Below the pieces are notes generated by a model. The model was not told where the DNA came from, searched no databases, and was given only the letters and a program-made list of their open reading frames with translations. From positions 2,914,001 to 2,978,000 of the forward strand of contig NZ_FSRM01000001.1 of the NCBI RefSeq assembly GCF_900141745.1: 64,000 nt of DNA, written 5' to 3'. The position numbers and the translations under genes are program-made. The stretch is from Paraburkholderia phenazinium (GTDB lineage Bacteria; Pseudomonadota; Gammaproteobacteria; Burkholderiales; Burkholderiaceae). Shown here piece after piece: positions 1 to 64,000 of the stretch (positions within the stretch are counted from its first letter, which is position 1; each line of letters starts with the position of its first letter).

Positions 1-495
1 GCGTTCGCCGCGCGCTACGCCGCCCTCCACCACCCATCAAAAGCACGCAGAATCATTGAAGGGTGCACGTGCACCCGCTCGCTGGCGTCAGGTATCGCGG
101 CGAGTCCGTACGATCGCGCAACACCGTCGGCATTGCGGCGTGCGCGCAACACACCCCTTAACCTTTCATATTTATTTCAATCGTCCTGTGTCGCGCTGAA
201 AATCGGTAAAAAGCGACCTGCCGGGTGCACGAAAGACACCGCTCCGCCGGTGCTGGCGAGCCGCCATCTCAGGCACAAATTCTGCGTCCTTCCGTGCGTA
301 CGAAGCCCTTCGAAGGCGGTCCAGTGATCGGTCATAGTTACCCCAATGACTTTTCATATTTGCCGCAAACGCCCGTCCCACAAGGGTTTTCGTCGCAAGC
401 GGGAACGCACCCTTTACTCGTGCGTGTGATATAACTAACCTGGCAGCCCGGTAAAAAAGCGTGGTTGCACCCAGGAACCGTGACGGAGAAAAACG
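1..495. other. No supportable gene; upstream region of the SYLF lipoprotein gene
   Basis: Short open frames exist on both strands, but none has a recognisable domain, a convincing ribosome binding site or the composition of the neighbouring genes. I see no tRNA. The region holds a perfect 16-base palindrome near its left end (separate entry). Its right part, roughly positions 340 to 440, is AT-richer than its surroundings and probably carries the promoter of the lipoprotein gene that starts at 496. Confidence 0.5.
61..76. repeat. Perfect 16-base palindrome
   Basis: Positions 61-68 are the exact reverse complement of 69-76 (gggtgcac/gtgcaccc), with no loop. No T-run follows, so a simple terminator is unlikely. 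A dimeric regulator site or the remnant of a stem-loop is possible. The gene to the left is outside the window, so its role cannot be judged. Confidence 0.4.
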
Positions 496-1083
496 ATGCA
501 AAGACGAAACTTCATGCTGAAGACTACCGCTGCGCTAGCTTTCGGAAGCCTTGCACTCGCTGGATGCACCACGTCGTCAGGCACCCCCGACAACGCGGCG
601 ACCAACATGTCGAAGCGGCAGTCGATTGACTCCAGCGTCGATGGGACGATGTCGCGCCTCTTCCAGACGGTGCCCGGCTCGCGTGAGCTCGTGTCGAAGG
701 CGCGTGGCGTACTGGTATTCCCGTCGGTGCTGCAAGCCGGCTTTATCGTCGGCGGCCAGTATGGCGAAGGCTCGCTGAAGGTCGGCGGCGGCACGGTCGG
801 CTACTACAGCACGGTCTCGGGCTCGTTCGGCCTGCAGGCCGGCGCGCAGTCGAAGGCCATCATCTTCCTGTTCATGACGCAGGACGCGCTCGACAAATTC
901 CGCAATACCGACGGCTGGTCGGCAGGCGGCGATGCCTCAGTCGCTCTCGTCAAGATGGGCGCGAACGGCGCGATCGACACCACTACGGCCACCGCACCGG
1001 TCGAAGTGTTCATCCTCACCAATGCTGGTCTGATGGGCGATGTTTCGATCAACGGCACGAAGGTGTCGCGCCTGCATATCTAG
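496..1083 (+). CDS. SYLF (Ysc84-type) domain lipoprotein
   Basis: A 195-residue exported protein. The N-terminus has a twin-arginine-like MQRRNF start, a hydrophobic stretch and a lipobox (LALAGC) with the modifiable Cys near residue 24, so a membrane-anchored periplasmic lipoprotein is expected. The rest, from about residue 50, fits the SYLF/Ysc84 fold: a conserved GVLVFPSVLQAGFIVGGQYG-type segment, then a glycine-rich strand region. Eukaryotic SYLF proteins bind lipids; the bacterial role is unknown. A good ribosome site (GGAGA) precedes the ATG. It is monocistronic and converges on the glycosyltransferase gene across a shared terminator. Confidence 0.85.
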   Translation: MQRRNFMLKTTAALAFGSLALAGCTTSSGTPDNAATNMSKRQSIDSSVDGTMSRLFQTVPGSRELVSKARGVLVFPSVLQAGFIVGGQYGEGSLKVGGGTVGYYSTVSGSFGLQAGAQSKAIIFLFMTQDALDKFRNTDGWSAGGDASVALVKMGANGAIDTTTATAPVEVFILTNAGLMGDVSINGTKVSRLHI

Positions 1084-1130
1084 GCGGGCAGGATCCGGGA
1101 TCGCGCGTCTTGATGCGATCCCAGACAAAA

Positions 1131-1155
1131 ACGGCGATGCTGCAGGCATCGCCGT
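1131..1155. terminator. Bidirectional rho-independent terminator
   Basis: A perfect 10-bp stem (1131-1140 with 1146-1155) and a 5-base loop are flanked by an A-run on the left and a T-run on the right. It can therefore terminate both the SYLF gene reading right and the glycosyltransferase gene reading left. Confidence 0.85.
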
Positions 1156-1181
1156 TTTTATTTGCTAGACGCACGCCGGGA

Positions 1182-2255
1182 TCAACGCGGCGTGGTGGTC
1201 GTGTCGATCACCTTGAAGCGTGAACGCTTTTGCGCGCGAATCACCGACTGATACGCCTGGACATACTCCTGCGCCATCCGGTGCGACGTGAAGCGCGCCT
1301 CGAAGTGCTCGCGCACGCCGGCACGCGGCACCTTGTGCAGACGGTTCACGGCAGCCACTGCGCCAATCTCGTCCTCGACGATAAAGCCTGTCACGCCGTC
1401 GTCCAGTACTTCCGGCACGGCCCCGCGATTGAAGCCGATAACCGGTGTGCCGCAGGCCATCGCCTCGATCATCACGAGACCGAACGGCTCGGGCCAGTCG
1501 ATCGGGAACAGCAGCGCATGCGCGCCCGACAGAAATTCGGCCTTCTGGTTATCGGCGATCTCGCCGATAAATTCCACATACGGCAGATCCAGCAGCGGTT
1601 TGATATCGCGCTCGAAGTATTCGAGGTCAGCACTGTCGACCTTGGCCGCGATCCGGATCGGCAGGCCGCAGCGGCCCGCAATGCGGATCGCCGTGTCGAC
1701 GCGCTTTTCCGGCGAGATGCGGCCGAGGAAGGCCAGATACTTCTGCTCCACCGGTTGCGGCGTGTAGAGGTTCTCAGGCAGCCCGTGATACACCGTGGTC
1801 AGCCATTTGGCCTGCGGCAAGGGGTGACGCTGCGAATTCGATATCGAGATCACCGGTGCGGTGTTGAACGTGTCGAACACGGGCTGCTGCTCGGGCAAAT
1901 CGAGGCGGCCGTGCAGCGTCGTAACGAACGGTGTGTCCTGGCGTTTGAACACCGAGAACGAGTAATAGTCCATGTGAAAATGGAGCACGTCGAACTGGTC
2001 CGCCTGGCGGCGCACCAGTTCCATCAGCAGCATATGTGGCGCGATGCGGTCCCGGATGCCGGGGTCGAGCCGCAGGGCGCGCGGCCACACAGCCTCGAGT
2101 TTTGCGGAGGTCACCGAGTCGCCGCTGGCAAACAGCGTCACGTCGTGGCCGAGGTCTACCAGCGCCTCGGTAATGTACGACACGACGCGCTCGGTCCCGC
2201 CATATAGCTTGGGCGGCACCGATTCGGTCAAGGGGGCGATCTGAGCAATTCTCAT
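1182..2255 (-). CDS. Glycosyltransferase family 4 (GT-B fold)
   Basis: A 357-residue cytoplasmic glycosyltransferase that would transfer a sugar from a nucleotide donor. The N-terminus reads MRIAQIAPLTESVPP and is followed by a GGTERVV acceptor-side motif. The C-terminal half has the GT4 donor-site signature FGLVMIEAMACGTPVIGF with its E-x7-E pattern. I start it at 2255, not the longer open frame, because GGAGAG lies just upstream of that ATG and the family begins there. Donor and acceptor cannot be told from sequence. It is a single gene on the minus strand with no polysaccharide cluster around it. Confidence 0.85.
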   Translation of the reverse strand: MRIAQIAPLTESVPPKLYGGTERVVSYITEALVDLGHDVTLFASGDSVTSAKLEAVWPRALRLDPGIRDRIAPHMLLMELVRRQADQFDVLHFHMDYYSFSVFKRQDTPFVTTLHGRLDLPEQQPVFDTFNTAPVISISNSQRHPLPQAKWLTTVYHGLPENLYTPQPVEQKYLAFLGRISPEKRVDTAIRIAGRCGLPIRIAAKVDSADLEYFERDIKPLLDLPYVEFIGEIADNQKAEFLSGAHALLFPIDWPEPFGLVMIEAMACGTPVIGFNRGAVPEVLDDGVTGFIVEDEIGAVAAVNRLHKVPRAGVREHFEARFTSHRMAQEYVQAYQSVIRAQKRSRFKVIDTTTTPR

Positions 2256-2541
2256 CGTGTCTCTCCGTGAAACTGACGGCCTGGCCACGCTGAGCCCGGA
2301 CATCCAGCGCAGCAGCCTGCAACGGCCTTGTCAGCGGCGCACGAGTATGCCAGCGCCTATGTCTCCAATCAATGTAATGACCGGCGTTGCGTTTGCTCGC
2401 GCCAGTTTGTGTACTTATTGCACCCGCTTATTTCGCCGGCTTATTTCACCGGTTACTGCCGATTATTGCCGATCGCGTACAAAAAAGCCCACAAACCTTT
2501 CAATTCCTATGCGCTGTTACAGTCAGGAAACACATCCCGGC

Positions 2542-3711
2542 TTATCGGGAGGGCCACTTCCACGGCGGCATATCGAGTGCATCCGCTCCGGCAATCCGGG
2601 TGGCGCCGAGCTGCTTTTCGAGCACGATCGACTGGCTGCCGTCTTCCCGTTCGAGCGCGGCAATGAGGCGCGCCGCGTGCGACACCACCAGCACCTGCGA
2701 ATGGCGCGAGGCCCGGGCAATCAGCCGTGCCAATGCCGGCAGCAGATCGGGATGCAGACTCGTCTCCGGTTCGTTCAGCACCAGCAAGGCGGGTGGGCGC
2801 GGCGTCAGCAACGCCGCCACCAGCAGCAGATAGCGCAGGGTGCCGTCGGACAACTCGGCGCCCTTGAGCGGACGCAATAGCCCGTGCTGATGCATCGTCA
2901 CTTCGAAGCGGCCGTCGAGGTTGATCACCGCGATGCTGGCGCCGGGAAAGGCGTCGTCGATAGCGTCGTCAAGCGCGGCGGCGTCGCCGATTTCGCGGAT
3001 CGTCTGCAGCGCTGCGGCGAGATCCGAGCCGTCGTCGCCAAGCACCGGCGTGTGCGTGCCGATCTGCGGCAGGCGCACGGGCGATTCGCTATCGGTGCGG
3101 AAATGGTCGTAGAAGCGCCACGAGCGGATCTGCTCGCGCACCGCGATCATCTCCGGCGCGGTGCGCGGGTCGGAGAACTCCGTCATCATGCTGTCGAAGC
3201 TCGCCACCGGCTGCGGGATGGTCTGCCACTCGCCGCTGTCGTCACGGGTGCGCAGCGTCGGGCCGTGGCGGTCCACCAGCATCGCCGAGGGCCGCAGCAG
3301 CGGACCGCTCCAGATGCATTCGCGCTTGATGACCGGGTCGAGCGAGAACGCCGTCGTCGTCGGCTTGATGGTCGGCAAACCGAGGTCGATGGCGTAACCG
3401 AACTGGTCGCCGGCAAAGCCGAGCCGCAGATTGACCGGATCGTCGCGCCGCACGCCCTGCACCGGTAGCTCGCCGCTCAGCATGGCGCGCGAGAAGCGTT
3501 CGGGGCCGGCCCAGAGCGTCGATGGCAAGCCGCCTTCGCGCGCCAGCGAGGCAATCACACCGCCGCGCGCCGTCATCGCCAGTAGCCGCAATGCGCGATA
3601 CACGCTCGATTTGCCGCTGCCGTTGGGCCCGGTGACAATATTCAACGGACCGAGCGGCGCGATCACTTCCCGCAACGAACGATAGTTGGCAATCGCCAGC
3701 GTGGTCAGCAT
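2542..3711 (-). CDS. AAA family ATPase (RecF/SMC-like, AAA_21 type)
   Basis: A 389-residue ATPase. Walker A (GPNGSGKSS) lies near residue 32, after an N-terminal LTTLAIANYRSLRE strand typical of ABC/SMC-like ATPases. The Walker B region (LLVLNEPETSLHPDLL) near residue 315 ends in a catalytic Glu, followed by an H-loop His (VVSHAARL). No TOPRIM nuclease domain follows, so it is not a full OLD nuclease. The start at 3711 has GGAGG upstream; the longer frame runs into otsA. It lies 61 bases downstream of otsA on the same strand. Substrate and role are unknown; DNA repair or defence is possible but unsupported. Confidence 0.8.
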   Translation of the reverse strand: MLTTLAIANYRSLREVIAPLGPLNIVTGPNGSGKSSVYRALRLLAMTARGGVIASLAREGGLPSTLWAGPERFSRAMLSGELPVQGVRRDDPVNLRLGFAGDQFGYAIDLGLPTIKPTTTAFSLDPVIKRECIWSGPLLRPSAMLVDRHGPTLRTRDDSGEWQTIPQPVASFDSMMTEFSDPRTAPEMIAVREQIRSWRFYDHFRTDSESPVRLPQIGTHTPVLGDDGSDLAAALQTIREIGDAAALDDAIDDAFPGASIAVINLDGRFEVTMHQHGLLRPLKGAELSDGTLRYLLLVAALLTPRPPALLVLNEPETSLHPDLLPALARLIARASRHSQVLVVSHAARLIAALEREDGSQSIVLEKQLGATRIAGADALDMPPWKWPSR

Positions 3712-3772
3712 GAAGCCTCCAGCCATACGGCGTTCATCGATGCATCGCTCGCACCACCCCGCGCGCCACCCA

Positions 3773-5185
3773 TCAGGACGACCGCCCCGCGGCACCCGCC
3801 CCATGCAGCGGGACGCTGCGCAAGTCGTGCAGGAATGAGTCGCGCCACACACCGAGATCGTTCTTGCGCAGCGCTTCCATATTGATCTCGTGACGCCGTT
3901 GACGTGCCTCGAGCGGCATGGACAGCGCACGCTGCAGCGCTTCGCACATCCCCACTGCGTCATGTGGATTCACCAGCAGCGCCCCGCTCAGTTCAGCCGC
4001 CGCGCCCGCGAAGACCGACAGCACGAGCACGCCTGGATCGTCGGGGTTCTGCGCCGCCACGTACTCCTTGGCGACCAGGTTCATGCCGTCGTGCAACGGC
4101 GTGACGAAGCCGATTTGCGACTCGCGAAACAGCGACATCAGCTTCCAGCGGTCATAACGCTGGTTCAGATAGCGGATCGGCGTGTAGTCGAGGCCCGAAT
4201 AGCGGCCGTTGATGCGACCTGCTTCGTATTCAAGGTCCTGGCGGATCTGCTGATAAGTGGCGACGTCGGAGCGGGTGGGCGGCGCGATCTGCACCAGCGT
4301 GACATTGCCGCGCCACTCCGGCGAGCGTTCCAGCAGATGCTCGAAGGCGCGGAACCGCTCGACGAGGCCTTTCGAATAATCGAGCCGGTCGACGCTCATG
4401 ATCAGCTTGCGTCCTTCGAGGCTCTGCTTGAGATCGAGTACATGCTGACGGCTCTCGTAGCGCTGCGCCTGCTCGGCAATCTCGTCGGGGAACACGCCGA
4501 TCCGGTAGACACCCGTGCGCAGGCGGCGTCCAAAGGCTTCCGCGTGACCGTCGGCCGTCACGCTGCCGCGCGCGTGGCGCACAAGGTAGTCGTGAAAGGC
4601 GAGCTCGTCGGTGGCAGTCTGGAAACCGAGCAGGTCGTAGCAGCACAGCGACTTCGCCAGCTCTTCATGCGGCGGGATGTTGAGCAGGATCTGCGGCGCG
4701 GGAAACGGGATATGCAGGAAGAAGCCGATGCGGTTCGTGATGCCTTCGGAACGCAGCGCTTCGGCGAACGGGATCAGATGGTAGTCGTGGACCCAGATGA
4801 TGTCGTCGGGCTCGAGCAGCTTGATGAGACGGTGGGCGAGCCACGCGTTGACGCGCCGGTAGCCGGCATATTCCTCGCGCTCGTAGCGCGCCAGATCGTT
4901 GCGATAGTGGAAGACCGGCCACAGCGTCGCGTTCGAAAAACCGCGGTAATACTGATCGTAGTCCTTGCGCGTGAGCCCGACGGTAGCGAAGGTCACAGCA
5001 CCTTCCTGCTCGAGCGTCGGACCAGCGTTGGCGACGGTTTCGCTGACGACGTCGCCGCTCCAGCCGAACCACACGCCCCCCGCGTCTTTCAATGCACCGA
5101 ATACGCCGACCGCTAGCCCCCCTGCCGATCCTTTGGTTTCCGTCGGGGTTGCCACACGATTCGATACGACGATCAGCCTGCCCAT
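3773..5185 (-). CDS. otsA: Trehalose-6-phosphate synthase (GT20)
   Basis: A 470-residue enzyme that makes trehalose 6-phosphate from UDP-glucose and glucose 6-phosphate, for osmotic and desiccation protection. Visible family marks are the N-terminal MGRLIVVSNRV, the glycine-rich KGSAGGLAVG loop, WFGWSGD, WVHDYHL, the phosphate-binding DRLDYSKGL and the C-terminal HDGMNLVAKEYVA with NPDDPGVLVLS. Its length matches E. coli OtsA (about 470). No otsB phosphatase is adjacent; the downstream neighbour is the AAA ATPase. Confidence 0.97.
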   Translation of the reverse strand: MGRLIVVSNRVATPTETKGSAGGLAVGVFGALKDAGGVWFGWSGDVVSETVANAGPTLEQEGAVTFATVGLTRKDYDQYYRGFSNATLWPVFHYRNDLARYEREEYAGYRRVNAWLAHRLIKLLEPDDIIWVHDYHLIPFAEALRSEGITNRIGFFLHIPFPAPQILLNIPPHEELAKSLCCYDLLGFQTATDELAFHDYLVRHARGSVTADGHAEAFGRRLRTGVYRIGVFPDEIAEQAQRYESRQHVLDLKQSLEGRKLIMSVDRLDYSKGLVERFRAFEHLLERSPEWRGNVTLVQIAPPTRSDVATYQQIRQDLEYEAGRINGRYSGLDYTPIRYLNQRYDRWKLMSLFRESQIGFVTPLHDGMNLVAKEYVAAQNPDDPGVLVLSVFAGAAAELSGALLVNPHDAVGMCEALQRALSMPLEARQRRHEINMEALRKNDLGVWRDSFLHDLRSVPLHGAGAAGRSS

Positions 5186-5390
5186 GTCTATTGTCCTCCT
5201 GGTTCCGAGGGCCTCGCGCGCTGGCGCGGCGCCCTGGTTCGCGGCTAAGAAATGACAGTTCGACCGGTCGCGAGGACGATCAGTTGCAAGCCCGGTGGGG
5301 GCCGGGCCCCATGCAGTGGCCGCAGACAGGGTTCAGGCACACCTCGGACTGGCTTCACGAAGCCGGACCCGGGCGGATTCAGCCGGCGCG

Positions 5391-5747
5391 TTACTCGCCG
5401 CTTCGGCAGGGAAACGCCTTGCCGAGCCCCAGCGAAATTGCGGTGCTGGCGTTATAACCCACCGCGTTTGGATTCTCCGCAATGTACTTGCGCACCGCAT
5501 CGGTCAGCTGTTGCGAGCGCGCGTCCGGCGGCAGGCAGAAATACTGGCCGACCCTTGGGCCGGTGGTGCCGCCGATCGCGTCGATCGTGTTGAAGACGCC
5601 GTCGGCCGCGCCTTCAATATACGCAGCGCACGCGCTACGCGATGCCACATCCGTTTTCTCGCACAGCTTGTTGAGGTCGCCTCCCGTGAATGCGGCTGCC
5701 GTTAGCGGTACGGCAAGCGCACTGGCGCAAATCAAAGCCCGCAGCAT
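5391..5747 (-). CDS. Rap1a/Tai-family exported protein
   Basis: A 118-residue secreted protein with a clear signal peptide (MLRALICASALAVPLTAAAF). The mature part has several Cys (KLCEK, SACAAY, YFCLPP, FPCRS) and the YIEGAADGV segment seen in Rap1a/Tai immunity proteins of type VI secretion amidase effectors. I start it at 5747 because AAGGA precedes that ATG; the longer frame reads into the neighbouring terminator. No T6SS effector is adjacent, so it is either an orphan immunity gene or a family member with another periplasmic role. Confidence 0.7.
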   Translation of the reverse strand: MLRALICASALAVPLTAAAFTGGDLNKLCEKTDVASRSACAAYIEGAADGVFNTIDAIGGTTGPRVGQYFCLPPDARSQQLTDAVRKYIAENPNAVGYNASTAISLGLGKAFPCRSGE

Positions 5748-5794
5748 GGTGATCCTTCCAGGGTGATTATCGAGCGGTCTGATGCCGCATAGAA

Positions 5795-5818
5795 ACGGCG
5801 CGCCCCAAAGCGCGCCGT
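5795..5818 (-). terminator. Rho-independent terminator after the ankyrin gene
   Basis: A perfect 9-bp GC-rich stem (5795-5803 with 5810-5818) with a 6-base loop. Read on the minus strand it is followed by a short T-rich stretch (TTTCTAT). It lies 48 bases after the stop of the exported ankyrin gene and before the Rap1a-like gene, which is therefore probably transcribed on its own. Confidence 0.7.
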
Positions 5819-5865
5819 AGCCGTTATTCTGCACTGTTTTTCTGCATGCGAGGCATGCCGGCACG

Positions 5866-6621
5866 TTACTTCTGTTGCGTTTGCTGCATTCTCGCCGTCA
5901 GGCCCTCGACGACATCCGGTTCCTTGTACTGCTTGGCAAAGTCGAGCGCGTTCATGCCAATCTGGTTTTTTACATTCAGGTCGGCGCCGTTGTCGAGCAG
6001 CAGCTTCACCGTCGACACATGGCCGCCGCGCGCAGCCATCATCAGCGGCGTGGTGCCGTTCGGCGAGCCGGCATCGACGTAAGCGGAGTGGTCGAGCAGC
6101 AGCTTGACGATGTCGTCGTGACCGTTGGCGGCCGCGTAGTGCAACGGCGCCCAGCCCTTCTTGTTGACCTCGGCGTCCTTCGCGATCAGCGTTTGCACGA
6201 TGTTGATGTCGCCATTGAGCGAGGCCATCATCATGGCGTTTTCGCCGGCCTTGTCCGTGATCTCGATGTTGGTCTTCGGGTTGGCGATCAGTGCCGCGAC
6301 AACCTTGTCGGACTTCTCGCGGGCAGCCAATACCAGCAGCGGGATACCCTGGTCGTCGGTCAGATTCGGGTCCATGCCGTGCGAAAGCTGCTTGTTGACC
6401 TCGCTGACATCGTCGAATTTGACGGCCTTGATCATCGTATCGGCCGGGGCGGCGTGAGCCGGCAAAGCGGCGAGCGCCGCGCAGGCGAAGCCGCCGGCCA
6501 GCGCGACGCGCGACACGCGGGCAGCGCCTCGGCGCAGCGACGCGAGCATGCCGGTGCAGTTGGCGTTTACAACGGAGGACGAAGCGTTCTGGGCGTTGGC
6601 CTGGGTCAGATATTTATTCAT
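5866..6621 (-). CDS. Exported ankyrin-repeat protein
   Basis: A 251-residue protein with a signal-type hydrophobic segment (about residues 38-58, ending PAHAA) and about five ankyrin repeats after residue 75 (for example GWAPLHYAAANGHDDIVKLLL and GTTPLMMAARGGHVSTVKLLL). It is probably periplasmic and would act in protein-protein contact. The start is uncertain: the ATG at 6621 gives a 24-residue tail before a normal signal peptide, while the ATG at 6549 gives a standard one; neither has a strong ribosome site. It is the last gene of the mltG-tmk-holB-GNAT-tatD minus-strand run. A second exported ankyrin protein is at 17073. Confidence 0.85.
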   Translation of the reverse strand: MNKYLTQANAQNASSSVVNANCTGMLASLRRGAARVSRVALAGGFACAALAALPAHAAPADTMIKAVKFDDVSEVNKQLSHGMDPNLTDDQGIPLLVLAAREKSDKVVAALIANPKTNIEITDKAGENAMMMASLNGDINIVQTLIAKDAEVNKKGWAPLHYAAANGHDDIVKLLLDHSAYVDAGSPNGTTPLMMAARGGHVSTVKLLLDNGADLNVKNQIGMNALDFAKQYKEPDVVEGLTARMQQTQQK

Positions 6622-6673
6622 ATATAGCTTTAGGAATCGTCCCTATCTTGTTGATAATATTCAATTTCCAGAT

Positions 6674-7465
6674 TCACGCGGCGGCTGCTGCGGGAATCCT
6701 GAAGAGCCGGAAGAAGTTTTCGGTCGTTGCGGCGCCCAGCGCCGCATCCGGCATCTCGCGTTGTTGCGCGATGAAGCGTCCGACATAACTTACGTACGCA
6801 GGTTCATTCGGCTTGCCACGATAAGGCACCGGAGCGAGGTACGGTGAGTCGGTTTCAATCAGCAAACGCTCGAGCGGCACGCGGCGAGCGACGTCCTGCA
6901 CCTCCGTCGCGCTCTTGAACGTGACGATGCCCGACAGCGAGATGTAAAAATTCTGCGCCAGCGCCTGCTGGGCGACAGCCCACGGTTCCGTGAAGCAGTG
7001 CATCACACCGCCCGGCTCGCCCGCGCGTTCTTCGGCCATGATCCGCAGCGTGTCTTCCGACGACGAGCGTGTGTGGATGATCAGCGGCTTGCCCGTGGCA
7101 TGCGCAGCGCGGATATGAGTGCGAAAGCGCTCGCGCTGCCATTCCATGTCGGCGATCGTGCGGCCTTCGAGGCGGTAGTAGTCGAGGCCCGTCTCGCCGA
7201 TCGCCACCACCTTGGGATGTTTGGCCAGCTCGACCAGCTCGGCCACGCTTGGTTCCTGGGCATCCTCATGATCGGGGTGTACGCCGACCGAAGCGAAGAC
7301 GTTCTCGTACGCCTCGGCAACCGCCAGCACGGACGGCAGGCTTTCGAGGTCGACGGACACGCACAGCGCATGCGTGACCGAGTGGCTGCGCATGTTCTCG
7401 ATGACCTGCGGGAGACGGTCGCCGAGTCCTTCGAAGTTGATGTGACAGTGCGAATCGACAAACAT
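6674..7465 (-). CDS. TatD-family metal-dependent DNase/hydrolase
   Basis: A 263-residue TIM-barrel metallohydrolase. The ligands are all visible: FVDSHCHI at the N-terminus (HxH), the Glu of GETGLDYYR, HTRSS, a conserved MHCFTE and ETDSPYLAP with the final catalytic Asp. TatD-family enzymes are 3'-5' exonucleases or deoxyribonucleases in DNA repair. It follows holB and the GNAT gene and precedes the ankyrin gene on the same strand. Confidence 0.93.
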   Translation of the reverse strand: MFVDSHCHINFEGLGDRLPQVIENMRSHSVTHALCVSVDLESLPSVLAVAEAYENVFASVGVHPDHEDAQEPSVAELVELAKHPKVVAIGETGLDYYRLEGRTIADMEWQRERFRTHIRAAHATGKPLIIHTRSSSEDTLRIMAEERAGEPGGVMHCFTEPWAVAQQALAQNFYISLSGIVTFKSATEVQDVARRVPLERLLIETDSPYLAPVPYRGKPNEPAYVSYVGRFIAQQREMPDAALGAATTENFFRLFRIPAAAAA

Positions 7466-7514
7466 GGTGGTGTCCTGCGGTGAATCGAATGGGTGTGGGG
7501 CCAGCCAGCGTGCA

Positions 7515-8021
7515 TCAGGCAGCGGAATCGATCCGCCGGCCGAGAATCAACAGGTCGCGCTCGATGCCGTCCAGCACCGCGACGCGCGGCAGCGCACCCC
7601 ACTCGCCAAAGCCGAAGCCGCGGAACAGGCGCAGGCTCGCTTCATTGTGGCCGAAAATGAAGCCCAGCACGGTATGGATGCCGAGCCCCGGCGCGGCCGA
7701 CAGCGCCTCGGCCAGCAACTGCTTGCCGAGTCCTTTGCCGCGTGCTGCTTCGTCCAGATAGATGCTGACCTCGGCCGTCCGCAGATAGGCCGGGCGGCCG
7801 TAAAAATCCGAAAAGCTCAGCCACGCGATGATCCGGTCGCCGTCTTCCACCACCCACAGCGGCCGCTTTTCCGGACCATGGGCATGAAACCAGGCGAGCC
7901 GGCTCTCGACACTCACCGGCTCCAGATCCGCGGTGACCAGGCGCGACGGCACGGTCGAGTTGTAAATGGCGACGATGGCGGGCAGATCGTCGAGTGTGGC
8001 GTCGCGGTACGAAAGGCTCAT
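7515..8021 (-). CDS. GNAT acetyltransferase (phosphinothricin/methionine sulfoximine type)
   Basis: A 168-residue GNAT enzyme transferring acetyl from acetyl-CoA to an amine. It begins [18 protein letters not shown], a start typical of the Pat/Bar/MddA group. It has [16 protein letters not shown] and the CoA-binding motif A ([16 protein letters not shown], with the Q/RxxGxG/A loop). The nearby [16 protein letters not shown] segment is also family-typical. It lies between holB and tatD. The natural substrate cannot be read from sequence. Confidence 0.85.
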
Positions 8022-8206
8022 GATGGCGGGTGTGTCGGGTGGTGGTTCTGAAAAAAGTCAGGTATGGACAGGTGCAATCGGGGCGTAGGCGGCCGCGAAC
8101 CACGTGTCATTGCGCTACGCCGCGGCCAGGGCCGCGTACGGCCCGCCTCGCCGCTCGCCTGCCGACGTGTCAGCGAGCCATCGACTAGCGGAAGCGGCCA
8201 GCTGCC

Positions 8207-9244
8207 TCAGGCGAACAGATCGCGGTAGCCGATAAACAGTTCCTCGAAGACCAGCCGCGCGTTCAGCGGATGATTTTCCACCGCGCGCTGACGCGTCACG
8301 GTCTTGATAAAGCGGGCGAACGCCGTGGCATCCGTCTGCGCGGCGCAGCGGTCCAATGCCGCCGCAGCCTGCGGGAAGTAACGCGGTGCCCCAGCGGTCC
8401 GCTGAGCCAGCAGGTCATACAGCCAACGCTGCAGCCAGCCGAGCACGAGCGGCACCGGCAGCTTTTGCAGCGCCTCGGCGCACGCGAACGCATCGCACTG
8501 CGGGCCGGCAGCGAGCTGTTTGAGGGTCCAGTCGCGCAAGGTCCGGTTCTCGTCGCTCGCCAGCGCCAGCGCGGTGAGCGGCGCGCCGCCCGCCTCGGCG
8601 AGCAGCGCCGGCGCGTCGGCCACGCCCTGCGCGGCGAGCCACGGCGTCGCGATCTCCGGCGCGGGCGCGGTCATCGGCCACTGGCGGCAGCGGCTGATGA
8701 TGGTCGGCAGCAGACGGTCGATGCGCGCCGACACCATCAGAAACACCACGCCCGCCGGCGGCTCTTCGAGCGTTTTCAGGAGCGCGTTGGCGGCGGCCAC
8801 GTTGAGCGCCTCGGCCGGCGCCAGCACGACGACGCGCGCCCCGCCGCGATGCGAACCCACGCCAGTGAAATCGAGCAGTGCGCGCACCTGTTCGATCTTG
8901 ATTTCCTTGCTCGGCGCGCGGGTCTTTTTGGCGTCGTCGGCGTCGGCTTTGTCAGCTTTTTCATCAGCGGCCGCGCTGGCGAGACCGGCTTCGGCGGCTA
9001 ACGCCTCGGGCACGACGATCCGGTAGTCCGGATGGTTGCCCTGCACGAACCAGTTGCACGCGGCGCACGTTCCGCACGGCTCGCCGTTCGGAAGCTGGGC
9101 CTCGCACAACAGCCCTTGCGCCAGATGCTGCGCAAAGCGCAGCTTGCCGATCCCGGCTTGCCCATGGAGCAGCAACGCATGTGGCCAATGCCCGCGTAGC
9201 TGTTGCAGACGGTTCCAGTCATCGGCTTGCCACGGATAAATCAT
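8207..9244 (-). CDS. holB: DNA polymerase III subunit delta prime
   Basis: A 345-residue clamp-loader subunit. It has a P-loop-like HGQAGIGKLRFAQHLAQ near residue 28, a zinc module (CGTCAAC near residue 60), the sensor region LLKTLEEPPAGVVFLMVS and SRCRQWPM. A charged insert rich in Lys, Asp and Ala sits between about residues 95 and 115. Delta prime does not hydrolyse ATP itself. The order mltG-tmk-holB-tatD is standard in proteobacteria. Confidence 0.95.
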   Translation of the reverse strand: MIYPWQADDWNRLQQLRGHWPHALLLHGQAGIGKLRFAQHLAQGLLCEAQLPNGEPCGTCAACNWFVQGNHPDYRIVVPEALAAEAGLASAAADEKADKADADDAKKTRAPSKEIKIEQVRALLDFTGVGSHRGGARVVVLAPAEALNVAAANALLKTLEEPPAGVVFLMVSARIDRLLPTIISRCRQWPMTAPAPEIATPWLAAQGVADAPALLAEAGGAPLTALALASDENRTLRDWTLKQLAAGPQCDAFACAEALQKLPVPLVLGWLQRWLYDLLAQRTAGAPRYFPQAAAALDRCAAQTDATAFARFIKTVTRQRAVENHPLNARLVFEELFIGYRDLFA

Positions 9245-9337
9245 TGTTTCTCTTTAAATTCAATCGGTTGTCGTTGTTTTATCAGGTGAAACACGAGCTT
9301 TCGGGTCATTATAACGCTGATTAATATTTGTTAAAAA

Positions 9338-9961
9338 TCAAAGCGTTGTAATCAGCTCTTCAAGTCGTTTCTGAATCTGCGGAATGCTCTGCGTGGAGTC
9401 AATGATAGCGAACCGGTACGGCGCTTCTTCGGCCCGGCGCAGATATTCGGCGCGCGTACGGGTGAAAAACGCGTCCGATTCGCTTTCGAAGCGATCCGGC
9501 TCGCGCGCCGAGCTGCGGCGCTCGCTGGCAGTGTCCGGCGACACGTCGAACAGCAGCGTCAGGTCCGGCTGAAAGCCGCCCTGCACCCAGCGCTCCAGGG
9601 CTTCGAGCTTGTCGCGTGGCAGGCCGCGGCCACCGCCCTGATAGGCGAACGTGGCGTCGCTGAAGCGGTCGGACAGCACCCAGTCGCCGCGCGCGAGCGC
9701 CGGCTCGATGACCTGCGCCAGATGTTCGCGGCGCGCGGCGAACATCAGCAGCGCCTCGGTTTCGAGGTCCATCGTCTGGTGCAGCAGAATCTCGCGCAGC
9801 GACTCGCCGAGCGCCGTGCCGCCCGGTTCGCGGGTCATGACGACGCTCCGGCCGCTCGCCGCAATGTGCGCTTCGAGGCGCTCGCGAAACCACGCGAGAT
9901 GGGTGGTCTTGCCCGCCCCGTCAATGCCTTCGAATGTGATGAATTTGCCCCGCGCCATCAT
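9338..9961 (-). CDS. tmk: Thymidylate kinase
   Basis: A 207-residue enzyme converting dTMP to dTDP. It has the P-loop [11 protein letters not shown] at residue 10, the DR(Y/F)xxS-type motif [16 protein letters not shown] and the LID region [14 protein letters not shown]. The first ATG overlaps the mltG stop by four bases (ATGA), so the two genes are translationally coupled; an alternative ATG lies one codon later. Confidence 0.97.
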
Positions 9962-10968
9962 TGCCCTCGAATATATTTGTCGACGGCCTTGTTGTGATCG
10001 CCGAGTGTGTCAGAAAAAATGCTGCTGCCGTCGCCGCGCGACACGAAGTACAGCGCCGTGCTCTGCGCCGGGTTCAGCGCCGCCTGCAGCGACGCGACGC
10101 CCGGCAGCGAAATGGGCGTTGGCGGTAGGCCCATGCGCGTGTACGTGTTGTAGGGCGTGTCGGCCAGCAGGTCGTGCTTGTGCAGATGGCCCGTGTAGCC
10201 GTCACCCATCCCGTAGATCACCGTCGGATCGGTCTGCAGCGGCATGCCCACACGCAGCCGGTTCGCGAACACCGCCGCGACCATGGGCCGGTCGGAGGGC
10301 TTGCCGGTTTCCTTCTCGATGATGGATGCCATCGTCAGTGCATCATACGGCGTCTTGTACGGCAGCCCTGGTGAACGTGCCATCCAGGCTTCGTCGAGGC
10401 GCTCGCGCATCAGATGATAGGCGCGCCGGTACACGTCGAGGTCGCTGGTGTTCTTGTCGAACAGGTAGGTGTCGGGGAAAAACAACCCTTCGCCGTTGCC
10501 GATTGCGGCTTCCGGTGCGCCGATCGCGCTCAGCAGATCGGCATCGCTCATGCCGGCGGTGTCGTGCTTGAGGGCCGGATTGGCGTCCAGTTCGGCACGC
10601 ATGCGCTTGAAGGTCCAGCCTTCGATGATCGTCGCGACGTATTCGTTGACGTCGCCGCGGGCAAGCTTCTGCAGCACTTCGTAGGGCGTCACGCCGCTCT
10701 TGAACTCGTAGTTGCCCGATTTGAGCTGGGTCTGCAGCCCGAGCACGCGCGTCATGACGACGAACAGTTCCGGCTCGACCGGCACGCCGCCGCGGTTCAG
10801 CTGCAGCGTGACGCTGCGCAGACTGCTATGCGGTTTGACGGTGACGTCGAGTTGCGGCGGTGTCAGGTTGATCGGGCTGTTGGCCCAGTGATATACGCCA
10901 GCAACACCGGCGGCAGCCAGCGCAACGACAATCGTGCCGGCAACGAGACATTTCTTCAGGAGGGGCAT
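9958..10968 (-). CDS. mltG: Endolytic murein transglycosylase MltG
   Basis: A 336-residue inner-membrane lytic transglycosylase that cuts nascent glycan strands. It has an N-terminal membrane helix (about residues 7-28), a LysM-like region and a YceG catalytic domain with the SIIEKETG motif holding the catalytic Glu, then [12 protein letters not shown] and [14 protein letters not shown]. The open frame runs far upstream through ygfZ, but homology begins at MPLLKKC (10968). Two other in-frame ATGs lie within 27 bases upstream. It is divergent from ygfZ and coupled to tmk. Confidence 0.93.
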
Positions 10969-11046
10969 GCGGAACATGGCTTGGTTGAAGTCCATATAAT
11001 ACTTGCTTGCCTTAGCCAAAGTCAGAATTGACTGTTCCCCGAATCC

Positions 11047-12096
11047 ATGAATGCACCGCTCGCTTCTGCCCCCGGCACCGCCGCTGCCGCACCGGCCGCA
11101 CTGCCCCCGCTGCCGCGCCCCTCGCGTGAGGAATTCGACGCTGTCGGCGCGCACGGCGCTTATATGCTGCTCACGCAGTTCGGCGTGATCGATGCGACCG
11201 GCGACGACGCGGCCAGCTTCCTCCACGGTCAGCTGACCAACGATACCCAGCATCTGGACGCGGCCAATGCACGTCTGGCGGGCTACTGTTCGGCCAAGGG
11301 GCGTCTGCTGGCGTCGTTTCTGAACTGGCGTAGCGGCGAGACGATCCGCCTGCTGGTGTCGAAGGACATTCAGGCCGCCGTGCAGAAGCGTCTGTCGATG
11401 TTCGTGCTGCGCGCGAAAGCGAAGCTTTCGGATGCGAGCGGCGAGCTGGCTGTAGTGGGCCTCGCGGGCGACGTGCGCAAGGTGTTGTCGGGCGTATTCG
11501 ATGCGCTGCCCGATGGCGTGCATGTGAAAGTGGACGGGCCCGCCGGCTCGCTGATCCGCGTGCCGGATGCGCTCGGGAAGCTGCGTTACCTGTGGGTCGG
11601 GCCGAAAGCCGAGGTTGAAGCACGTTTGCCGCTCTTCGACGGCAAGCTCACGCGTGCTTCGGCGGCGGTATGGGACTGGCTCGATATTCGCGCCGGCGAG
11701 CCGCGGATCACCCAGCCGGTGGTCGAGCAGTTCGTGCCGCAAATGGTCAATTTCGATGTGCTCGGCGGCGTGAATTTCCGCAAGGGTTGCTATCCGGGGC
11801 AGGAAGTCGTGGCGCGCAGCCAGTATCGAGGGACGATCAAACGACGCACGTCGCTGGCCAATGTGGCCGGTGAACTGGCGACGGTTGCGCCGGGTATGGA
11901 ACTGTTCCACTCGGCGGATCCGGGCCAGCCTTGCGGCATGGTGGTGAATGCCGCTTCGGCGCCGGATGGCAGTGTGGACGTGCTGGTCGAGGTCAAGCTC
12001 GCGGCGCTCGAGTCGGGGTCGGTTCACCTTGGCGCGGCTGATGGGCCGGCGCTGACTTTCCTGGCACTGCCGTATACGTTGCCGACTGAGGTTTGA
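11047..12096 (+). CDS. ygfZ: Folate-binding YgfZ (Fe-S cluster/tRNA modification)
   Basis: A 349-residue protein of the aminomethyltransferase-like folate-binding family, which supports repair or assembly of some iron-sulfur enzymes. The diagnostic motif KGCYPGQEVVAR is present near residue 246, preceded by FDVLGGVNFR. The N-terminal half has the family FLHGQLTNDTQHL segment. It is divergent from mltG across 78 bases. Confidence 0.95.
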   Translation: MNAPLASAPGTAAAAPAALPPLPRPSREEFDAVGAHGAYMLLTQFGVIDATGDDAASFLHGQLTNDTQHLDAANARLAGYCSAKGRLLASFLNWRSGETIRLLVSKDIQAAVQKRLSMFVLRAKAKLSDASGELAVVGLAGDVRKVLSGVFDALPDGVHVKVDGPAGSLIRVPDALGKLRYLWVGPKAEVEARLPLFDGKLTRASAAVWDWLDIRAGEPRITQPVVEQFVPQMVNFDVLGGVNFRKGCYPGQEVVARSQYRGTIKRRTSLANVAGELATVAPGMELFHSADPGQPCGMVVNAASAPDGSVDVLVEVKLAALESGSVHLGAADGPALTFLALPYTLPTEV

Positions 12097-12100
12097 TACG

Positions 12101-12244
12101 GTGTTAGGGTTGGAAACAAAGCCTCCCAACGAAGAACTCCTCGCCCGCCTGCGCGCCTTCCGCGGCACGCTGCCGACCGATTTCAGGTTTGACCGCAACG
12201 ATGCGAATGCCCGTGGCGCGGGAGACTGCCCCCGATGTGCCTGA
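12101..12244 (+). CDS. Possible 47-residue small protein or gene remnant
   Basis: A short frame starting with GTG right after ygfZ encodes a hydrophilic, arginine-rich peptide (it contains ELLARLRAFRGTLPTDFRF), ending inside the first codons of the NRDE gene. The well-shaped protein-like sequence is odd for random intergenic DNA and resembles a C-terminal tail of a longer protein. I cannot assign a family; it could be a degraded antitoxin-like gene. There is no clear ribosome site. Confidence 0.25.
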   Translation: MLGLETKPPNEELLARLRAFRGTLPTDFRFDRNDANARGAGDCPRCA

Positions 12245-13083
12245 TCGTCTTCGACTGGCGGCCCGATGCGGCCGAGGGTCCGCTTTTCACACTCGCCGCC
12301 AATCGCGACGAATTCTTGCGCCGCACCGCCGATCCGATGCACTGGTGGACCGAAGCGCCGAACCTTCTGGCCGGGCGCGACCTGGTGGGCGGCGGCACAT
12401 GGCTTGGCATGACGCGCGACGGCCGTTTTGCAGCGCTGACGAATTACCGCGCGCCCCATGAAATGCGCGCCGATGCGCCCACACGCGGCACGCTGGTCAG
12501 CCACTGGCTGCTGGGCGAGCCATCCGCCGAACTCACGCCGCTCGATTACCTGCAGCGGGTCGCGCAGGACGGTGAGATCTACAACGGCTTTAACCTGCTG
12601 GTCGGCGACTGGTCGCGGCGCGAACTTGGCTGGTACTGCAACCGCTCGGCCATGCCGCCGGCGTTGCTCGAAGCCGGCACGCACGGCATCTCGAATGCCG
12701 TGCTCGATACACCGTGGCCCAAGCTTGTGCGAAAGCGCGCCGAGCTGGGCGCGCTGGTCGCGGCGGACCCGCTCGTGCCGCTCGAAGGGCTAATCGAACT
12801 GATGCGCGACACCCGCCTCGCCCGCGACGACCAGTTGCCCTCCACCGGCATCCCGCTCGAACGGGAGCGGGTGCTGTCGGCAGCGTTTATCGAATCGCCG
12901 GATTACGGCACGCGCGGTACGACGGCCTTGCGGGTCGTGGCGAACGGCATCCACGGTACGCATGACACGCATGGCAAACATCTGAGTGCGGCGGTCGTCG
13001 AACGCAGCGACGACAACGGCTCGCACCGCGTGGTGCGCCCAGGTGACTTCGAGCGTCGCTTCGCGTTCAATATCGAACGCTGA
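12235..13083 (+). CDS. NRDE (TANGO2-like) family protein
   Basis: A 282-residue protein beginning MCLIVFDW with the Cys2 typical of the family, which may become an N-terminal nucleophile after Met removal. The name motif appears as AANRDEFLRR, followed by WLGMTRDGRFAALTNYR. Eukaryotic TANGO2 is linked to haem and lipid trafficking; the bacterial function is unsettled. It is followed closely by the convergent esterase gene. Confidence 0.88.
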   Translation: MCLIVFDWRPDAAEGPLFTLAANRDEFLRRTADPMHWWTEAPNLLAGRDLVGGGTWLGMTRDGRFAALTNYRAPHEMRADAPTRGTLVSHWLLGEPSAELTPLDYLQRVAQDGEIYNGFNLLVGDWSRRELGWYCNRSAMPPALLEAGTHGISNAVLDTPWPKLVRKRAELGALVAADPLVPLEGLIELMRDTRLARDDQLPSTGIPLERERVLSAAFIESPDYGTRGTTALRVVANGIHGTHDTHGKHLSAAVVERSDDNGSHRVVRPGDFERRFAFNIER

Positions 13084-13119
13084 GGCACGCCACCGCCGGG
13101 AAGACTTCGCTTGACGCGC

Positions 13120-14088
13120 TTAGTCCAGCTCAATACCAAACGCCGAACGCAAGGCAGCGACCGCATCGGCATGAGCCCGCGCGACGTCCGGCACAAAACC
13201 GCCCATCTTGAAGAACTCGTGGATCATGCCTGCGTAGCGCATGAGCGTGACCTCGTTGCCTGCTGCGCGCAGCTTTTCCGCGTAGGCGATGCCTTCGTCG
13301 CTGAGCGGATCGTACTCGGCCGTCGCAATCCACGCGGGCGCTACACCTTCGAATCGGGGCGCATCGCGTGTGCCGTCGAGCGGCGCGAAGCGCCAGTCGT
13401 CGCGATCGCCCGGGTCGCGCACGTATTGCTCGAAAAACCACTGGATCGTCGCAGCCGACAACAGAAAACCATCCGCGAGCCGCGCATGCGAGGCGGTCTG
13501 CTGATATCCCGTCGTGCCTGGATAGATCAGCATCTGCAGCACCGGCTTCGGCAATCCGGCGTCCCGCGCCAGCACCGCGCAGACGGTAGCAAGCGTGCCG
13601 CCGGCACTATCGCCGCCAAGCGCAATACGCGCCGGGTCGACGCCATAGAGACTCGCATTGGCATGAAGCCAGCTCAACGCATCGAACGCGTCGTCCACTG
13701 CAGTGGGGAATTTATGTTCCGGCGCAAGCCGGTAATCGACCGAGAGCACCACGCATTGCGCGTCGCGCGCGAACATCCGGCACAGGGCGTCGTGCGTATC
13801 GACGCTGCCTACGGTAAAGCCACCGCCGTGGTAGTAGACGAGCGCCGGTGACGGCTGCGCCCAGCTCGGTTCGGCCGGCTGGTAGAGCCGTGCGCGGATC
13901 GTCGCGCCGTCGCGCATCGGCACCGCCAGATCTTCGACGGCGAACATCCGCGCGGACGGGATCTCCAGAATCGGCGCGCTTTTCTCGTAAGAGGCGCGCG
14001 CCTGTTGCGCGGTAACTTCGTGGTACGGCGGGCGCTTCGCCCGCGCAATCAACTCGAGCACCTGCTCGATCTTCGGATTCAGCGGCAT
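13120..14088 (-). CDS. Alpha/beta hydrolase, hormone-sensitive-lipase family esterase
   Basis: A 322-residue esterase. The oxyanion-hole motif YYHGGGF and the nucleophile motif GGDSAGG are both visible, with the catalytic Asp in the YDPLSDE region and the His in MIHEFF. This is the family IV (HSL) arrangement. The start at 14088 lies four bases after the stop of the SDR gene and is preferred over the long frame that overlaps it. Together with the SDR, MDR and thioesterase it looks like a small catabolic cluster; the substrate is unknown. Confidence 0.9.
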   Translation of the reverse strand: MPLNPKIEQVLELIARAKRPPYHEVTAQQARASYEKSAPILEIPSARMFAVEDLAVPMRDGATIRARLYQPAEPSWAQPSPALVYYHGGGFTVGSVDTHDALCRMFARDAQCVVLSVDYRLAPEHKFPTAVDDAFDALSWLHANASLYGVDPARIALGGDSAGGTLATVCAVLARDAGLPKPVLQMLIYPGTTGYQQTASHARLADGFLLSAATIQWFFEQYVRDPGDRDDWRFAPLDGTRDAPRFEGVAPAWIATAEYDPLSDEGIAYAEKLRAAGNEVTLMRYAGMIHEFFKMGGFVPDVARAHADAVAALRSAFGIELD

Positions 14089-14092
14089 CGAC

Positions 14093-14959
14093 TCACTGTC
14101 CCTTGACCTCTGGTTTGAGCGATAGCGGGTCAGTCGGATTGCGCAACTGTTCGATGTCCTCATGACGCAGGTGGACAGTCGGCAGGATCGCCGCGTGCGT
14201 GATGATGTAGAAGCGCCCTGCGTCGATCGCCTCGAACGTCATCTCGGCGACGTCCTTCGCGCTCAGCTTGCCCGACTGCACCGCCCGCTGCAACTGCTTG
14301 CCGGCGGCGAGTTGCGAGCGTGTCGGTCCCGTGTCGTTGCGCAGGGTCTCAGGACGGGCGCGCTCCGCATCGGCGATACCGGTCGGCACGAAGGCCGGGC
14401 ACAGCAGCGAGCAACTCACCTGGCCGCCCGCGTTCTGCAGATCGTTGTAGAGCGTCTCCGTCAACGAGACGACTGCGTGCTTGGACGCGTTGTAGACGCC
14501 CATCGCCGGTGGCGACAGGAGCCCGGCAACGGACGCCGTATTGACGATATGCGCCGGTTCGTTCTGCCGCAGCATGATCGGCGTGAAGACGCGCACGCCG
14601 TGCGCGACGCCCATCACGTTGACGCCGAATACCCACTCCCAGTCGCGCGCGGTGCTTTCCCACACGAAACCGCCGACGCCCACGCCTGCATTGTTGAACA
14701 GCAGATGCACCTTGCCGAACGCGTCGAGCGCCGCGAGCGCCAGTGCTTCGACCTGGGTGGCGTCCGAAACATCGGTCGGCACGCCGATCGCGTCGGCACC
14801 GGCCGCGCGCAGATCATCCACGGTTCGCGCGAGCGCGGCGCCGTCGACATCGGCTAGCACCAGCTTCATGCCCAGGGCCGCGCCCTTCTCCGCAAAGGCG
14901 CGCCCGAAACCGCTCGCCGCGCCGGTGATCACGGCCACTTTGCCGTCGAACTGGAACAT
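14093..14959 (-). CDS. Short-chain dehydrogenase/reductase
   Basis: A 288-residue classical SDR. It has the cofactor loop TGAASGFG near residue 12, NNAGVG, the Ser of NTASVAGLLS and the catalytic YNASK. The Asp after the second strand (ADVDG) suggests NAD(H) preference, which is inference. GGAGAC precedes the ATG. It is cotranscribed with the downstream esterase. Confidence 0.93.
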   Translation of the reverse strand: MFQFDGKVAVITGAASGFGRAFAEKGAALGMKLVLADVDGAALARTVDDLRAAGADAIGVPTDVSDATQVEALALAALDAFGKVHLLFNNAGVGVGGFVWESTARDWEWVFGVNVMGVAHGVRVFTPIMLRQNEPAHIVNTASVAGLLSPPAMGVYNASKHAVVSLTETLYNDLQNAGGQVSCSLLCPAFVPTGIADAERARPETLRNDTGPTRSQLAAGKQLQRAVQSGKLSAKDVAEMTFEAIDAGRFYIITHAAILPTVHLRHEDIEQLRNPTDPLSLKPEVKGQ

Positions 14960-15029
14960 CGGGTGTCTCCGCTAGTTGCCTGTCAAAATTCAAACGAGGT
15001 CCAATGGGGCCTAGCCCGGTCAACTCGAC

Positions 15030-16028
15030 TCAGATCAGCTTGACGAGCTGCTTGCCGAAGTTCTTGCCTTTGAGCAGACCGATAAACGCCTCGGGCGCAC
15101 TCTCGAGGCCCTGCGCGATGCTCTCGCGGTAATGCAGCTTCTTCTGCGCGACGAGCGTGCCGAGTTGCGCGAGCGCTTCGGGCCACACGTCCAGCTGCTC
15201 GGTGACGATGAAGCCTTGCACCAGCAGACGCTGCCTGACGATCAGCGCCGGATGCTTGAGCGGCGCCGGCTCGCCATCGTAGCCGGCGATCATCCCGCAA
15301 AACGCGATCCGGCCGAACGCATTCATGCAAGCGAGCGTCGCATCGAGCACCGCGCCACCGACGTTCTCGAAGTAGCCGTGGACACCGTCCGGCGTCGCAG
15401 CTTTCAGGTCCTGATAAAGATTGCCGGCCTTGTAGTCGACGCAGGCATCGAAGCCGAGCGTCTCGACTACATAGCGGCACTTGTCCGCCCCACCGGCGAT
15501 GCCGACAGCGCGTGCCCCCGCCAGCTTCGCCAGTTGCCCGACCACACCGCCGACCGCCCCGCTCGCCGCACTGACCACCACCGTCTGCCCGGACCGGGGC
15601 TGGATGATGCGGTTCAGACCGTACCAGGCCGTGACACCGGGCATGCCCACAGCACCCAGGTAAGCAGCGAGCGGGACATGCGTGTCGTCCACCTTGCGCA
15701 CGCCGGTACCATCGGAGGTGCCGAATTCCTGCCAGCCAAGCGTCGCGACCACCTTGTCGCCCACCGCGAACTCCGGATGTCTGGACTCAACGACTTCGCC
15801 CACGGTCCCGCCCACCATCACCTCGTTGAGCGGCTGCGGCGCCGCGTACGACTTGGCGTCGTTCATACGGCCGCGCATATACGGGTCGAGCGACAGATAG
15901 TGATTGCGCACGCGGAACAGGCCTTCCGCGAGCGGGTCCAGCGTCGTTTCGACGAGCCTGAAATTGTCGGCCGTAGCGGCGCCTTGTGGACGCGACGCGA
16001 GCACGAATTGACGGTTGATCTGGGGCAT
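15030..16028 (-). CDS. NADPH-dependent MDR-type reductase (zinc-free, CurA/LTB4-dehydrogenase type)
   Basis: A 332-residue medium-chain reductase without the structural zinc Cys set. It has the family segment YLSLDPYMRGRM near residue 45, the nucleotide loop SGAVGGVVGQLAKLAG and ENVGGAVLDA. Relatives reduce alkenal or enone double bonds with NADPH. I start at MPQINRQF (16028), where homology begins. It is likely cotranscribed with the SDR gene. Confidence 0.88.
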   Translation of the reverse strand: MPQINRQFVLASRPQGAATADNFRLVETTLDPLAEGLFRVRNHYLSLDPYMRGRMNDAKSYAAPQPLNEVMVGGTVGEVVESRHPEFAVGDKVVATLGWQEFGTSDGTGVRKVDDTHVPLAAYLGAVGMPGVTAWYGLNRIIQPRSGQTVVVSAASGAVGGVVGQLAKLAGARAVGIAGGADKCRYVVETLGFDACVDYKAGNLYQDLKAATPDGVHGYFENVGGAVLDATLACMNAFGRIAFCGMIAGYDGEPAPLKHPALIVRQRLLVQGFIVTEQLDVWPEALAQLGTLVAQKKLHYRESIAQGLESAPEAFIGLLKGKNFGKQLVKLI

Positions 16029-16116
16029 GTCGATCGTCTCCTTGATTGTCTGGATGTAGCGTGAATCTGCGGGTACGCAAAGCGGAACGTGCGTAGCGGC
16101 ACGTCCCGCCACGCGT

Positions 16117-16671
16117 TCAACCGTCGCTAGGACCGGGTTTGGCAGACGGGTCGCTGCGCAGACGCTGATGCGTTACTTCGCGGCCCACGGCAAGGCGGCG
16201 CATGTACTTGAAAGTACCGAGCGCTTTCGCGACGAAATGGCCTTCGCTATCACGGATTTCGCCTTCGCAATAGGCCATTGTGGTCGAACGATGCAGCACG
16301 CGTGCGGTGGCGCGCAATTCGCCGCGCCCCGGCTGCATGAAGTTGACTTTCATCTCCACCGTGACGACGCCCACGCCGTCGCCCGCGAGACTGCGGGCGG
16401 CCATTGCCAGCGCGACATCCGCTAGCGTCATCGTCACGCCGCCGTGCGCGACGGCCCAGGTGTTCATGTGATCGGGCGCGAGCGGCAGGACGACTTCGCT
16501 CGCGCCGTCCGCAGCGCTGACGAGTTGCACGCCGAGATGGTCGACAAAGGGGCTTTCGAGCACGGGCAGCGCGTTGGGGGCGACGGTTGCAGCGGGTGCG
16601 GATGCATCGCGACCCTCGCCCGGATCGCCGGCCCCCGGTTGGCCGGCCCCCGCTTTCTGCGAATCAGTCAT
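16117..16671 (-). CDS. PaaI-family hotdog thioesterase
   Basis: A 184-residue acyl-CoA thioesterase-like protein. The hotdog core has MNTWAVAHGGVTMTLADVALA, the usual HGG and Asp/Ala helix of the PaaI group, and VEMKVNFMQPGRGEL. The first 35 residues are low-complexity (Gly, Ala, Pro), so the true start may be later. It lies between the MDR and Dabb genes on the same strand. Confidence 0.87.
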   Translation of the reverse strand: MTDSQKAGAGQPGAGDPGEGRDASAPAATVAPNALPVLESPFVDHLGVQLVSAADGASEVVLPLAPDHMNTWAVAHGGVTMTLADVALAMAARSLAGDGVGVVTVEMKVNFMQPGRGELRATARVLHRSTTMAYCEGEIRDSEGHFVAKALGTFKYMRRLAVGREVTHQRLRSDPSAKPGPSDG

Positions 16672-16680
16672 TGCCGCGGC

Positions 16681-16983
16681 TCAGACTTCGTAGTCGACAC
16701 ATTCGCGCGATTCGCGCACTGCGCCGACGAAGCTCTTGAGCGCTTCGTGAGTCGGGTGAACCTGGTAAGCGTCGAGCGATGCCTTGTCGGCGAAGTCGGA
16801 GACCAGCACGACGTCGTAGGTGGAGTCGAGGCCTGCTCCGGCCAGACCCACTTCCAGATGCAGGATGCCAGGCACGATGTTGCGGCAACCTTCCAGCTTT
16901 TCCTTCAGCTTGACGGCATTCTCCGCGCGCGAAGCGCCCTCTGCCGATTCCTTCAACTTCCACATCACAATATGTCGAATCAT
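16681..16983 (-). CDS. Dabb (stress-responsive A/B barrel) protein
   Basis: A 100-residue dimeric alpha-beta barrel protein. It starts MIRHIVMWKLKES with the family His, and continues with LEVGLAG and DVVLVSDF. Members are often of unknown function, some ring-cleaving or cyclising. It stops 10 bases before the thioesterase start, so the pair is probably one transcript. Confidence 0.88.
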   Translation of the reverse strand: MIRHIVMWKLKESAEGASRAENAVKLKEKLEGCRNIVPGILHLEVGLAGAGLDSTYDVVLVSDFADKASLDAYQVHPTHEALKSFVGAVRESRECVDYEV

Positions 16984-17072
16984 GGTTTCCGTAGCGTTCC
17001 ACGCTATTCCAGTAAATGGGTCGGGTCATTATACGCAATGGCTTTTCAACTGTTTCTTCGTCCTCGCATGCC

Positions 17073-17744
17073 CTAGCCCGCGGAAAGCAGACGGGCAACC
17101 TGATCCGATCTGGTCTGCACTGCGATATCTTGCGCCGTCATTCCGCGATTGTCCTTTAACGTCCGATCCGCACCGCGAGCAATCAGCAGCCGGGCGGTGT
17201 CCGCGCGATCGTATCCCGCGGCCCACATCAGCGCGGTGAGGTCATTCCTGTAGGTGCGATTCACGTCGACCCCGGCATCGAGCAACCGGCTCACCACCTT
17301 AGTTTGTCCCTGGCCGGCCGCGTACTCCATGGCGGTCTTGCCAATGCGATCCGTGGCGGAAAGATCCGCACCATGCCCGAGCAGCAGCGCAACGATCTCG
17401 TCAAAACCGCCATACGCTGCGGCCATCAATGGTGTGACGCCCGGCGCATCCATGTGCTGGACGTTCGCGCCGTGATCGATCAGCATGCGCGCCATCGCCA
17501 CATCGCCTTTTTTGCACGCAGTGATCAATGCGGTGTCGCCGATGCGGTTCATGGCATCCACGGCCGCCCCGTTCTGAAGCGCCGCGAGAACCGACGCCTG
17601 GTCGCCGTCCTTCGCGGCGGCCAGCAGTTGCCGGTTGGTTTCTCCGACGCCGTCGCCTTGCGCATGCACGGGCAAGTACACGCCGAATGCCCCGGCCAGC
17701 AGCAGAACCACAGTCGCGATATATCGGATGACGGTCTTTTTCAT
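17073..17744 (-). CDS. Exported ankyrin-repeat protein of the PQQ dehydrogenase operon
   Basis: A 223-residue protein with a signal peptide (hydrophobic residues about 8-28, ending VHAQ) and about five ankyrin repeats from residue 35 (GDTALITACKKGDVAMARMLI, VTPLMAAAYGGFDEIVALLL). It is probably periplasmic. GGAGGG precedes the ATG at 17744; the longer frame overlaps the cytochrome gene. The 23-base gap to the cytochrome gene suggests it is the third gene of the dehydrogenase-cytochrome operon. Its partner is unknown; a chaperone or scaffold for the periplasmic quinoprotein system is an inference. Confidence 0.85.
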   Translation of the reverse strand: MKKTVIRYIATVVLLLAGAFGVYLPVHAQGDGVGETNRQLLAAAKDGDQASVLAALQNGAAVDAMNRIGDTALITACKKGDVAMARMLIDHGANVQHMDAPGVTPLMAAAYGGFDEIVALLLGHGADLSATDRIGKTAMEYAAGQGQTKVVSRLLDAGVDVNRTYRNDLTALMWAAGYDRADTARLLIARGADRTLKDNRGMTAQDIAVQTRSDQVARLLSAG

Positions 17745-17767
17745 GGTATCCCTCCGTGCTACTGGAG

Positions 17768-18388
17768 CTACTGGAGATTGTTGATGTAAGCAGCCAGATT
17801 GCGAATGTCGTCGTCGGTCAGATTGCGCGTCACACTGGTCATGTTGCCCGCATCGTTGGTCCGCGTGTGCGAGCGGAAATCCTGCAGTTGCTTGACGATG
17901 TATTGATACTGCTGCCCCGACACGCGCGGAATCTCGTTCTGCCCTGAGAAGCCGCCCAGATGGCACATCGTGCATAGCACCTCGGCGGATTTCTTCCTTC
18001 CTGCTTCAATGCTGGCGCCGTCCGATCTGAACGGAACCGGCACCAGCTTTTGCGCGGCGAAGTAGTCGGCGAGATCCTGCATGTCCTCTTTCGACAGGTT
18101 GGCCGCCATCGGCGACATGCGCGGGTCGCTGCGCCGTCCTTCCTTGAAGTCTTTCAGCTCCAGATAGATATAGCGCGCGTTTTGACCTGCAAGAATCGGA
18201 TAGTCCGGATTGGTCGAATTGCCCATCGGCCCATGACAGGCCACGCACGCTTGCGCCTTCGCCTGGCCCGCTTCGGCGTCGGCGTGCGCGCCCGACGGCA
18301 GCCACGCGGCGGCGAACCAGCCGCACAGCAGTGCCGTCCATAAGCGGCGAGCCGGACCCACTGCTGCGCGCAGCGTCCGCATCGTCAT
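17768..18388 (-). CDS. Diheme cytochrome c (c4-like)
   Basis: A 206-residue periplasmic cytochrome with a signal peptide cut near AHA (residue 36) and two haem motifs, CVACH (residues 48-52) and CTMCH (139-143), in two similar domains as in cytochrome c4. It has candidate axial Met residues (MSPMAANL and NMTSVTRNL). It overlaps the PQQ dehydrogenase stop by four bases (ATGA), so it is the likely electron acceptor or relay for that enzyme. Confidence 0.9.
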
Positions 18389-20118
18389 GGCAACGCGAAA
18401 ACGAGAACGGTATTGCCGCGCTTGAAATCGAGCTGTGTGTTGCCGCCCGCCGCGACTGCGACGTACTGCTTACCATGCACCATGTACGACACCGCGGGCG
18501 CATTGACGCCGGCGCCGCACTGGAACTCCCAGAGCTTCTTGCCGGTGGTGGAATCGAATGCACGGAACAGGCCGTTGCCTTCGCCGTTGAATACAAGGCC
18601 GCCCGCGGTTGCCAACACGCCGCCAATCAGCGGCTGTTCGGTCTTGTAGTCCCACACCACCTTACCCGTGTCGACGTTCACGGCAGACAGCTTGCCCCAT
18701 TGCTGCTCGGTCGGGATCGTCTTGAACGCACCGCCCAGCCATAGCTTGCTGCCACCCGGATAAGCGGCATCCTCGACCTGATACGTCATCGGCTGATGCA
18801 GATTCGCCGCATAGACGAGACGCGTATGCGGATCGAACGCCATCGGCGACCACTCGACCCCGCCGTTCGCACCGGGCAGCATCCGCGCGCCCGCGGCGGT
18901 CGGCAAAGTCCACATGTTCTCCTGAGGAATCATCGCCTGCGAATAGCGGATCAGCCGTCCGGTGGCGCGATCGTGAACGTACACGTGGCCGGTCTTGCCC
19001 GCATGCACCACGCCCGGAATCATCTTGCCGTTCTCGTCGCGCACGTCGATCAGCATCGGCGGGCTCACGGCGTCCAGGTCCCACACATCATGCGGCACAT
19101 ACTGGTAGTGCCATTTGTATTTGCCGGTATCCAGATCGATTGCGACCAGCGAATCCGTATAGAGATTGTCTCCCGGCCGGATTGCGCCATACAGGTCAGG
19201 CGACGGATTGCCGACCACGAAGAACACGGTATGCGTTTGCCGATCGACTGCCGGCGCCATCCATACCCCGCCGCCAAGCGTCTTGTAGAAGTCGCCGCCT
19301 TTGTCGCTCAACTGCTTCTTCTCGGCATCGATGTCGCGCTTCTCGTCGCGGCCGGTTGCATCCTTCGTGGCCCACACGCCTTCCTGGCCGGTTTCCGGAA
19401 TCGTATAGAAGGTCCACAGCAATTGACCGGAGTTGGCATCGAACGCTTTCAGGAACCCGCGAATGCCATACTCGCCGCCGTTCGTGCCAATCAGCACCTT
19501 GCCGTCGACGACCACCGGCGCCATCGTTTCCGAGTAGCCCTCATCGGGATCGGCGATCTGCGTTTGCCACAGCACGTTGCCGGTTTTGGTGTCGAGCGCG
19601 ACGAGTTTCGCATCGAGTGTACCCATGTAGAGCCGCTCGCCCGCGATGGCTACGCCGCGATTGTTGGGTCCGCAACAAAACGTCGTGACTGAACCCATCT
19701 TGTGCCTGTAATGCCAGAATTCCTTGCCCGTTACCGCGTCGACCGCATACACGTGGTTAAACGAAGTGGTAATGAACATGACGCCGTTCGACACGATCGG
19801 CGCCGTTTCCATCGACTCGTTGACGGCTGTCTGGAATATGAAAGCTGGCCGGAGTTTCGACACGTTCGTCTTGTTGATTTGTGCACCACGGTAGTAGCGC
19901 GTCTGCGCGTACGAGCCGTTCGAATGCAGCCAGTCGTTCGACGTGGTAGCTGCCCTGTCGAGCTGTTCCTGGCTCACGGGCTCCAGCGTCGACGGCACCG
20001 GCGAGGTCGTCGTGGTCGAACTGTTTTGAACCTCGTCCGCGGCGTAAGCGGCAGACGAGCCGAATGCGATGGCGAACAGGACAAGACCAATAACATGGGG
20101 AATGCGAATAAATGGCAT
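18385..20118 (-). CDS. PQQ-dependent alcohol dehydrogenase with lanthanide-type Asp pair (ExaF/PedH-like)
   Basis: A 577-residue periplasmic quinoprotein with a signal peptide (AAYAAD) and an eight-bladed propeller of Trp-docking repeats. The vicinal disulfide is present (CCGPNNRG, Cys148-Cys149). The active site reads HDVWDLD (343-349): catalytic Asp347, and Asp349 two residues on, the position that is Asp in lanthanide enzymes (XoxF, ExaF, PedH) and not in calcium enzymes. No C-terminal haem domain is fused, so it is type I. GAGGAG precedes the start at 20118. It is followed by a cytochrome c and an ankyrin gene. The substrate (ethanol, aldehyde or other alcohol) is inferred only. Confidence 0.88.
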
Positions 20119-20378
20119 GAGCGTCTCCTCGGCTTTTTGTTGTTCAAGAATTTCAGCGCTGGAGTGCGGCATTCATCCACGCCACCGTCGGCGTAGAAAA
20201 ACAGGATGGCACAACCCTCTCAAACAACAAAAGCGTACGATTTAGAACCGTTAATCTGCTTTGTCAGGATGGGTCGGCTGAGCATAGATGGATGGGGGGA
20301 AATGCCCTCACGTCCGAAAAGGCCGGCTCGCTTAAGCGTAGGCGATGCGCACGTGATTTTCCAGACTCTCGACAGGTT
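20119..20378. other. Intergenic region upstream of the PQQ dehydrogenase operon
   Basis: 260 bases between mxaL and the quinoprotein gene. No gene is seen. I checked for a minus-strand GG-N10-GC sigma-54 core and found none, so this operon is probably controlled differently from mxaR. The promoter is not identified. Confidence 0.4.
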
Positions 20379-21347
20379 TCACGAAACGCGACCGCCTGCA
20401 TATGGCGGGTTCGTGCGTCTGCCGGTTACGCGATGCCAGGCCCAACCGAAGCCCGGCGCAAATCGCCACGTGAGCAGCAGCAAGGCAAGCAGCGCGGGAC
20501 ACCAGCGCAAGTCGGTCGGCACTGCCTCGCGGTGAGCAAATCGCGTATCGATCATGGCTTCGCGCAAGGACTCCGCACTCAACAGGCGGCGATATCCGAA
20601 GCCGATCCCTCCGGCCACTGCAGCGAGGTAATGCCCGCGCAATTCGGACAGTTCCTCGTGACTTTCGGCCTGCGTTGCGGAACCTGGCACGGGCGGCACC
20701 TGGATCACATCTTCTGCCTGCCAGTAGCCGTCACGGTTACCCTCGGCGTCGGTGTGCGGAATGGGCGCGGCCTGATCGCCGCCCACGCCGATCAGCCAGC
20801 CCTTGACCTGAGCGGGGTTGATGTCCCGCTTCAGCGCATCGGACGGCAGGACGGGCGGCGCCTCCTGACCATCGGTGATGAACACGACGGCCGCGCCCTG
20901 GCCGACGTCCTGCGCCACGCGCGTGGCGGAATAGATACCGCCTTCGGCAATCCGGCTCCAGTTGGTCCAGCGCATGCGCCCATCGATCCCCTCCAGCGAC
21001 GACAACAGCGCGTCAAAGTTGCTGCAAACTTCGACGGGCGGCAGCAACAGCAACGTCCGCTGCCCCGTGAACACACTCCATCCCACCTTCGATCCGCAAG
21101 GCAGTTGCCCCAGCGCGTCGCGCATCGCCGCCCGTGCGAACACGAGGCGGCTCACCGGCACGCCATTCAACGCGACGTCCTCGACATTCATGCTTTGCGT
21201 AATATCGAAGGTGACGATGTAGCTGAACGTGTCGCGCGGCAGTATCACGCGCGGCATGGCGACCGCCGCGAGCAGCAACAGAAGCGCCACGGATGTCATC
21301 CAGTGGCGCCCGCTATAAAGTCCGCGTGTCAGTGCGCGCAAGCTCAC
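20379..21347 (-). CDS. mxaL: MxaL-like von Willebrand A membrane protein
   Basis: A 322-residue protein with an N-terminal membrane helix (about 15-32), a vWA domain and a C-terminal helix near residue 290. The MIDAS-like motif is FDITQS, with Thr where DxSxS has Ser. In calcium methanol dehydrogenase systems MxaL works with MxaA, C, K, R and S to load metal into the enzyme. It starts with GTG overlapping the mxaK stop (GTGA). It is the last gene of the mxaRSACKL run. The assignment rests on order plus domain type. Confidence 0.8.
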   Translation of the reverse strand: MSLRALTRGLYSGRHWMTSVALLLLLAAVAMPRVILPRDTFSYIVTFDITQSMNVEDVALNGVPVSRLVFARAAMRDALGQLPCGSKVGWSVFTGQRTLLLLPPVEVCSNFDALLSSLEGIDGRMRWTNWSRIAEGGIYSATRVAQDVGQGAAVVFITDGQEAPPVLPSDALKRDINPAQVKGWLIGVGGDQAAPIPHTDAEGNRDGYWQAEDVIQVPPVPGSATQAESHEELSELRGHYLAAVAGGIGFGYRRLLSAESLREAMIDTRFAHREAVPTDLRWCPALLALLLLTWRFAPGFGWAWHRVTGRRTNPPYAGGRVS

Positions 21348-21937
21348 GGCAGATCCTGGCTCTGCGCATCGCGCAGGTGGACGTTGTGCTGCTCCTTGAC
21401 CTCTGGCGCGTCGGCCGTGGCACGCGCTTCAGGCGCGAGCCACAACGCCCGTTCGAGGTTGTAACGCGCATCCCAATCGTCCGGGGTCGCTCGCAGCAAA
21501 GTCCGGTAGCGCGCCTTGGCTTCCTCGACCATGGCGACCGACTGGAGCGTGCCGGAAGGACTGTGGCCCATGCCCTCACGCAGGTACATGTTGCCAAGAT
21601 CGAACAGCGCCGCGCGCCCGACCTCGTCGAGATGCTGCTCGCGGATCAGATCCTCGAAGAGCGGGCCTGCCGTATCGTAGGCACCCACCTTCGAGAGCGC
21701 AATCGCGCGTGCGAGCCTGACCTCGCGGGCGGCGCCGTCGTTGCGCTCGTAGCGCGGGGAGCCTGCCGTGCCGGTCGTGGCCGTGGTGCCCGCTACCGCG
21801 CCTGTTTCACCTGCAACTGCCGCCATCGCCTGATTGACGTGCTGTGCGCGCCACAGGCGCACCCCGTCATACGCCGCCACCCCGGCGCAGCACAGCGCGG
21901 CGGCCGCGAAGATGAGGTGAATCGATGCGCGCTTCAT
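21344..21937 (-). CDS. mxaK: MxaK-like protein
   Basis: A 197-residue protein with one N-terminal membrane helix (about 5-22) and a helical, TPR-like remainder (RLARAIALSKVGAYDTAGPLFEDL, ARYRTLLRATPDDWDARYNLE). Sequence is weakly conserved in this family, so the call depends on its place between the mxaC-like and mxaL-like genes. The ATG overlaps the mxaC stop by four bases. It is probably periplasmic and part of the metal-insertion complex. Confidence 0.75.
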   Translation of the reverse strand: MKRASIHLIFAAAALCCAGVAAYDGVRLWRAQHVNQAMAAVAGETGAVAGTTATTGTAGSPRYERNDGAAREVRLARAIALSKVGAYDTAGPLFEDLIREQHLDEVGRAALFDLGNMYLREGMGHSPSGTLQSVAMVEEAKARYRTLLRATPDDWDARYNLERALWLAPEARATADAPEVKEQHNVHLRDAQSQDLP

Positions 21938-22920
21938 GCCCAGGCCCGCACCTGAAACAGCCGCAACGCCAGCAATAGCGTGCAGCCTGCAAGCGCCACG
22001 GCGAAACAATACGGGCTGAAATCCTGCCGCGGCAAACGCTCGACAAATGAAGTCAGCGCATTTTGTTGCCGGTTGATCTCGGCCATCGCGTCCTTCATCG
22101 CCTGTGCATCACCAGCCTGGAAAAGCCGATAAGGAGTCTTTAGCGACAGGAAGTAGCGATGCAGTTCGGCCTCGGCTGAAGACTCGCTCGCGGGAAGCGC
22201 GGCGTTCAGATCGGGGCTGTAGACGCCGCTGCGCAAGTAAATAAAGTAAAGCGCGATCTGGTTGCGCAGGAGTCCATCCTGGATGAGCCGCTGCACCGGC
22301 GCGTCGAGTTTCGCGCCGCCGTCCGAGACGAGGACGATCGCCCGGCGCCCGGAGAACCTCGCCCCATTGAACTCGCCGATCGCCGCCAGCAGCCCACGGT
22401 CGAGTTCCGTATCGGGCATACCGCGTCCCACCGCTGTGGCCGCGATTGCCGCGTCGATCGCCCGGTGGTCGTAGGTAAACGGCATGGCCAGCACAGGGCT
22501 CGTGCCGAACATCATGAAGGCGAGCCGGTCGTTGGGCCGTTGGGCAATAAAGTTCGTCAACGATGCACGCGCAACCTTGTTCTTCGACTCGCCTCCCGGC
22601 GACTCCACGCCTTTGCTATTCATCGTTTCGTCCATGCTCGCGCTGCGGTCCATCAGGATCAGGATCTGCGCCCCGCTGCCCGTACGCAGCACCTCGCGAT
22701 GCGAGCGTCCCGGACCGGCCAGACCCAGCACAATGGCGGCCATCGCCAGCGCCGCACTGCCCCGCCCAATCCAACCGATCCATTGTCCGACCCGATCGTC
22801 CGGCAGCCATGCGATCCAGGAGAAGGCGAGCGCGTCGGCGCGCTGGCGCAACAACGGCAGCGCGGCCAGCGGCAGCAGGACGAGCAGCCACGGATAGGTA
22901 AAATCGAACGCCATGTTCAT
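21934..22920 (-). CDS. mxaC: MxaC-like von Willebrand A membrane protein
   Basis: A 328-residue protein. It has an N-terminal helix (YPWLLVLLPLAALPLL), a second helix (about 52-68), a vWA domain with an intact MIDAS motif MDRSASMDE, the downstream VSDGGAK Asp and a C-terminal helix near residue 310. It resembles BatA-type and MxaC proteins. It is coupled to mxaA upstream and mxaK downstream by four-base overlaps. MxaC is needed to make active calcium methanol dehydrogenase in other methylotrophs; here no such enzyme is encoded nearby. Confidence 0.82.
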   Translation of the reverse strand: MNMAFDFTYPWLLVLLPLAALPLLRQRADALAFSWIAWLPDDRVGQWIGWIGRGSAALAMAAIVLGLAGPGRSHREVLRTGSGAQILILMDRSASMDETMNSKGVESPGGESKNKVARASLTNFIAQRPNDRLAFMMFGTSPVLAMPFTYDHRAIDAAIAATAVGRGMPDTELDRGLLAAIGEFNGARFSGRRAIVLVSDGGAKLDAPVQRLIQDGLLRNQIALYFIYLRSGVYSPDLNAALPASESSAEAELHRYFLSLKTPYRLFQAGDAQAMKDAMAEINRQQNALTSFVERLPRQDFSPYCFAVALAGCTLLLALRLFQVRAWA

Positions 22921-23894
22921 CGCTCATGGCGCTGCTCGGCGCGATACAGTGACCGGCATAGCCCCCGGAGTGGATAAGAGGCCGCCGTCGACGCAGGCGT
23001 AAAGAATCGTTCGGTCGATTGCTGATAGAACTGTTCGAGTTGTGTGCGCAGCGGCTGCAAATACGGCGCTCGCGCGAACAGGCTCGGCAAAGAACCCGCG
23101 TGAACGACATGACCGGCCGTCTCATTCAATGCGTGATGCACGCAGAGCCATGCATCCGCCGACGTATCGGCGCCTGGCCCGTCGAGCCGCCGCATTTGCC
23201 GCCAGGCGCGTGCGAATGGCAACTGGGCCGACTCGCGCCAGTTGCGCCACAGCCACCAGCCCAGCCACGCGAACAAAGTCAGCAGCAACAGGCCAAGTGC
23301 GACGCTCGCCTCGCGCCGCAGCGGCGCGGTCGGCGCCAAAGGAGCTTGCCGGTCGGGCCGCATCAGTTGCAGATCGCCGGCATCGAAGGCGTCGGCGGAC
23401 GTCATTGGACCAATGCTAAGCGGCCACTCGGCAACCTGCAGCGTCGCACCGGATGCCGTAGTCAACCTCAGCGCGGGCAAGGCGATTCTCGTGAGCGTGG
23501 GTGCGACGTTGACGACCTGGTAGTCGATCGCCATCCACCGGCGACCGTCAGCATCGGTTTCGTAGCGGGCAGGCCGGCGCTCTAGCCACGCACCGGTGCG
23601 GCCGATAGACGGCGGCGCCACCGGACCCGCATCGTTAGCGCCGGTTGGCAACAGAATGCGTTGCGTGAGGATATCGCCGAGCAGGTAGCCGTATGCGCGC
23701 GGCTCCTGAACCGCCGGCTGGAAGGGCTTGCCCGAGGCCGCGTCGACGCTCATCGCCGGCGCCAGCGTCAGCGTCAGCGCCAGCGTGCACGCCAACGGCA
23801 ACGCGAACGCTCGCGAGATGGTCAACATCGTGGCGACCCATGTCCGGCGATGCAAACGCCCTGCTCTGCCAACCTGGCGCCCACGCTGTCTCAT
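22917..23894 (-). CDS. mxaA: MxaA-like protein
   Basis: A 325-residue protein with an Arg-rich N-terminus, a signal or anchor segment (about residues 28-45), a periplasmic domain (PRAYGYLLGDIL near residue 65) and a membrane helix near residue 205 followed by a cytoplasmic tail. MxaA is a metal-insertion factor of methanol dehydrogenase. The first ATG overlaps the mxaS stop (ATGA); an ATG 22 codons later would give a more standard signal peptide. Confidence 0.8.
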   Translation of the reverse strand: MRQRGRQVGRAGRLHRRTWVATMLTISRAFALPLACTLALTLTLAPAMSVDAASGKPFQPAVQEPRAYGYLLGDILTQRILLPTGANDAGPVAPPSIGRTGAWLERRPARYETDADGRRWMAIDYQVVNVAPTLTRIALPALRLTTASGATLQVAEWPLSIGPMTSADAFDAGDLQLMRPDRQAPLAPTAPLRREASVALGLLLLTLFAWLGWWLWRNWRESAQLPFARAWRQMRRLDGPGADTSADAWLCVHHALNETAGHVVHAGSLPSLFARAPYLQPLRTQLEQFYQQSTERFFTPASTAASYPLRGLCRSLYRAEQRHER

Positions 23895-24754
23895 GCGATC
23901 GCCTCCAGAAAGTAGCGTGACATGGCCTCGGGATCAAAAGCGCTTTCGACGTAAAACGGCTGCGTGCCGCGCACGCCGAATAGCTTCGAGAGTTCCGCTC
24001 GCCGCCGCGCAACCGCTTCACACCAACGCTCGCGCACGCTGTCTCTCAACCATAGCGTGCGCTGCCCTGCCGACTCGGCATCGTTGACCGCGAGCAGCAG
24101 ACCACCGCTGGGCGGTGCGATCTCAGCGCTGTCCCAGACCACCATCGGGACCACGCAGGCATGCACCAGCAGGTCGAGTACAGTGGGCAATTCCACGAGC
24201 GGCCAGTGAAAGTCGGAAACGAGGAAGACCAGCGCCTGCCTTCCAGCCAGCGTCGAAGCGGCGCGCCGCAACCCGGCAAGACTGCCGTTTCCCGCCGCAT
24301 CGCTAGTCGTCTCGCGCAACTTCGTCGCGAGCAGATTGCCCACGCCCCGGCCATAGCGCGCCGGCATGAAGAGATCGTCGCGCGCGTGTGTATCGAAGGC
24401 CAGCATGCCCAACTGATCGCCGACGCGAAATGCGCTGTATCCCAACGCTTCGACAAAGTCAGCGGCTACCTGTAGCTTCGTCTGGCGCGTGCCGAAGTGC
24501 ATCGACGCAGAGACATCGACGATCACCTGCACGGGCACCGCGGCGCGTTGCAGATGAACCCGCACTAGCCACTCCGAGCGTGCGGCGCGCAGGCTGGCCC
24601 GCAGATCCAGGCGGCGCGGATCCGGGTAGTCGAACAGACGCCCGTGCATCGCGAATTCCTGGCCGGCGCCGAAGCTCGATCCGGGGTGCGAACCGGGACG
24701 AAATCCGCCGGCGCGCATCGGCAAACGGTAGTGAAATTCCGCGGCCCCGTTCAT
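23891..24754 (-). CDS. mxaS: MxaS-like DUF58 protein
   Basis: A 287-residue soluble protein with a DUF58/vWA-like domain. The metal-site motif VDVSASM (near residue 80) is intact, preceded by the DUF58 signature FDYPDPRRLDLRAS region. It lies three bases after the MoxR-type ATPase gene, the usual MoxR-DUF58 pairing. Together they would form the ATP-driven part of the metal-loading system. Confidence 0.85.
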   Translation of the reverse strand: MNGAAEFHYRLPMRAGGFRPGSHPGSSFGAGQEFAMHGRLFDYPDPRRLDLRASLRAARSEWLVRVHLQRAAVPVQVIVDVSASMHFGTRQTKLQVAADFVEALGYSAFRVGDQLGMLAFDTHARDDLFMPARYGRGVGNLLATKLRETTSDAAGNGSLAGLRRAASTLAGRQALVFLVSDFHWPLVELPTVLDLLVHACVVPMVVWDSAEIAPPSGGLLLAVNDAESAGQRTLWLRDSVRERWCEAVARRRAELSKLFGVRGTQPFYVESAFDPEAMSRYFLEAIA

Positions 24755-24757
24755 GGC

Positions 24758-25777
24758 TCAGGGTACGGCGAGCCTGTTCATGATTTGCGTAGTGAGGGCT
24801 TCAGCGAGTTCCTGACGGCGCAGTTCATAAATCGGCGTGAAGAATACGCGATGCCCAAGCGCGGGCATCAGCACGGCGTGAATATCCTCGGGAACCAGAT
24901 GCGAACGGTTGGCCAGCCACGCCACCACGCGGGCAGCCCGCAACAGAGCGCTCATGCCTCGGGGGCTTACCCCTGCCAGGATGAGCCGGTCCATATCGAC
25001 ACCGTCGAGCGCAATATCGAACAGCTGCGGCTTTTCCGTTGCCTGCCAGATGTCCAGAACATAACGCTCGATCGTTTCACTCGACTGCACGCTCTCCTGA
25101 ATCGCCGCGCCGACCTGGTTCAGTTGCTCCCACGGAACGATCCCAGGCGAGAGCCGTGCAAGCAGTCTGTCGACGTCATGGAACGCCGCATCGAATACCA
25201 GCGCGCGCCGCACGTCGGGCTCAGCCGGCGTAGGCATGGCAAGCTCGAACAGGAAGCGATCGCGAGCGGCCGAGGCAAGCTCGAAGGTCTCTTCCTTCTC
25301 GACCTTGTTGCGGTCGGCGAACACCGTCATATGCGGGAAGCGATATTCGCGATCGAACGCCCACACCGAGCGTTCCGCCATCGCACGCAGCAGCAGTGAC
25401 TGAACCTGCGGACGGGCCCGGTTGATTTCGTTGAAGAAGAACGTGGTCAACTGCTCGCCGTGTCGAAGCAGCGGACCGGGATCGATGCGCGGCTTCCCCT
25501 CGGCGTCCACGTACGTGTGATAGACGAGGTCGCCGGGCATCAGGTCGATGGTGCCCTCGACACGCTCGAATGCGCCACCCACGACCCGCGCAAACGCACG
25601 CAACACGGTTGTCTTGCCGACCCCGACGCCGCCTTCGAGAAGCACATGACCGCGGGCAAACAAGGCGACATTGATGAGACGGATGGTTTGCGGCTGGCCG
25701 ATCACGACTCTCGAGATCTCGTCTTCGATTTGCAGTGCATGCAGACGCCAGTCCTGAAGCAGTTCGCCAGAACCCAT
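24758..25777 (-). CDS. mxaR: MxaR (MoxR-type AAA+ ATPase)
   Basis: A 339-residue AAA+ chaperone-type ATPase. Walker A is GGVGVGKTT near residue 54, Walker B-like FNEINRARPQVQ near 115, and sensor 1 lies around FADRNKVEKEE. MoxR ATPases assist maturation of metal enzymes, and MxaR is the founding type in methanol dehydrogenase clusters. First gene of mxaRSACKL, behind a good sigma-54 promoter candidate 94 bases upstream. Confidence 0.88.
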   Translation of the reverse strand: MGSGELLQDWRLHALQIEDEISRVVIGQPQTIRLINVALFARGHVLLEGGVGVGKTTVLRAFARVVGGAFERVEGTIDLMPGDLVYHTYVDAEGKPRIDPGPLLRHGEQLTTFFFNEINRARPQVQSLLLRAMAERSVWAFDREYRFPHMTVFADRNKVEKEETFELASAARDRFLFELAMPTPAEPDVRRALVFDAAFHDVDRLLARLSPGIVPWEQLNQVGAAIQESVQSSETIERYVLDIWQATEKPQLFDIALDGVDMDRLILAGVSPRGMSALLRAARVVAWLANRSHLVPEDIHAVLMPALGHRVFFTPIYELRRQELAEALTTQIMNRLAVP

Positions 25778-25870
25778 CGATGCAATCCCCTATAGCAGTC
25801 GTGCTGAAGCGGACGTGTCGGCCGAGCCGCGAGACGAACGGGCTTCTCACGGAAAACTCCGGACAGCGAC

Positions 25871-25885
25871 GCATACTCTGTGCCA
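25871..25885 (-). promoter_or_regulatory. Sigma-54 promoter candidate for mxaRSACKL
   Basis: On the minus strand the sequence reads TGGCACAGAGTATGC. The -24 box TGGCAC is perfect, GG and GC are ten bases apart as required, and only the -12 box (ATGC for TTGC) departs from consensus. It would start transcription about 80 bases before the mxaR ATG. Possible activator sites (TGTCAC repeat) lie about 43 bases further upstream. Confidence 0.6.
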
Positions 25886-25927
25886 GCGCGCCCGCCAGTA
25901 CGGCAGACGCGCTCGCGCGGAAAACAA

Positions 25928-25941
25928 TGTCACCCTGTCAC
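25928..25941. promoter_or_regulatory. Direct repeat TGTCAC-N2-TGTCAC, possible activator site
   Basis: Two copies of TGTCAC separated by two bases lie upstream of the mxaR sigma-54 candidate. The same hexamer occurs twice (31987 and 32032) upstream of the sigma-54 candidate of the H4MPT operon. The hexamer is short, so chance cannot be excluded. Confidence 0.35.
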
Positions 25942-25985
25942 ACCTTTCAAGTACAGAGTGTTCCGCTACTGCAAAATCCTGATCG

Positions 25986-26561
25986 CTATTGCGGAGATGC
26001 GCTGCTACCCGGCGAGCCCGCTGCTGCACTGCCGAGCATCAGTCCGACCAGCGCCGTGGCACCACGGCGCCAGGACAGATCGGTATTGCCGCGAATGTCC
26101 ACCGAGCGCTGGAATACGGTCGCCCCGCTGGCGACATCTTCGACGTGCAGGTTGATATTGAGGATCAGGTTGCTGACTTTCTGGACCCAGCAGCTGCCGA
26201 CCTGCTCGACGCCGAGCTTGCGCCCTACCTGCCGCGCGCAGCCGGCGCATGCATTCAGATCCTGCGACGCGCCGAGTTGAGCGATCAGGCCGGCAGCCGG
26301 GCCATTGTCGGCGACGTCATAGCGCCCGCCGGCGCGCAACTGCTCACGCAAGGCAGTACTGACCATCTGGAGGCGCGCCTGCTGGATGCGGTTGATCTCG
26401 GCGTCGTTGTAGGCCGCGTTATCGTCGATCAGCACGCAGTCCATGAGCGCGATCGAGGTCGGCGCAGCGAGCGCCTGCGAGGCGGCGAATGTCGCGCAGA
26501 CCATGCCGGCAACCGTCACGCAGCGCGCGAGCGCAGCACGTACCCGAACGGCAACGCTCAT
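25986..26561 (-). CDS. Exported protein of DUF2380/DUF3280 type
   Basis: A 191-residue protein with a signal peptide (ending QALAAP). The mature part begins IALMDCVLIDDN, has paired Cys near the middle (NACAGCARQVG) and one later (GSCWVQ), and ends with a repeat-like ILNINLHVEDVASGATVF section. Proteins of this type occur beside PQQ dehydrogenases in several proteobacteria, from memory; the function is unknown. The ATG overlaps the LysR gene stop by four bases, so it belongs to the xox operon. The family assignment is tentative. Confidence 0.6.
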   Translation of the reverse strand: MSVAVRVRAALARCVTVAGMVCATFAASQALAAPTSIALMDCVLIDDNAAYNDAEINRIQQARLQMVSTALREQLRAGGRYDVADNGPAAGLIAQLGASQDLNACAGCARQVGRKLGVEQVGSCWVQKVSNLILNINLHVEDVASGATVFQRSVDIRGNTDLSWRRGATALVGLMLGSAAAGSPGSSASPQ

Positions 26562-27520
26562 TTCAGAACTCCCCACTTCGCGGGCAGCGTGACGAATGGC
26601 GCGTACTCGCGCTCCAGATACGCGGCGGCCTGCTCGAGCAGAAACCGCCTGAATACCACGCAGGTCGGAGACAACTGCTTGGCCCGCAGATGCACGATCT
26701 GCCACGTACGTTCGATCGGCGTGCCGTTCACATCCAGCAAGGCGATTTCCTTCGTGCGCAATTCCAGCAGCAACGTATGGAGCGAAATCAGGCTCACCCC
26801 CATGTCCGCCATGACCGCCTGCTTGATCGTCTCGTTGCTGCCGAGCGTGACGACCTTCGCGGGTGTGAAAAGATGCTGTCTGAACATTTCCTCCGCAGCC
26901 ATGCGCGTTCCCGAACCGGGTTCGCGCAACAGAAAGGTGTCGCCGCGCAGTTCCTGCAGATCGAAGCGCTGCGCACCGCACAGCGGATGGCTCAACGGAG
27001 CGATCACCACTTGCGGATGCCACGCGAGCGGTTCGGTCGTGGTATCGAGTTCCGGCGGCGGCCGCCCCATGACGGCGAGATCGATCGCATTGTCCTGCAA
27101 CAGGCGCAGCAGCGCGTCACGGTTACCAACGGAGAAGTGCACGTCGACCTTGGGATACAGGTGCGAATACATGGCCAGCAGCTTCGGCGCGAAATACGTC
27201 GCAGAACTGACGATGCCCACGGCGATCGAGCCGCTATCGGCCTGTTTGAGCGAGGTCATCGCGTCTTCGGCATCCTTGATCTCGCCGAGAATCCGGCTCG
27301 CGTGATGGCTTAGCTTTTCACCCGCTTCGGTCATGGTGAGTTTGCGCGCGATGCGCTCGAACAGACGCAGTCCGACCGCCTCCTCCAGTTGATGAATCTG
27401 CATCGACACCGCCGGCTGGGTCAGATGCAGTTCCTCCGCGGCTCGTGCGAAGCTCGTATAGCGGCTCGCCACGACGAAGATCTGCAGCTGACGCAAGGTC
27501 AGCGAGCGGATGAAATTCAC
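26558..27520 (-). CDS. cbbR: LysR-family regulator, CbbR-like
   Basis: A 320-residue LysR regulator. The winged helix-turn-helix is at residues 5-65 (LRQLQIFVVASRYTSFARAAEELHLTQPAVS), followed by a linker helix and a substrate-binding domain. The body (VGIVSSATYFAPKLLAMY, DLAVMGRPP, FLLREPGSGTR) matches the CbbR group that controls Calvin-cycle operons. It starts with GTG at 27520; GAGG is upstream. Unusually it is not beside cbbL but inside the xoxFGJ run, 26 kb from the cbb operon. It might control cbb, xox or both. Confidence 0.8.
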   Translation of the reverse strand: MNFIRSLTLRQLQIFVVASRYTSFARAAEELHLTQPAVSMQIHQLEEAVGLRLFERIARKLTMTEAGEKLSHHASRILGEIKDAEDAMTSLKQADSGSIAVGIVSSATYFAPKLLAMYSHLYPKVDVHFSVGNRDALLRLLQDNAIDLAVMGRPPPELDTTTEPLAWHPQVVIAPLSHPLCGAQRFDLQELRGDTFLLREPGSGTRMAAEEMFRQHLFTPAKVVTLGSNETIKQAVMADMGVSLISLHTLLLELRTKEIALLDVNGTPIERTWQIVHLRAKQLSPTCVVFRRFLLEQAAAYLEREYAPFVTLPAKWGVLK

Positions 27521-27535
27521 CTTGGCGCGGCCTCG

Positions 27536-28300
27536 CTAACGGCTCGCCCGCGGCGCGTCCGAAGGCTTCATGGGCACATTAGGCGCATTTGGCGGCGGCG
27601 GCAGCTTGCGCAACGCGGCCTGGAAGCTCAACGTCTGCGTCTGCAGCGGGTGCGCGAAATCGTTGTTTGCGCCGGGTACGTCAGTACGGATCAGCGCGAC
27701 CTGGCCGGGCACGGTATCGGCAATCTGGAACGTGTAGCGCTTGCCGGTGTATTGAGCGAAGCGGTCCGCGTTGGGATCGTTCAGGTACGGCTGCACGACG
27801 ATCTGCTGGGCCTTCACGGACTTGCCGCCGATCTGGCTCGTCACGGTCTCGATCTTCGGCCCCGCGGCGAGCGCGAGTCGCAGGCGCTGCTGGAAATAAC
27901 GGCGCTGGCCGCCGGTCAGACGCTCCATCTCCGCGATGTCGCGCTCGAGGAAATAGACAATCACGGGGTTGCACTGCAGACCGCCATCGGGCAACGGCAC
28001 GGCTCCGCTGTGATCGGACACCTGGGCGTCGCCCTTGGCGTTGTCCGGACTGACCACCAGCACCCTGACGACATCCGTGCTGTGCGCCGGCTGGTCCGAA
28101 CTGAGGAAGGCATAGTCGAGTTCGGTTTGCTGTTCGATGCCATGCAGATGATCCGTCGTGAAGATGAGCTTCTCGGCGGCCGAGATTTCGTCCGTGCCGG
28201 CAGCAAACGCCACCGCATGCAACTGACAGGCCACGCACGTGATGCACGCCGCAAGCAGGCGCCGCCAGTCGCGGCGCAAGCACCTCGTTGCACCCCTCAT
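27536..28300 (-). CDS. Unknown exported protein of the xox operon
   Basis: A 254-residue protein with an Arg-rich n-region, a hydrophobic signal (about 14-33, ending AFAAG) and no recognised domain. Visible features are SSDQPAHSTDVVRVLVVSPDNAKGD, a single mature Cys (GLQCNPVIVYF), an amphipathic Arg/Gln-rich central helix and a Pro-rich tail (LPPPPNAPNVP). Its ATG overlaps the xoxJ stop (ATGA) and its stop is 15 bases from the LysR start, so it is translated with the methanol oxidation genes. Likely a periplasmic accessory factor; this is inference from context. Confidence 0.7.
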   Translation of the reverse strand: MRGATRCLRRDWRRLLAACITCVACQLHAVAFAAGTDEISAAEKLIFTTDHLHGIEQQTELDYAFLSSDQPAHSTDVVRVLVVSPDNAKGDAQVSDHSGAVPLPDGGLQCNPVIVYFLERDIAEMERLTGGQRRYFQQRLRLALAAGPKIETVTSQIGGKSVKAQQIVVQPYLNDPNADRFAQYTGKRYTFQIADTVPGQVALIRTDVPGANNDFAHPLQTQTLSFQAALRKLPPPPNAPNVPMKPSDAPRASR

Positions 28301-29208
28301 GGCGACCCGTCCGCGGGCTTGGCGGCCGGCGTGTCGATGGGCTTTAGAAGCGGCACTTCGTAACTCGTCAGGATGCTGTCGATCTTGTCATGGTTCGCAC
28401 CGATCCATTGATCGACCTTGTCCTTCCACGCTTTTTCGCCGTAGCGAACGCCCATCGAGATCGTATAGTCGAAGCGGATCCCCGGATCGGGCGGGAACGG
28501 CACCAGCTTTACCGTATCGCCGGCACGCTTGGCGAAGTAACCCGCAATCGGCCCCCACAGGAACACCACGTCGACATTGCCCGCCTGCAGATCGTGTTCG
28601 ATCATCTGGCCGGGATATTCCTGCGGGTCGCCGCTTTGCACCTGATACGAGACGGCCTGATCGATCAGGTTGTGACTGAGCAGCCAGTCGACCGCAGGCG
28701 TCTGCGAGAAAATGCCGAAGCGCAGCTTGTGCAACTGGTCCGGCGGCAGCTTGAGCAGATCGTCCGGCGTATTGATGCCGGCCAGTTCAGGCCGCTTGCT
28801 AAATACCATCGCATACGTGGAGCGCAGATACGGCTGCGTCGTCGAGGTCATGTCGTAACCTTTCGGCACGCCGATGATCAGATCACATTTGTACTGGTCG
28901 GAATCGGGCACCTTCTCGCGCAACGTATGGCGCACGAAACCCATGCGTTGCGGAAAATAGGTGTACTCGAGCTTGTAGCCGAAATCGCTCGCCATCTGGC
29001 TCGCAATGCGGTTTTCGTAGCCCTCGCCTTTGCTGTTGGACAAAGGCATGTTGTTCGGGTCGGCACAGACCCGCAGCACACCATCGGCGCCATCGTTATT
29101 GGGCAATGCCTCGCCCTGGGCCTGCACCGCGGCGCTTGCCATCGCCGCATAACACAGCGCGGCCGCGACGATCGCGATGTGCGCGGGCATTCGTTTGCCA
29201 TGACGCAT
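28297..29208 (-). CDS. xoxJ: XoxJ periplasmic binding-like protein
   Basis: A 303-residue protein with a signal peptide and a type 2 periplasmic-binding fold (LRVCADPNNMPLSNSKGEG near residue 45, typical of MxaJ/XoxJ). Cys pairs are visible (VCADP, KCDLIIG). XoxJ is thought to help fold or activate apo-XoxF. I start at the ATG at 29208 with AGGAG upstream; a TTG one codon earlier is less likely. It is third in xoxF-xoxG-xoxJ. Confidence 0.92.
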   Translation of the reverse strand: MRHGKRMPAHIAIVAAALCYAAMASAAVQAQGEALPNNDGADGVLRVCADPNNMPLSNSKGEGYENRIASQMASDFGYKLEYTYFPQRMGFVRHTLREKVPDSDQYKCDLIIGVPKGYDMTSTTQPYLRSTYAMVFSKRPELAGINTPDDLLKLPPDQLHKLRFGIFSQTPAVDWLLSHNLIDQAVSYQVQSGDPQEYPGQMIEHDLQAGNVDVVFLWGPIAGYFAKRAGDTVKLVPFPPDPGIRFDYTISMGVRYGEKAWKDKVDQWIGANHDKIDSILTSYEVPLLKPIDTPAAKPADGSP

Positions 29209-29238
29209 CAATAAGCTCCTGAGGTAGGGACGTCGGCG

Positions 29239-29658
29239 TTATTTCGCGTCGATGGCCTGCAGATCGCCCGGCTTGATCTGGCCATCGGAACGTCCTTTCA
29301 GATACGCGTAAAGGTTCTGCCAGTTCTTCTGCATCATCTGGCTCGAACTGAAGTCGGGCATGCCCTTGTCCACCCGGCCGCCGAATACGGTGCGGTGAAA
29401 CTCGTTCGTATCCAGGGTCTTGAACGCGTCGATCAGCGATGGTCCGACCATACCCTGCTGCTGCGCGCCGTGACAGCGTTCGCAGTCGAGCGCGCGCCAG
29501 GTCTTCCATCCTTGCAGCGTGTTGCTGTCGACCTTGTTGCCGTCCTGCACCTTGTACGTTACCTGGGCAATCGCGGGATTGGTCTGGGCAAACGCAGCAG
29601 GCAGCACGAGGAAAACGGCGGGCAATGCCGCCCGCAACAAGATAGCTCGGCCTTTCAT
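29239..29658 (-). CDS. xoxG: XoxG cytochrome cL, electron acceptor of XoxF
   Basis: A 139-residue periplasmic c-type cytochrome with a signal peptide (ending AFAQ), one haem motif CERCH (residues 59-63) preceded by KTWRALD, and an axial Met probably in KGMPDF. It lies directly after xoxF and before xoxJ. GGGAGA precedes the ATG. It would take electrons from PQQ of XoxF to the terminal oxidases. Confidence 0.92.
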   Translation of the reverse strand: MKGRAILLRAALPAVFLVLPAAFAQTNPAIAQVTYKVQDGNKVDSNTLQGWKTWRALDCERCHGAQQQGMVGPSLIDAFKTLDTNEFHRTVFGGRVDKGMPDFSSSQMMQKNWQNLYAYLKGRSDGQIKPGDLQAIDAK

Positions 29659-29820
29659 ATGCAGATGTCTCCCTTCAGATTAAGGCCACACCCCGACGCG
29701 CTTTGGCGACGCATCCGTGACATGGCGCGGGCCAGATGACCCGTAGACGACTCGTTTGACGAAGGCGCGGCCGGCACCAGTCCTACGCAAGGGCAGCAAA
29801 CCGGTCGCGCGTTTCAATCT

Positions 29821-29860
29821 GGGCTGGCCCGTGATGAGCCAGCCCGGCATGGGCCAGCCC
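29821..29860 (-). repeat. Inverted repeat hairpin between xoxF and xoxG
   Basis: A perfect 10-bp inverted repeat (29821-29830 with 29851-29860) starts 17 bases after the xoxF stop. A second, alternative pairing uses 29821-29828 with 29838-29845. No T-run follows on the minus strand. It is more likely an attenuating or 3'-end-stabilising hairpin than a full terminator, which would let XoxF be made in excess over XoxG and XoxJ. Confidence 0.55.
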
Positions 29861-29876
29861 GTCACGGATTCGCCCT

Positions 29877-31694
29877 TCAGCTAGTGCCGCCGGGAATGGC
29901 AAACACAAACAGCGTGCCGCCCAGCGCCGTGTACTTCGCAAGTTCGCGGTAACCGCCCACTGCGCCGAGACCCTCAGTCGACTTTTCGAGGCCTGCCGCC
30001 ATACCGATGCCGGCCCAGCCGCCGATACCCGAGTAGACACCGATGAACTGCTTACCCTGGTACTCGTAGGTAAACACGTTGCCGATGATCCCCGACGGGG
30101 TCTTGAAGCGCCAAAGTTCCTTGCCGTCGCTGATGCGAACCGCCTTGATGTAGCCTTCCAGCGTGCCGTAGAACGCCACTCCGCCTGCTGTAGCCAGCAC
30201 GCCCGACCATACCGAGAACTTCTCCGGCTTGGACCAGACGATCTTGCCCTTCGAAGCATCCCAGGCAATGAAGTTACCCATCGAGTTGTTGTCGTTCGGG
30301 CCCGGATACATCGACAACGTGGCGCCCACATACGGCTGGCCCGACACGTAATCGACATCGAACGGCTCGTAGTCCATGCATACGTGGTTGGTCGGCACGA
30401 GGAAGAGCTTCGAGTTCGGGTCGTACGCCGCCGGTTGCTGGTCCTTCGAGCCGAGTGCCGCCGGACAGATGCCCTTCACGTTATGATCGGAGCCCGCCGC
30501 CTGGGTCGAATATGCTGCGTTGCGAATCGGCTTGCCGCTTTGCAGATCCACACGGTCGGCCCAGTTCACCGCCGGGTCGAACTTCTGGGCAACCAGCAGT
30601 TGTCCCGTCTCACGATTCAACGTGTAGCCAAAACCGTTGCGGTCGAAGTGAACGATGGCCGGCACCTTCTTGCCGTCGATCGTCAGGTCGGAGAGGATCA
30701 TTTCGTTGACACCGTCATAGTCCCATTCGTCGTGGGGTGTCATCTGATAGACCCACTTGGCTTCTCCGGTATTCAGGTCGCGCGCGAAGATCGACATCGA
30801 CCATTTGTTGTCGCCCGGACGTTGCGTCGGGTTCCATGTACCCGGATTGCCGGTGCCGTAGTAGACAAGATTGAGTTTCGGATCCCACGCATACCAGCCC
30901 CAGGTGGTGCCGCCGCCCAGTTTCCACTGGTCCCCCTTCCAGGACTTCAGCGACGAGTCCGCGCCCACCGGCACCATCTTGCCGTCGGCGTAGGTCGTCG
31001 TTTTGTCGGGGTCGATCAGCATGTCCTTGTCGGGCCCCGTGCTGTAGGCCGTCCAGGCCGGTTTGCCGGTCTTGATGTCATACGCGATGAGACGCCCGCG
31101 CACGCCGAACTCGCCGCCCGAGATGCCGGTCAGCACCTTGTCGCCGAATACGTGCGGCGCGTTGGTGTTGGTTTCACCCGCTTTCGGATTGCCGTTTTGC
31201 GCGGTCCAGACCACATCGCCGGTTTTCGCGTTCAACGCAACGAGTTTGGTGTCGGCCTGTTGCAGGAAGATCTTGCCGTCGCCATAGGCGAGCCCGCGGT
31301 TGACGGTATCGCAGCACATCACGGACACCACCTGGTCATCCTGCTTCGGCAGGTACTGCCAGATGAACGTCTGGTCTTTCAGATTGATTGCAATAACCTT
31401 GTTAGGGAACGGCGAGTGGATATACATGGTGTCGCCGATCACGAGCGGTGAGCCTTCGTGGCCACGCAGCACGCCGGTCGACATGGTCCATGCGACCTGT
31501 AGTTTCCCGACGTTGCTTTCGTTGATCTGCTTAAGTGGGCTATAGCGATGGTTCGCATAATCGCCCGCCTGGGCCGCCCAGTTGGACGGACTCTTCAAGG
31601 CCTCGTCGAGCTGCGGATCGGCCTGTGCAATGATAGAACTCAAGGCTGCCGACGCGAGGATCGCGAGCCCAAGAACCGTGGTGCGTAAGTTCAT
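29877..31694 (-). CDS. xoxF: XoxF lanthanide-dependent methanol dehydrogenase
   Basis: A 605-residue periplasmic PQQ enzyme oxidising methanol to formaldehyde (or formate). It has a signal peptide (IIAQAD), the vicinal disulfide Cys127-Cys128 (CCDTVNRG) and the active site HDEWDYDG, with catalytic Asp325 and the lanthanide-coordinating Asp327, the mark of XoxF against MxaF. The propeller Trp motifs and length fit. GGAGGAG precedes the ATG. It is followed by xoxG and xoxJ. No mxaF or small subunit mxaI is in the window. Confidence 0.97.
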
Positions 31695-31987
31695 GTCTCC
31701 TCCAGAATGGTCTTGCTGTTCAACTCACGAATGACCCACGCTACCTCGTCGCATCGGGCGCGCCTCCTCGGATGCGGGTAACGATCAGCGCCCTCACCCG
31801 ATCGTTGTCGGACTTTGCGGCGCATGACGGCCGACGCATATTCCATGCCGGAATCGAACTGGCGTGCATATCGCGCGCCGCCACAAGCTCGTCGATATAC
31901 GCCGCGCGGCGCTCGCTACGCGTCTTGCGTCCATTCGCGCCACCTCCTCGCGTTAGCTTCGGATCACTCACCATCCGGCGCAGCGGT

Positions 31988-32035
31988 GTCACGGCTGTGA
32001 CCGGCTGCGTCGCGCCACGTGGGACATTCTGTGTC
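31988..32035. promoter_or_regulatory. Inverted repeats, candidate enhancer sites
   Basis: Two dyads: GTCAC-N4-GTGAC at 31988-32001 (perfect) and GACA-N5-TGTC at 32023-32035. Both contain TGTCAC, found also upstream of mxaR. They sit roughly 75 to 125 bases upstream of the sigma-54 promoter at 32111, the usual distance for enhancer binding by an NtrC-class activator. Confidence 0.45.
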
Positions 32036-32110
32036 ACTGCGCGATACGAAGCGTGTCCGTCGGGAGGCAAGCCGCGACAAAACCCCTCCGCCCGCAGCCG
32101 ATCGCGCGAC

Positions 32111-32126
32111 TGGCCCGCCTATTGCA
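32111..32126 (+). promoter_or_regulatory. Sigma-54 promoter candidate for the H4MPT operon
   Basis: TGGCCCGCCTATTGCA matches the -24/-12 consensus (TGGCAC, five bases, TTGCA) with one mismatch. GG and GC are ten bases apart. Transcription would begin about 37 bases before the ATG of the pcd-like gene. Confidence 0.65.
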
Positions 32127-32173
32127 GCGCATCATGCAGTTACGAGCGGTTCATCACGAGCGGAGCAACGGTC

Positions 32174-32572
32174 ATGGCAAACACTGAACAGGTCTATTCC
32201 GACGAGGAGATCCAGCAACGCCTCGTTGGCCCGCTACAGCACTGGTATCTCGAAGACGGCTGGTTGCGGCGCAAATATCGCACCGAGGGCTGGAAAGGGA
32301 CCTTGATGGTGGTGAACGCGGTGGGCCACCTCGCGGAAGCCGCGTGGCATCACCCGGATCTCACGGTCTCCTATGCATTCGTGACGGTGAAACTGACGAC
32401 GCATTCCGCGAAGGGCATCACGGACAAAGACTTCGCGCTCGCCAGCAAGATCGAATCATTCATCCAGTGGCAGCCGGGAACCGAAGGGGGCCCACTCGAG
32501 GGCACGCCAACGGACGACCAGCGCTTTCGCTACATCAAGTACGACGCGCCGAAAAGCACGTCAGGAAGCTAA
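32174..32572 (+). CDS. Pterin-4a-carbinolamine dehydratase-like protein
   Basis: A 132-residue protein of the PCD/DcoH fold. The catalytic pattern is present: WHHPDL with the paired His, then VTVKLTTHSAKGIT with the third His, and FALASKIE. Classical PCD recycles biopterin for phenylalanine hydroxylase; here the position at the head of the mptG-mtdB-mch genes suggests action on a methanopterin-type pterin. The ATG at 32174 has GGAG upstream; the longer frame crosses the promoter. First gene of the operon. Confidence 0.85.
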   Translation: MANTEQVYSDEEIQQRLVGPLQHWYLEDGWLRRKYRTEGWKGTLMVVNAVGHLAEAAWHHPDLTVSYAFVTVKLTTHSAKGITDKDFALASKIESFIQWQPGTEGGPLEGTPTDDQRFRYIKYDAPKSTSGS

Positions 32573-32720
32573 CGCAGGGCACCGTCCCGCGCACCTGGTA
32601 CGGCTTTCGCTTGAAGTGCCCCGCCGGGCCGCTGCGCCACGGCACGCGCCGTTACCGCGACGGCCCTTCGGGTGCGCCCGCTCATACACGGCAAGTCAGG
32701 CACGAATAAGGACACGCACA

Positions 32721-33749
32721 ATGCAGCTTCCCGGTCGCCGCCTCCAACCAGACGCCTGCGTGATGGTCGATGCGCCCGCGCGGCTGCATCTGGGTTTTCT
32801 CGATCCGAACGCCTCACTGGGACGCGCGTTCGGCAGCCTCGGACTCGTGATCGATTCCGCCGGCACCCAGGTCGAAGCGCGGCGCGCCGCACACGACCAG
32901 ATCGAAGGCACGATGACCGATGCGGAACGCGAGCGCATTGCGATCTGTCTGGAACGGCTGCACGCCGCCTACGACCCGACGCCCGTCGCGATCGAGGTAA
33001 CCCGGACGCCGCGCGCGCACAGCGGCCTGGGATCGGGCACGCAACTCTCGCTCGCGGTCGGCAGCGCCTTCGTTCGTCTGCTCGGCCATGCCGCGACCAG
33101 CGCTGAACTCGCGAGCCTCCTCGGGCGCGGCGCACGCTCGGGCATTGGCGTGCTCGGCTTCGACTGCGGCGGCCTGCTGGTGGATGGCGGCCCCTCGGGC
33201 GACCTGCACCCGGGTGTGCCGCCTCTGCTCGCACGTCAGCCGTTTCCGGATAGCTGGCGCGTGCTGCTCGTCAGCGACAACGCCCGCGAAGGCCTGCACG
33301 GTGCTGAAGAACGCCGCGGCCTCGCCGCGCTCGCCCCCTTTCCGCAAAAACTCGCCGCGCATCTGTGCCACCTCTTGCTGATGAAGATTCTGCCCGGCGT
33401 CGCGGAGCGAAACCTGGTGCCGTTCGCGCAGGGCCTGACGGAAATGCAGCAGACCATCGGCGAATACTTTGCCCCCGTGCAAGGCGGCGTGTTCGCAAGC
33501 CCTGATGTCGAGCGCGCGCTGCGCGCCGTGGCCGCGGAGCGAACCGCGGGCATCGGCCAGAGTTCGTGGGGGCCGACCGGCTTTGCGATCGTCGCCGACG
33601 CACGCGAGGCCGAGGGTGCGCTCGCCACGGCCCGCGACGCCACGCGCGGTGTGCCACACATCGAATGCACGATTGTTACGGGACGCAATCGCGGCGCGAC
33701 GGTGCGCGGCGTCGTTGCCCCGCAGCAGCAGCGCATCGACGCAGCATGA
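32721..33749 (+). CDS. mptG: Beta-ribofuranosylaminobenzene 5'-phosphate synthase
   Basis: A 342-residue GHMP-kinase-like enzyme that joins 4-hydroxybenzoate or p-aminobenzoate with PRPP in the first committed step of methanopterin synthesis. It begins near VMVDAPARLHLGFLD and has the glycine-rich loop PRAHSGLGSGTQLSLAVG and GVLGFDCGGLLVDGG. AAGGA precedes the ATG at 32721. It is the marker gene of H4MPT-making bacteria. Confidence 0.93.
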   Translation: MQLPGRRLQPDACVMVDAPARLHLGFLDPNASLGRAFGSLGLVIDSAGTQVEARRAAHDQIEGTMTDAERERIAICLERLHAAYDPTPVAIEVTRTPRAHSGLGSGTQLSLAVGSAFVRLLGHAATSAELASLLGRGARSGIGVLGFDCGGLLVDGGPSGDLHPGVPPLLARQPFPDSWRVLLVSDNAREGLHGAEERRGLAALAPFPQKLAAHLCHLLLMKILPGVAERNLVPFAQGLTEMQQTIGEYFAPVQGGVFASPDVERALRAVAAERTAGIGQSSWGPTGFAIVADAREAEGALATARDATRGVPHIECTIVTGRNRGATVRGVVAPQQQRIDAA

Positions 33750-33874
33750 CGCACCACGGTCCCACACCGCCGCGGACAGTCGAACGCCGCCGCCCGCAGC
33801 GCACGCAACACACGCAGCCTTGAGCCCTTCCCTTGCGCCCTGCATGAGATACGCCACTGAACGAGCCTCCTGCC

Positions 33875-34816
33875 ATGTCCGACACCACTGAAAAACCCAC
33901 TGAAAGGCCTTATATCCTGCACATGTTGACGGCTACGCCGCAGATGAGTCCGTTCGACGTGAACATGGCCGCCGACGCCGGCTATCAGATCATCGTGCCG
34001 TATTGCAGCGTGGAAGCCGGCATGGTCGCGAACCTGACCCAGGACGCGATTTTTTCGCGCGGTCCGAAAGGTGTGTCGCGCACCGGCATCTTCATCGGCG
34101 GGCGCGATGTCCTGCTTGCAGCCGACATGCTCGAGACCGCGCGCAAAGCCATGGTTCCGCCGTTCGAAGTGTCGGTGTTCGCCGATCCGAGCGGGTCGTA
34201 CACCACCGCCGCCGCACTCGTCGCCCTGGTGGAGCGGCATCTGGCCAAGGCCTATGGCATGGAGCTGGGCGGCAAGCGCGTGCTGATTCTCGGCGGCACC
34301 GGCGCGGTCGGTCGCGTGGCCGCGGCCATGGCGGCCTCGCTCGGCGCCGATGTGTCGATTGCGAGCCACTCCGGAGAGGCGCGCGCGGTGCGTGTCAGCG
34401 ACGATATCAATCAACGCTTTAGTATCGTCACCAAAGGGGTGGGCACGACGACGCAGGCAGAACTGCGCGCGGCGTTAGGCGAGGCCGAGATCGTACTCGC
34501 CACTGCCGTCGCAGGCGTTCAGGTGGTCAGCACGGCCGATCTCGCGCATGCCGCCCATCTGCTGATTGCCGCGGATGTGAACGCCGTGCCGCCCGAAGGC
34601 ATTGCGGGCGTCAACGTGATGAACGACGGCAAGCCGATCGAAGGCGTGCCGACCGCCGGCGGCGCCATCGGCATTGGGGCGCTGGCAATCGGCAACGTCA
34701 AATATCAGGTGGAGCATCGCCTCTTCATTCAGATGCGCACGGGCGGCAAGCCGGTCTACCTCGGTTTTCCACAAGCCTTCGACGAAGCCCGCGCCGTCGC
34801 GGCCGGCCTCGGTTGA
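33875..34816 (+). CDS. mtdB: NAD(P)-dependent methylene-H4MPT dehydrogenase
   Basis: A 313-residue enzyme oxidising methylene-H4MPT to methenyl-H4MPT. It has the N-terminal ILHMLTATPQMSPFDVNMA, typical of MtdB, a Rossmann loop GGTGAVGRVAA near residue 145 and TAGGAIGIGALAIGNVKYQ near the end. It lies between mptG and the ATP-grasp gene and is probably cotranscribed. It provides step two after Fae. Confidence 0.95.
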   Translation: MSDTTEKPTERPYILHMLTATPQMSPFDVNMAADAGYQIIVPYCSVEAGMVANLTQDAIFSRGPKGVSRTGIFIGGRDVLLAADMLETARKAMVPPFEVSVFADPSGSYTTAAALVALVERHLAKAYGMELGGKRVLILGGTGAVGRVAAAMAASLGADVSIASHSGEARAVRVSDDINQRFSIVTKGVGTTTQAELRAALGEAEIVLATAVAGVQVVSTADLAHAAHLLIAADVNAVPPEGIAGVNVMNDGKPIEGVPTAGGAIGIGALAIGNVKYQVEHRLFIQMRTGGKPVYLGFPQAFDEARAVAAGLG

Positions 34817-34868
34817 GCGCGCGCCCCGTGACGATCTGCGCGCCATTGCTATCGCGACCGGAGCCGCC

Positions 34869-36131
34869 ATGAACTCGCGTCCATCGCTCTCGCATGCGCC
34901 ATTCGTCGCGGTAGCGGGACTGTCGGCGCGGATGCTCGCGCAGTCGGCCGCGCGCGCGGGCTTGCGTGTTGCCGCGCTCGATGTATTTGGCGACCGCGAT
35001 ACCCGCGAGGCCGCCGAACTGTGGTTCGACATCGGCGCCGGCCAGCTGTCGATCGATTACGCGCGGCTGGTGGCGGCGCTCGAACGCACCGCGCGCTTGC
35101 CGGGGCTGATCGGCTGGATCAACGGCAGCGGGCTCGAGCCTTTTGTCGCGCAGTTGTGCCGCACGCGAGGCCTGCCCCGCTTCATCGGCAATCCTGCGGA
35201 GGCCAGCGCCGCCGTGCGCGAACCCCGGCGATTTTTTGCGCTGCTGGATGCCCTCGGTATTCCGCATCCGCCGGTAGCGTTCACGCGGCCCGCTGAAGGT
35301 GCCAATGAAGGGGCCAATGATGTGGCCAATGAAGCGCAAGGCTGGCTGATCAAACACGCGGACGGTTGCGGTGGCACGCATATCGAACCGGCCACGGCGG
35401 TCAGCGATTCGCACGTGCCTGCGCAAGGATATTTCCAGCGCCGAAGCAGCGGCCGCTCGCTCTCGGCGCTGTTTATCGCCGCTCGCGGCAGCGCGCGCGT
35501 GCTCGGCTTCGCTGAGCAACTCACCTGCAGGATGGGCAATCTGCCGTTCGTCCACGCCGGATCGATTGGGCCGCTCGGTCCGGCCGATCTGCCGCCCGCC
35601 GTCGAGGCGCGCGTGCGGGCAGCGATTGCCGCGTTGTGCGCGCAAACCGGCCTCGCCGGCATCAATAGCTGCGACTTTCTGCTCGACGGCGACACGTTCG
35701 AGCTGCTCGAAATCAACACCCGCCCCTCCTCGACGATGACGCTCTACGAGACCGCCTCGCCCGATGCCTGGCCGGACGGACTGCTCGCGTGTCATATCGA
35801 AGCATGCCGCCACGGCCGCCTGCCCGCGCCCGCATCGCCTGAAACGCCGGCGCCCGCAGCGTGGCGCGCAGGTCAACAGGTGCTGTTCGCGCCGCGTCCA
35901 TTCGTCGTCTCCCAAAGCTTCAGCGACGCCTGTTTGCGTGATCCATGCTGCCGCGACGTGCCCATGCCCGGCACGTGGATCGAAGCCGGCCAGCCGGTCT
36001 GCACGCTGCTCGTGCGCGCGGCTTCGCTGGACGCGGTGCGGCACGCGCTCGAAAAACAACGCGCGCTCGTTCTGCAACGAATCGAAACCTGCCATGAGCC
36101 CGACTATGCCTTCATCCAATGCCACTCCTGA
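34869..36131 (+). CDS. ATP-grasp protein of the H4MPT cluster
   Basis: A 420-residue ATP-grasp ligase-like protein. Visible parts are an N-terminal Rossmann-like start (VAVAGLSARMLAQSAARAGL), a central ATP-grasp region (WLIKHADGCGGTHIEPA) and the metal-binding end FELLEINTRPSSTMTLYE. Such a gene is conserved between mtdB and mch in methylotroph clusters. It probably forms an amide bond in cofactor synthesis (H4MPT or methylofuran side chain); the exact step is unknown. Its end overlaps the mch start. Confidence 0.8.
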   Translation: MNSRPSLSHAPFVAVAGLSARMLAQSAARAGLRVAALDVFGDRDTREAAELWFDIGAGQLSIDYARLVAALERTARLPGLIGWINGSGLEPFVAQLCRTRGLPRFIGNPAEASAAVREPRRFFALLDALGIPHPPVAFTRPAEGANEGANDVANEAQGWLIKHADGCGGTHIEPATAVSDSHVPAQGYFQRRSSGRSLSALFIAARGSARVLGFAEQLTCRMGNLPFVHAGSIGPLGPADLPPAVEARVRAAIAALCAQTGLAGINSCDFLLDGDTFELLEINTRPSSTMTLYETASPDAWPDGLLACHIEACRHGRLPAPASPETPAPAAWRAGQQVLFAPRPFVVSQSFSDACLRDPCCRDVPMPGTWIEAGQPVCTLLVRAASLDAVRHALEKQRALVLQRIETCHEPDYAFIQCHS

Positions 36132-37137
36132 GGCGCCTCAGCTACCGCTCGCCGGCGCTGCCGCGCTGAGCGTCAATGCGCTTGGCGAGCGTCTCGTCAG
36201 CCGCCTGGTCGACGACGCCGCGCGCTTCGGCGCAATCGTCAGCCGCACGGAAAACGGCACTGTGCTGGTGGATGCGGGCGTCGTTGCGCCCGGCAGCGTC
36301 GCGGCGGGCGTGCTGATTGCGCGCATCTGCATGGGTGGCCTCGGCCACGTCACCGTGCGCGAGAACCTGGATGCGCAGCCGCTCTGGCCCAGCACGATCG
36401 AGGTGCGCACCTCGTGGCCCGTGCTCGCCTGCCTCGGCAGCCAGTACGCCGGATGGAGCCTGTCGGCCACCAGGGAACAGACCGGCGGCAAGAAGTTTTT
36501 CTCGCTTGGCTCGGGCCCGGCGCGCGCGCTGGCCGTGAAGGAGCCGCTATTCGCCGAACTCGGCTACCGCGACCGCCATGAGCGCGGTGTGCTGGTCCTC
36601 GAGGTGGATCGCCTGCCGCCACAGGTCGTGATCGACAAGGTGCTGCACGATTGCGGCCTCGCGCCCGAGCGGCTAACGCTTGTCACCACGCCGACACACT
36701 CTGTCGCGGGAACGGTACAGGTGGTGGCGCGCGTCGTTGAAGTTGCATTGCACAAAACCCATGTGCTTGGCGTACCGCTCGACGAAGTCGTGGAAGGCGG
36801 CGGCTCGGCGCCTTTGCCGCCGCCCGCGCCGGACGGCATCCAGGCGATGGGCCGCACCAACGACGCGATCCTGTATGGCGGACGCGTGCATCTCACCGTG
36901 AAGCACGACGCGGTGGCGAAGCAGCTCGCCGCCGAATTGCCCGCCGCCACCTCGCGCGATTATGGCCGCCCGTTCGCTGACATCTTCACTTCGTTCAACT
37001 ACGACTTCTACCAGATCGATCCCGCGCTGTTCGCGCCGGCCGAGGTGTGGGTGAGCAGCCTCGAAAGCGGCGCGACCTGGCACGGCGGACGTGTCGACGC
37101 GGCGCTGCTGCACGAGCAATGGAACGGCAAGCCATGA
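36106..37137 (+). CDS. mch: Methenyl-H4MPT cyclohydrolase
   Basis: A 343-residue enzyme hydrolysing methenyl-H4MPT to formyl-H4MPT. Family marks: GGLGHVTVRENL, SQYAGWSL, FFSLGSGPARALA, RTNDAILYGG and SRDYGRPFADIFTSFNYDFYQ. Two in-frame ATGs (36094 and 36106) both overlap the end of the ATP-grasp gene; neither has a strong ribosome site, so translation is coupled. It overlaps the next gene by four bases. Confidence 0.95.
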   Translation: MPSSNATPEAPQLPLAGAAALSVNALGERLVSRLVDDAARFGAIVSRTENGTVLVDAGVVAPGSVAAGVLIARICMGGLGHVTVRENLDAQPLWPSTIEVRTSWPVLACLGSQYAGWSLSATREQTGGKKFFSLGSGPARALAVKEPLFAELGYRDRHERGVLVLEVDRLPPQVVIDKVLHDCGLAPERLTLVTTPTHSVAGTVQVVARVVEVALHKTHVLGVPLDEVVEGGGSAPLPPPAPDGIQAMGRTNDAILYGGRVHLTVKHDAVAKQLAAELPAATSRDYGRPFADIFTSFNYDFYQIDPALFAPAEVWVSSLESGATWHGGRVDAALLHEQWNGKP

Positions 37138-38183
37138 CCATTCCTGCACCGGGCTCTTTCGCTGGCGTAGACCCCGTCGATGCGCGGGCGGCGCTGCGCA
37201 TTGCGATCATGACCGACGAAACCGGCTGGCACACCGGACGCCTGAAAAAGGCCTTCCGCGCACGCGGCGCGGAGGCGCGCTGCATCGATCTGGCGGACTG
37301 CCGCATCGACACGACATGGGAACCCCATGGGCTGATGCTGCCGGGCTTTGGCCACGGCCTGCCCGACGCCGTCTTCGTGCGCGGCATTGCCGGCGGCACC
37401 TTTGAGCAGGTCACGCTGCGGCTCGGTATCCTGCATGCGCTGCGCGAGTGCGGTGTCCCTGTCTACAACGACGCGCGCGCGATCGAGCGCAGCGTCGATA
37501 AATCGATGACCAGTTTTCTGCTGCACCGCAACGGAGTACCGACGCCCGCGACGTGGGCCGGCGAATCCGCAGCGTTTGCGCAACGCGTATTGATGCGCGA
37601 AGCAGCGGCTGGACGCCAGGTCGTGCTCAAGCCGCTGTTCGGCTCGCAAGGCCACGGACTCAAACGGCTCGGCGCGCGCGGCGGCGCTCAACCTGGCGCG
37701 CTGACGCCTCTGCCTTCGCTCAAGCCCTATCAGCAGGTTGCGTATCTGCAGCGCTATATCGATGGCGGCCGTTCGGGCTTCGACTGGCGCGTGCTGGTGG
37801 TTGGCGGCCGTGCCGTGGCGGCGATGCGGCGGGTCGGCGGCAAGGGCTGGATCCATAACTTCGCTCAGGGCGCCGCGTGTGAAGCGGCGCAACTCGATGC
37901 GCCGCTCGCGCAGACTGCCGTGCGCGCCACCGAGGCGCTCGGACTCGACTACGCAGGCGTCGACCTGATTCCCGATCCCCATGACCCCACCCGGCCGCTC
38001 GTGCTGGAAGTCAACGGCGTAGCCGCATGGCGCGGCCTGCAATCGGTCACATCGATCGATCTCGCGGCAGCGCTCGCCGACGACCTGCTCCAGCGCAAGC
38101 TGCCCGCGCAGCGCCACGGTGTTACCGGGGCCGCGCAGACCGATGAGGCGGCCGTTGTAACGCTTCATGGACACCATGGCTGA
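37134..38183 (+). CDS. RimK-like ATP-grasp ligase of the H4MPT cluster
   Basis: A 349-residue ATP-grasp protein of the RimK type (alpha-L-glutamate ligase-like). It has IMTDETGWHTGRLKKAF at the start, VYNDARAIERSVDKSMTSF, the ATP-binding VVLKPLFGSQGHGLKRL and the metal motif LVLEVNGVAAWRGLQ. Its ATG overlaps mch. It may add glutamate to methanopterin (sarcinapterin-like) or to methylofuran; this is inference from the RimK-type fold. Confidence 0.82.
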   Translation: MTIPAPGSFAGVDPVDARAALRIAIMTDETGWHTGRLKKAFRARGAEARCIDLADCRIDTTWEPHGLMLPGFGHGLPDAVFVRGIAGGTFEQVTLRLGILHALRECGVPVYNDARAIERSVDKSMTSFLLHRNGVPTPATWAGESAAFAQRVLMREAAAGRQVVLKPLFGSQGHGLKRLGARGGAQPGALTPLPSLKPYQQVAYLQRYIDGGRSGFDWRVLVVGGRAVAAMRRVGGKGWIHNFAQGAACEAAQLDAPLAQTAVRATEALGLDYAGVDLIPDPHDPTRPLVLEVNGVAAWRGLQSVTSIDLAAALADDLLQRKLPAQRHGVTGAAQTDEAAVVTLHGHHG

Positions 38184-39114
38184 GTTGCCCTGTTCCGTCG
38201 CGTACGGACCCGTTCACGCCGCTTTCCTTGCGGCCTGCCGGCTCGATGTGGAAACCCCGAAGCCCGGCAACGTCAGCGTGCAAAGCGCCGGACACGGCAT
38301 GCGCGCGGCCCAGTTCATCACCAGCGCGGAAGTGGCCGCCGCCGCGCTCCTCGCACGCGGCGCGCCGGTCGGCCTGCGCGTGCTCGATGCGGTCACCCGC
38401 ACGCGCGAGGCGGTCGGCTGCAACACGAACCTCGGCATCCTGCTGCTAGTCGCGCCGCTCGCCGCGGCGCTGGAGGCGGCGCTGCGCCCACTGTCAGCCG
38501 ACCGCTGGCGCGACGCGACCGAACGCGTGCTGGCGCGGCTCGATATCGACGACACGCGCCTCGCGTACCGCGCGATCGCGCTCGCCAATCCCGGCGGTCT
38601 CGGCGAGGCGCCCGAACAGTCGGTCTACACGCCGCCGACGGTCGGCCTGCGCGAAGCGATGACGCTCGCTGCCGGGCGCGACAGCATCGCGCGTCAATAT
38701 GCCGAAGGATTTCGCGACATCTTCGACAGCGGCCTTGCCGCGTTCAGCGAAATGCCTGCCGATCAGCCGCGGAACGCCACGCTCAACGTCTTTCTCACGT
38801 TCCTCGGCGCCTGGCCCGACTCTCACATTGTGCGTAAGCAGGGTATTGCCGTGGCGCAGAGTGTCACGCTTGCGGCACGCGAACGGCACGCGACGTGGCG
38901 CCACTCGCTCGCGCAAAACCGTTCCGACGAAATGCATCAGCCGCTCGATGCATGGGACGCAGAACTGAAGGCTAGTGCCATCAACCCCGGCACCAGCGCG
39001 GACTTGACCGTGGTGACGCTGTTCGTCGCCGGCTGCCTTGCATCCGTCGACGGCGCCGGCCCCAGCTCATACCAGCCGGACAGCCAGCGCATTGGCACGG
39101 ATCCTGTTAGTTAG
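38167..39114 (+). CDS. CitG-like triphosphoribosyl-dephospho-CoA synthase homologue
   Basis: A 315-residue protein with the CitG/MdcB fold: [15 protein letters not shown] with the conserved phosphate region, [19 protein letters not shown], and DRNT-like SHIVRKQG. Authentic CitG makes the citrate lyase prosthetic group precursor, but no citrate lyase is here. The homologue is conserved in H4MPT clusters, where a phosphoribosyl transfer in H4MPT synthesis is a plausible role. The ATG at 38167 overlaps the ligase gene end; another lies three codons later. Confidence 0.82.
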
Positions 39115-39218
39115 TGCCACTGCGCATTCACCCGCCAGTTGGCGATCGGGCAACAGCATCGTCACTGGAGCATGTCAGTCAGTCGTCAAGTCACTATTCC
39201 ACTCATTGGAGGAACAGA

Positions 39219-39728
39219 ATGGCCAAGATTAATCGCGTCCTGATAGGAGAGTCGCTCGTCGGCGACGGTAACGAGGTCGCACATATCGACTTGCTGATGG
39301 GACCGCGAGGTTCAGCGGCGGAAACTGCATTCTGCAATGCACTCACCAATAATAAGGATGGCTTCACATCGCTGCTTGCCGTCGTCGCGCCGAACCTGCT
39401 CACCAAGCCGAATACGATTCTGTTCAACAAGGTGACGATCAAGGGCGCCAAGCAGGCCGTGCAGATGTTCGGTCCTGCGCAGCATGCCGTTGCACTCGCC
39501 GTGGCGGACAGCGTCGAGGATGGCACGATCCCGCAGGACGAAGCGGACGATCTGTTCCTGTGCGTTGGCGTCTTTATTCACTGGCAGGCCGACGACGACA
39601 AGAAGATTCAGGAATTCAACTACCAGGCGACGCGCGAGGCAATCAAGCGCGCTGTCGCCGGTGAACCGAGCGCGGCGGAAGTCGTGGCGAAGAAGGGCAG
39701 CGTCGCGCATCCGTTTGCACCGAACTGA
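39219..39728 (+). CDS. fae: Formaldehyde-activating enzyme
   Basis: A 169-residue enzyme condensing formaldehyde with H4MPT to methylene-H4MPT. Characteristic segments: [23 protein letters not shown] with the catalytic His, [19 protein letters not shown] and [16 protein letters not shown]. The ribosome site is strong (TTGGAGGAA), fitting a very abundant protein. The longer frame begins at the citG-like stop and is not used. Confidence 0.98.
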
Positions 39729-39752
39729 CGGTGCGCCGGATTGCGTGGGGGC

Positions 39753-39784
39753 AGCAAGGGTTCGCGCTCGAGCGGACCTTTGCT
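39753..39784 (+). repeat. Stem-loop after fae
   Basis: A 13-bp stem (39753-39765 with 39772-39784, two G-U pairs) with a 6-base loop lies 25 bases after the fae stop. No T-run follows. It may stabilise the fae message or reduce read-through to the following gene. Confidence 0.55.
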
Positions 39785-39813
39785 GTGAAGCGACCCTCTC
39801 ATAGAGGCAAGAG

Positions 39814-40218
39814 ATGAGCATACGATGTCGTGCGCTGGCAGCCTGTGCCTGCCTCACGCTCGCGGTACCGCTCGCGTGGGCGGATGGCGACGCGCCCACG
39901 GCGGCTGCCCCGGCGGGAGGTTACAACTATCCGACGCAGGGCCGGGTCGAATATGTGCTGGGATGCATGGACGACAACGGACACGATTTCGCCAACGTCT
40001 ATAAATGTTCGTGCGTGATCGACAAGATGGCTACCGCGCTGCCCTACGAGGAGTTCGTCGATCAGTCGACGTTCTCCAAGTACGCAACGTTGGGCGGCGA
40101 AGGCGGCTCGGAGTTTCGGGTCGATCAGGCGAAAGCGCAGACGAAGAAATTCCGCGCATTGCAGACCGATGCCTACCGCAGTTGTGGGCTAGGGCACGAA
40201 AAGACGGCGGCGAAGTAG
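39814..40218 (+). CDS. Unknown exported Cys-containing protein downstream of fae
   Basis: A 134-residue protein with a signal peptide (ending AWADG) and four Cys in the mature part: LGCMDD (51), KCSCVID (65 and 67) and YRSCGLG near residue 124. It has no haem CxxCH motif. The sequence is rich in polar residues after residue 75. It follows fae by 85 bases and is likely cotranscribed behind the hairpin. I do not recognise a family; a periplasmic role in C1 metabolism is only suggested by position. Confidence 0.65.
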   Translation: MSIRCRALAACACLTLAVPLAWADGDAPTAAAPAGGYNYPTQGRVEYVLGCMDDNGHDFANVYKCSCVIDKMATALPYEEFVDQSTFSKYATLGGEGGSEFRVDQAKAQTKKFRALQTDAYRSCGLGHEKTAAK

Positions 40219-40260
40219 TCGAGCCAATGTGCGGGGCCGCCTCAAATAGCGAATCACGCG

Positions 40261-40295
40261 CACGGTGCTGGCAACAGCACCGTGCCGCGTTTTTG
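40261..40295 (+). terminator. Rho-independent terminator
   Basis: A perfect 10-bp stem (40261-40270 with 40275-40284), a GCAA tetraloop, then CCGCGTTTTT. It ends the fae transcript and stands just before the convergent folB-like gene. Confidence 0.88.
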
Positions 40296-40298
40296 CGC

Positions 40299-40823
40299 TC
40301 AGTCCGGAATCAGCCCTGTCCCGAGCAACGCATAACCTGTGACCCCTGCGGCCGTTTGCGGCATATCGCTACGTTGCCGCTCGATCTGCACGCCGACCGC
40401 CGACACATCATCGAACTTGGCGGGTTTGGCTAGCGCGACGCGCACCCAGTGAGCGCCGAACTCGGTGATCAGGAGGCGCGCCACCGCTTCGGCAAGCGCT
40501 TCGAGCAAACGCACGCCATGCGACGCAAGGAGCCCATGTAGCGCGCTACGTACCGCCGCATAATTGATCGTGTCCTCGATGCGGTCGGTTGTGCAGGCAC
40601 GAATGGCGGGAACACCGATTGCAAGATTCATCCGTACCGGCTGCGGGACATGTTGCTCGCTGCTGTCGATACCGATGATCGTCTGACCAACAAAGTTTTC
40701 GATGAAGACGATGTCCATCCGCCCGGACGGCATGGCGGTAGAGGGCGCGTCGAACGGCGCAGTGGCGCCCGGCACCCCGGCAGCGGAGAAACTGGCAAGA
40801 CGAACGGCATCGAGACGATCCAT
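40299..40823 (-). CDS. Dihydroneopterin aldolase-like protein
   Basis: A 174-residue FolB-type protein. The catalytic parts are visible: IENFVGQTIIGID with the family Glu/Ile region, EDTINYAAVRSAL, LLEALAEAVARLLI and the Lys of ALAKPAKFDDV. About 40 extra residues precede the fold. It would cleave dihydroneopterin to hydroxymethyl-dihydropterin. Being in the H4MPT island, it is probably the copy supplying the pterin half of H4MPT. GGAG precedes the start at 40823. Confidence 0.85.
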   Translation of the reverse strand: MDRLDAVRLASFSAAGVPGATAPFDAPSTAMPSGRMDIVFIENFVGQTIIGIDSSEQHVPQPVRMNLAIGVPAIRACTTDRIEDTINYAAVRSALHGLLASHGVRLLEALAEAVARLLITEFGAHWVRVALAKPAKFDDVSAVGVQIERQRSDMPQTAAGVTGYALLGTGLIPD

Positions 40824-41268
40824 GGTGTACTCCGCCGCGGCGCGGCAAATAATCTGCAAACGAGTTGGCAAAAGGCCCGAAACCGCGCTGCAAGACGCGC
40901 CTCGGGTAAACGCATAGCCGCACAGGTGTGACAGCACGCGAAGCACTCTGCGCCGAAGTTGCAACACTCTCCTCGCCTTCGGCCAGCAGAGGAAGTCATT
41001 CGGGCACGATGATGAGAAAAGCAAAAATCGCGCACGCTATCCAGGGCTATTGCGACTTTTTTATTGAACGGGAGCGACATCCGGCGTAGAGTTTTAAGCC
41101 GATGCTTGGTATAAGGACTAATCACTCGGTGCGCATATGGACCCAGAACCGTAGCGCGAGGGGAAGACGGTATCGATAAAGCGGCACTCGTACGCGCATG
41201 GCGAAGCAAGGCAGCAGCAACGCAGTGTGAGCCGGCACGGACGAATTGACGCAACGGAGACAAACCCC
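40824..41268. other. Divergent promoter region for the folB-like gene and the sigma-54 activator
   Basis: 445 bases without a supportable gene. A possible sigma-70 promoter reading right is TTGAAC (41064) with 17 bases to TAGAGT (41087). No good GG-N10-GC core was found on either strand in the parts I checked, so the activator gene is probably not under its own control by sigma-54. Confidence 0.35.
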
Positions 41269-43362
41269 ATGTCGTTGCTCACTGACAGCACCATGCACGT
41301 CCGTGAAGTTTTGAACGTCGTCAATCATCAATTGGCGACCCGCCCGACGAGCGACCCCGTCGCTCAATCATGGGCGCGCTGCATGAACGAATTCCAGCTC
41401 GACCCTTCCCGTTTTGTCGTGCCCCCTGTCCTGACCGACTACGAACTCAGTTCGCGCCGCGAGGCAATGGGCGATCTGATCGCCTGCTCGAAGCTCGAAA
41501 TGACCACGCTTTACCAGCAACTGGCCGATCCCGAACTTGCGGTGGTGCTGGTCGATGCCGGCGGCATGATCGTCCATCAGGTTTCGTCGGTGCCTTTCGC
41601 CGAAGCGGTCGCCGCAGACGGCTTTCGCGTCGGCGCTCTATGGAGCGAACGCGAGGCCGGCACGAACGGCATGGGCACGTGCCTCGCCGAACGCGACTGC
41701 ATCGCCGTCTGCCAGCACGAGCATTTCTATCCGCGCTATACGTCGCTCACCTGCTCCGCCGCGCCGATTTTCGACGACAGCGGCGAAATTGCCGGTGTGC
41801 TGGATGTGACGAGCCGCTCGAAGCTGCTGCAGCAGCATTCTCTGGTGCTGGTCGGCATGTCGCGGCAGATGATCGAAAACCGTCTGCTGGATGCGCGTTA
41901 CCGGCACGCGAACATGATCCATTTTCACAGCCGCCCGGAATTCGTCGGTACGCTGCACGGCGGCAAACTGGCGGTGGCGGACGACAGCACGGTGCTCGCC
42001 GCAAACCGCAGCGCGCTGTTCCAGCTCGGCTTCCGCTCGCTGCGCGAACTGCGCGGCCGGCGCATCGAGGAAGCGTTCAATGCTTCGCTCGAGGACATGA
42101 TCGCGCGCAGCATCCGCGGGTCGTTCCATCCGGTCACCGTGTACAGCGCTAACGCGACCAACCGCTTCTTTCTCGTCGCGCAGACGCCGCAAAGCAGCGC
42201 CGAACGTGGCGTGCGAGTGGCGGGGACAGCGCCCGTGACGCGTGCCAACGCGCCCGAGAAGCGGCCGGCGCCGGCCCGGCTCGACCAGATCGCGCACCTG
42301 GAATTCGGCGATCCGCGCATGGCCTCGCAAATCCAGCTCGCGGCGCGAGTGGTCCAGCGCAAGATTCCGATCATCCTCAGAGGGCAGACGGGTACCGGCA
42401 AGGAAGTCTTCGCGCAAGCGCTGCATAGCATCAGCCCGCACGCATCCGGTCCGTTCGTGCCGGTGAATTGCGCGTCGCTGCCCGAAAATCTGATCGAAAG
42501 CGAACTGTTCGGCTATCGGGCGGGCGCGTTTACCGGTGCGCAGCGCGAAGGACGGCGTGGCAAAATCGTGCAGGCCAATAGCGGCACGCTCTTCCTCGAT
42601 GAAATCGGCGACATGCCGCTCGCGTTGCAGGCGCGCCTGCTGCGCGTGATCGAGGAACACGAGGTCACGCCGCTCGGCGCCGAAACGACCATCAAGGTCG
42701 ATTTCCAGCTCATCAGCGCCAGTCACCGCAATCTGCTCGAACTCGTGCACGGCGGACAGTTTCGCGAGGATCTGTATTACCGGCTCAAGGGTGTTGAACT
42801 GAATCTGCCGCCACTCAGCGAACGGGTCGACAAGCTCGCGCTGATCCATCATCTGCTCGAAAAAGAAACGAACAACGATCCGCCCGAGCTGACCCCGGAA
42901 GCCGAGCAGGCGTTGCTGACGTATGCATGGCCCGGCAATATCCGCCAGTTGCGTCACGTATTGCAGATGGCCATCGCGCTTTGCGACGGACAACCCATCC
43001 GCTGCCAGGACCTGCCTGGCGAAATCACCCAACGTATGCCGGAAAACGGGCCGGTGGCAGCTTTGCGTGCGGCGGTGCCGGACGTCGACCCGCATCCGGA
43101 CGACGAAGTGGATCTTTCCGCGCTCAACGCCATCCAGTTGAACGAACGCGGGACCGTTCTGACGCTGCTCGACGAGCACCGCTGGAACGTCAGCAACGTC
43201 GCCAAGGCGCTTGGCATCAGCCGCAACACGTTGTACCGGAAGATGCGCCGGCTGCATATCCGTCTGTCGCACGACGGCTCGGCAATCGCCGGCGAGCCGG
43301 CCGACGAGATGCCGTCCGACGATTCGTTCTCCAAAGAGTCGCCGCCCATCGACGACGCATGA
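41269..43362 (+). CDS. Sigma-54 dependent activator, AcoR type (GAF, AAA+, Fis)
   Basis: A 697-residue enhancer-binding regulator. The N-terminal sensor half contains a GAF-like domain with the AcoR mark GTNGMGTCLAERDC (about 140-155). The AAA+ domain has Walker A GQTGTGKEVFAQ, the sigma-54 contact loop GAFTGA, Walker B GTLFLDEIGDM and the arginine-finger region FREDLYYRLKG. A Fis-type helix-turn-helix (NVSNVAKALGISRNTLYRK) ends it. GGAGA precedes the ATG at 41269. AcoR-type sensors respond to small alcohols, ketones or aldehydes. It overlaps dmrB by four bases, tying it to H4MPT metabolism. Confidence 0.93.
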   Translation: MSLLTDSTMHVREVLNVVNHQLATRPTSDPVAQSWARCMNEFQLDPSRFVVPPVLTDYELSSRREAMGDLIACSKLEMTTLYQQLADPELAVVLVDAGGMIVHQVSSVPFAEAVAADGFRVGALWSEREAGTNGMGTCLAERDCIAVCQHEHFYPRYTSLTCSAAPIFDDSGEIAGVLDVTSRSKLLQQHSLVLVGMSRQMIENRLLDARYRHANMIHFHSRPEFVGTLHGGKLAVADDSTVLAANRSALFQLGFRSLRELRGRRIEEAFNASLEDMIARSIRGSFHPVTVYSANATNRFFLVAQTPQSSAERGVRVAGTAPVTRANAPEKRPAPARLDQIAHLEFGDPRMASQIQLAARVVQRKIPIILRGQTGTGKEVFAQALHSISPHASGPFVPVNCASLPENLIESELFGYRAGAFTGAQREGRRGKIVQANSGTLFLDEIGDMPLALQARLLRVIEEHEVTPLGAETTIKVDFQLISASHRNLLELVHGGQFREDLYYRLKGVELNLPPLSERVDKLALIHHLLEKETNNDPPELTPEAEQALLTYAWPGNIRQLRHVLQMAIALCDGQPIRCQDLPGEITQRMPENGPVAALRAAVPDVDPHPDDEVDLSALNAIQLNERGTVLTLLDEHRWNVSNVAKALGISRNTLYRKMRRLHIRLSHDGSAIAGEPADEMPSDDSFSKESPPIDDA

Positions 43363-43934
43363 CCCAGACGCCCGCTCGTCGTCTCGCCGAGTTCAAGCCC
43401 GATGCGCGCTTCGCCTGGTGCGTAACAGGCTCAGGCCATCTGCTCGACGAGTCGATCGCGCTCGCGCTCGAACTGCCGCGCGTCGATCTCTTCCTCTCCG
43501 CAGCCGCGGAGGAAGTCTTGCCGCTCTATGGCTGGCCCCTGCCGAAGCTGCGCAAGCACTTCCGCGTGTTTCGCGACAATAGTGCGAGCGGCGTGCCGGT
43601 CGGTATGCTCTACCACGGCATGTACCACACGGTGGTGATCGCGCCGGCCACCAGCAACACCGTGGCCAAATGCGCATTCGGCATCTCCGACACGCTACCG
43701 ACCAACATGTACGCGCAGGCGGGCAAGCAGTGCATTCCGGGCATTGTCTTTGCATGCGACACGGAGCCGACCGTAGTGACGCAAAGCCCGAACGAATGGG
43801 TCGAACTGCGTCCGCGGGCGATCGAACTCGACAACGTTGAGCGCCTGTCGCGCTTCGAATACACGACACTCGTGCGCTCGCTGGATGAACTGAAAGCGGC
43901 GCTCGGTGAGCGCCTGTCGCGCGTGACTATATGA
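43359..43934 (+). CDS. dmrB: Dihydromethanopterin reductase, flavoprotein type (DmrB)
   Basis: A 191-residue flavoprotein of the HFCD fold that reduces dihydromethanopterin to H4MPT, the last cofactor step. Motifs: FAWCVTGSGHLLDES, the FMN-binding PATSNTVAKCAFGISDTL, and Cys residues KQCIPGIVFACD. DmrB of a Burkholderia species is a structurally known member of this family, as I recall. The ATG overlaps the activator stop (ATGA). Confidence 0.88.
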   Translation: MTQTPARRLAEFKPDARFAWCVTGSGHLLDESIALALELPRVDLFLSAAAEEVLPLYGWPLPKLRKHFRVFRDNSASGVPVGMLYHGMYHTVVIAPATSNTVAKCAFGISDTLPTNMYAQAGKQCIPGIVFACDTEPTVVTQSPNEWVELRPRAIELDNVERLSRFEYTTLVRSLDELKAALGERLSRVTI

Positions 43935-43979
43935 ACAGCCCCCACGCTCCCTGCGATCGCTGCCCGGCCGTGCATTGAC

Positions 43980-45362
43980 ATGGACCATATCGTCTTCCTG
44001 ACTGGCCGGCTCGCCGAAAAGAGCCTGATTCACACGCTCGAAAGCATGGCGCCGACTCCGTTCAGTTGGGAAATCCGCGAAATCGGCCTGCAGGTCGCAG
44101 CGCTCATGACGGCCGACCTGATTCGCCGCCGCATTCCCGTCCCGCTCGTGGCGCAACGGGTCATCGTGCCCGGGCGTTGCCGTGGCGACCTCGCTGCGCT
44201 GAGCGGGCACTACGGCGTGCGGTTCGAGCGAGGTCCGGAAGAGGTCAAGGATTTACCGCAATTCTTCGGCCGCGAGGCGCAACCGTTCGATCTGACGCGT
44301 TACGAGACCAGTATCTTCGCCGAGATCGTCGATGCGCCGCGGCTCGATCTGGATGGCATCGCCGTACGTGCGCGCGAGTACGTCGCGCAAGGTGCCGATG
44401 TGATCGACATCGGTTGCCTGCCCGAAACGCCGTTTCCGCATCTCGAAGACGCGGTGCGCCTGCTTAAAGCTCAGGGGTATCGCGTGAGCGTCGATTCGAT
44501 GCGCAGCGACGAACTGCTGCGTGGCGGCCGCGCGGGCGCGGATTATCTGATGAGCCTGAACCTCGACACGCTCTGGATTGCTGACGAGGTGCCGTCCACG
44601 CCGATCCTCGTCGCCCGCGAGCCGGCAGATCCGGCCTCGCTCGATGCCGCGATCGAGCGACTCGCCGCACGCGGCCGCGCGTTTCTCGCCGACCCCATTC
44701 TCGATCCGATTCCGTTCGGTCTCGCCGCATCGATTGCGCGTTATGTCCGGTTGCGCGAACGCTACCCGGATATCGGCATCATGATGGGCATCGGCAACGT
44801 GACTGAACTGACCGAGGCCGATACGAGCGGCATCAACGCGGTGCTGCTTGGCATGGCAGCGGAGCTACGTGTGAGCGCAGTGCTCACCACGTCTGTCAGC
44901 CTGCACGCACGGCGCGCGGTCCGCGAAGCCGATGTCGCGCGCAGGGTGATGTACGCCGCCCGCGAAGCACAGGTGCTGCCTAAGGGCATCAACAGCGATC
45001 TCGCGACGGTTCACGCCAAACGCCCTTTTCCGTATAGCACCGCCGAAATCGCCGAGGTTGCGCGCGAGGTGCGGGACCCCAACTTTCGCGTCCAGGTCAG
45101 CGCGGACGGCATTCACGTTTACAACCGCGACGGACATCGCCAGGCGGGCGACCCGTTCGCGCTCTACCCCGACCTGAATCTCGAAACCGACGGCGGCCAC
45201 GCCTTCTATATGGGCGTCCAGCTCGCCCGCGCCGAGATCGCCTGGCGGCTCGGCAAGCGCTTCGATCAGGATCAGCCGCTCGACTGGGGCTGCGCGGTCG
45301 ACCGGCCTGAACAGGATCTCATGGCGTGGCAAGCGCCAGGCGAGACGATGAAAAAGCGCTGA
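43980..45362 (+). CDS. Dihydropteroate synthase-like protein for H4MPT synthesis
   Basis: A 460-residue protein with a DHPS-type TIM barrel in the middle (GADVIDIGCLPETPFPHLED, VSVDSMRSDELL, GADYLMSLN) and extra domains on both sides, as in archaeal DHPS-related proteins (MJ0301 type). The expected role is joining the hydroxymethyl-dihydropterin diphosphate to beta-RFA phosphate. It lies 45 bases after dmrB. It converges on cbbA with only 30 bases between. Confidence 0.85.
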   Translation: MDHIVFLTGRLAEKSLIHTLESMAPTPFSWEIREIGLQVAALMTADLIRRRIPVPLVAQRVIVPGRCRGDLAALSGHYGVRFERGPEEVKDLPQFFGREAQPFDLTRYETSIFAEIVDAPRLDLDGIAVRAREYVAQGADVIDIGCLPETPFPHLEDAVRLLKAQGYRVSVDSMRSDELLRGGRAGADYLMSLNLDTLWIADEVPSTPILVAREPADPASLDAAIERLAARGRAFLADPILDPIPFGLAASIARYVRLRERYPDIGIMMGIGNVTELTEADTSGINAVLLGMAAELRVSAVLTTSVSLHARRAVREADVARRVMYAAREAQVLPKGINSDLATVHAKRPFPYSTAEIAEVAREVRDPNFRVQVSADGIHVYNRDGHRQAGDPFALYPDLNLETDGGHAFYMGVQLARAEIAWRLGKRFDQDQPLDWGCAVDRPEQDLMAWQAPGETMKKR

Positions 45363-45392
45363 GGGCTAACCCAGCCGCGCCGATTCATCGCT

Positions 45393-46463
45393 TCACTGCC
45401 CATGCGCCGGTGGCCTGCTGCACACCTGGTGGTAGCGGCGCGCCATCGCATCGAGCGGCAGCGGCTTGATGCGCGAGGCCTGGCCCGCACATCCGAACGC
45501 CTCGAAACGTTCGATGCAAAGCGCGCTCGCGGCCGCCGTCGCCGCCTTCAACGCGGCGCGCGGATCGAACTCCGAGCGGGCATTGGCCAGCGACTTGCGC
45601 ATTGCGCCGCTCATCGCGAGCCGGATGTCGGTATCGATATTGACCTTGCGCACACCATGCGCAATGCCGCGCTGAATTTCTTCGACGGGCACCCCGTACG
45701 TCGTGGGAATCTCGCCGCCGTATTCGCGGATCACCGCGAGCCACTCCTGCGGCACCGACGACGAGCCGTGCATCACGAGGTGAGTGTTCGGAATCCGCTC
45801 GTGAATCTCGACGATCCGGTCGATGGCAAGAATGTCGCCTGTTGGTTCACGGCTGAATTTATAGGCGCCATGCGAGGTGCCGATCGCAATCGCCAACGCG
45901 TCGACGCTGGTCGCCTCCACGAAAAACTGTGCCTCGCGCGGATCGGTGAGCAGCTCGTCGCGCGAGAGTTGCCCCTCGGCGCCGACGCCGTCCTCTTCGC
46001 CCGCCGCGCCGGTTTCGAGCGAACCGAGACAACCCAGCTCACCTTCGACAGATACACCCACCGCATGCGCCGCCTCGACAACCCGGCGGCTCACGTCGAC
46101 GTTGTACTCGTAGGCAGCGGGCGTCTTCTGGTCCGGCAACAGGGAGCCGTCCATCATCACCGACGTAAAGCCCGAGCGGATCGCCTGCTGACACACCGCC
46201 GGGCTCGCACCATGATCCTGGTGCAGCACGAGCGGGATATCCGGATGCGCCTCGAGCGCGGCGAGCACCAGATGACGCAGGTACGGTTCACCCGCATACT
46301 TGCGGGCGCCCGCCGACGCCTGCAGGATCACCGGGCTCGCGGTCGCCTCGGCGGCCCGCATGATCGCCTGGATCTGCTCCATATTGTTGACGTTGAACGC
46401 GGGCACGCCGTAGCCGTGCTCGGCCGCGTGGTCCAATAGTTGCCGCAGTGCGATGAAGGCCAT
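45393..46463 (-). CDS. cbbA: Class II fructose/sedoheptulose bisphosphate aldolase
   Basis: A 356-residue zinc aldolase of the Calvin cycle. Visible: [14 protein letters not shown], the catalytic HQDHG with zinc-binding His, [13 protein letters not shown] followed by an acidic loop, GTSHGAYKF and [10 protein letters not shown], and [15 protein letters not shown] precedes the start at 46463; the longer frame runs into cbbT. It is the last gene of the cbb operon. Confidence 0.96.
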
Positions 46464-46518
46464 TGCAAACTCCTCGAAGTCGAATCGAATCGGATCAGCT
46501 CGCCGCGTGGGCGCCTGT

Positions 46519-48603
46519 TCATGTCGATGGCGCCAGTTGCGCGCATTGCACGACGCGGATGGCTTCATCCACCACCGCCTGCACGGTCAGATTGAAATGC
46601 TTGAACAGCGCGGCAGCGGGTGCGGACTCGCCGAACGTATCGATGCCCACAACTCCGCCTTCGAGGCCCACGTATTGCCGCCAGAACGCGCGAACCCCCG
46701 CCTCGACCGCAATGCGCGGCACGCCTGGCGGCAGGACCGCGTCGCGCCAAGCGCCGGACTGGCGGTCGAACACGCTGGTGGACGGCATCGACACGACGCG
46801 CGCGGCGATACCGGCTTCGGCCAGCGGTGCGATGGCGTCGAGCGCAAGGGACACTTCCGAGCCGGTGGCGAGCAGGACAACGCGACTTTGCGCCGACGCA
46901 TCCGCCCAGTCGCGCAAGACATACCCACCCCGCGCGACCGCCTCGATCTGCTCGCCGCTGCGCGCGGCGAACGGCAGATTCTGGCGGCTCAGCAGCAGGC
47001 ATGACGGTCCGCCGCGCTCCGCTGCACAGGCCCACGCCTGCGCAGTTTCGACGGTGTCGCACGGGCGCCAGACGTCGAGCCCCGGAATCAGCCTCAGACT
47101 CGCCGCATGTTCCACCGACTGATGCGTCGGCCCATCTTCGCCGAGGCCGATCGAGTCGTGCGTGAACACAAAGATCGAACGGAGCTTCATCAACGCAGCC
47201 ATACGCAACGCGTTGCGCGAATAATCGGAAAACGTGAGGAAGGTGCCGCCGAACGGGATATAGCCACGATGCAGCGCGATGCCGTTCATGACCGCGCTCA
47301 TGCCGAACTCGCGCACGCCGTAGTGCAGATAGTTGCCCCCTTGCAGGCCGCTATCGTCCGCGTGGACGTCGACCGCTCCTTTCCAGTTGGTCAGATTCGA
47401 GCCGGTCAGGTCCGCCGAGCCGCCCAGCAATTCCGGCAACGTCCGGGCGAGCGCGGTGATCGCCTGCTGCGAGGCCTTGCGTGTCGCAATCGACTCCGCG
47501 GCGCCGTCTGCGTCGCGCAACATCGCGCGGACCGCATCGTGCCACTGCGCGGGCAGCGTGCCTTGCGCCCTGCGCTCGAACTCAGCGGCTTCATGCGGAT
47601 AGTGCTTACGATAGGCTTCGAATCGCTTCGTCCAGTCGCTTTCAGCAGTGGCGCCCCGCTCGCCGGCGTTCCAGAGCGCATGGACCTCGGCCGGCATCGC
47701 AAACGGCGGATGCTCCCAGCCGAGCGCGCGTCGCGTGTTCGCGGCTTCATTGGCACCGAGCGGCGCGCCGTGCACATCGTGCGTCCCTGCTTTCGATGGC
47801 GACCCTTTGCCGATCACCGTCTTGCAGCAGATCAGCGTCGGCCGGCCCGCCGTGCGCGCAGCACACAATGCCCGATCGACCGCCTCGACGTCGTGTCCAT
47901 CCACGTCACGCTCGACGTGCCAGCCGTAGGCCGCAAAACGCGCCGGCGTGTCGTCGCTGAACCACTGCGCGACGTGGCCGTCGATCGAGATGCCGTTGTC
48001 GTCGTACAGCACCGTGAGCTTGTCGAGCTTCAACGTACCGGCGAGCGAGGCCGCCTCGTGCGAGATGCCTTCCATCAGGCAGCCGTCTCCGGCAAAAACG
48101 TAGGTGCGGTGATCCACGACCGCATGGCCGGCCCGGTTGAATTCACGCGCGAGCAGCGCCTCGGCGAGCGCCATGCCAACCGCATTGGCCAGTCCCTGCC
48201 CGAGCGGCCCCGTGGTCGTTTCCACGCCGGGGGTGACGCCCACTTCAGGATGCCCCGGCGTTTTGCTGTGCAATTGCCTGAAGCGCCTGAGTTCGTCGAT
48301 CGGCAGGTCGTAGCCGGTGAGATGCAGCAGTCCGTACAACAGCATCGAGCCATGCCCGTTCGACAGCACAAAGCGGTCGCGATCGGGCCACGCAGGATTG
48401 CGCGGACTGTGTTTCAGATGGCGATCCCACAGCGCGACGGCGATCTCGGCCATGCCGAGCGGCATGCCCGGATGACCCGATCTAGCCGCTTCGACCGCAT
48501 CGATCGCGAGCATGCGCAGCGCGTCGGCCATCAGGCGGGTCGCCGCGGCTGCAGGTGTTACGGGTGCTGCCGATGTTGCGATGGATTTTGCGACGGTACT
48601 CAT
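46519..48603 (-). CDS. cbbT: Transketolase
   Basis: A 694-residue thiamine-diphosphate enzyme. Motifs: [12 protein letters not shown], the ThDP motif [13 protein letters not shown] with YDDN, HGAPLG, and the pyrimidine domain [16 protein letters not shown]. It rearranges sugar phosphates in the reductive pentose phosphate cycle. It lies between cbbP and cbbA. AGGAGA precedes the ATG. Confidence 0.97.
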
Positions 48604-48649
48604 CGAAGCTCTCCTTGCACGAAATCAACCCACCATGCAGCGCGGCGCC

Positions 48650-49522
48650 TCAGGCGCGCGAGCGCCGGTCGATCAGTTGCAGAATCATCGGTGTGAAAAT
48701 CAGCTGCATCGCGAGGCCCATCTTGCCGCCTGGCACCACGATCACATTCGGCCGCGACATGAACGAGTCGTGCAGCATCGTCAGCAGATACTGGAAGTCG
48801 ATCCCCTTCGGCCGCGCGAAACGGATCACGACGAAGCTCTCGTCCGGCTGCGGAATCTCGCGGGCGGTAAACGGATTCGACGTGTCCACGGTCGGCACGC
48901 GCTGGAAGTTCACATGCGTGCGTGAGAACTGAGGACAGATATAGTTGACGTAGTCAGGCATGCGCCGCAGGATCGTATCGACCACGGCCTCATGCGAGTA
49001 GCCGCGCATGGTCTGGTCACGATGCAGTTTCTGGATCCATTCGAGATTGATGATCGGCACGACGCCGATCAGCAGATCCGCATGCCGCGCGATGTCGATG
49101 CTGTCCGTCACCGCCGCCCCGTGCAGGCCTTCATAGAACATCAGATCGGTGTCCGGCGTCACCTCCTCCCATGGCGTGAAGGTTCCGGCGTCCTGCTTGT
49201 AGAGCCGCGTTTCGGGCTCGTCGTGCACATAGTGGCGCAACTTCCCGGTGCCGCTTTCTCCATAACGGGCGAAGAGCGCCTCGAGTTCTTCGAGCAGATT
49301 CGCTTGCGGCCCGAAATGGCTGAAGTTCGGCGCGCCATCCCGCTCGTGCTGTTTCATGGCTTCGCGCATGCCGTTGCGGTCATAACGATGAAAAGCGTCG
49401 CCTTCGACGATCTGCGCGTTGATCTTTTCGCGCCGGAAAATATGGGTAAAGCTCTTCATCACAGTCGTGGTGCCGGCGCCGCTCGAACCGGTCACCGCGA
49501 CGATCGGGTGTTTGCTTGACAT
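48650..49522 (-). CDS. cbbP: Phosphoribulokinase
   Basis: A 290-residue proteobacterial-type kinase making ribulose 1,5-bisphosphate. P-loop: GSSGAGTTT near residue 13. EGDAFHRYDR, FYEGLHGA and KLHRDQTMRGYSHEA follow. No regulatory Cys pair of the plant type is seen. I start at MSSKHPIVAV (49522) with CGGAGA upstream. Confidence 0.97.
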   Translation of the reverse strand: MSSKHPIVAVTGSSGAGTTTVMKSFTHIFRREKINAQIVEGDAFHRYDRNGMREAMKQHERDGAPNFSHFGPQANLLEELEALFARYGESGTGKLRHYVHDEPETRLYKQDAGTFTPWEEVTPDTDLMFYEGLHGAAVTDSIDIARHADLLIGVVPIINLEWIQKLHRDQTMRGYSHEAVVDTILRRMPDYVNYICPQFSRTHVNFQRVPTVDTSNPFTAREIPQPDESFVVIRFARPKGIDFQYLLTMLHDSFMSRPNVIVVPGGKMGLAMQLIFTPMILQLIDRRSRA

Positions 49523-49541
49523 GCGTTTGTCTCCGGATGAT

Positions 49542-50639
49542 TTAAGCCGTGAAGCCGGGCAGAAACAGCGAGCGCCGGCTAAAGAGCGGTGACGTGAAGG
49601 GTCGATCCTCGCCCCGGTCGTATTCACCGTGATAGCGTTCGATGCGCTCCACCTCGTTCTTCGAACCGAGGATCACCGGCACGCGTCCATGCAGCGTGCG
49701 CGGCACGACGTCGAGAATACGTTCGCGCCCGGTGATCGAAAGACCGCCGGCCTGTTCGATCAGGAAGCTCATCGGGTTGGCTTCATACAGCAGCCGCAAG
49801 CGCCCTTCCATGGCCGGTATTTTCGAGTCGCGCGGGTACATGAACACGCCGCCGCGCATCAGGATGCGATGCACCTCGGCAACCATCGATGCGATCCAGC
49901 GCATATTGAAGTCGCTTGCACGGCAACCGCTGCGTCCGTCCTTGCACTCCTGTACGTAGCGGCGCACCGGCGGTTCCCAGAAGCGTTCGTTCGACGCATT
50001 GATGGCGAATTCAACCGTGTCTTCTGGAATGCGAATGTTCGAATGCGTGAGCACGAAGTTGCCGATGTCGCGCTCCAGCGTAAAGCCATGCGTGCCGTTG
50101 CCGACCGAGAGCACGAGCATCGTCGAAGGCCCGTAGACGGCGTAGCCCGCTGCGACCTGCTCGCGGCCCGGCTGCAGAAACGCGGACTCGCCCACCTGCG
50201 CCTGCGAATCCGCCGGGTTTTCATTGCGCAGCACCGAAAAGATCGATCCCACCACGCCGTTGATGTCGATATTCGACGAACCGTCGAGCGGATCGAAGGC
50301 AAGCAGATAGTCGCCGCGCGGATAGCCCGGCGGAATCGGGTAGACCGCCTCCATTTCCTCGGACGCCATCGCCGCGAGCAGTCCGTCCCATTCGCATTGC
50401 TGCACGAAGATCTCGTTGGTCGCGACATCGAGCTTCTTCTGCTCCTCGCCGTGCGTGTTGACGCTATGCGCGGAGCCGTAGTGGCCGCCAAGCGCGCCTT
50501 TGGTGAGCATCGCGGAGATCGACTTGATCGCCGCGGCCACGTCGATCAGGAGCGCCGAAAGGCCCGCGTTCTGCGCTCCAGGCTGGCGGTCGAGCGTGTC
50601 GATCAGGAACTTCGAGAGGGTCGTACGTCCGTCTTGCAT
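49542..50639 (-). CDS. cbbF: Fructose-1,6-bisphosphatase class 1
   Basis: A 365-residue enzyme, part of Calvin-cycle regeneration, possibly also acting on sedoheptulose bisphosphate. Metal-site motif: [13 protein letters not shown]; also [12 protein letters not shown] and the substrate-binding YVQECKDG. It lies 19 bases before cbbP and after cbbX in the operon. Confidence 0.96.
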
Positions 50640-50666
50640 GGCGATCTCCTGAGGGATGGTTTTCGT

Positions 50667-51626
50667 TTAGCCTGGCGGCGCCAGCACGGCGCGCGTCGCA
50701 TGAGAGGACGCAGGCACCCCGTCGTTTGCCGCGGGCGTTTCGGCGAACACACGGCTCCCGCGAATGTCGGCGGCCGCAATCAGGGTGAGCGCGGCGGCGT
50801 CGATGGCCGCGCCGTCCCGCATCGCCGTGGCGAACAGGCGATTGGCCTGACGCAGCCGCGAACGGTCGAGCGCATTGCGCACCGAACGGGCGTTAGCAAA
50901 ATTCGGCTGGCGGGTGCGCAGCGCGAGATAGTCCGCGAAAGCGCGGCGCGCGTCGGCGTCGAAGCGGTAATGCATCGTCGCGAGCATCCGCTCGGCGATG
51001 TCGAGCAGTTCCGCGTCGTCGTAGTCGGGAAACGTGATGTGATGCGCAATCCGCGAACGGAAGCCCGGATTGCTCTCGAAGAACACTTCCATGCGCGCCG
51101 CGTAGCCAGCGAGAATCACGACGAGATCGTCACGCTGGTTTTCCATGGTTTGCAGCAGGATCTCGATCGCCTCCTGACCATAGTCGCGTTCGTTTTCCGG
51201 GCGATACAGGTAATACGCTTCGTCGATGAACAGCACGCCGCCCATCGCGCGCTTCAACACCTCGCGCGTTTTCGGCGCGGTATGGCCGATGTACTGACCG
51301 ACCAGGTCGTCACGCGTCACCGAAACCAGATGATTGCGGCGAATGTAACCCAGCCGGTGCAGCACTTCGGCCATGCGTAGCGCGACCGTGGTCTTGCCGG
51401 TGCCGGGATTGCCGGAGAAGCACATATGCAGGGTCGGCGCGCCGCCTGCTAGGCCGAGCGAAGCGCGGGCCCGCTCGACGAGCAGATGGGCCGCGACCTC
51501 GCGAATGCGGGTCTTCACCGGGGCGAGCCCGACCAGATCGCGATCGAGTTCGGCCAGCACGTCGCCGATGCCGGAGTCGCGATAGAGCGCGGCGAGATCG
51601 ACATTGGGCACCTGGGCGCAGTTCAT
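50667..51626 (-). CDS. cbbX: RuBisCO activase CbbX
   Basis: A 319-residue AAA+ protein remodelling inhibited red-type RuBisCO. Walker [11 protein letters not shown] near residue 72; Walker [12 protein letters not shown]; sensor region [11 protein letters not shown]. The start lies three bases after the cbbS stop. Its presence fits form IC RuBisCO. Confidence 0.96.
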
Positions 51627-51629
51627 CTT

Positions 51630-52058
51630 CTAGCGCCCCGGTACATATCGCTCACCCGAGGGCCGGTCGCCCGCATAGCCGGACAGCCCGTAACGCTGCA
51701 CACGTCCCACCCCGTCCTGGCGCGTGAGGCGAAAGCCCGGCTCCTCGTCCGGGCGGTTGACGATGAACGACAGACGCATCGTCTCGAAGCCGCGCACCGA
51801 ATCGAAGGCGTTGATCTTGATGTAGTGCTGCGGCCGCGCCGCGCGGCACGCCTTCACTTCCTGCAACACGCCGGCCGCATCGTGCAGATCGAACATCGGC
51901 AGGCCCCACATTTCCCAATAGGTGTTGCGCGGATGCGGATCGTCGGTGTACTCGACCGAACAGGCCCAGCCCTGGCCCAGCGCGTAGTCGATCTGCAAGC
52001 TGATCTCCTCGTCGGTCAGTTCCGGCAAGAAGGAAAACGTACCCTGTGTAATGCGCAT
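51630..52058 (-). CDS. cbbS: RuBisCO small subunit, red type
   Basis: A 142-residue small subunit: [19 protein letters not shown] start, [18 protein letters not shown], and a C-terminal extension (about 30 residues) typical of red-type enzymes, where it forms a central beta barrel. It lies 129 bases after cbbL. GAGG precedes the ATG. Confidence 0.97.
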
Positions 52059-52187
52059 GACGTACCTCGCTGATGAATGCATCGATCGGAAACGGCGCCA
52101 ACGGTTTTCCGCGCAGTGCGGCTGCACTGCTACCGGACCGCATTGAGAAACCTTGAATACCCGCTACCCGCTCTGGATAGCCGCCGC

Positions 52188-53762
<1,575 letters not shown>

Positions 53763-53795
53763 TCACTGAGAATTCACGATTTCATTTGGCAGACT

Positions 53796-53809
53796 TAACC
53801 GATCCGTTA
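53796..53809. promoter_or_regulatory. Dyad TAAC-N6-GTTA, possible CbbR operator
   Basis: An AT-rich symmetric element about 110 bases upstream of the cbbL ATG. LysR regulators bind such partial dyads near the -35 to -75 region. The spacing differs from a clean T-N11-A box, so this is a candidate only. Confidence 0.3.
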
Positions 53810-54065
53810 TCGATTGCACAACGCGAAGCGATTTTTCAACACATGCGCGAACGATCGATGGAGAATGATCTGCATGGGATCGGCGAGCACCGGGTGACAG
53901 GAGAACAGAGCCGTGCTGCCCGGCATGGAACACTTTGCTGCATTCCCGGAACAGTGCGCGGCGCGAGCGCATCGTACTGCGCACACCGTGGTCGCACCGG
54001 CGCAATTCGGCAAACGCTGCATTGCGGCGCGCCCACAAGTCGCTTGTGCCAGGTCATCGAAAACC

Positions 54066-54080
54066 CGGCATGGAGCTTGC
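54066..54080 (+). promoter_or_regulatory. Sigma-54 promoter candidate for pqqA
   Basis: CGGCATGGAGCTTGC has GG and GC ten bases apart and a consensus TTGC -12 box; the -24 box (CGGCAT) is weaker. The identical 15 bases occur just before fhcB (59673). Transcription would begin about 70 bases before pqqA. Confidence 0.5.
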
Positions 54081-54159
54081 GTAGTCACCAACGCCAATGA
54101 AGTCCGGCATCACGCCGGGCCGACGGCACAACGCTGTACAACACATGGAGGAAACACGT

Positions 54160-54234
54160 ATGCAATGGACGACTCCGAGCTACACCGATATACGTCTTGG
54201 TTACGAAATCACGATGTACGTCGCTACGCGTTAA
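54160..54234 (+). CDS. pqqA: PQQ precursor peptide
   Basis: A 24-residue peptide starting [20 protein letters not shown]. Glu16 and Tyr20 are in the E-x3-Y arrangement that PqqE crosslinks to build PQQ. Strong ribosome site (GGAGGAAA) before the ATG. The coenzyme serves XoxF and the second PQQ dehydrogenase. No pqqB, C, D or E is in the window; the next gene is DUF447, so this is an isolated pqqA placed in the C1 island. Confidence 0.93.
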
Positions 54235-54242
54235 GCCCGCCC

Positions 54243-54261
54243 GGGCCGCGACACGCGGCCC
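54243..54261 (+). repeat. Hairpin after pqqA
   Basis: A perfect 8-bp GC stem (54243-54250 with 54254-54261) with a three-base loop, nine bases after the pqqA stop. No T-run follows. It may limit read-through into DUF447, so that the precursor is made in excess. Confidence 0.5.
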
Positions 54262-54333
54262 TTCGGCGGATTTGCGGTAATCCCTGACTAACCGGCCGGC
54301 TTTTCGGCGCTGCCAGGACACGCGTTCCCATCC

Positions 54334-54933
54334 ATGATCCACGAAACGATCGTCACCACAGCAGCGTGCGATGGCCGTCCTCATATCGCGCCCATGGGGG
54401 CCCGTTACGAGGACGACTTCGTCATCCTCTCGCCGTTTCGCCCGTCGGTCACGCTCGACAATATCGTCGCGTCGCGGGCTGCAGTGCTGAACTTCACCAC
54501 CGACGTCCGTATCTTCGCCGGCTGCGTCACGCATTGCGCGTGCGACTGGCCCACCGTCGCCGCCAGCTGTGTGGCGAGCATCAGGCTCGCCGGGTCGCTG
54601 GCGCACGCTGAACTCGAACTCGACGAACTGCGCGACGACAGGGAGCGCCCGGTGCTGCGCATGAAATGCGTGCACCGCGAAAACCATGCGCCGTTCACCG
54701 GTTTTAACCGCGCCCAGGCCGCGGTGGTAGAAGGCGCGATTCTCGTGAGCCGGCTTTTCATGCTGCCGGCCGACAAGGTGGACCGCGAAATGGCCTACCT
54801 GCAGATCGCCATCGACAAAACCGCCGGCGATGCCGAACTCACCGCCTGGGGGTGGCTCACCGCCGCGATCGCGCGGCATCGCGAGAGCCTCGAATCTTCC
54901 GGCGGTTCAGCCGCCGAACTCATAGCGCACTAG
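54334..54933 (+). CDS. DUF447 family protein of C1 clusters
   Basis: A 199-residue protein of the DUF447 family, a flavin-reductase-like split barrel found in methanogens and H4MPT bacteria. Segments: IHETIVTTAACDGRPHIAPMGARYEDDFVILSPF, VLNFTTDVRIFAGCV and HRENHAPFTGFNRAQAAVVEGAILVSR. It probably acts in H4MPT or methylofuran synthesis; the reaction is unknown. It lies 99 bases after pqqA and 27 bases before mfnB. Confidence 0.85.
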   Translation: MIHETIVTTAACDGRPHIAPMGARYEDDFVILSPFRPSVTLDNIVASRAAVLNFTTDVRIFAGCVTHCACDWPTVAASCVASIRLAGSLAHAELELDELRDDRERPVLRMKCVHRENHAPFTGFNRAQAAVVEGAILVSRLFMLPADKVDREMAYLQIAIDKTAGDAELTAWGWLTAAIARHRESLESSGGSAAELIAH

Positions 54934-54960
54934 TCTGTCCCGCCTTTTCGGAGAATATCG

Positions 54961-55704
54961 ATGACCGCATTGCTCGCGAGCGTCCGCTCGGACGACGAAG
55001 CATTGGACGCCGCTCGTGCCGGCGCCGAACTGATCGACCTGAAGGAGCCGAACGCGGGCGCGCTCGGCGGCCTGTCGATCGGCGACATCACGCATATCGT
55101 CCGCCAGCTTCGCGCCTGCTATCCAGTCAAGCCGATTAGCGCAACGATTGGCGACGTGCCGGCGGACGCGCTCGATGAAATCGCCACCCGTGTTATCGAA
55201 GTCAGCGACGCAGGCATCGACTACGTGAAAGTGGGTGTGGCGCCCGGTCCGTCTGCACGACGCTGTCTCGAACAACTGGCCAATCTGCCGGCTGCGGTCG
55301 TGCCGGTGCTGCTGTGTGACAGCGGCATGGAAAGCGAACTGGTCGCCTATACGGCCACGCTCGGTTTTGTCGGCGTGATGTTCGACACCGCCGGCAAGGA
55401 CGGCCGCACACTGTTCGATTACGTGGATGGCGATTCGCTCGCGCAATGGCTGCGGCTCACGCGCGAGCGCGGCGCGATGAGCGGCATCGCCGGCTCGCTC
55501 GGCTGGGCGCAGTTCGAGCAGATCCGGGCGCTCGCGCCGGACGTGGCGGGTTTTCGCACGGCACTATGCGTCGATGGAAGGCGCTCGCGACTCGATCCGC
55601 AACGCGTGGCGCAATGGGCCACCGCACTGCACCGTCCTGCTGGAGAGACAAGCGGCGCGCTCGCCGCGGCGAACACCCAGGCCTCCGGCGCGGCACGTCT
55701 TTAA
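54961..55704 (+). CDS. mfnB: (5-formylfuran-3-yl)methyl phosphate synthase (MfnB, DUF556)
   Basis: A 247-residue TIM-barrel enzyme that forms the furan ring of methylofuran from two glyceraldehyde 3-phosphates. Conserved start LLASVRSDDEALDAARAGAELIDLKEPN with the Lys of DLKEP, GALGGL, SATIGDVP and DYVKVGV. GGAGA precedes the ATG. It indicates that methylofuran is made here for the Fhc complex. Confidence 0.88.
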   Translation: MTALLASVRSDDEALDAARAGAELIDLKEPNAGALGGLSIGDITHIVRQLRACYPVKPISATIGDVPADALDEIATRVIEVSDAGIDYVKVGVAPGPSARRCLEQLANLPAAVVPVLLCDSGMESELVAYTATLGFVGVMFDTAGKDGRTLFDYVDGDSLAQWLRLTRERGAMSGIAGSLGWAQFEQIRALAPDVAGFRTALCVDGRRSRLDPQRVAQWATALHRPAGETSGALAAANTQASGAARL

Positions 55705-55779
55705 TGCACCTGATTGCCCGCAAGCCGTTGCCTCGCACCCAGGATGCCGCAAAAGACCGCGCAGCAATAGGCACGAATA

Positions 55780-56370
55780 CTAGATCACCGGGATGTTCAG
55801 CAGCCGGTCGCGCATCAGCGCGACATTGTCCTTGTTGAACATCTCGACCACGTAATTGGCCTCGATCACATGATCGACGAAACGGCGGTCGACTACGCCC
55901 GTGGCCGCCAGCGTCTCGAGCCGCTCGTTCTCCGAGATGGCGCATGACTTCACCACGATCAACCGCTCGGCGTTGAGCATGGTCGAGAGCCATGCGGCGA
56001 GGCTGTCGGAGGTGGTGTCCCAATTGCTCATCGCGTCCGGCGTGTCGCGCATCAGCGAGGTCGGCACCCACACTGCCACGCGGCCGTCGCGCAGCGCGCG
56101 GCGGATCTTCGCCTCACTCGAGGCGAGCACGAGTTCAGGCAAGATCCCTTGCATGAGAATCGCGTATTGCGTCATGGCAAGCAGACACATGTTGTGCGCG
56201 GCGAGATCGTCGAAGCGCCACTCGCTCTGGTATTGCCGCACCTTGTCCGCGAAATCGCCGCCACCGGGCACGATGACGACGCGCCCGCCCCCCACCTCAC
56301 ATAGCTCGACGAGCCACTTGCGAAGCATCGGATCGTGACTCAGGCTGCCCCCGATCTTGACCACCCACAT
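55780..56370 (-). CDS. mfnE: Amino acid kinase-type protein, MfnE-like
   Basis: A 196-residue amino-acid-kinase-fold protein: WVVKIGGSLSHDPML, VVIVPGGGDFADKVR, and WDTTSDSLAAWLS. In methanogens MfnE phosphorylates the aminomethylfuran phosphate intermediate. Here it follows the mfnF-like gene on the same strand, so the same role is likely. It lies 39 bases after that gene and converges on mfnB. Confidence 0.75.
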   Translation of the reverse strand: MWVVKIGGSLSHDPMLRKWLVELCEVGGGRVVIVPGGGDFADKVRQYQSEWRFDDLAAHNMCLLAMTQYAILMQGILPELVLASSEAKIRRALRDGRVAVWVPTSLMRDTPDAMSNWDTTSDSLAAWLSTMLNAERLIVVKSCAISENERLETLAATGVVDRRFVDHVIEANYVVEMFNKDNVALMRDRLLNIPVI

Positions 56371-56409
56371 GATCGTTGTCCTCTTCCGCGCGTTTCCGCT
56401 CGTTTCCCT

Positions 56410-57564
56410 TCAACTGCTCAAGGCCGCCCGCGCTGCTCCGCTGCGGCTGGCATCACCGGCGTCCCAGTGGCGAGTCGCCGCAAGCAGCGCTATCGCCACA
56501 CTCGGCGCGCACGTTGCGGCCCAGTCCGACCGGTTCGCCGGCACACCCGCCAGCGTGCCGAAATCGATGTACGCGCGTGGCGCTTCACTGGCTTCCATAC
56601 TGGCCAGCGCCGCCGCGAGAAAGCGTCCACACCCTGCGCCGACCAGCGGTGCGGCGGCGAGCTCAGGGTGAGCCGCCGTCACGCGCGCCAGATTGGCGCC
56701 GATCTCGCGCAACTGCAGTTCGCGCCAACGCAGCGCGAACCCGCGCCATTCGCCGGAACCCGCTTCATGGGCGTCCCGGCCAATCATCCGCGCGAGCCGC
56801 GTGCGGCTGGCTGCTTCCGTCTTCGGTCCCTGGTCGGCGCTCGGATACAGGTCGTAGTGCGGCGCCAGTTCGCCCGTGAGGCGGTAAACGTCCGCCGTGG
56901 TCGCAAACCATTCGTTCATCACGTTGACGGTCTCCCCAGCGAACTCGATGCGCTGGGCGAGGCCGCACAAAGGCGTGCGCACCACGCCCTGGTACACGAG
57001 TTCGCCGGTGGCGAGCCGCCCGGCATCCGTCGCAGCACGCGCGACGACGCCACCGCCGGCGATCGGAATGATGTCGGTGGTGGTACTGCCAATGTCGATC
57101 AGCAGCGCATCGGGTACGCGCGACGCGATCCAGCTCGCGGTGGCCAGCCAGTTCGCCGAGGCGACACTGCGCCAACCGTCCGCGCAGGACTGCGGCGTGA
57201 GCCAGCCGGCGTCGCCCGCGTAGAAACGCAAGCGCGGCCCGAGCCGCTGCGCGAGCGCAGCAGCGATGGCCTGCACGCCATGCGCGCGGTCCTCGAAGAG
57301 GTCGACCATCTCCCCGGTCATCGTCACCGCGTGCAGCGCGGCGTCAGTCCGGGCGGCCGGCCAGCGCTCGAAGACAAGGTCGATGGTTCGCTCGAGATGG
57401 TCGAGGCCCTGCCATAGCGGACAAGCCCACTGCGCGACATCGAGCACCGCGCCCGCGGCATCGGCCATCGACACCTTCACGTGCGCGCCGCCGACATCCC
57501 AGCCGAATACGGCCGCGCCATCCGCCGTAGCGACGCTTGCATCGGCGCCGAACCCGGCGCTCAT
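56410..57564 (-). CDS. mfnF: Hydantoinase A-like protein of H4MPT organisms, MfnF-like
   Basis: A 384-residue ASKHA-type protein: FGWDVGGAHVKVSMAD phosphate-1 loop, LIDIGSTTTDIIPI second loop, GELVYQGVVRTPLCGLA, and GAGCGRFLAAALA. It matches the group annotated as H4MPT-linked C1 transfer protein. In methanogens MfnF joins the furan and the tyramine-glutamate part of methanofuran. The ATG at 57564 overlaps the mfnD-like stop by four bases. Confidence 0.78.
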   Translation of the reverse strand: MSAGFGADASVATADGAAVFGWDVGGAHVKVSMADAAGAVLDVAQWACPLWQGLDHLERTIDLVFERWPAARTDAALHAVTMTGEMVDLFEDRAHGVQAIAAALAQRLGPRLRFYAGDAGWLTPQSCADGWRSVASANWLATASWIASRVPDALLIDIGSTTTDIIPIAGGGVVARAATDAGRLATGELVYQGVVRTPLCGLAQRIEFAGETVNVMNEWFATTADVYRLTGELAPHYDLYPSADQGPKTEAASRTRLARMIGRDAHEAGSGEWRGFALRWRELQLREIGANLARVTAAHPELAAAPLVGAGCGRFLAAALASMEASEAPRAYIDFGTLAGVPANRSDWAATCAPSVAIALLAATRHWDAGDASRSGAARAALSS

Positions 57565-58625
57565 CGCTGCGCTCCGCAGGCGGGCGGTGCGCCACAGTTG
57601 CGCGCCGCCGGACCGGACCCCACGATACGCACGCCGTGGGCAGCAAGCAGGGCGTGCGCGAGGTTGCCGCCGAGCGCCTCGGACAGCCCGGCATACGCCA
57701 CCGTCAGACGCGGGTTGACCTCGATCACAATCGGGCCGCGCGACGCATGCCACACCACGTCGATGCCGACGAAGCCGCGCAGCCCCGGCAGCGCCTGAGC
57801 CACGCGCTGCGCGAGCGCGCCGAGCATGCGGCCCTGGTCGCCAGCCAGGTCGATCTGGTTGACCATCACGCCATCGAATTCCACGATGTGCGGTTGCTGC
57901 TGCGCCGCATCGCCTTCGCTCAGGCTGATTTGCTGCCGGTTGATGCTGACGAGTTCAACGCCGTCGCCGTGGCAGATCAGCGAGAGGCTGAGCGGCTCGC
58001 CGTCGACCCATGCCTGCAGCACCGGATTGCGCGCGGCGGCGGCACGTGCGTCGTATTCGGCACAGGCGTCGGCAAAATTGTCGAATACGAAGGTATCGAG
58101 ACCGCCCGCGCCGTCGTCCGGTTTCACGACCCAACGGCTGCCCGGTTGTCCGGCGGCCTGTCCGGCGAGCTGTCCAGGTTCGACAGCCGGCGTCGTGGCG
58201 ATGCCGTGCGCCATCAGGCACGCCGCAGTCGCGCTCTTGCTCGACGCCACGCGGATCGATTCTTTCGAACAGCCAAGCCAGCGCGCGGCGCCCACCGCGT
58301 CGTACAGATGCAGCAGCAAACCGTCGCACTCCGGCGCGATGATCCACGCGTAGTCGTGCTCGCGAGCTACCCGCGCGACAAAAGCGGTCATCGACTCGCC
58401 TTGTGCGGCCCTACAATGGACGCGCGACGATGCGACGGTTTCAAAACGGGAACTCGCGAAGCTCACGTCCACTCCGTCGAGTTCCCGCAGGTCGCTCACC
58501 AGTGCGTCACGCATCACCCGGCCTTCGACGATCAGCGCGCTCAGGTCGGCCAGACTTCCCGCGCCGGCATGTGCCGGATCGATGCCGCCACCGGTGAGAT
58601 ACTCGAAGACAAAGATCTTGGTCAA
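57561..58625 (-). CDS. mfnD: ATP-grasp ligase, MfnD-like
   Basis: A 354-residue ATP-grasp protein beginning KIFVFEYLTGGGID, the start shared with tyramine-glutamate ligase MfnD. ATP-binding: WVVKPDDGAGGLDTFVFD; metal end: IVIEVNPRLTVAYAGLSEALGG. No ATG fits before residue 38; the best start is TTG at 58625. The longer GTG frame runs antisense through the HisA-like gene. It probably ligates glutamate to tyrosine or tyramine in methylofuran; the amine partner is unknown. Confidence 0.72.
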   Translation of the reverse strand: MTKIFVFEYLTGGGIDPAHAGAGSLADLSALIVEGRVMRDALVSDLRELDGVDVSFASSRFETVASSRVHCRAAQGESMTAFVARVAREHDYAWIIAPECDGLLLHLYDAVGAARWLGCSKESIRVASSKSATAACLMAHGIATTPAVEPGQLAGQAAGQPGSRWVVKPDDGAGGLDTFVFDNFADACAEYDARAAAARNPVLQAWVDGEPLSLSLICHGDGVELVSINRQQISLSEGDAAQQQPHIVEFDGVMVNQIDLAGDQGRMLGALAQRVAQALPGLRGFVGIDVVWHASRGPIVIEVNPRLTVAYAGLSEALGGNLAHALLAAHGVRIVGSGPAARNCGAPPACGAQR

Positions 58626-58639
58626 AGGAGCGCGCCCCC

Positions 58640-59413
58640 ATGCAGGTGATACCGGTTCTCGATCTGCTCGACGGCCACGTGGTACGCGCGGTGCGCGGCG
58701 AACGGACAGCCTATCAGCCGATCCACTCACCGCTTGCCGCTACCAGCGAGCCGCTTCACATCGCCCGCGCCCTGCTTGCTGCAAGCGGCGCACGGACGCT
58801 CTATATCGCCGACCTCGGCGCGATCCTTCAGCAAGGCGCTCACGTCGAGACGCTCGCTGCACTACGTGCCGCCCTGCCCGGCACTGACATCTGGCTCGAC
58901 GCGGGCTATGCCGACTATGCGTCGATGCATGCGCTGTTCGCGCGTATCGAAGAAACCACCCGGCGCAACAGCCTCGACGGCACGCGTCCGTCTGCTCCGC
59001 ACGGTCTCGCGACGCTCGTGCCGGTGTTCGGCAGCGAGTCGTTGCTCGACATCGACGCACTACGCGCCGCTGAAGCCGCCAGGCTTTCTCCAATCCTTTC
59101 GCTCGACCACCGCGCCGGTCAACTGATCACGGCTACGTCTTCGCTCACCCCAGCCGGGCACACCTCGGCATGGTGGCCCCGCAGGGTGATCGCGATGACG
59201 CTCGATCAGGTAGGCAGCTACGACGGTCCCGACCTCGCCACGTTCGAACGTATCCGTGCCCATGCTCCCACGCATACCGCCGTGATCGGCGCGGGCGGCA
59301 TTCGCCATCGCGAGGACATGGCAGCGGCGGCCCGCACCGGCGCTTCGGCATGGCTTGTGGCGTCTGCGCTGCACGATCGCCGTATAGGCCTGCCATTCGT
59401 CGAATCAACATAG
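58640..59413 (+). CDS. HisA-like TIM-barrel protein of C1 clusters
   Basis: A 257-residue protein of the HisA/HisF fold: VIPVLDLLDGHVVRAVRG at the N-terminus, TLYIADLGAI, DIWLDAGYAD, ILSLDH and VIGAGGIRHREDM. It is not a normal histidine gene, as no his genes are near; homologues are conserved in H4MPT/methylofuran clusters. AAAGGAG precedes the ATG. Its start is 14 bases from the divergent mfnD-like start. The reaction is unknown. Confidence 0.8.
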   Translation: MQVIPVLDLLDGHVVRAVRGERTAYQPIHSPLAATSEPLHIARALLAASGARTLYIADLGAILQQGAHVETLAALRAALPGTDIWLDAGYADYASMHALFARIEETTRRNSLDGTRPSAPHGLATLVPVFGSESLLDIDALRAAEAARLSPILSLDHRAGQLITATSSLTPAGHTSAWWPRRVIAMTLDQVGSYDGPDLATFERIRAHAPTHTAVIGAGGIRHREDMAAAARTGASAWLVASALHDRRIGLPFVEST

Positions 59414-59462
59414 GCGTGCTATACAACTTTCATGCCAATCGCCGGAGAAGCCGTGGCTGTAA

Positions 59463-59491
59463 ACAAACGGCAAGCTAAAGGTGCCGTTTGT
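59463..59491 (+). terminator. Stem-loop after the HisA-like gene
   Basis: A perfect 10-bp stem (59463-59472 with 59482-59491) and a 9-base loop. The right arm ends in GTTTGT without a longer T-run, so termination is probably partial. It separates the HisA-like gene from fhcB, which has its own promoter candidate. Confidence 0.55.
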
Positions 59492-59672
59492 GACACTCTG
59501 CTCCAGATTGACACACAACCTGTGCGGAGCAATGCGGCGCGCCCGTTGCACAGCCGACACATTGCGTGCAGGGCAGCGCGCATATCGCGACGGTATCGAT
59601 CCTTTTAAGCGCAAGGCCACATAAGCGGCGCGCGATGCGTCGCGCACCTCGCTATGGCATCTGGACTCAAAT

Positions 59673-59687
59673 CGGCATGGAGCTTGC
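59673..59687 (+). promoter_or_regulatory. Sigma-54 promoter candidate for fhcBADC
   Basis: CGGCATGGAGCTTGC, the same 15 bases as before pqqA, with the GG-N10-GC core and a TTGC -12 box. Counting 12 bases on gives a start near 59699, two bases before the fhcB ATG, which would leave almost no leader. Confidence 0.45.
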
Positions 59688-59700
59688 TAAAAGTGCGGCC

Positions 59701-61077
59701 ATGCACCTCTCGCCCATCGATCCATCGTCCACGACCCCATCGGCCACGGCCCACGTTCCTGCCTCGTCGCTAACGCGCGACTGGACTTGCCCGTTCTGCC
59801 CGCTGCTGTGCGACGACCTCGTAGTCGAGTCGCATGACGACGCCACGCTCACCGTGCCGGATATCGAATGCCGGCGCCTCACCCAGGCGCTCGCCTGCTA
59901 CAGCAGCGCGGATGCACAGTGCCGCAGCAGCGTCGACGGACACGATACGGATCTCGATACCGCGCTGGCTGGCGCGGCGCGCATCCTGTCGTCGGCACGC
60001 CGCCCTTTATTCGGCTCGCTGACCACCGATGTAGCCGGGACCCGTGCGCTGTACACGCTGGCCGCGGGCTGTGGCGCCATCCTCGATCATTGGCACGGCG
60101 ATGCGATGAGCGCGGCCACGCTTGCGTTGCAGGATCGCGGATCGTTCTTCACCACGCTGTCCGAGGTGCGCTCGCGTGCAGACCTGCTGGTGTTTTTCAA
60201 TTGCCAGCCGTCGCAGCGCTATCCGCGCTTCTTCACGCGCGCGCTGGCAGGCACAGAACAGACACGCGAGCTGGTGTTCGTCGGCTGCCCTCCCGATCCC
60301 GCCGCGGCCGGCCTGGCGAATACGCGAGTCGAAGCGATTCTTCCGGACAACGATCCTTTTGACACGCTCGCGCTCTGGTCCGCCCTTTGCGAAGGACGCG
60401 AGGCTCGTGCACTGCACGATAGCGCCGTAGACACGGCAGCGGAACTCGCCCGCCTGCAGGCACGCATCGCCGCCGCGCACTACACCGTGCTGGTCTACGA
60501 GACTGCCGCATTGCCCGGTCCGCACGCGGCCCTGCTCATCGAGGCCTTGAACCGGATCGTCAAGGCAGCCAACCGCACCGTGCGCGCGGGCTGTCTCGCG
60601 CTCGGCGGCGACGACGGCGCCTTGACGGTCAATCAGACCGTGGCGTGGCTCTCGGGTCTGCCGTTGCGGACGCGGGTCTCGACGCCCTCGCGGACCGCCG
60701 GCACGGCGCCGCTCGACTACGATCCGTACCGGTATCGCACCGGGCGGCTGCTCGCCAACGGCGAGATCGACGCGCTGCTGTGGGTCGCCAGCTTCGCGCC
60801 GCCGGTCTGGCCGCAAGCGCTCGATCAAACGGTGCCTGTGATCGTGCTCGGCCATCCTGCTCTGGCCGAAGCCGCGAAAGCGCGCGGCGCCGCTACCGTC
60901 TTTATTCCGGTCGCCACACCTGGGATCGATAGCGCCGGTCATCTGTTTCGCGTCGACGGCCCGGTCGTGATGCCGCTTGCCTGCGCACGCAGCGTTGGAC
61001 TGCCCTCGGTGGCAACGATCGCGGAGCGCCTGGCGGCGCAGCTCGATGCCCAGCCCGCCCCGCAGGTGCAGCCATGA
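59701..61077 (+). CDS. fhcB: Formyltransferase/hydrolase complex subunit FhcB
   Basis: A 458-residue homologue of formylmethanofuran dehydrogenase subunit B. The N-terminal CPFCPLLCDD Cys cluster is retained, but the later region lacks an obvious Cys or Sec molybdenum ligand, as expected for the bacterial hydrolytic Fhc complex, where FhcB is mainly structural. Starts at 59566 and 59677 are also in frame; 59701 is preferred because homology starts about 25 residues later and the others fall in or before the promoter candidate. It overlaps fhcA by four bases. Confidence 0.9.
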   Translation: MHLSPIDPSSTTPSATAHVPASSLTRDWTCPFCPLLCDDLVVESHDDATLTVPDIECRRLTQALACYSSADAQCRSSVDGHDTDLDTALAGAARILSSARRPLFGSLTTDVAGTRALYTLAAGCGAILDHWHGDAMSAATLALQDRGSFFTTLSEVRSRADLLVFFNCQPSQRYPRFFTRALAGTEQTRELVFVGCPPDPAAAGLANTRVEAILPDNDPFDTLALWSALCEGREARALHDSAVDTAAELARLQARIAAAHYTVLVYETAALPGPHAALLIEALNRIVKAANRTVRAGCLALGGDDGALTVNQTVAWLSGLPLRTRVSTPSRTAGTAPLDYDPYRYRTGRLLANGEIDALLWVASFAPPVWPQALDQTVPVIVLGHPALAEAAKARGAATVFIPVATPGIDSAGHLFRVDGPVVMPLACARSVGLPSVATIAERLAAQLDAQPAPQVQP

Positions 61078-62774
61078 GTCTCATCCGGCTCAAGGGCGGC
61101 AGGATCTTCGACCCGGCCAACGGCGTCGACGGCGAGCGCCGCGATCTGGCGATCCGCGACGGCCGCATCGTCGACGTGCCCGCCACGATGCCGGCCGATC
61201 GCGAATATGACGCCACCGGCATGATCGTGATGGCAGGCGGCATCGACATGCACTCGCATATCGGCGGCGGCAAGACCAATCTCGCGCGCCTGCTGCTCCC
61301 CGAGGATCATCGTAACGATCCTGTGCGCGAACCCGCGTACGACGCGGTGCAGGACGCAAACGGCCGCTACCTGAGGCTGCCGTCATGTGGAGTCTGCACG
61401 CCCGGCACGCTCGCGACCGGCTACCGCTACGCCGAGATGGGCTATACGGCCGCCTTCGAGCCGGCCATGATGCCCTCCAACGCGCGTCATACGCACCTTG
61501 AGATGGGCGACACCCCGATCATCGATCACGGCGCGTACGTCATGCTCGGCAACGACGAGCTGTTCCTGCAGATGCTCGCCGCCCGCGACGATTTCGAGCG
61601 TCTGCGCGACTACATCGGCTGGACGATCCACGCGAGCAAGGCGCTCGGCGTGAAGGTCGTCAATCCTGGCGGCATCTCCGCGTTCAAGTTCAACCAGCGC
61701 TCGCTGAACGTCGACGAGCCGCACGTGCATTACGGCATCACGCCGCGCGATGTGCTGCACACACTGTCGCGCGCGTTGACCGAGCTGCGCGTACCGCACC
61801 CGCTCCACGTACACGCCAGCAATCTGGGCGTGCCCGGCAACATCGATTCGACCATCGCCACCATGGATGCCGCCGACGGTCTGCCGATCCATCTCACGCA
61901 TATCCAGTTTCATAGCTATGGCACTGAGGGTCCGCAAAAATTCTCGTCGGGCGCCCGGCAGATCGCAGAGGCGGTGAACGCACGGCCGAACGTGTCGATC
62001 GACGTCGGCCAGATCATCTTCGGACAGACCGTTACGGCCTCGGGTGACACGATGATGCAGTTCCGCAACACACCGCTCGGGCGGCCGCACAAGTGGGTGG
62101 TCGGCGACATCGAATGCGACGCGGGCTGCGGCGTGGTGCCGTTCCGCTATCGTGAGCAGAGCTATGTGAATGCATTGCAATGGATTATCGGCCTCGAGAT
62201 CTTCCTGCTGGTCGACGACCCGTGGCGCGTCGCGATGACGACGGATCATCCGAACGGCGGCCCGTTCACGAGCTATCCGCACCTGATCCGTCTCCTGATG
62301 GATAAGTCGTTTCGCGATGAGCAGCTCGCAAAGCTTAATGCCGACGCCCAGGTGGCGAGCGCGTTGGCACAACTGACGCGCGAGTTCTCGCTGTACGAAA
62401 TTGCCATCATCACGCGAGCAGGACCGGCGCGCCTGCTCGGCCTGCGCGACCGCGGCCATCTCGCCGCAGGCGCTGCGGCGGACATCGCCGTCTATCGCGA
62501 CGACCCGGATCGCGAGCGCATGTTCACGTCGCCGGCCTATGTATTCAAGGACGGCGAACTCGTCGCTTGCGACGGCACGCTGGTCGCCACGCCGACGGGC
62601 GGCATCCATTTCGTCTCGCCTGACTTCGACCGCGGCATCGAGAAGACACTGCGCGCCTATAGCGGCGCCAACCTCGCGAGCAACTTCGCGCACGCTGCCA
62701 TCAGCGACGACGAGGTTTGCAACTGCTGCCGCGGCGGCAGGCTGCTGCCCGTCGAATGTCTCGCCAACGGCTGA
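61074..62774 (+). CDS. fhcA: Formyltransferase/hydrolase complex subunit FhcA
   Basis: A 566-residue amidohydrolase that splits formylmethylofuran to formate. Visible: IRLKGGRIFDPANG, the metal HxH in GGIDMHSHIGGGK, KVVNPGGISAFKF with the candidate carboxylated Lys region, HVHASNLG, HLTHIQFHSYG and TTDHPNGGPF with the catalytic Asp. The C-terminus has a CNCCRGG cluster. It lies inside fhcBADC. Confidence 0.95.
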   Translation: MSLIRLKGGRIFDPANGVDGERRDLAIRDGRIVDVPATMPADREYDATGMIVMAGGIDMHSHIGGGKTNLARLLLPEDHRNDPVREPAYDAVQDANGRYLRLPSCGVCTPGTLATGYRYAEMGYTAAFEPAMMPSNARHTHLEMGDTPIIDHGAYVMLGNDELFLQMLAARDDFERLRDYIGWTIHASKALGVKVVNPGGISAFKFNQRSLNVDEPHVHYGITPRDVLHTLSRALTELRVPHPLHVHASNLGVPGNIDSTIATMDAADGLPIHLTHIQFHSYGTEGPQKFSSGARQIAEAVNARPNVSIDVGQIIFGQTVTASGDTMMQFRNTPLGRPHKWVVGDIECDAGCGVVPFRYREQSYVNALQWIIGLEIFLLVDDPWRVAMTTDHPNGGPFTSYPHLIRLLMDKSFRDEQLAKLNADAQVASALAQLTREFSLYEIAIITRAGPARLLGLRDRGHLAAGAAADIAVYRDDPDRERMFTSPAYVFKDGELVACDGTLVATPTGGIHFVSPDFDRGIEKTLRAYSGANLASNFAHAAISDDEVCNCCRGGRLLPVECLANG

Positions 62775-62792
62775 CCCAATGGCCCACATACC

Positions 62793-63764
62793 ATGAGCGC
62801 CCCGGCGACCCTGCAGATCAACGGCACCACGATCGACGCCACCTTCGCGGAAGCGTTTCCGATGAAGGCGACCCGGCTCGTCATCACCGCCCACACGCCG
62901 GCGTGGGCGATGAACGCCGCCATCTCGCTGACAGGGTTCGCGACCTCGGTGATCGGCTGCGGCTGCGAGGCCGGCGTCGAACGAACGCTGAGCGCCGGAG
63001 AAACGCCGGATGGCCGCCCTGGCGTGACGGTGCTGCTGTTCGCGGTGTCGTCGAAGGAATTGGCCAAACAGATCGAACGGCGCGTCGGACAATGCGTGCT
63101 CACGTGTCCGACCACCGCCGTGTATGGCGGCATCGATCCCGAGACGAGCCGCGCACCGCTTTCCGATCGGGCATCGCTCGGCAGCGGGCTGCGTTTTTTC
63201 GGCGACGGCTGGCAGATATCGAAGATGCTCGGCGACACGCGTTACTGGCGTGTGCCGGTGATGGACGGCGAGTTCGTCTGCGAGGAGACGGCGCTTACCG
63301 TCAAAGCCGTGGGCGGCGGCAACCTGATCCTGCTGGCGCGCGATATCGACGCCGCACTCGCCGCCGCCGAAGCCGCGGTCGCGGCGATGCGCAGGCTGCC
63401 GAACGTGGTCATGCCGTTCCCGGGCGGCGTGGTCCGGTCGGGATCGAAGGTCGGCTCGAAATACCAGGGCGCGAGCGCGTCCACCAACGACGCCTTCTGT
63501 CCGACCCTCACGGGTCTCTCCGCGCGCAGCGAACTGGGCGCGGAAGTCGGGTGCGTGCTCGAAATCGTGATCGACGGGCTTACCGACGCCGATGTCGGCG
63601 CGGCGATGAGCGCGGGTATTGGCGCAGCCGTCAGGCTCGGAAGTGCGGCGGGCCTGCTGCGCATTTCGGCGGGCAACTACGGCGGCAAGCTGGGACCTTA
63701 CCACTTCCATCTGCACAGCCTCGCGGCGAGCGCCGCAGCGGACTTCGACGGGAGCCGCGCATGA
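62793..63764 (+). CDS. fhcD: Formylmethanofuran-H4MPT formyltransferase FhcD
   Basis: A 323-residue transferase moving the formyl group from H4MPT to methylofuran. It begins LQINGTTIDATFAEAFPMKATR; GFATSVIGCGCEAG, CPTTAVYGG, DGEFVCEE and GAAVRLGSAAGLLRISAGNYGGKLG follow, as in archaeal Ftr. It lies 18 bases after fhcA and its TGA overlaps the fhcC ATG. Confidence 0.96.
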   Translation: MSAPATLQINGTTIDATFAEAFPMKATRLVITAHTPAWAMNAAISLTGFATSVIGCGCEAGVERTLSAGETPDGRPGVTVLLFAVSSKELAKQIERRVGQCVLTCPTTAVYGGIDPETSRAPLSDRASLGSGLRFFGDGWQISKMLGDTRYWRVPVMDGEFVCEETALTVKAVGGGNLILLARDIDAALAAAEAAVAAMRRLPNVVMPFPGGVVRSGSKVGSKYQGASASTNDAFCPTLTGLSARSELGAEVGCVLEIVIDGLTDADVGAAMSAGIGAAVRLGSAAGLLRISAGNYGGKLGPYHFHLHSLAASAAADFDGSRA

Positions 63765-64000
63765 GTCTTCGCATCACCCTGCGCGTGACAACGCCACCCG
63801 GCTTCCGCGTCGACGCGTCCGCCTTGCTGCCGGCGACGCTGGCGGCGATGAGCACGGCGGAAATCGAGCGCATTGTCCTACCCGCGGGCAATGACAGGTG
63901 TAACGTGGGCGATGTGTTCGACGTGTCGCGCAGTGAAGCCGCCGCTGAATCTGCTGCGCCGCACAGCGGCGCTACCCTGGTGATCGAAAACGCGGCGCCA
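63761..64000 (+). CDS. fhcC: Formyltransferase/hydrolase complex subunit FhcC, partial
   Basis: The first 80 codons, cut by the window end. It starts MSLRITLRVTTPPGFRVDAS with ATGA overlap to fhcD, and has IERIVLPAGNDRCNVGDVFDV, the usual start of FwdC/FhcC before its beta-helix repeats. The rest lies outside. Confidence 0.9.
   Translation, partial: MSLRITLRVTTPPGFRVDASALLPATLAAMSTAEIERIVLPAGNDRCNVGDVFDVSRSEAAAESAAPHSGATLVIENAAP

Follow-up and report, generated by a model that had tools for sequence, protein, structure and literature searches.

A predicted sigma-54 regulon for methanol and formaldehyde oxidation in Paraburkholderia

Promoters of the sigma-54 type are silent without their activator, and this silence would suit a pathway with a toxic intermediate. 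The AcoR/DhaR-type activators have acetoin or dihydroxyacetone as targets. In Methylobacterium, PQQ alcohol dehydrogenases are regulated by MxcQE and MxbDM. MmoR and RpoN exert control over methane oxidation and are not known to control XoxF, H4MPT or PQQ genes. The available excerpts of PMC10992012 cite control of the soluble methane monooxygenase by MmoR/RpoN, and those of PMC8899819 and PMC6366067 describe BmoR of Thauera butanivorans as an alcohol-responsive sigma-54 activator. In the full-text literature, whose coverage stops short of most subscription journals, none of the matches listed describes the co-ordination of XoxF, H4MPT and PQQ genes in these bacteria.

The window analysed here is a whole stretch of 64,000 nucleotides from Paraburkholderia phenazinium, with a methylotrophy island. 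We consider it likely that the xoxF, H4MPT, PQQ-precursor and fhc genes carry sigma-54 promoters and upstream palindromes through which the activator encoded in the island is predicted to switch all of them on.

Sigma-54-type sites in the window and in the genus

The first-pass annotation had listed GG-N10-GC sites before mxaR, pcd, pqqA and fhcB, and all four are exactly where it placed them. The mxaR site (TGGCACAGAGTATGC) lies at 25871-25885 on the minus strand. The other three are on the plus strand at 32111-32125 (pcd, TGGCCCGCCTATTGC), 54066-54080 (pqqA) and 59673-59687 (fhcB, start codon ATG 59701); the pqqA and fhcB sites are identical in 15 of 15 nucleotides (CGGCATGGAGCTTGC). Three further sites had been missed. 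One precedes xoxF (CGGCATGGAATATGC, 31836-31850, minus strand) and another precedes the RFAP synthase gene mptG (TGGTACGGCTTTCGC, 32596-32610, plus strand), of which the start codon is probably ATG 32721. The third is a probable, non-canonical site before fae (TGGCACGGATCCTGTT, 39093-39108, plus strand; fae ATG 39219) with GT in place of GC. The xoxF sites have a weak -12 element (TATGC). A similar and conserved site upstream of dhps was rejected, as it is positioned inside dmrB.

A scan of the window with the consensus and at most two mismatches gave 41 occurrences against 50.5 expected, and the four listed sites are thus non-significant from the window sequence alone. Conservation was scored in 42 islands, our own and 41 congeneric ones, with the islands that have the gene start in view as denominators. 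A site was counted as present if a GG-N10-GC match scored at least 9 at the expected position. An RFAP synthase match was found in 45 congeneric relatives; G062 was left out because of a contig end, and G046, G063 and G066, which have another island type, were moved to the outgroup test. The site is universal before xoxF (42/42, in a conserved block of 0.98), mptG (42/42), pqqA (34/34) and fhcB (33/33), and the putative fae site occurs in 38 of 41 islands. The pcd and mxaR sites, described as near consensus in the annotation, are the less conserved pair and occur in half (21/42) and a third (7/20) of the islands. On these sequence data the core of the regulon would be xoxF, mptG, pqqA and fhcB, with fae a probable member and pcd and mxaR optional.

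Column-permuted matrices served as controls at a score of at least 11.5. Sites were found in 27/34 islands for pqqA (control mean 0.5, maximum 8), 32/33 for fhcB (0.5, 6), 20/42 for pcd (0.7, 10) and 6/20 for mxaR (0.3, 3). The significance of the sites comes through conservation, and unevenly. A ranking of 15-nucleotide blocks by conservation alone, with no motif model, placed both the sigma-54 site and the palindrome described below within the top four upstream of xoxF; upstream of pqqA and fhcB the two took the top two ranks. Chance matches, or sites conserved for another reason while ordinary promoters are in use, would account for the lack of excess in the window and for conserved sites inside coding sequence (before dhps, in dmrB), and the accessible part of one study has C1 genes of Methylosinus sporium using RpoD (PMC12403871). 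We regard this as highly improbable, given the permuted-matrix controls and a GG-N10-GC that is kept at a fixed position while the surrounding intergenic DNA varies.

The gene behind the xoxF site (29877-31694, minus strand) encodes a XoxF-type methanol dehydrogenase, as judged by its motif and solved relatives (6dam and 6oc5 being the best). The second Asp of the D-Y-D lanthanide motif is present (EWDYDGVNE). Separately, the leader of xoxF (31695-31838, minus strand) is a conserved structured RNA. Its cells are 95.0% paired, and covariation is 0.238 compared with at most 0.053 when the alignment is slid (0/500 shuffles); two pair-type measures were reached by 96/500 and 288/500 shuffles, and a seven-pair helix is invariant. 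The leader has a conserved, covarying structure and is a candidate riboswitch. It has no match in Rfam, and its model has no convincing match among 35 loci outside the genus.

The island's activator and the upstream palindrome

The activator gene (41227-43362, plus strand) lies between folB and dmrB (43359-43934, plus strand). The annotation had read a GAFTGA activator overlapping dmrB; the letters are indeed there, and the activator stop lies over the dmrB ATG at 43359. Pfam domains are GAF (PF01590), AAA+ (PF00158, E 3.9e-63), the lid and HTH_8 (PF02954). An AAA+ domain with GAFTGA and a C-terminal Fis-type helix-turn-helix mark a sigma-54 enhancer-binding activator, and the N-terminal GAF, with no receiver among the Pfam domains, gives the AcoR/DhaR-type layout. 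The protein is related to DhaR and is not DhaR itself, since it scores 273.9 bits against a cut-off of 551 for DhaR, the nearest equivalog of the same layout among the best 25 of 27 families. The solved N-terminal region of DhaR matches it weakly (4lrx, E 8e-4). The genome has rpoN (two PF04552 matches) and 15 strong sigma-54 activators, the island's own counted, so a different activator could act. We infer that the local one is the acting activator and that its ligand is an alcohol or aldehyde.

The regions upstream of xoxF, pqqA and fhcB share a conserved 15-bp palindrome, GKVACA-N3-TGTBMC, in this or a degenerate form, which in the genus lies about 50-280 bp ahead of the -24 element. In the window it is found on the plus strand in the xoxF-pcd gap (GGGACATTCTGTGTC, 32021-32035) and upstream of fhcB (GTGACACTCTGCTCC, 59490-59504), where a second, palindrome-like block follows (CACACAACCTGTGCG, 59512-59526). 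Upstream of pqqA it is degenerate with one good half (GGAACACTTTGCTGC, 53927-53941, plus strand); this is the top conserved block there (0.95), with no spacer-3 match at the threshold of the 42-island matrix scan. A palindrome-like sequence within citG (GGCGCAGAGTGTCAC, 38853-38867, plus strand) is present in 41/41 islands, about 240 bp ahead of the fae site, and another palindrome lies upstream of mxaR (GGAACACTCTGTACT, 25950-25964, minus strand).

Motif discovery by EM was dropped because it converged on GC-rich repeats; in the gapped-dyad count that replaced it, GTGACA ranks first in all four promoter groups. Across the 42 islands, the palindrome matrix gave 62 matches with a spacer of 3 and 2-38 with spacers of 0-2 and 4-8, the 38 (spacer 5) coming mostly from the same xoxF-pcd gap. 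The strict pattern occurs 8 times genome-wide, never in the island, and its reversed control 12 times, so the palindrome alone is no specific address in this genome. Its placement is that expected of a sigma-54 enhancer site, which we predict it to be. The palindrome might instead belong to an unrelated regulator, such as the LysR-type protein encoded at 26558-27520, with sigma-54 acting on some operons only. A LysR gene is retained in all islands mapped, and palindrome and sigma-54 site are not always paired, there being no palindrome match beside the mptG site of the window. We find this reading improbable, as shifting the -12 element by -1, +1 or +2 reduces the pairs of palindrome and sigma-54 site from 179 to 36-54, and as the palindromes track the activator across families (29/35 against 4/46 windows, see below).

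Sites and palindromes outside the genus

The sigma-54 and palindrome matrices were both hand-set. As the latter was built from genus data, the outgroups are its only independent test, and both matrices were fixed beforehand. The set comprised 29 genomes with H4MPT genes, 13 with and 16 without the activator, out of 30, as G170 matched none of the three proteins. Absence of the activator was partly assumed from kinship and later checked around dmrB, mptG, fhcB and xoxF, where no activator-like gene was found save in G109. This genome has a homologue of 35-43% adjoining dmrB and xoxF and no mptG or fhcB sites, and it was kept in the set without. The activator adjoins dmrB in 8/13 activator genomes from several families. 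In the activator tree the other families are unresolved, and no single resolved clade unites the activators of the several families.

Before mptG, 9/13 activator genomes and 0/16 of the others had a site scoring at least 14.5, which 3% of random windows reach; before fhcB the counts were 7/13 and 0/16. In G205 the score for mptG belongs to a site that precedes pcd, 500 nt upstream. Before xoxF this score was reached in 0/9 genomes with and 0/15 without the activator; the top XoxF score outside the genus, 13.1, belongs to the second copy in G109. Of the upstream windows, 29/35 from activator genomes and 4/46 from the others had a palindrome scoring at least 10.5, and other spacers gave at most 9/35 and 8/46. 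These windows are not independent because neighbours share palindromes; in seven activator genomes, and in many without, mptG and fhcB lie next to each other and point apart. The Fisher values of the test (7e-5, 1e-3 and 7e-12) ignore relatedness and this sharing.

True sigma-54 promoters could also be driven by another activator, for example NtrC in nitrogen shortage, with the island's activator controlling something else. The genome has enough candidates among its 15, and the sole rpoN data come from Paraburkholderia phymatum nodules, in which nitrogen genes dominate the list (PMC5979394, Table 3). We judge this unlikely. In the set compared, the strong mptG and fhcB sites are confined to genomes with the activator, although rpoN was found in 15/16 genomes without it (13/13 with it). 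In 9/42 islands the gap between folB and the activator gene contains a palindrome of this type.

In the rpoN-mutant nodules, Bphy_6505, the formylmethanofuran dehydrogenase subunit A (fhcA), had a log2 fold change of -3.5 and is the single such C1 gene in the part of the list available (PMC5979394, Table 3). A plasmid of that P. phymatum strain has two such islands, and in each of them fhcB and mptG are both preceded by a sigma-54 site. Since these were nodule samples, indirect effects are likely. The decrease of fhcA and the same site form in other families both argue against chance matches.

Predicted control of the pathway

The most likely explanation is an old sigma-54 methanol and formaldehyde regulon under the island's activator. 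Because the gene groups share conserved control signals, one protein encoded next to them, a predicted sensor of an alcohol or aldehyde, likely switches on the pathway. The annotation had proposed a regulon uniting mxaRSACKL, the H4MPT operon, pqqA and fhcBADC; the H4MPT operon, pqqA and fhc are well supported by conservation, the palindrome, activator-linked sites and one line of rpoN data, and the pcd and mxaR parts turned out to be optional.

Closed sigma-54 RNA polymerase would wait at the promoters. The activator would bind the palindromes and turn the genes on together, likely upon sensing methanol or formaldehyde. Its GAF domain would take up the C1 ligand; dimers bound to the palindromes would assemble the AAA+ ring and, reaching the promoter through a loop, would use GAFTGA to open it. 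The enzyme would rise in step with the cofactor precursor, with the synthesis of the carrier and with the disposal of formaldehyde, so that formaldehyde would not be produced ahead of its removal. More tentatively, and with rather low confidence, XoxF methylotrophy in Burkholderiales may be a single ancient sigma-54 regulon under two locks: a dedicated C1-sensing enhancer-binding protein that fires all operons, and a new xoxF leader RNA of the Paraburkholderia-type genus that responds to a further signal, for instance a lanthanide or PQQ. The finding points to one candidate sensor of methanol or formaldehyde and to one candidate regulatory RNA, and the signal sensed by facultative methylotrophs becomes a question open to test by one gene deletion.

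The RpoN regulon of P. phymatum includes fhcA among the activated genes, but no C1 regulon is drawn in the available portion of PMC5979394, the text of which has neither "formaldehyde" nor "tetrahydromethanopterin", and "methanol" solely as an extraction solvent. PedS2/PedR2 and AgmR of Pseudomonas also regulate PQQ alcohol dehydrogenases; as far as the excerpted source goes, they are histidine kinases and LuxR-type regulators, not AcoR-type sigma-54 activators (PMC12997753). MmoR/RpoN shares the use of sigma-54 in C1 metabolism (PMC10992012, in part). BmoR is likewise a sigma-54 activator, which answers alcohol and has its activating site 193 bp upstream of the promoter; the accessible sections describe one monooxygenase promoter (PMC8899819, PMC6366067), whereas here at least four operons covering a pathway would be controlled, in answer to a predicted ligand. 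The GAF-AAA+-HTH_8 layout is common to the island's activator and the AcoR/DhaR type, but the predicted targets here are those of C1 oxidation.

Island content and sigma-54 sites

The island lies in the window G000:C1:2914001-2978000, within a source genome of 8.3 Mb in two contigs. It opens with an mxa-like MoxR/VWA block, a DUF3280 gene, a LysR gene, two genes without a Pfam match and a cytochrome. A PQQ methanol dehydrogenase, pcd, RFAP synthase (mptG), more H4MPT genes, mch and mptN follow, then a citG-like gene, fae, folB, the activator, dmrB, a dhps-like gene and Calvin-cycle genes. The last part holds pqqA, a DUF447 gene, the (5-formylfuran-3-yl)methyl phosphate synthase gene with its neighbours, fhcB, fhcA and fhcD. 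The order from xoxF to prk is identical in Paraburkholderia sp. NMBU_R16, so Paraburkholderia is the probable genus of the source. Judged from its sequence, the dehydrogenase is of the XoxF type: the closest solved chains are 6dam and 6oc5 (XoxF), and EWDYDGVNE is read in the protein. The second Asp of this stretch is a mark of lanthanide enzymes.

The first-pass annotation had placed GG-N10-GC sites before mxaR (25871), pcd (32111), pqqA (54066) and fhcB (59673), and they lie exactly there. Its description of the activator (41227-43362, plus strand) as AcoR-type, with GAFTGA and an overlap with dmrB, is also correct. Near-consensus matches in the window show no excess over background (41 observed versus 50.5 expected).

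RFAP synthase was matched in 57 of the 146 genomes searched, own included. Of the 45 congeners that gave such a match, 41 supplied islands; adjacent stretches were joined per genome and genes were mapped. Sites were scored with a hand-set sigma-54 matrix and counted at a score of at least 9 at the expected place, each count being over those islands, the window's own among them, that cover the start of the gene. Of the four annotated sites, those before pqqA (34/34) and fhcB (33/33) held throughout, but those before pcd (21/42) and mxaR (7/20) did not. The first-pass annotation lacked the site of xoxF, CGGCATGGAATATGC, which lies at about −156 and occurs in 42/42 islands. An additional site in the pcd-mptG gap (TGGTACGGCTTTCGC in the window) is likewise found in 42/42, with scores of 10.8-13.9. 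The pcd and mxaR sites, which had been singled out as near consensus, are thus the optional ones.

The control was a set of 60 column-permuted matrices (threshold 11.5, 200 nt). Observed counts versus the permuted mean/max were 27/34 versus 0.5/8 for pqqA, 32/33 versus 0.5/6 for fhcB, 22/31 versus 0.4/4 for mptG, 20/42 versus 0.7/10 for pcd, 11/42 versus 0.3/7 for xoxF and 6/20 versus 0.3/3 for mxaR. The same scan gave scattered matches before dhps (8/40), the cytochrome at 39814 (6/31) and g29239 (6/42). We also aligned the upstream regions and ordered 15-nt blocks by conservation, free of any motif. For xoxF (n=42, mean 0.57) the blocks were the ribosome-binding site (0.99), sigma-54 site (0.98), a leader block (0.93) and the palindrome (0.92); for pqqA (n=34, mean 0.58), the palindrome (0.95) and sigma-54 site (0.85); for fhcB (n=33, mean 0.53), the sigma-54 site (0.93), palindrome (0.86) and a second palindrome (0.81).

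At fhcB (59673-59703), 12-13 nt separate the GC of the site from the first downstream ATG in 29/33 islands. If that ATG is the start codon, transcription would begin no more than about two bases away from it, giving a leaderless mRNA. In a 5.2-Mb congener (G008, L321-L323) the island is decaying: stops or breaks interrupt xoxF, the activator and further genes, and no RFAP synthase was matched. The site patterns of xoxF, mptG and fae are still present.

The palindrome and the xoxF leader

In each of the four promoter groups GTGACA ranked first among gapped dyads, with a frequency of 0.57-0.88 per region versus 0.063 in random island windows. The matrix for GKVACA-N3-TGTBMC gave 62 matches with spacer 3 in the 42 islands: 26 in the xoxF-pcd gap, 11 and 3 before fhcB, 9 in the folB-activator gap, 6 and 3 before mxaR, and few elsewhere. 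Other spacers gave 2-38 matches, the 38 being spacer 5 and mostly also in the xoxF-pcd gap. The pqqA palindrome block fell under the threshold of this spacer-3 scan. Pairs of palindrome and sigma-54 site number 179 in the 42 islands, versus 36-54 with the −12 element shifted by −1, +1 or +2 and 6-16 with palindrome spacers of 2, 4 or 6. Among the 179, 27 have no assigned gene and 30 lie before fae. Counting against the motif, the strict palindrome occurs 8 times in the source genome, none in the island, versus 12 for the reversed control.

The probable fae site, TGGCACGGATCCTGTT (39093-39108), has a perfect −24 half and GT in the −12 half, and is found in 38/41 islands. GGCGCANAGTGTCAC, inside citG about 240 bp upstream of it, is found in 41/41, and part of the pairs before fae depend on a different site within citG. 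We regard fae as only a probable member of the putative regulon. The folB-activator gap reads GTGTGACAGCACGCGAAGCACTCTG at 40926-40950, and some relatives carry GGCACA-N3-TGTGCC palindromes in this gap. The palindromes here perhaps reflect autoregulation.

Downstream of the xoxF sigma-54 site lies a conserved, covarying structured RNA (31695-31838, minus strand), a candidate regulatory RNA. In its fold 95.0% of cells are paired, and the covariation score is 0.238, versus at most 0.053 when slid and reached by 0/500 shuffles. By the count of two-sided pairs, however, 96/500 shuffles did as well as the real alignment, and by the count of pair types 288/500. The seven-pair helix CGUUACC/GGUAGCG is invariant and therefore outside the reach of the covariation test. 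The covariance model has one match in the source genome, also matches NMBU_R16, and under strict filters matches 44/146 genomes, the source among them and each belonging to this genus; nothing in Rfam matched at E values up to 5. Inspection by eye of xoxF leaders from six genomes of other families showed, in five (L306, L309, L296, L298, L301), an inverted repeat resembling GGTAATG...CATTACC directly after a sigma-54-like site.

Genomes with and without the activator

For the outgroup comparison, 30 genomes carrying H4MPT genes were chosen; in 13 of them the C1 island includes a homologue of the activator, and 17 are without one. G170, one of the latter, matched none of the three proteins, so that 16 remained. 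The homologues are 44-75% identical and adjoin dmrB in 8/13; rpoN is present in 13/13 genomes with the activator and 15/16 without. An mptG site of at least 14.5 occurs in 9/13 genomes with the activator (counting G205, whose site is 500 nt upstream, before pcd) versus 0/16 without (random windows, 3%), and an fhcB site in 7/13 versus 0/16. The remaining mptG scores with the activator are 13.1 (G112), 14.2 (G256), 12.3 (G349) and 10.3, far upstream (G143). At xoxF no site reached 14.5 (0/9 with, 0/15 genes without), and scores there do not separate the sets (best without, 13.1). In 6/9 xoxF with the activator, however, a comparable GG-N10-GC site (GGCATNNNATGTGC and alike) lies at −130 to −255, scoring 7.7-12.8.

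Among upstream windows, 29/35 with the activator and 4/46 without hold a palindrome scoring at least 10.5; at 12 the counts are 17/35 and 3/46, and other spacers at 10.5 gave at most 9/35 and 8/46. G046, G063 and G066, congeners whose island is of a second type, have a perfect GTGACA-N3-TGTCAC upstream of the mptG site. In the set without the activator, the regions fetched around dmrB, mptG, fhcB and xoxF hold no activator-like gene, except in G109, where a 35-43% homologue adjoins dmrB and xoxF, yet mptG and fhcB are without sites. In gammaproteobacterial Nevskia (L173) and Dyella (L128), activator homologues (41-43%) lie near PQQ dehydrogenase genes. Strong sigma-54-like sites (18.5 and 17.8) stand before these genes, whose products are 71% and 58% identical to the window XoxF.

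On plasmid NC_010625.1 (pBPHY01) of P. phymatum an island of the same type lies near 1.05-1.09 Mb. Sites stand before its xoxF (GGCATGGAATATGC), mptG (TGGTACGTCTCTTGC), fhcB (CGGCACGGACCTTGC), pqqA and fae, and it has palindromes as well. A second-type H4MPT island near 457 kb (L329, 440000-485000) has its own activator copy, 62% identical, and sites at fhcB (TGGCACATGAGTTGC) and mptG (TGGCATAGCGCTTGC). In nodules of the rpoN mutant, formylmethanofuran dehydrogenase subunit A (Bphy_6505) has a log2FC of −3.5 (PMC5979394); Table 3 of that paper covers only 93 genes, from enriched categories. Bphy_6505 is either of the two island copies, and a sigma-54 site is present in both.

Proposed control and known systems

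In the most likely mechanism, sigma-54 polymerase would wait closed at these promoters. The GAF domain of the activator is predicted, from its family, to sense methanol or formaldehyde; the protein would bind the palindromes, form an AAA+ ring and open the promoters, as its family suggests. We found no description of a sigma-54 regulon of XoxF, H4MPT and PQQ genes in the titles, abstract beginnings and passages searched. Most methane-metabolism genes of Methylosinus sporium carry RpoD promoters (PMC12403871), and the Pseudomonas ped cluster is under LuxR-type regulators (PMC12997753). Sigma-54 with AcoR-type activators is an already known kind of control. Regulation of sMMO reportedly involves rpoN and mmoR, by the title of a study cited in PMC10992012. 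The palindrome-to-promoter distances are consistent with enhancer action, and BmoR, with a site 193 bp upstream, offers a published parallel to them (PMC8899819).
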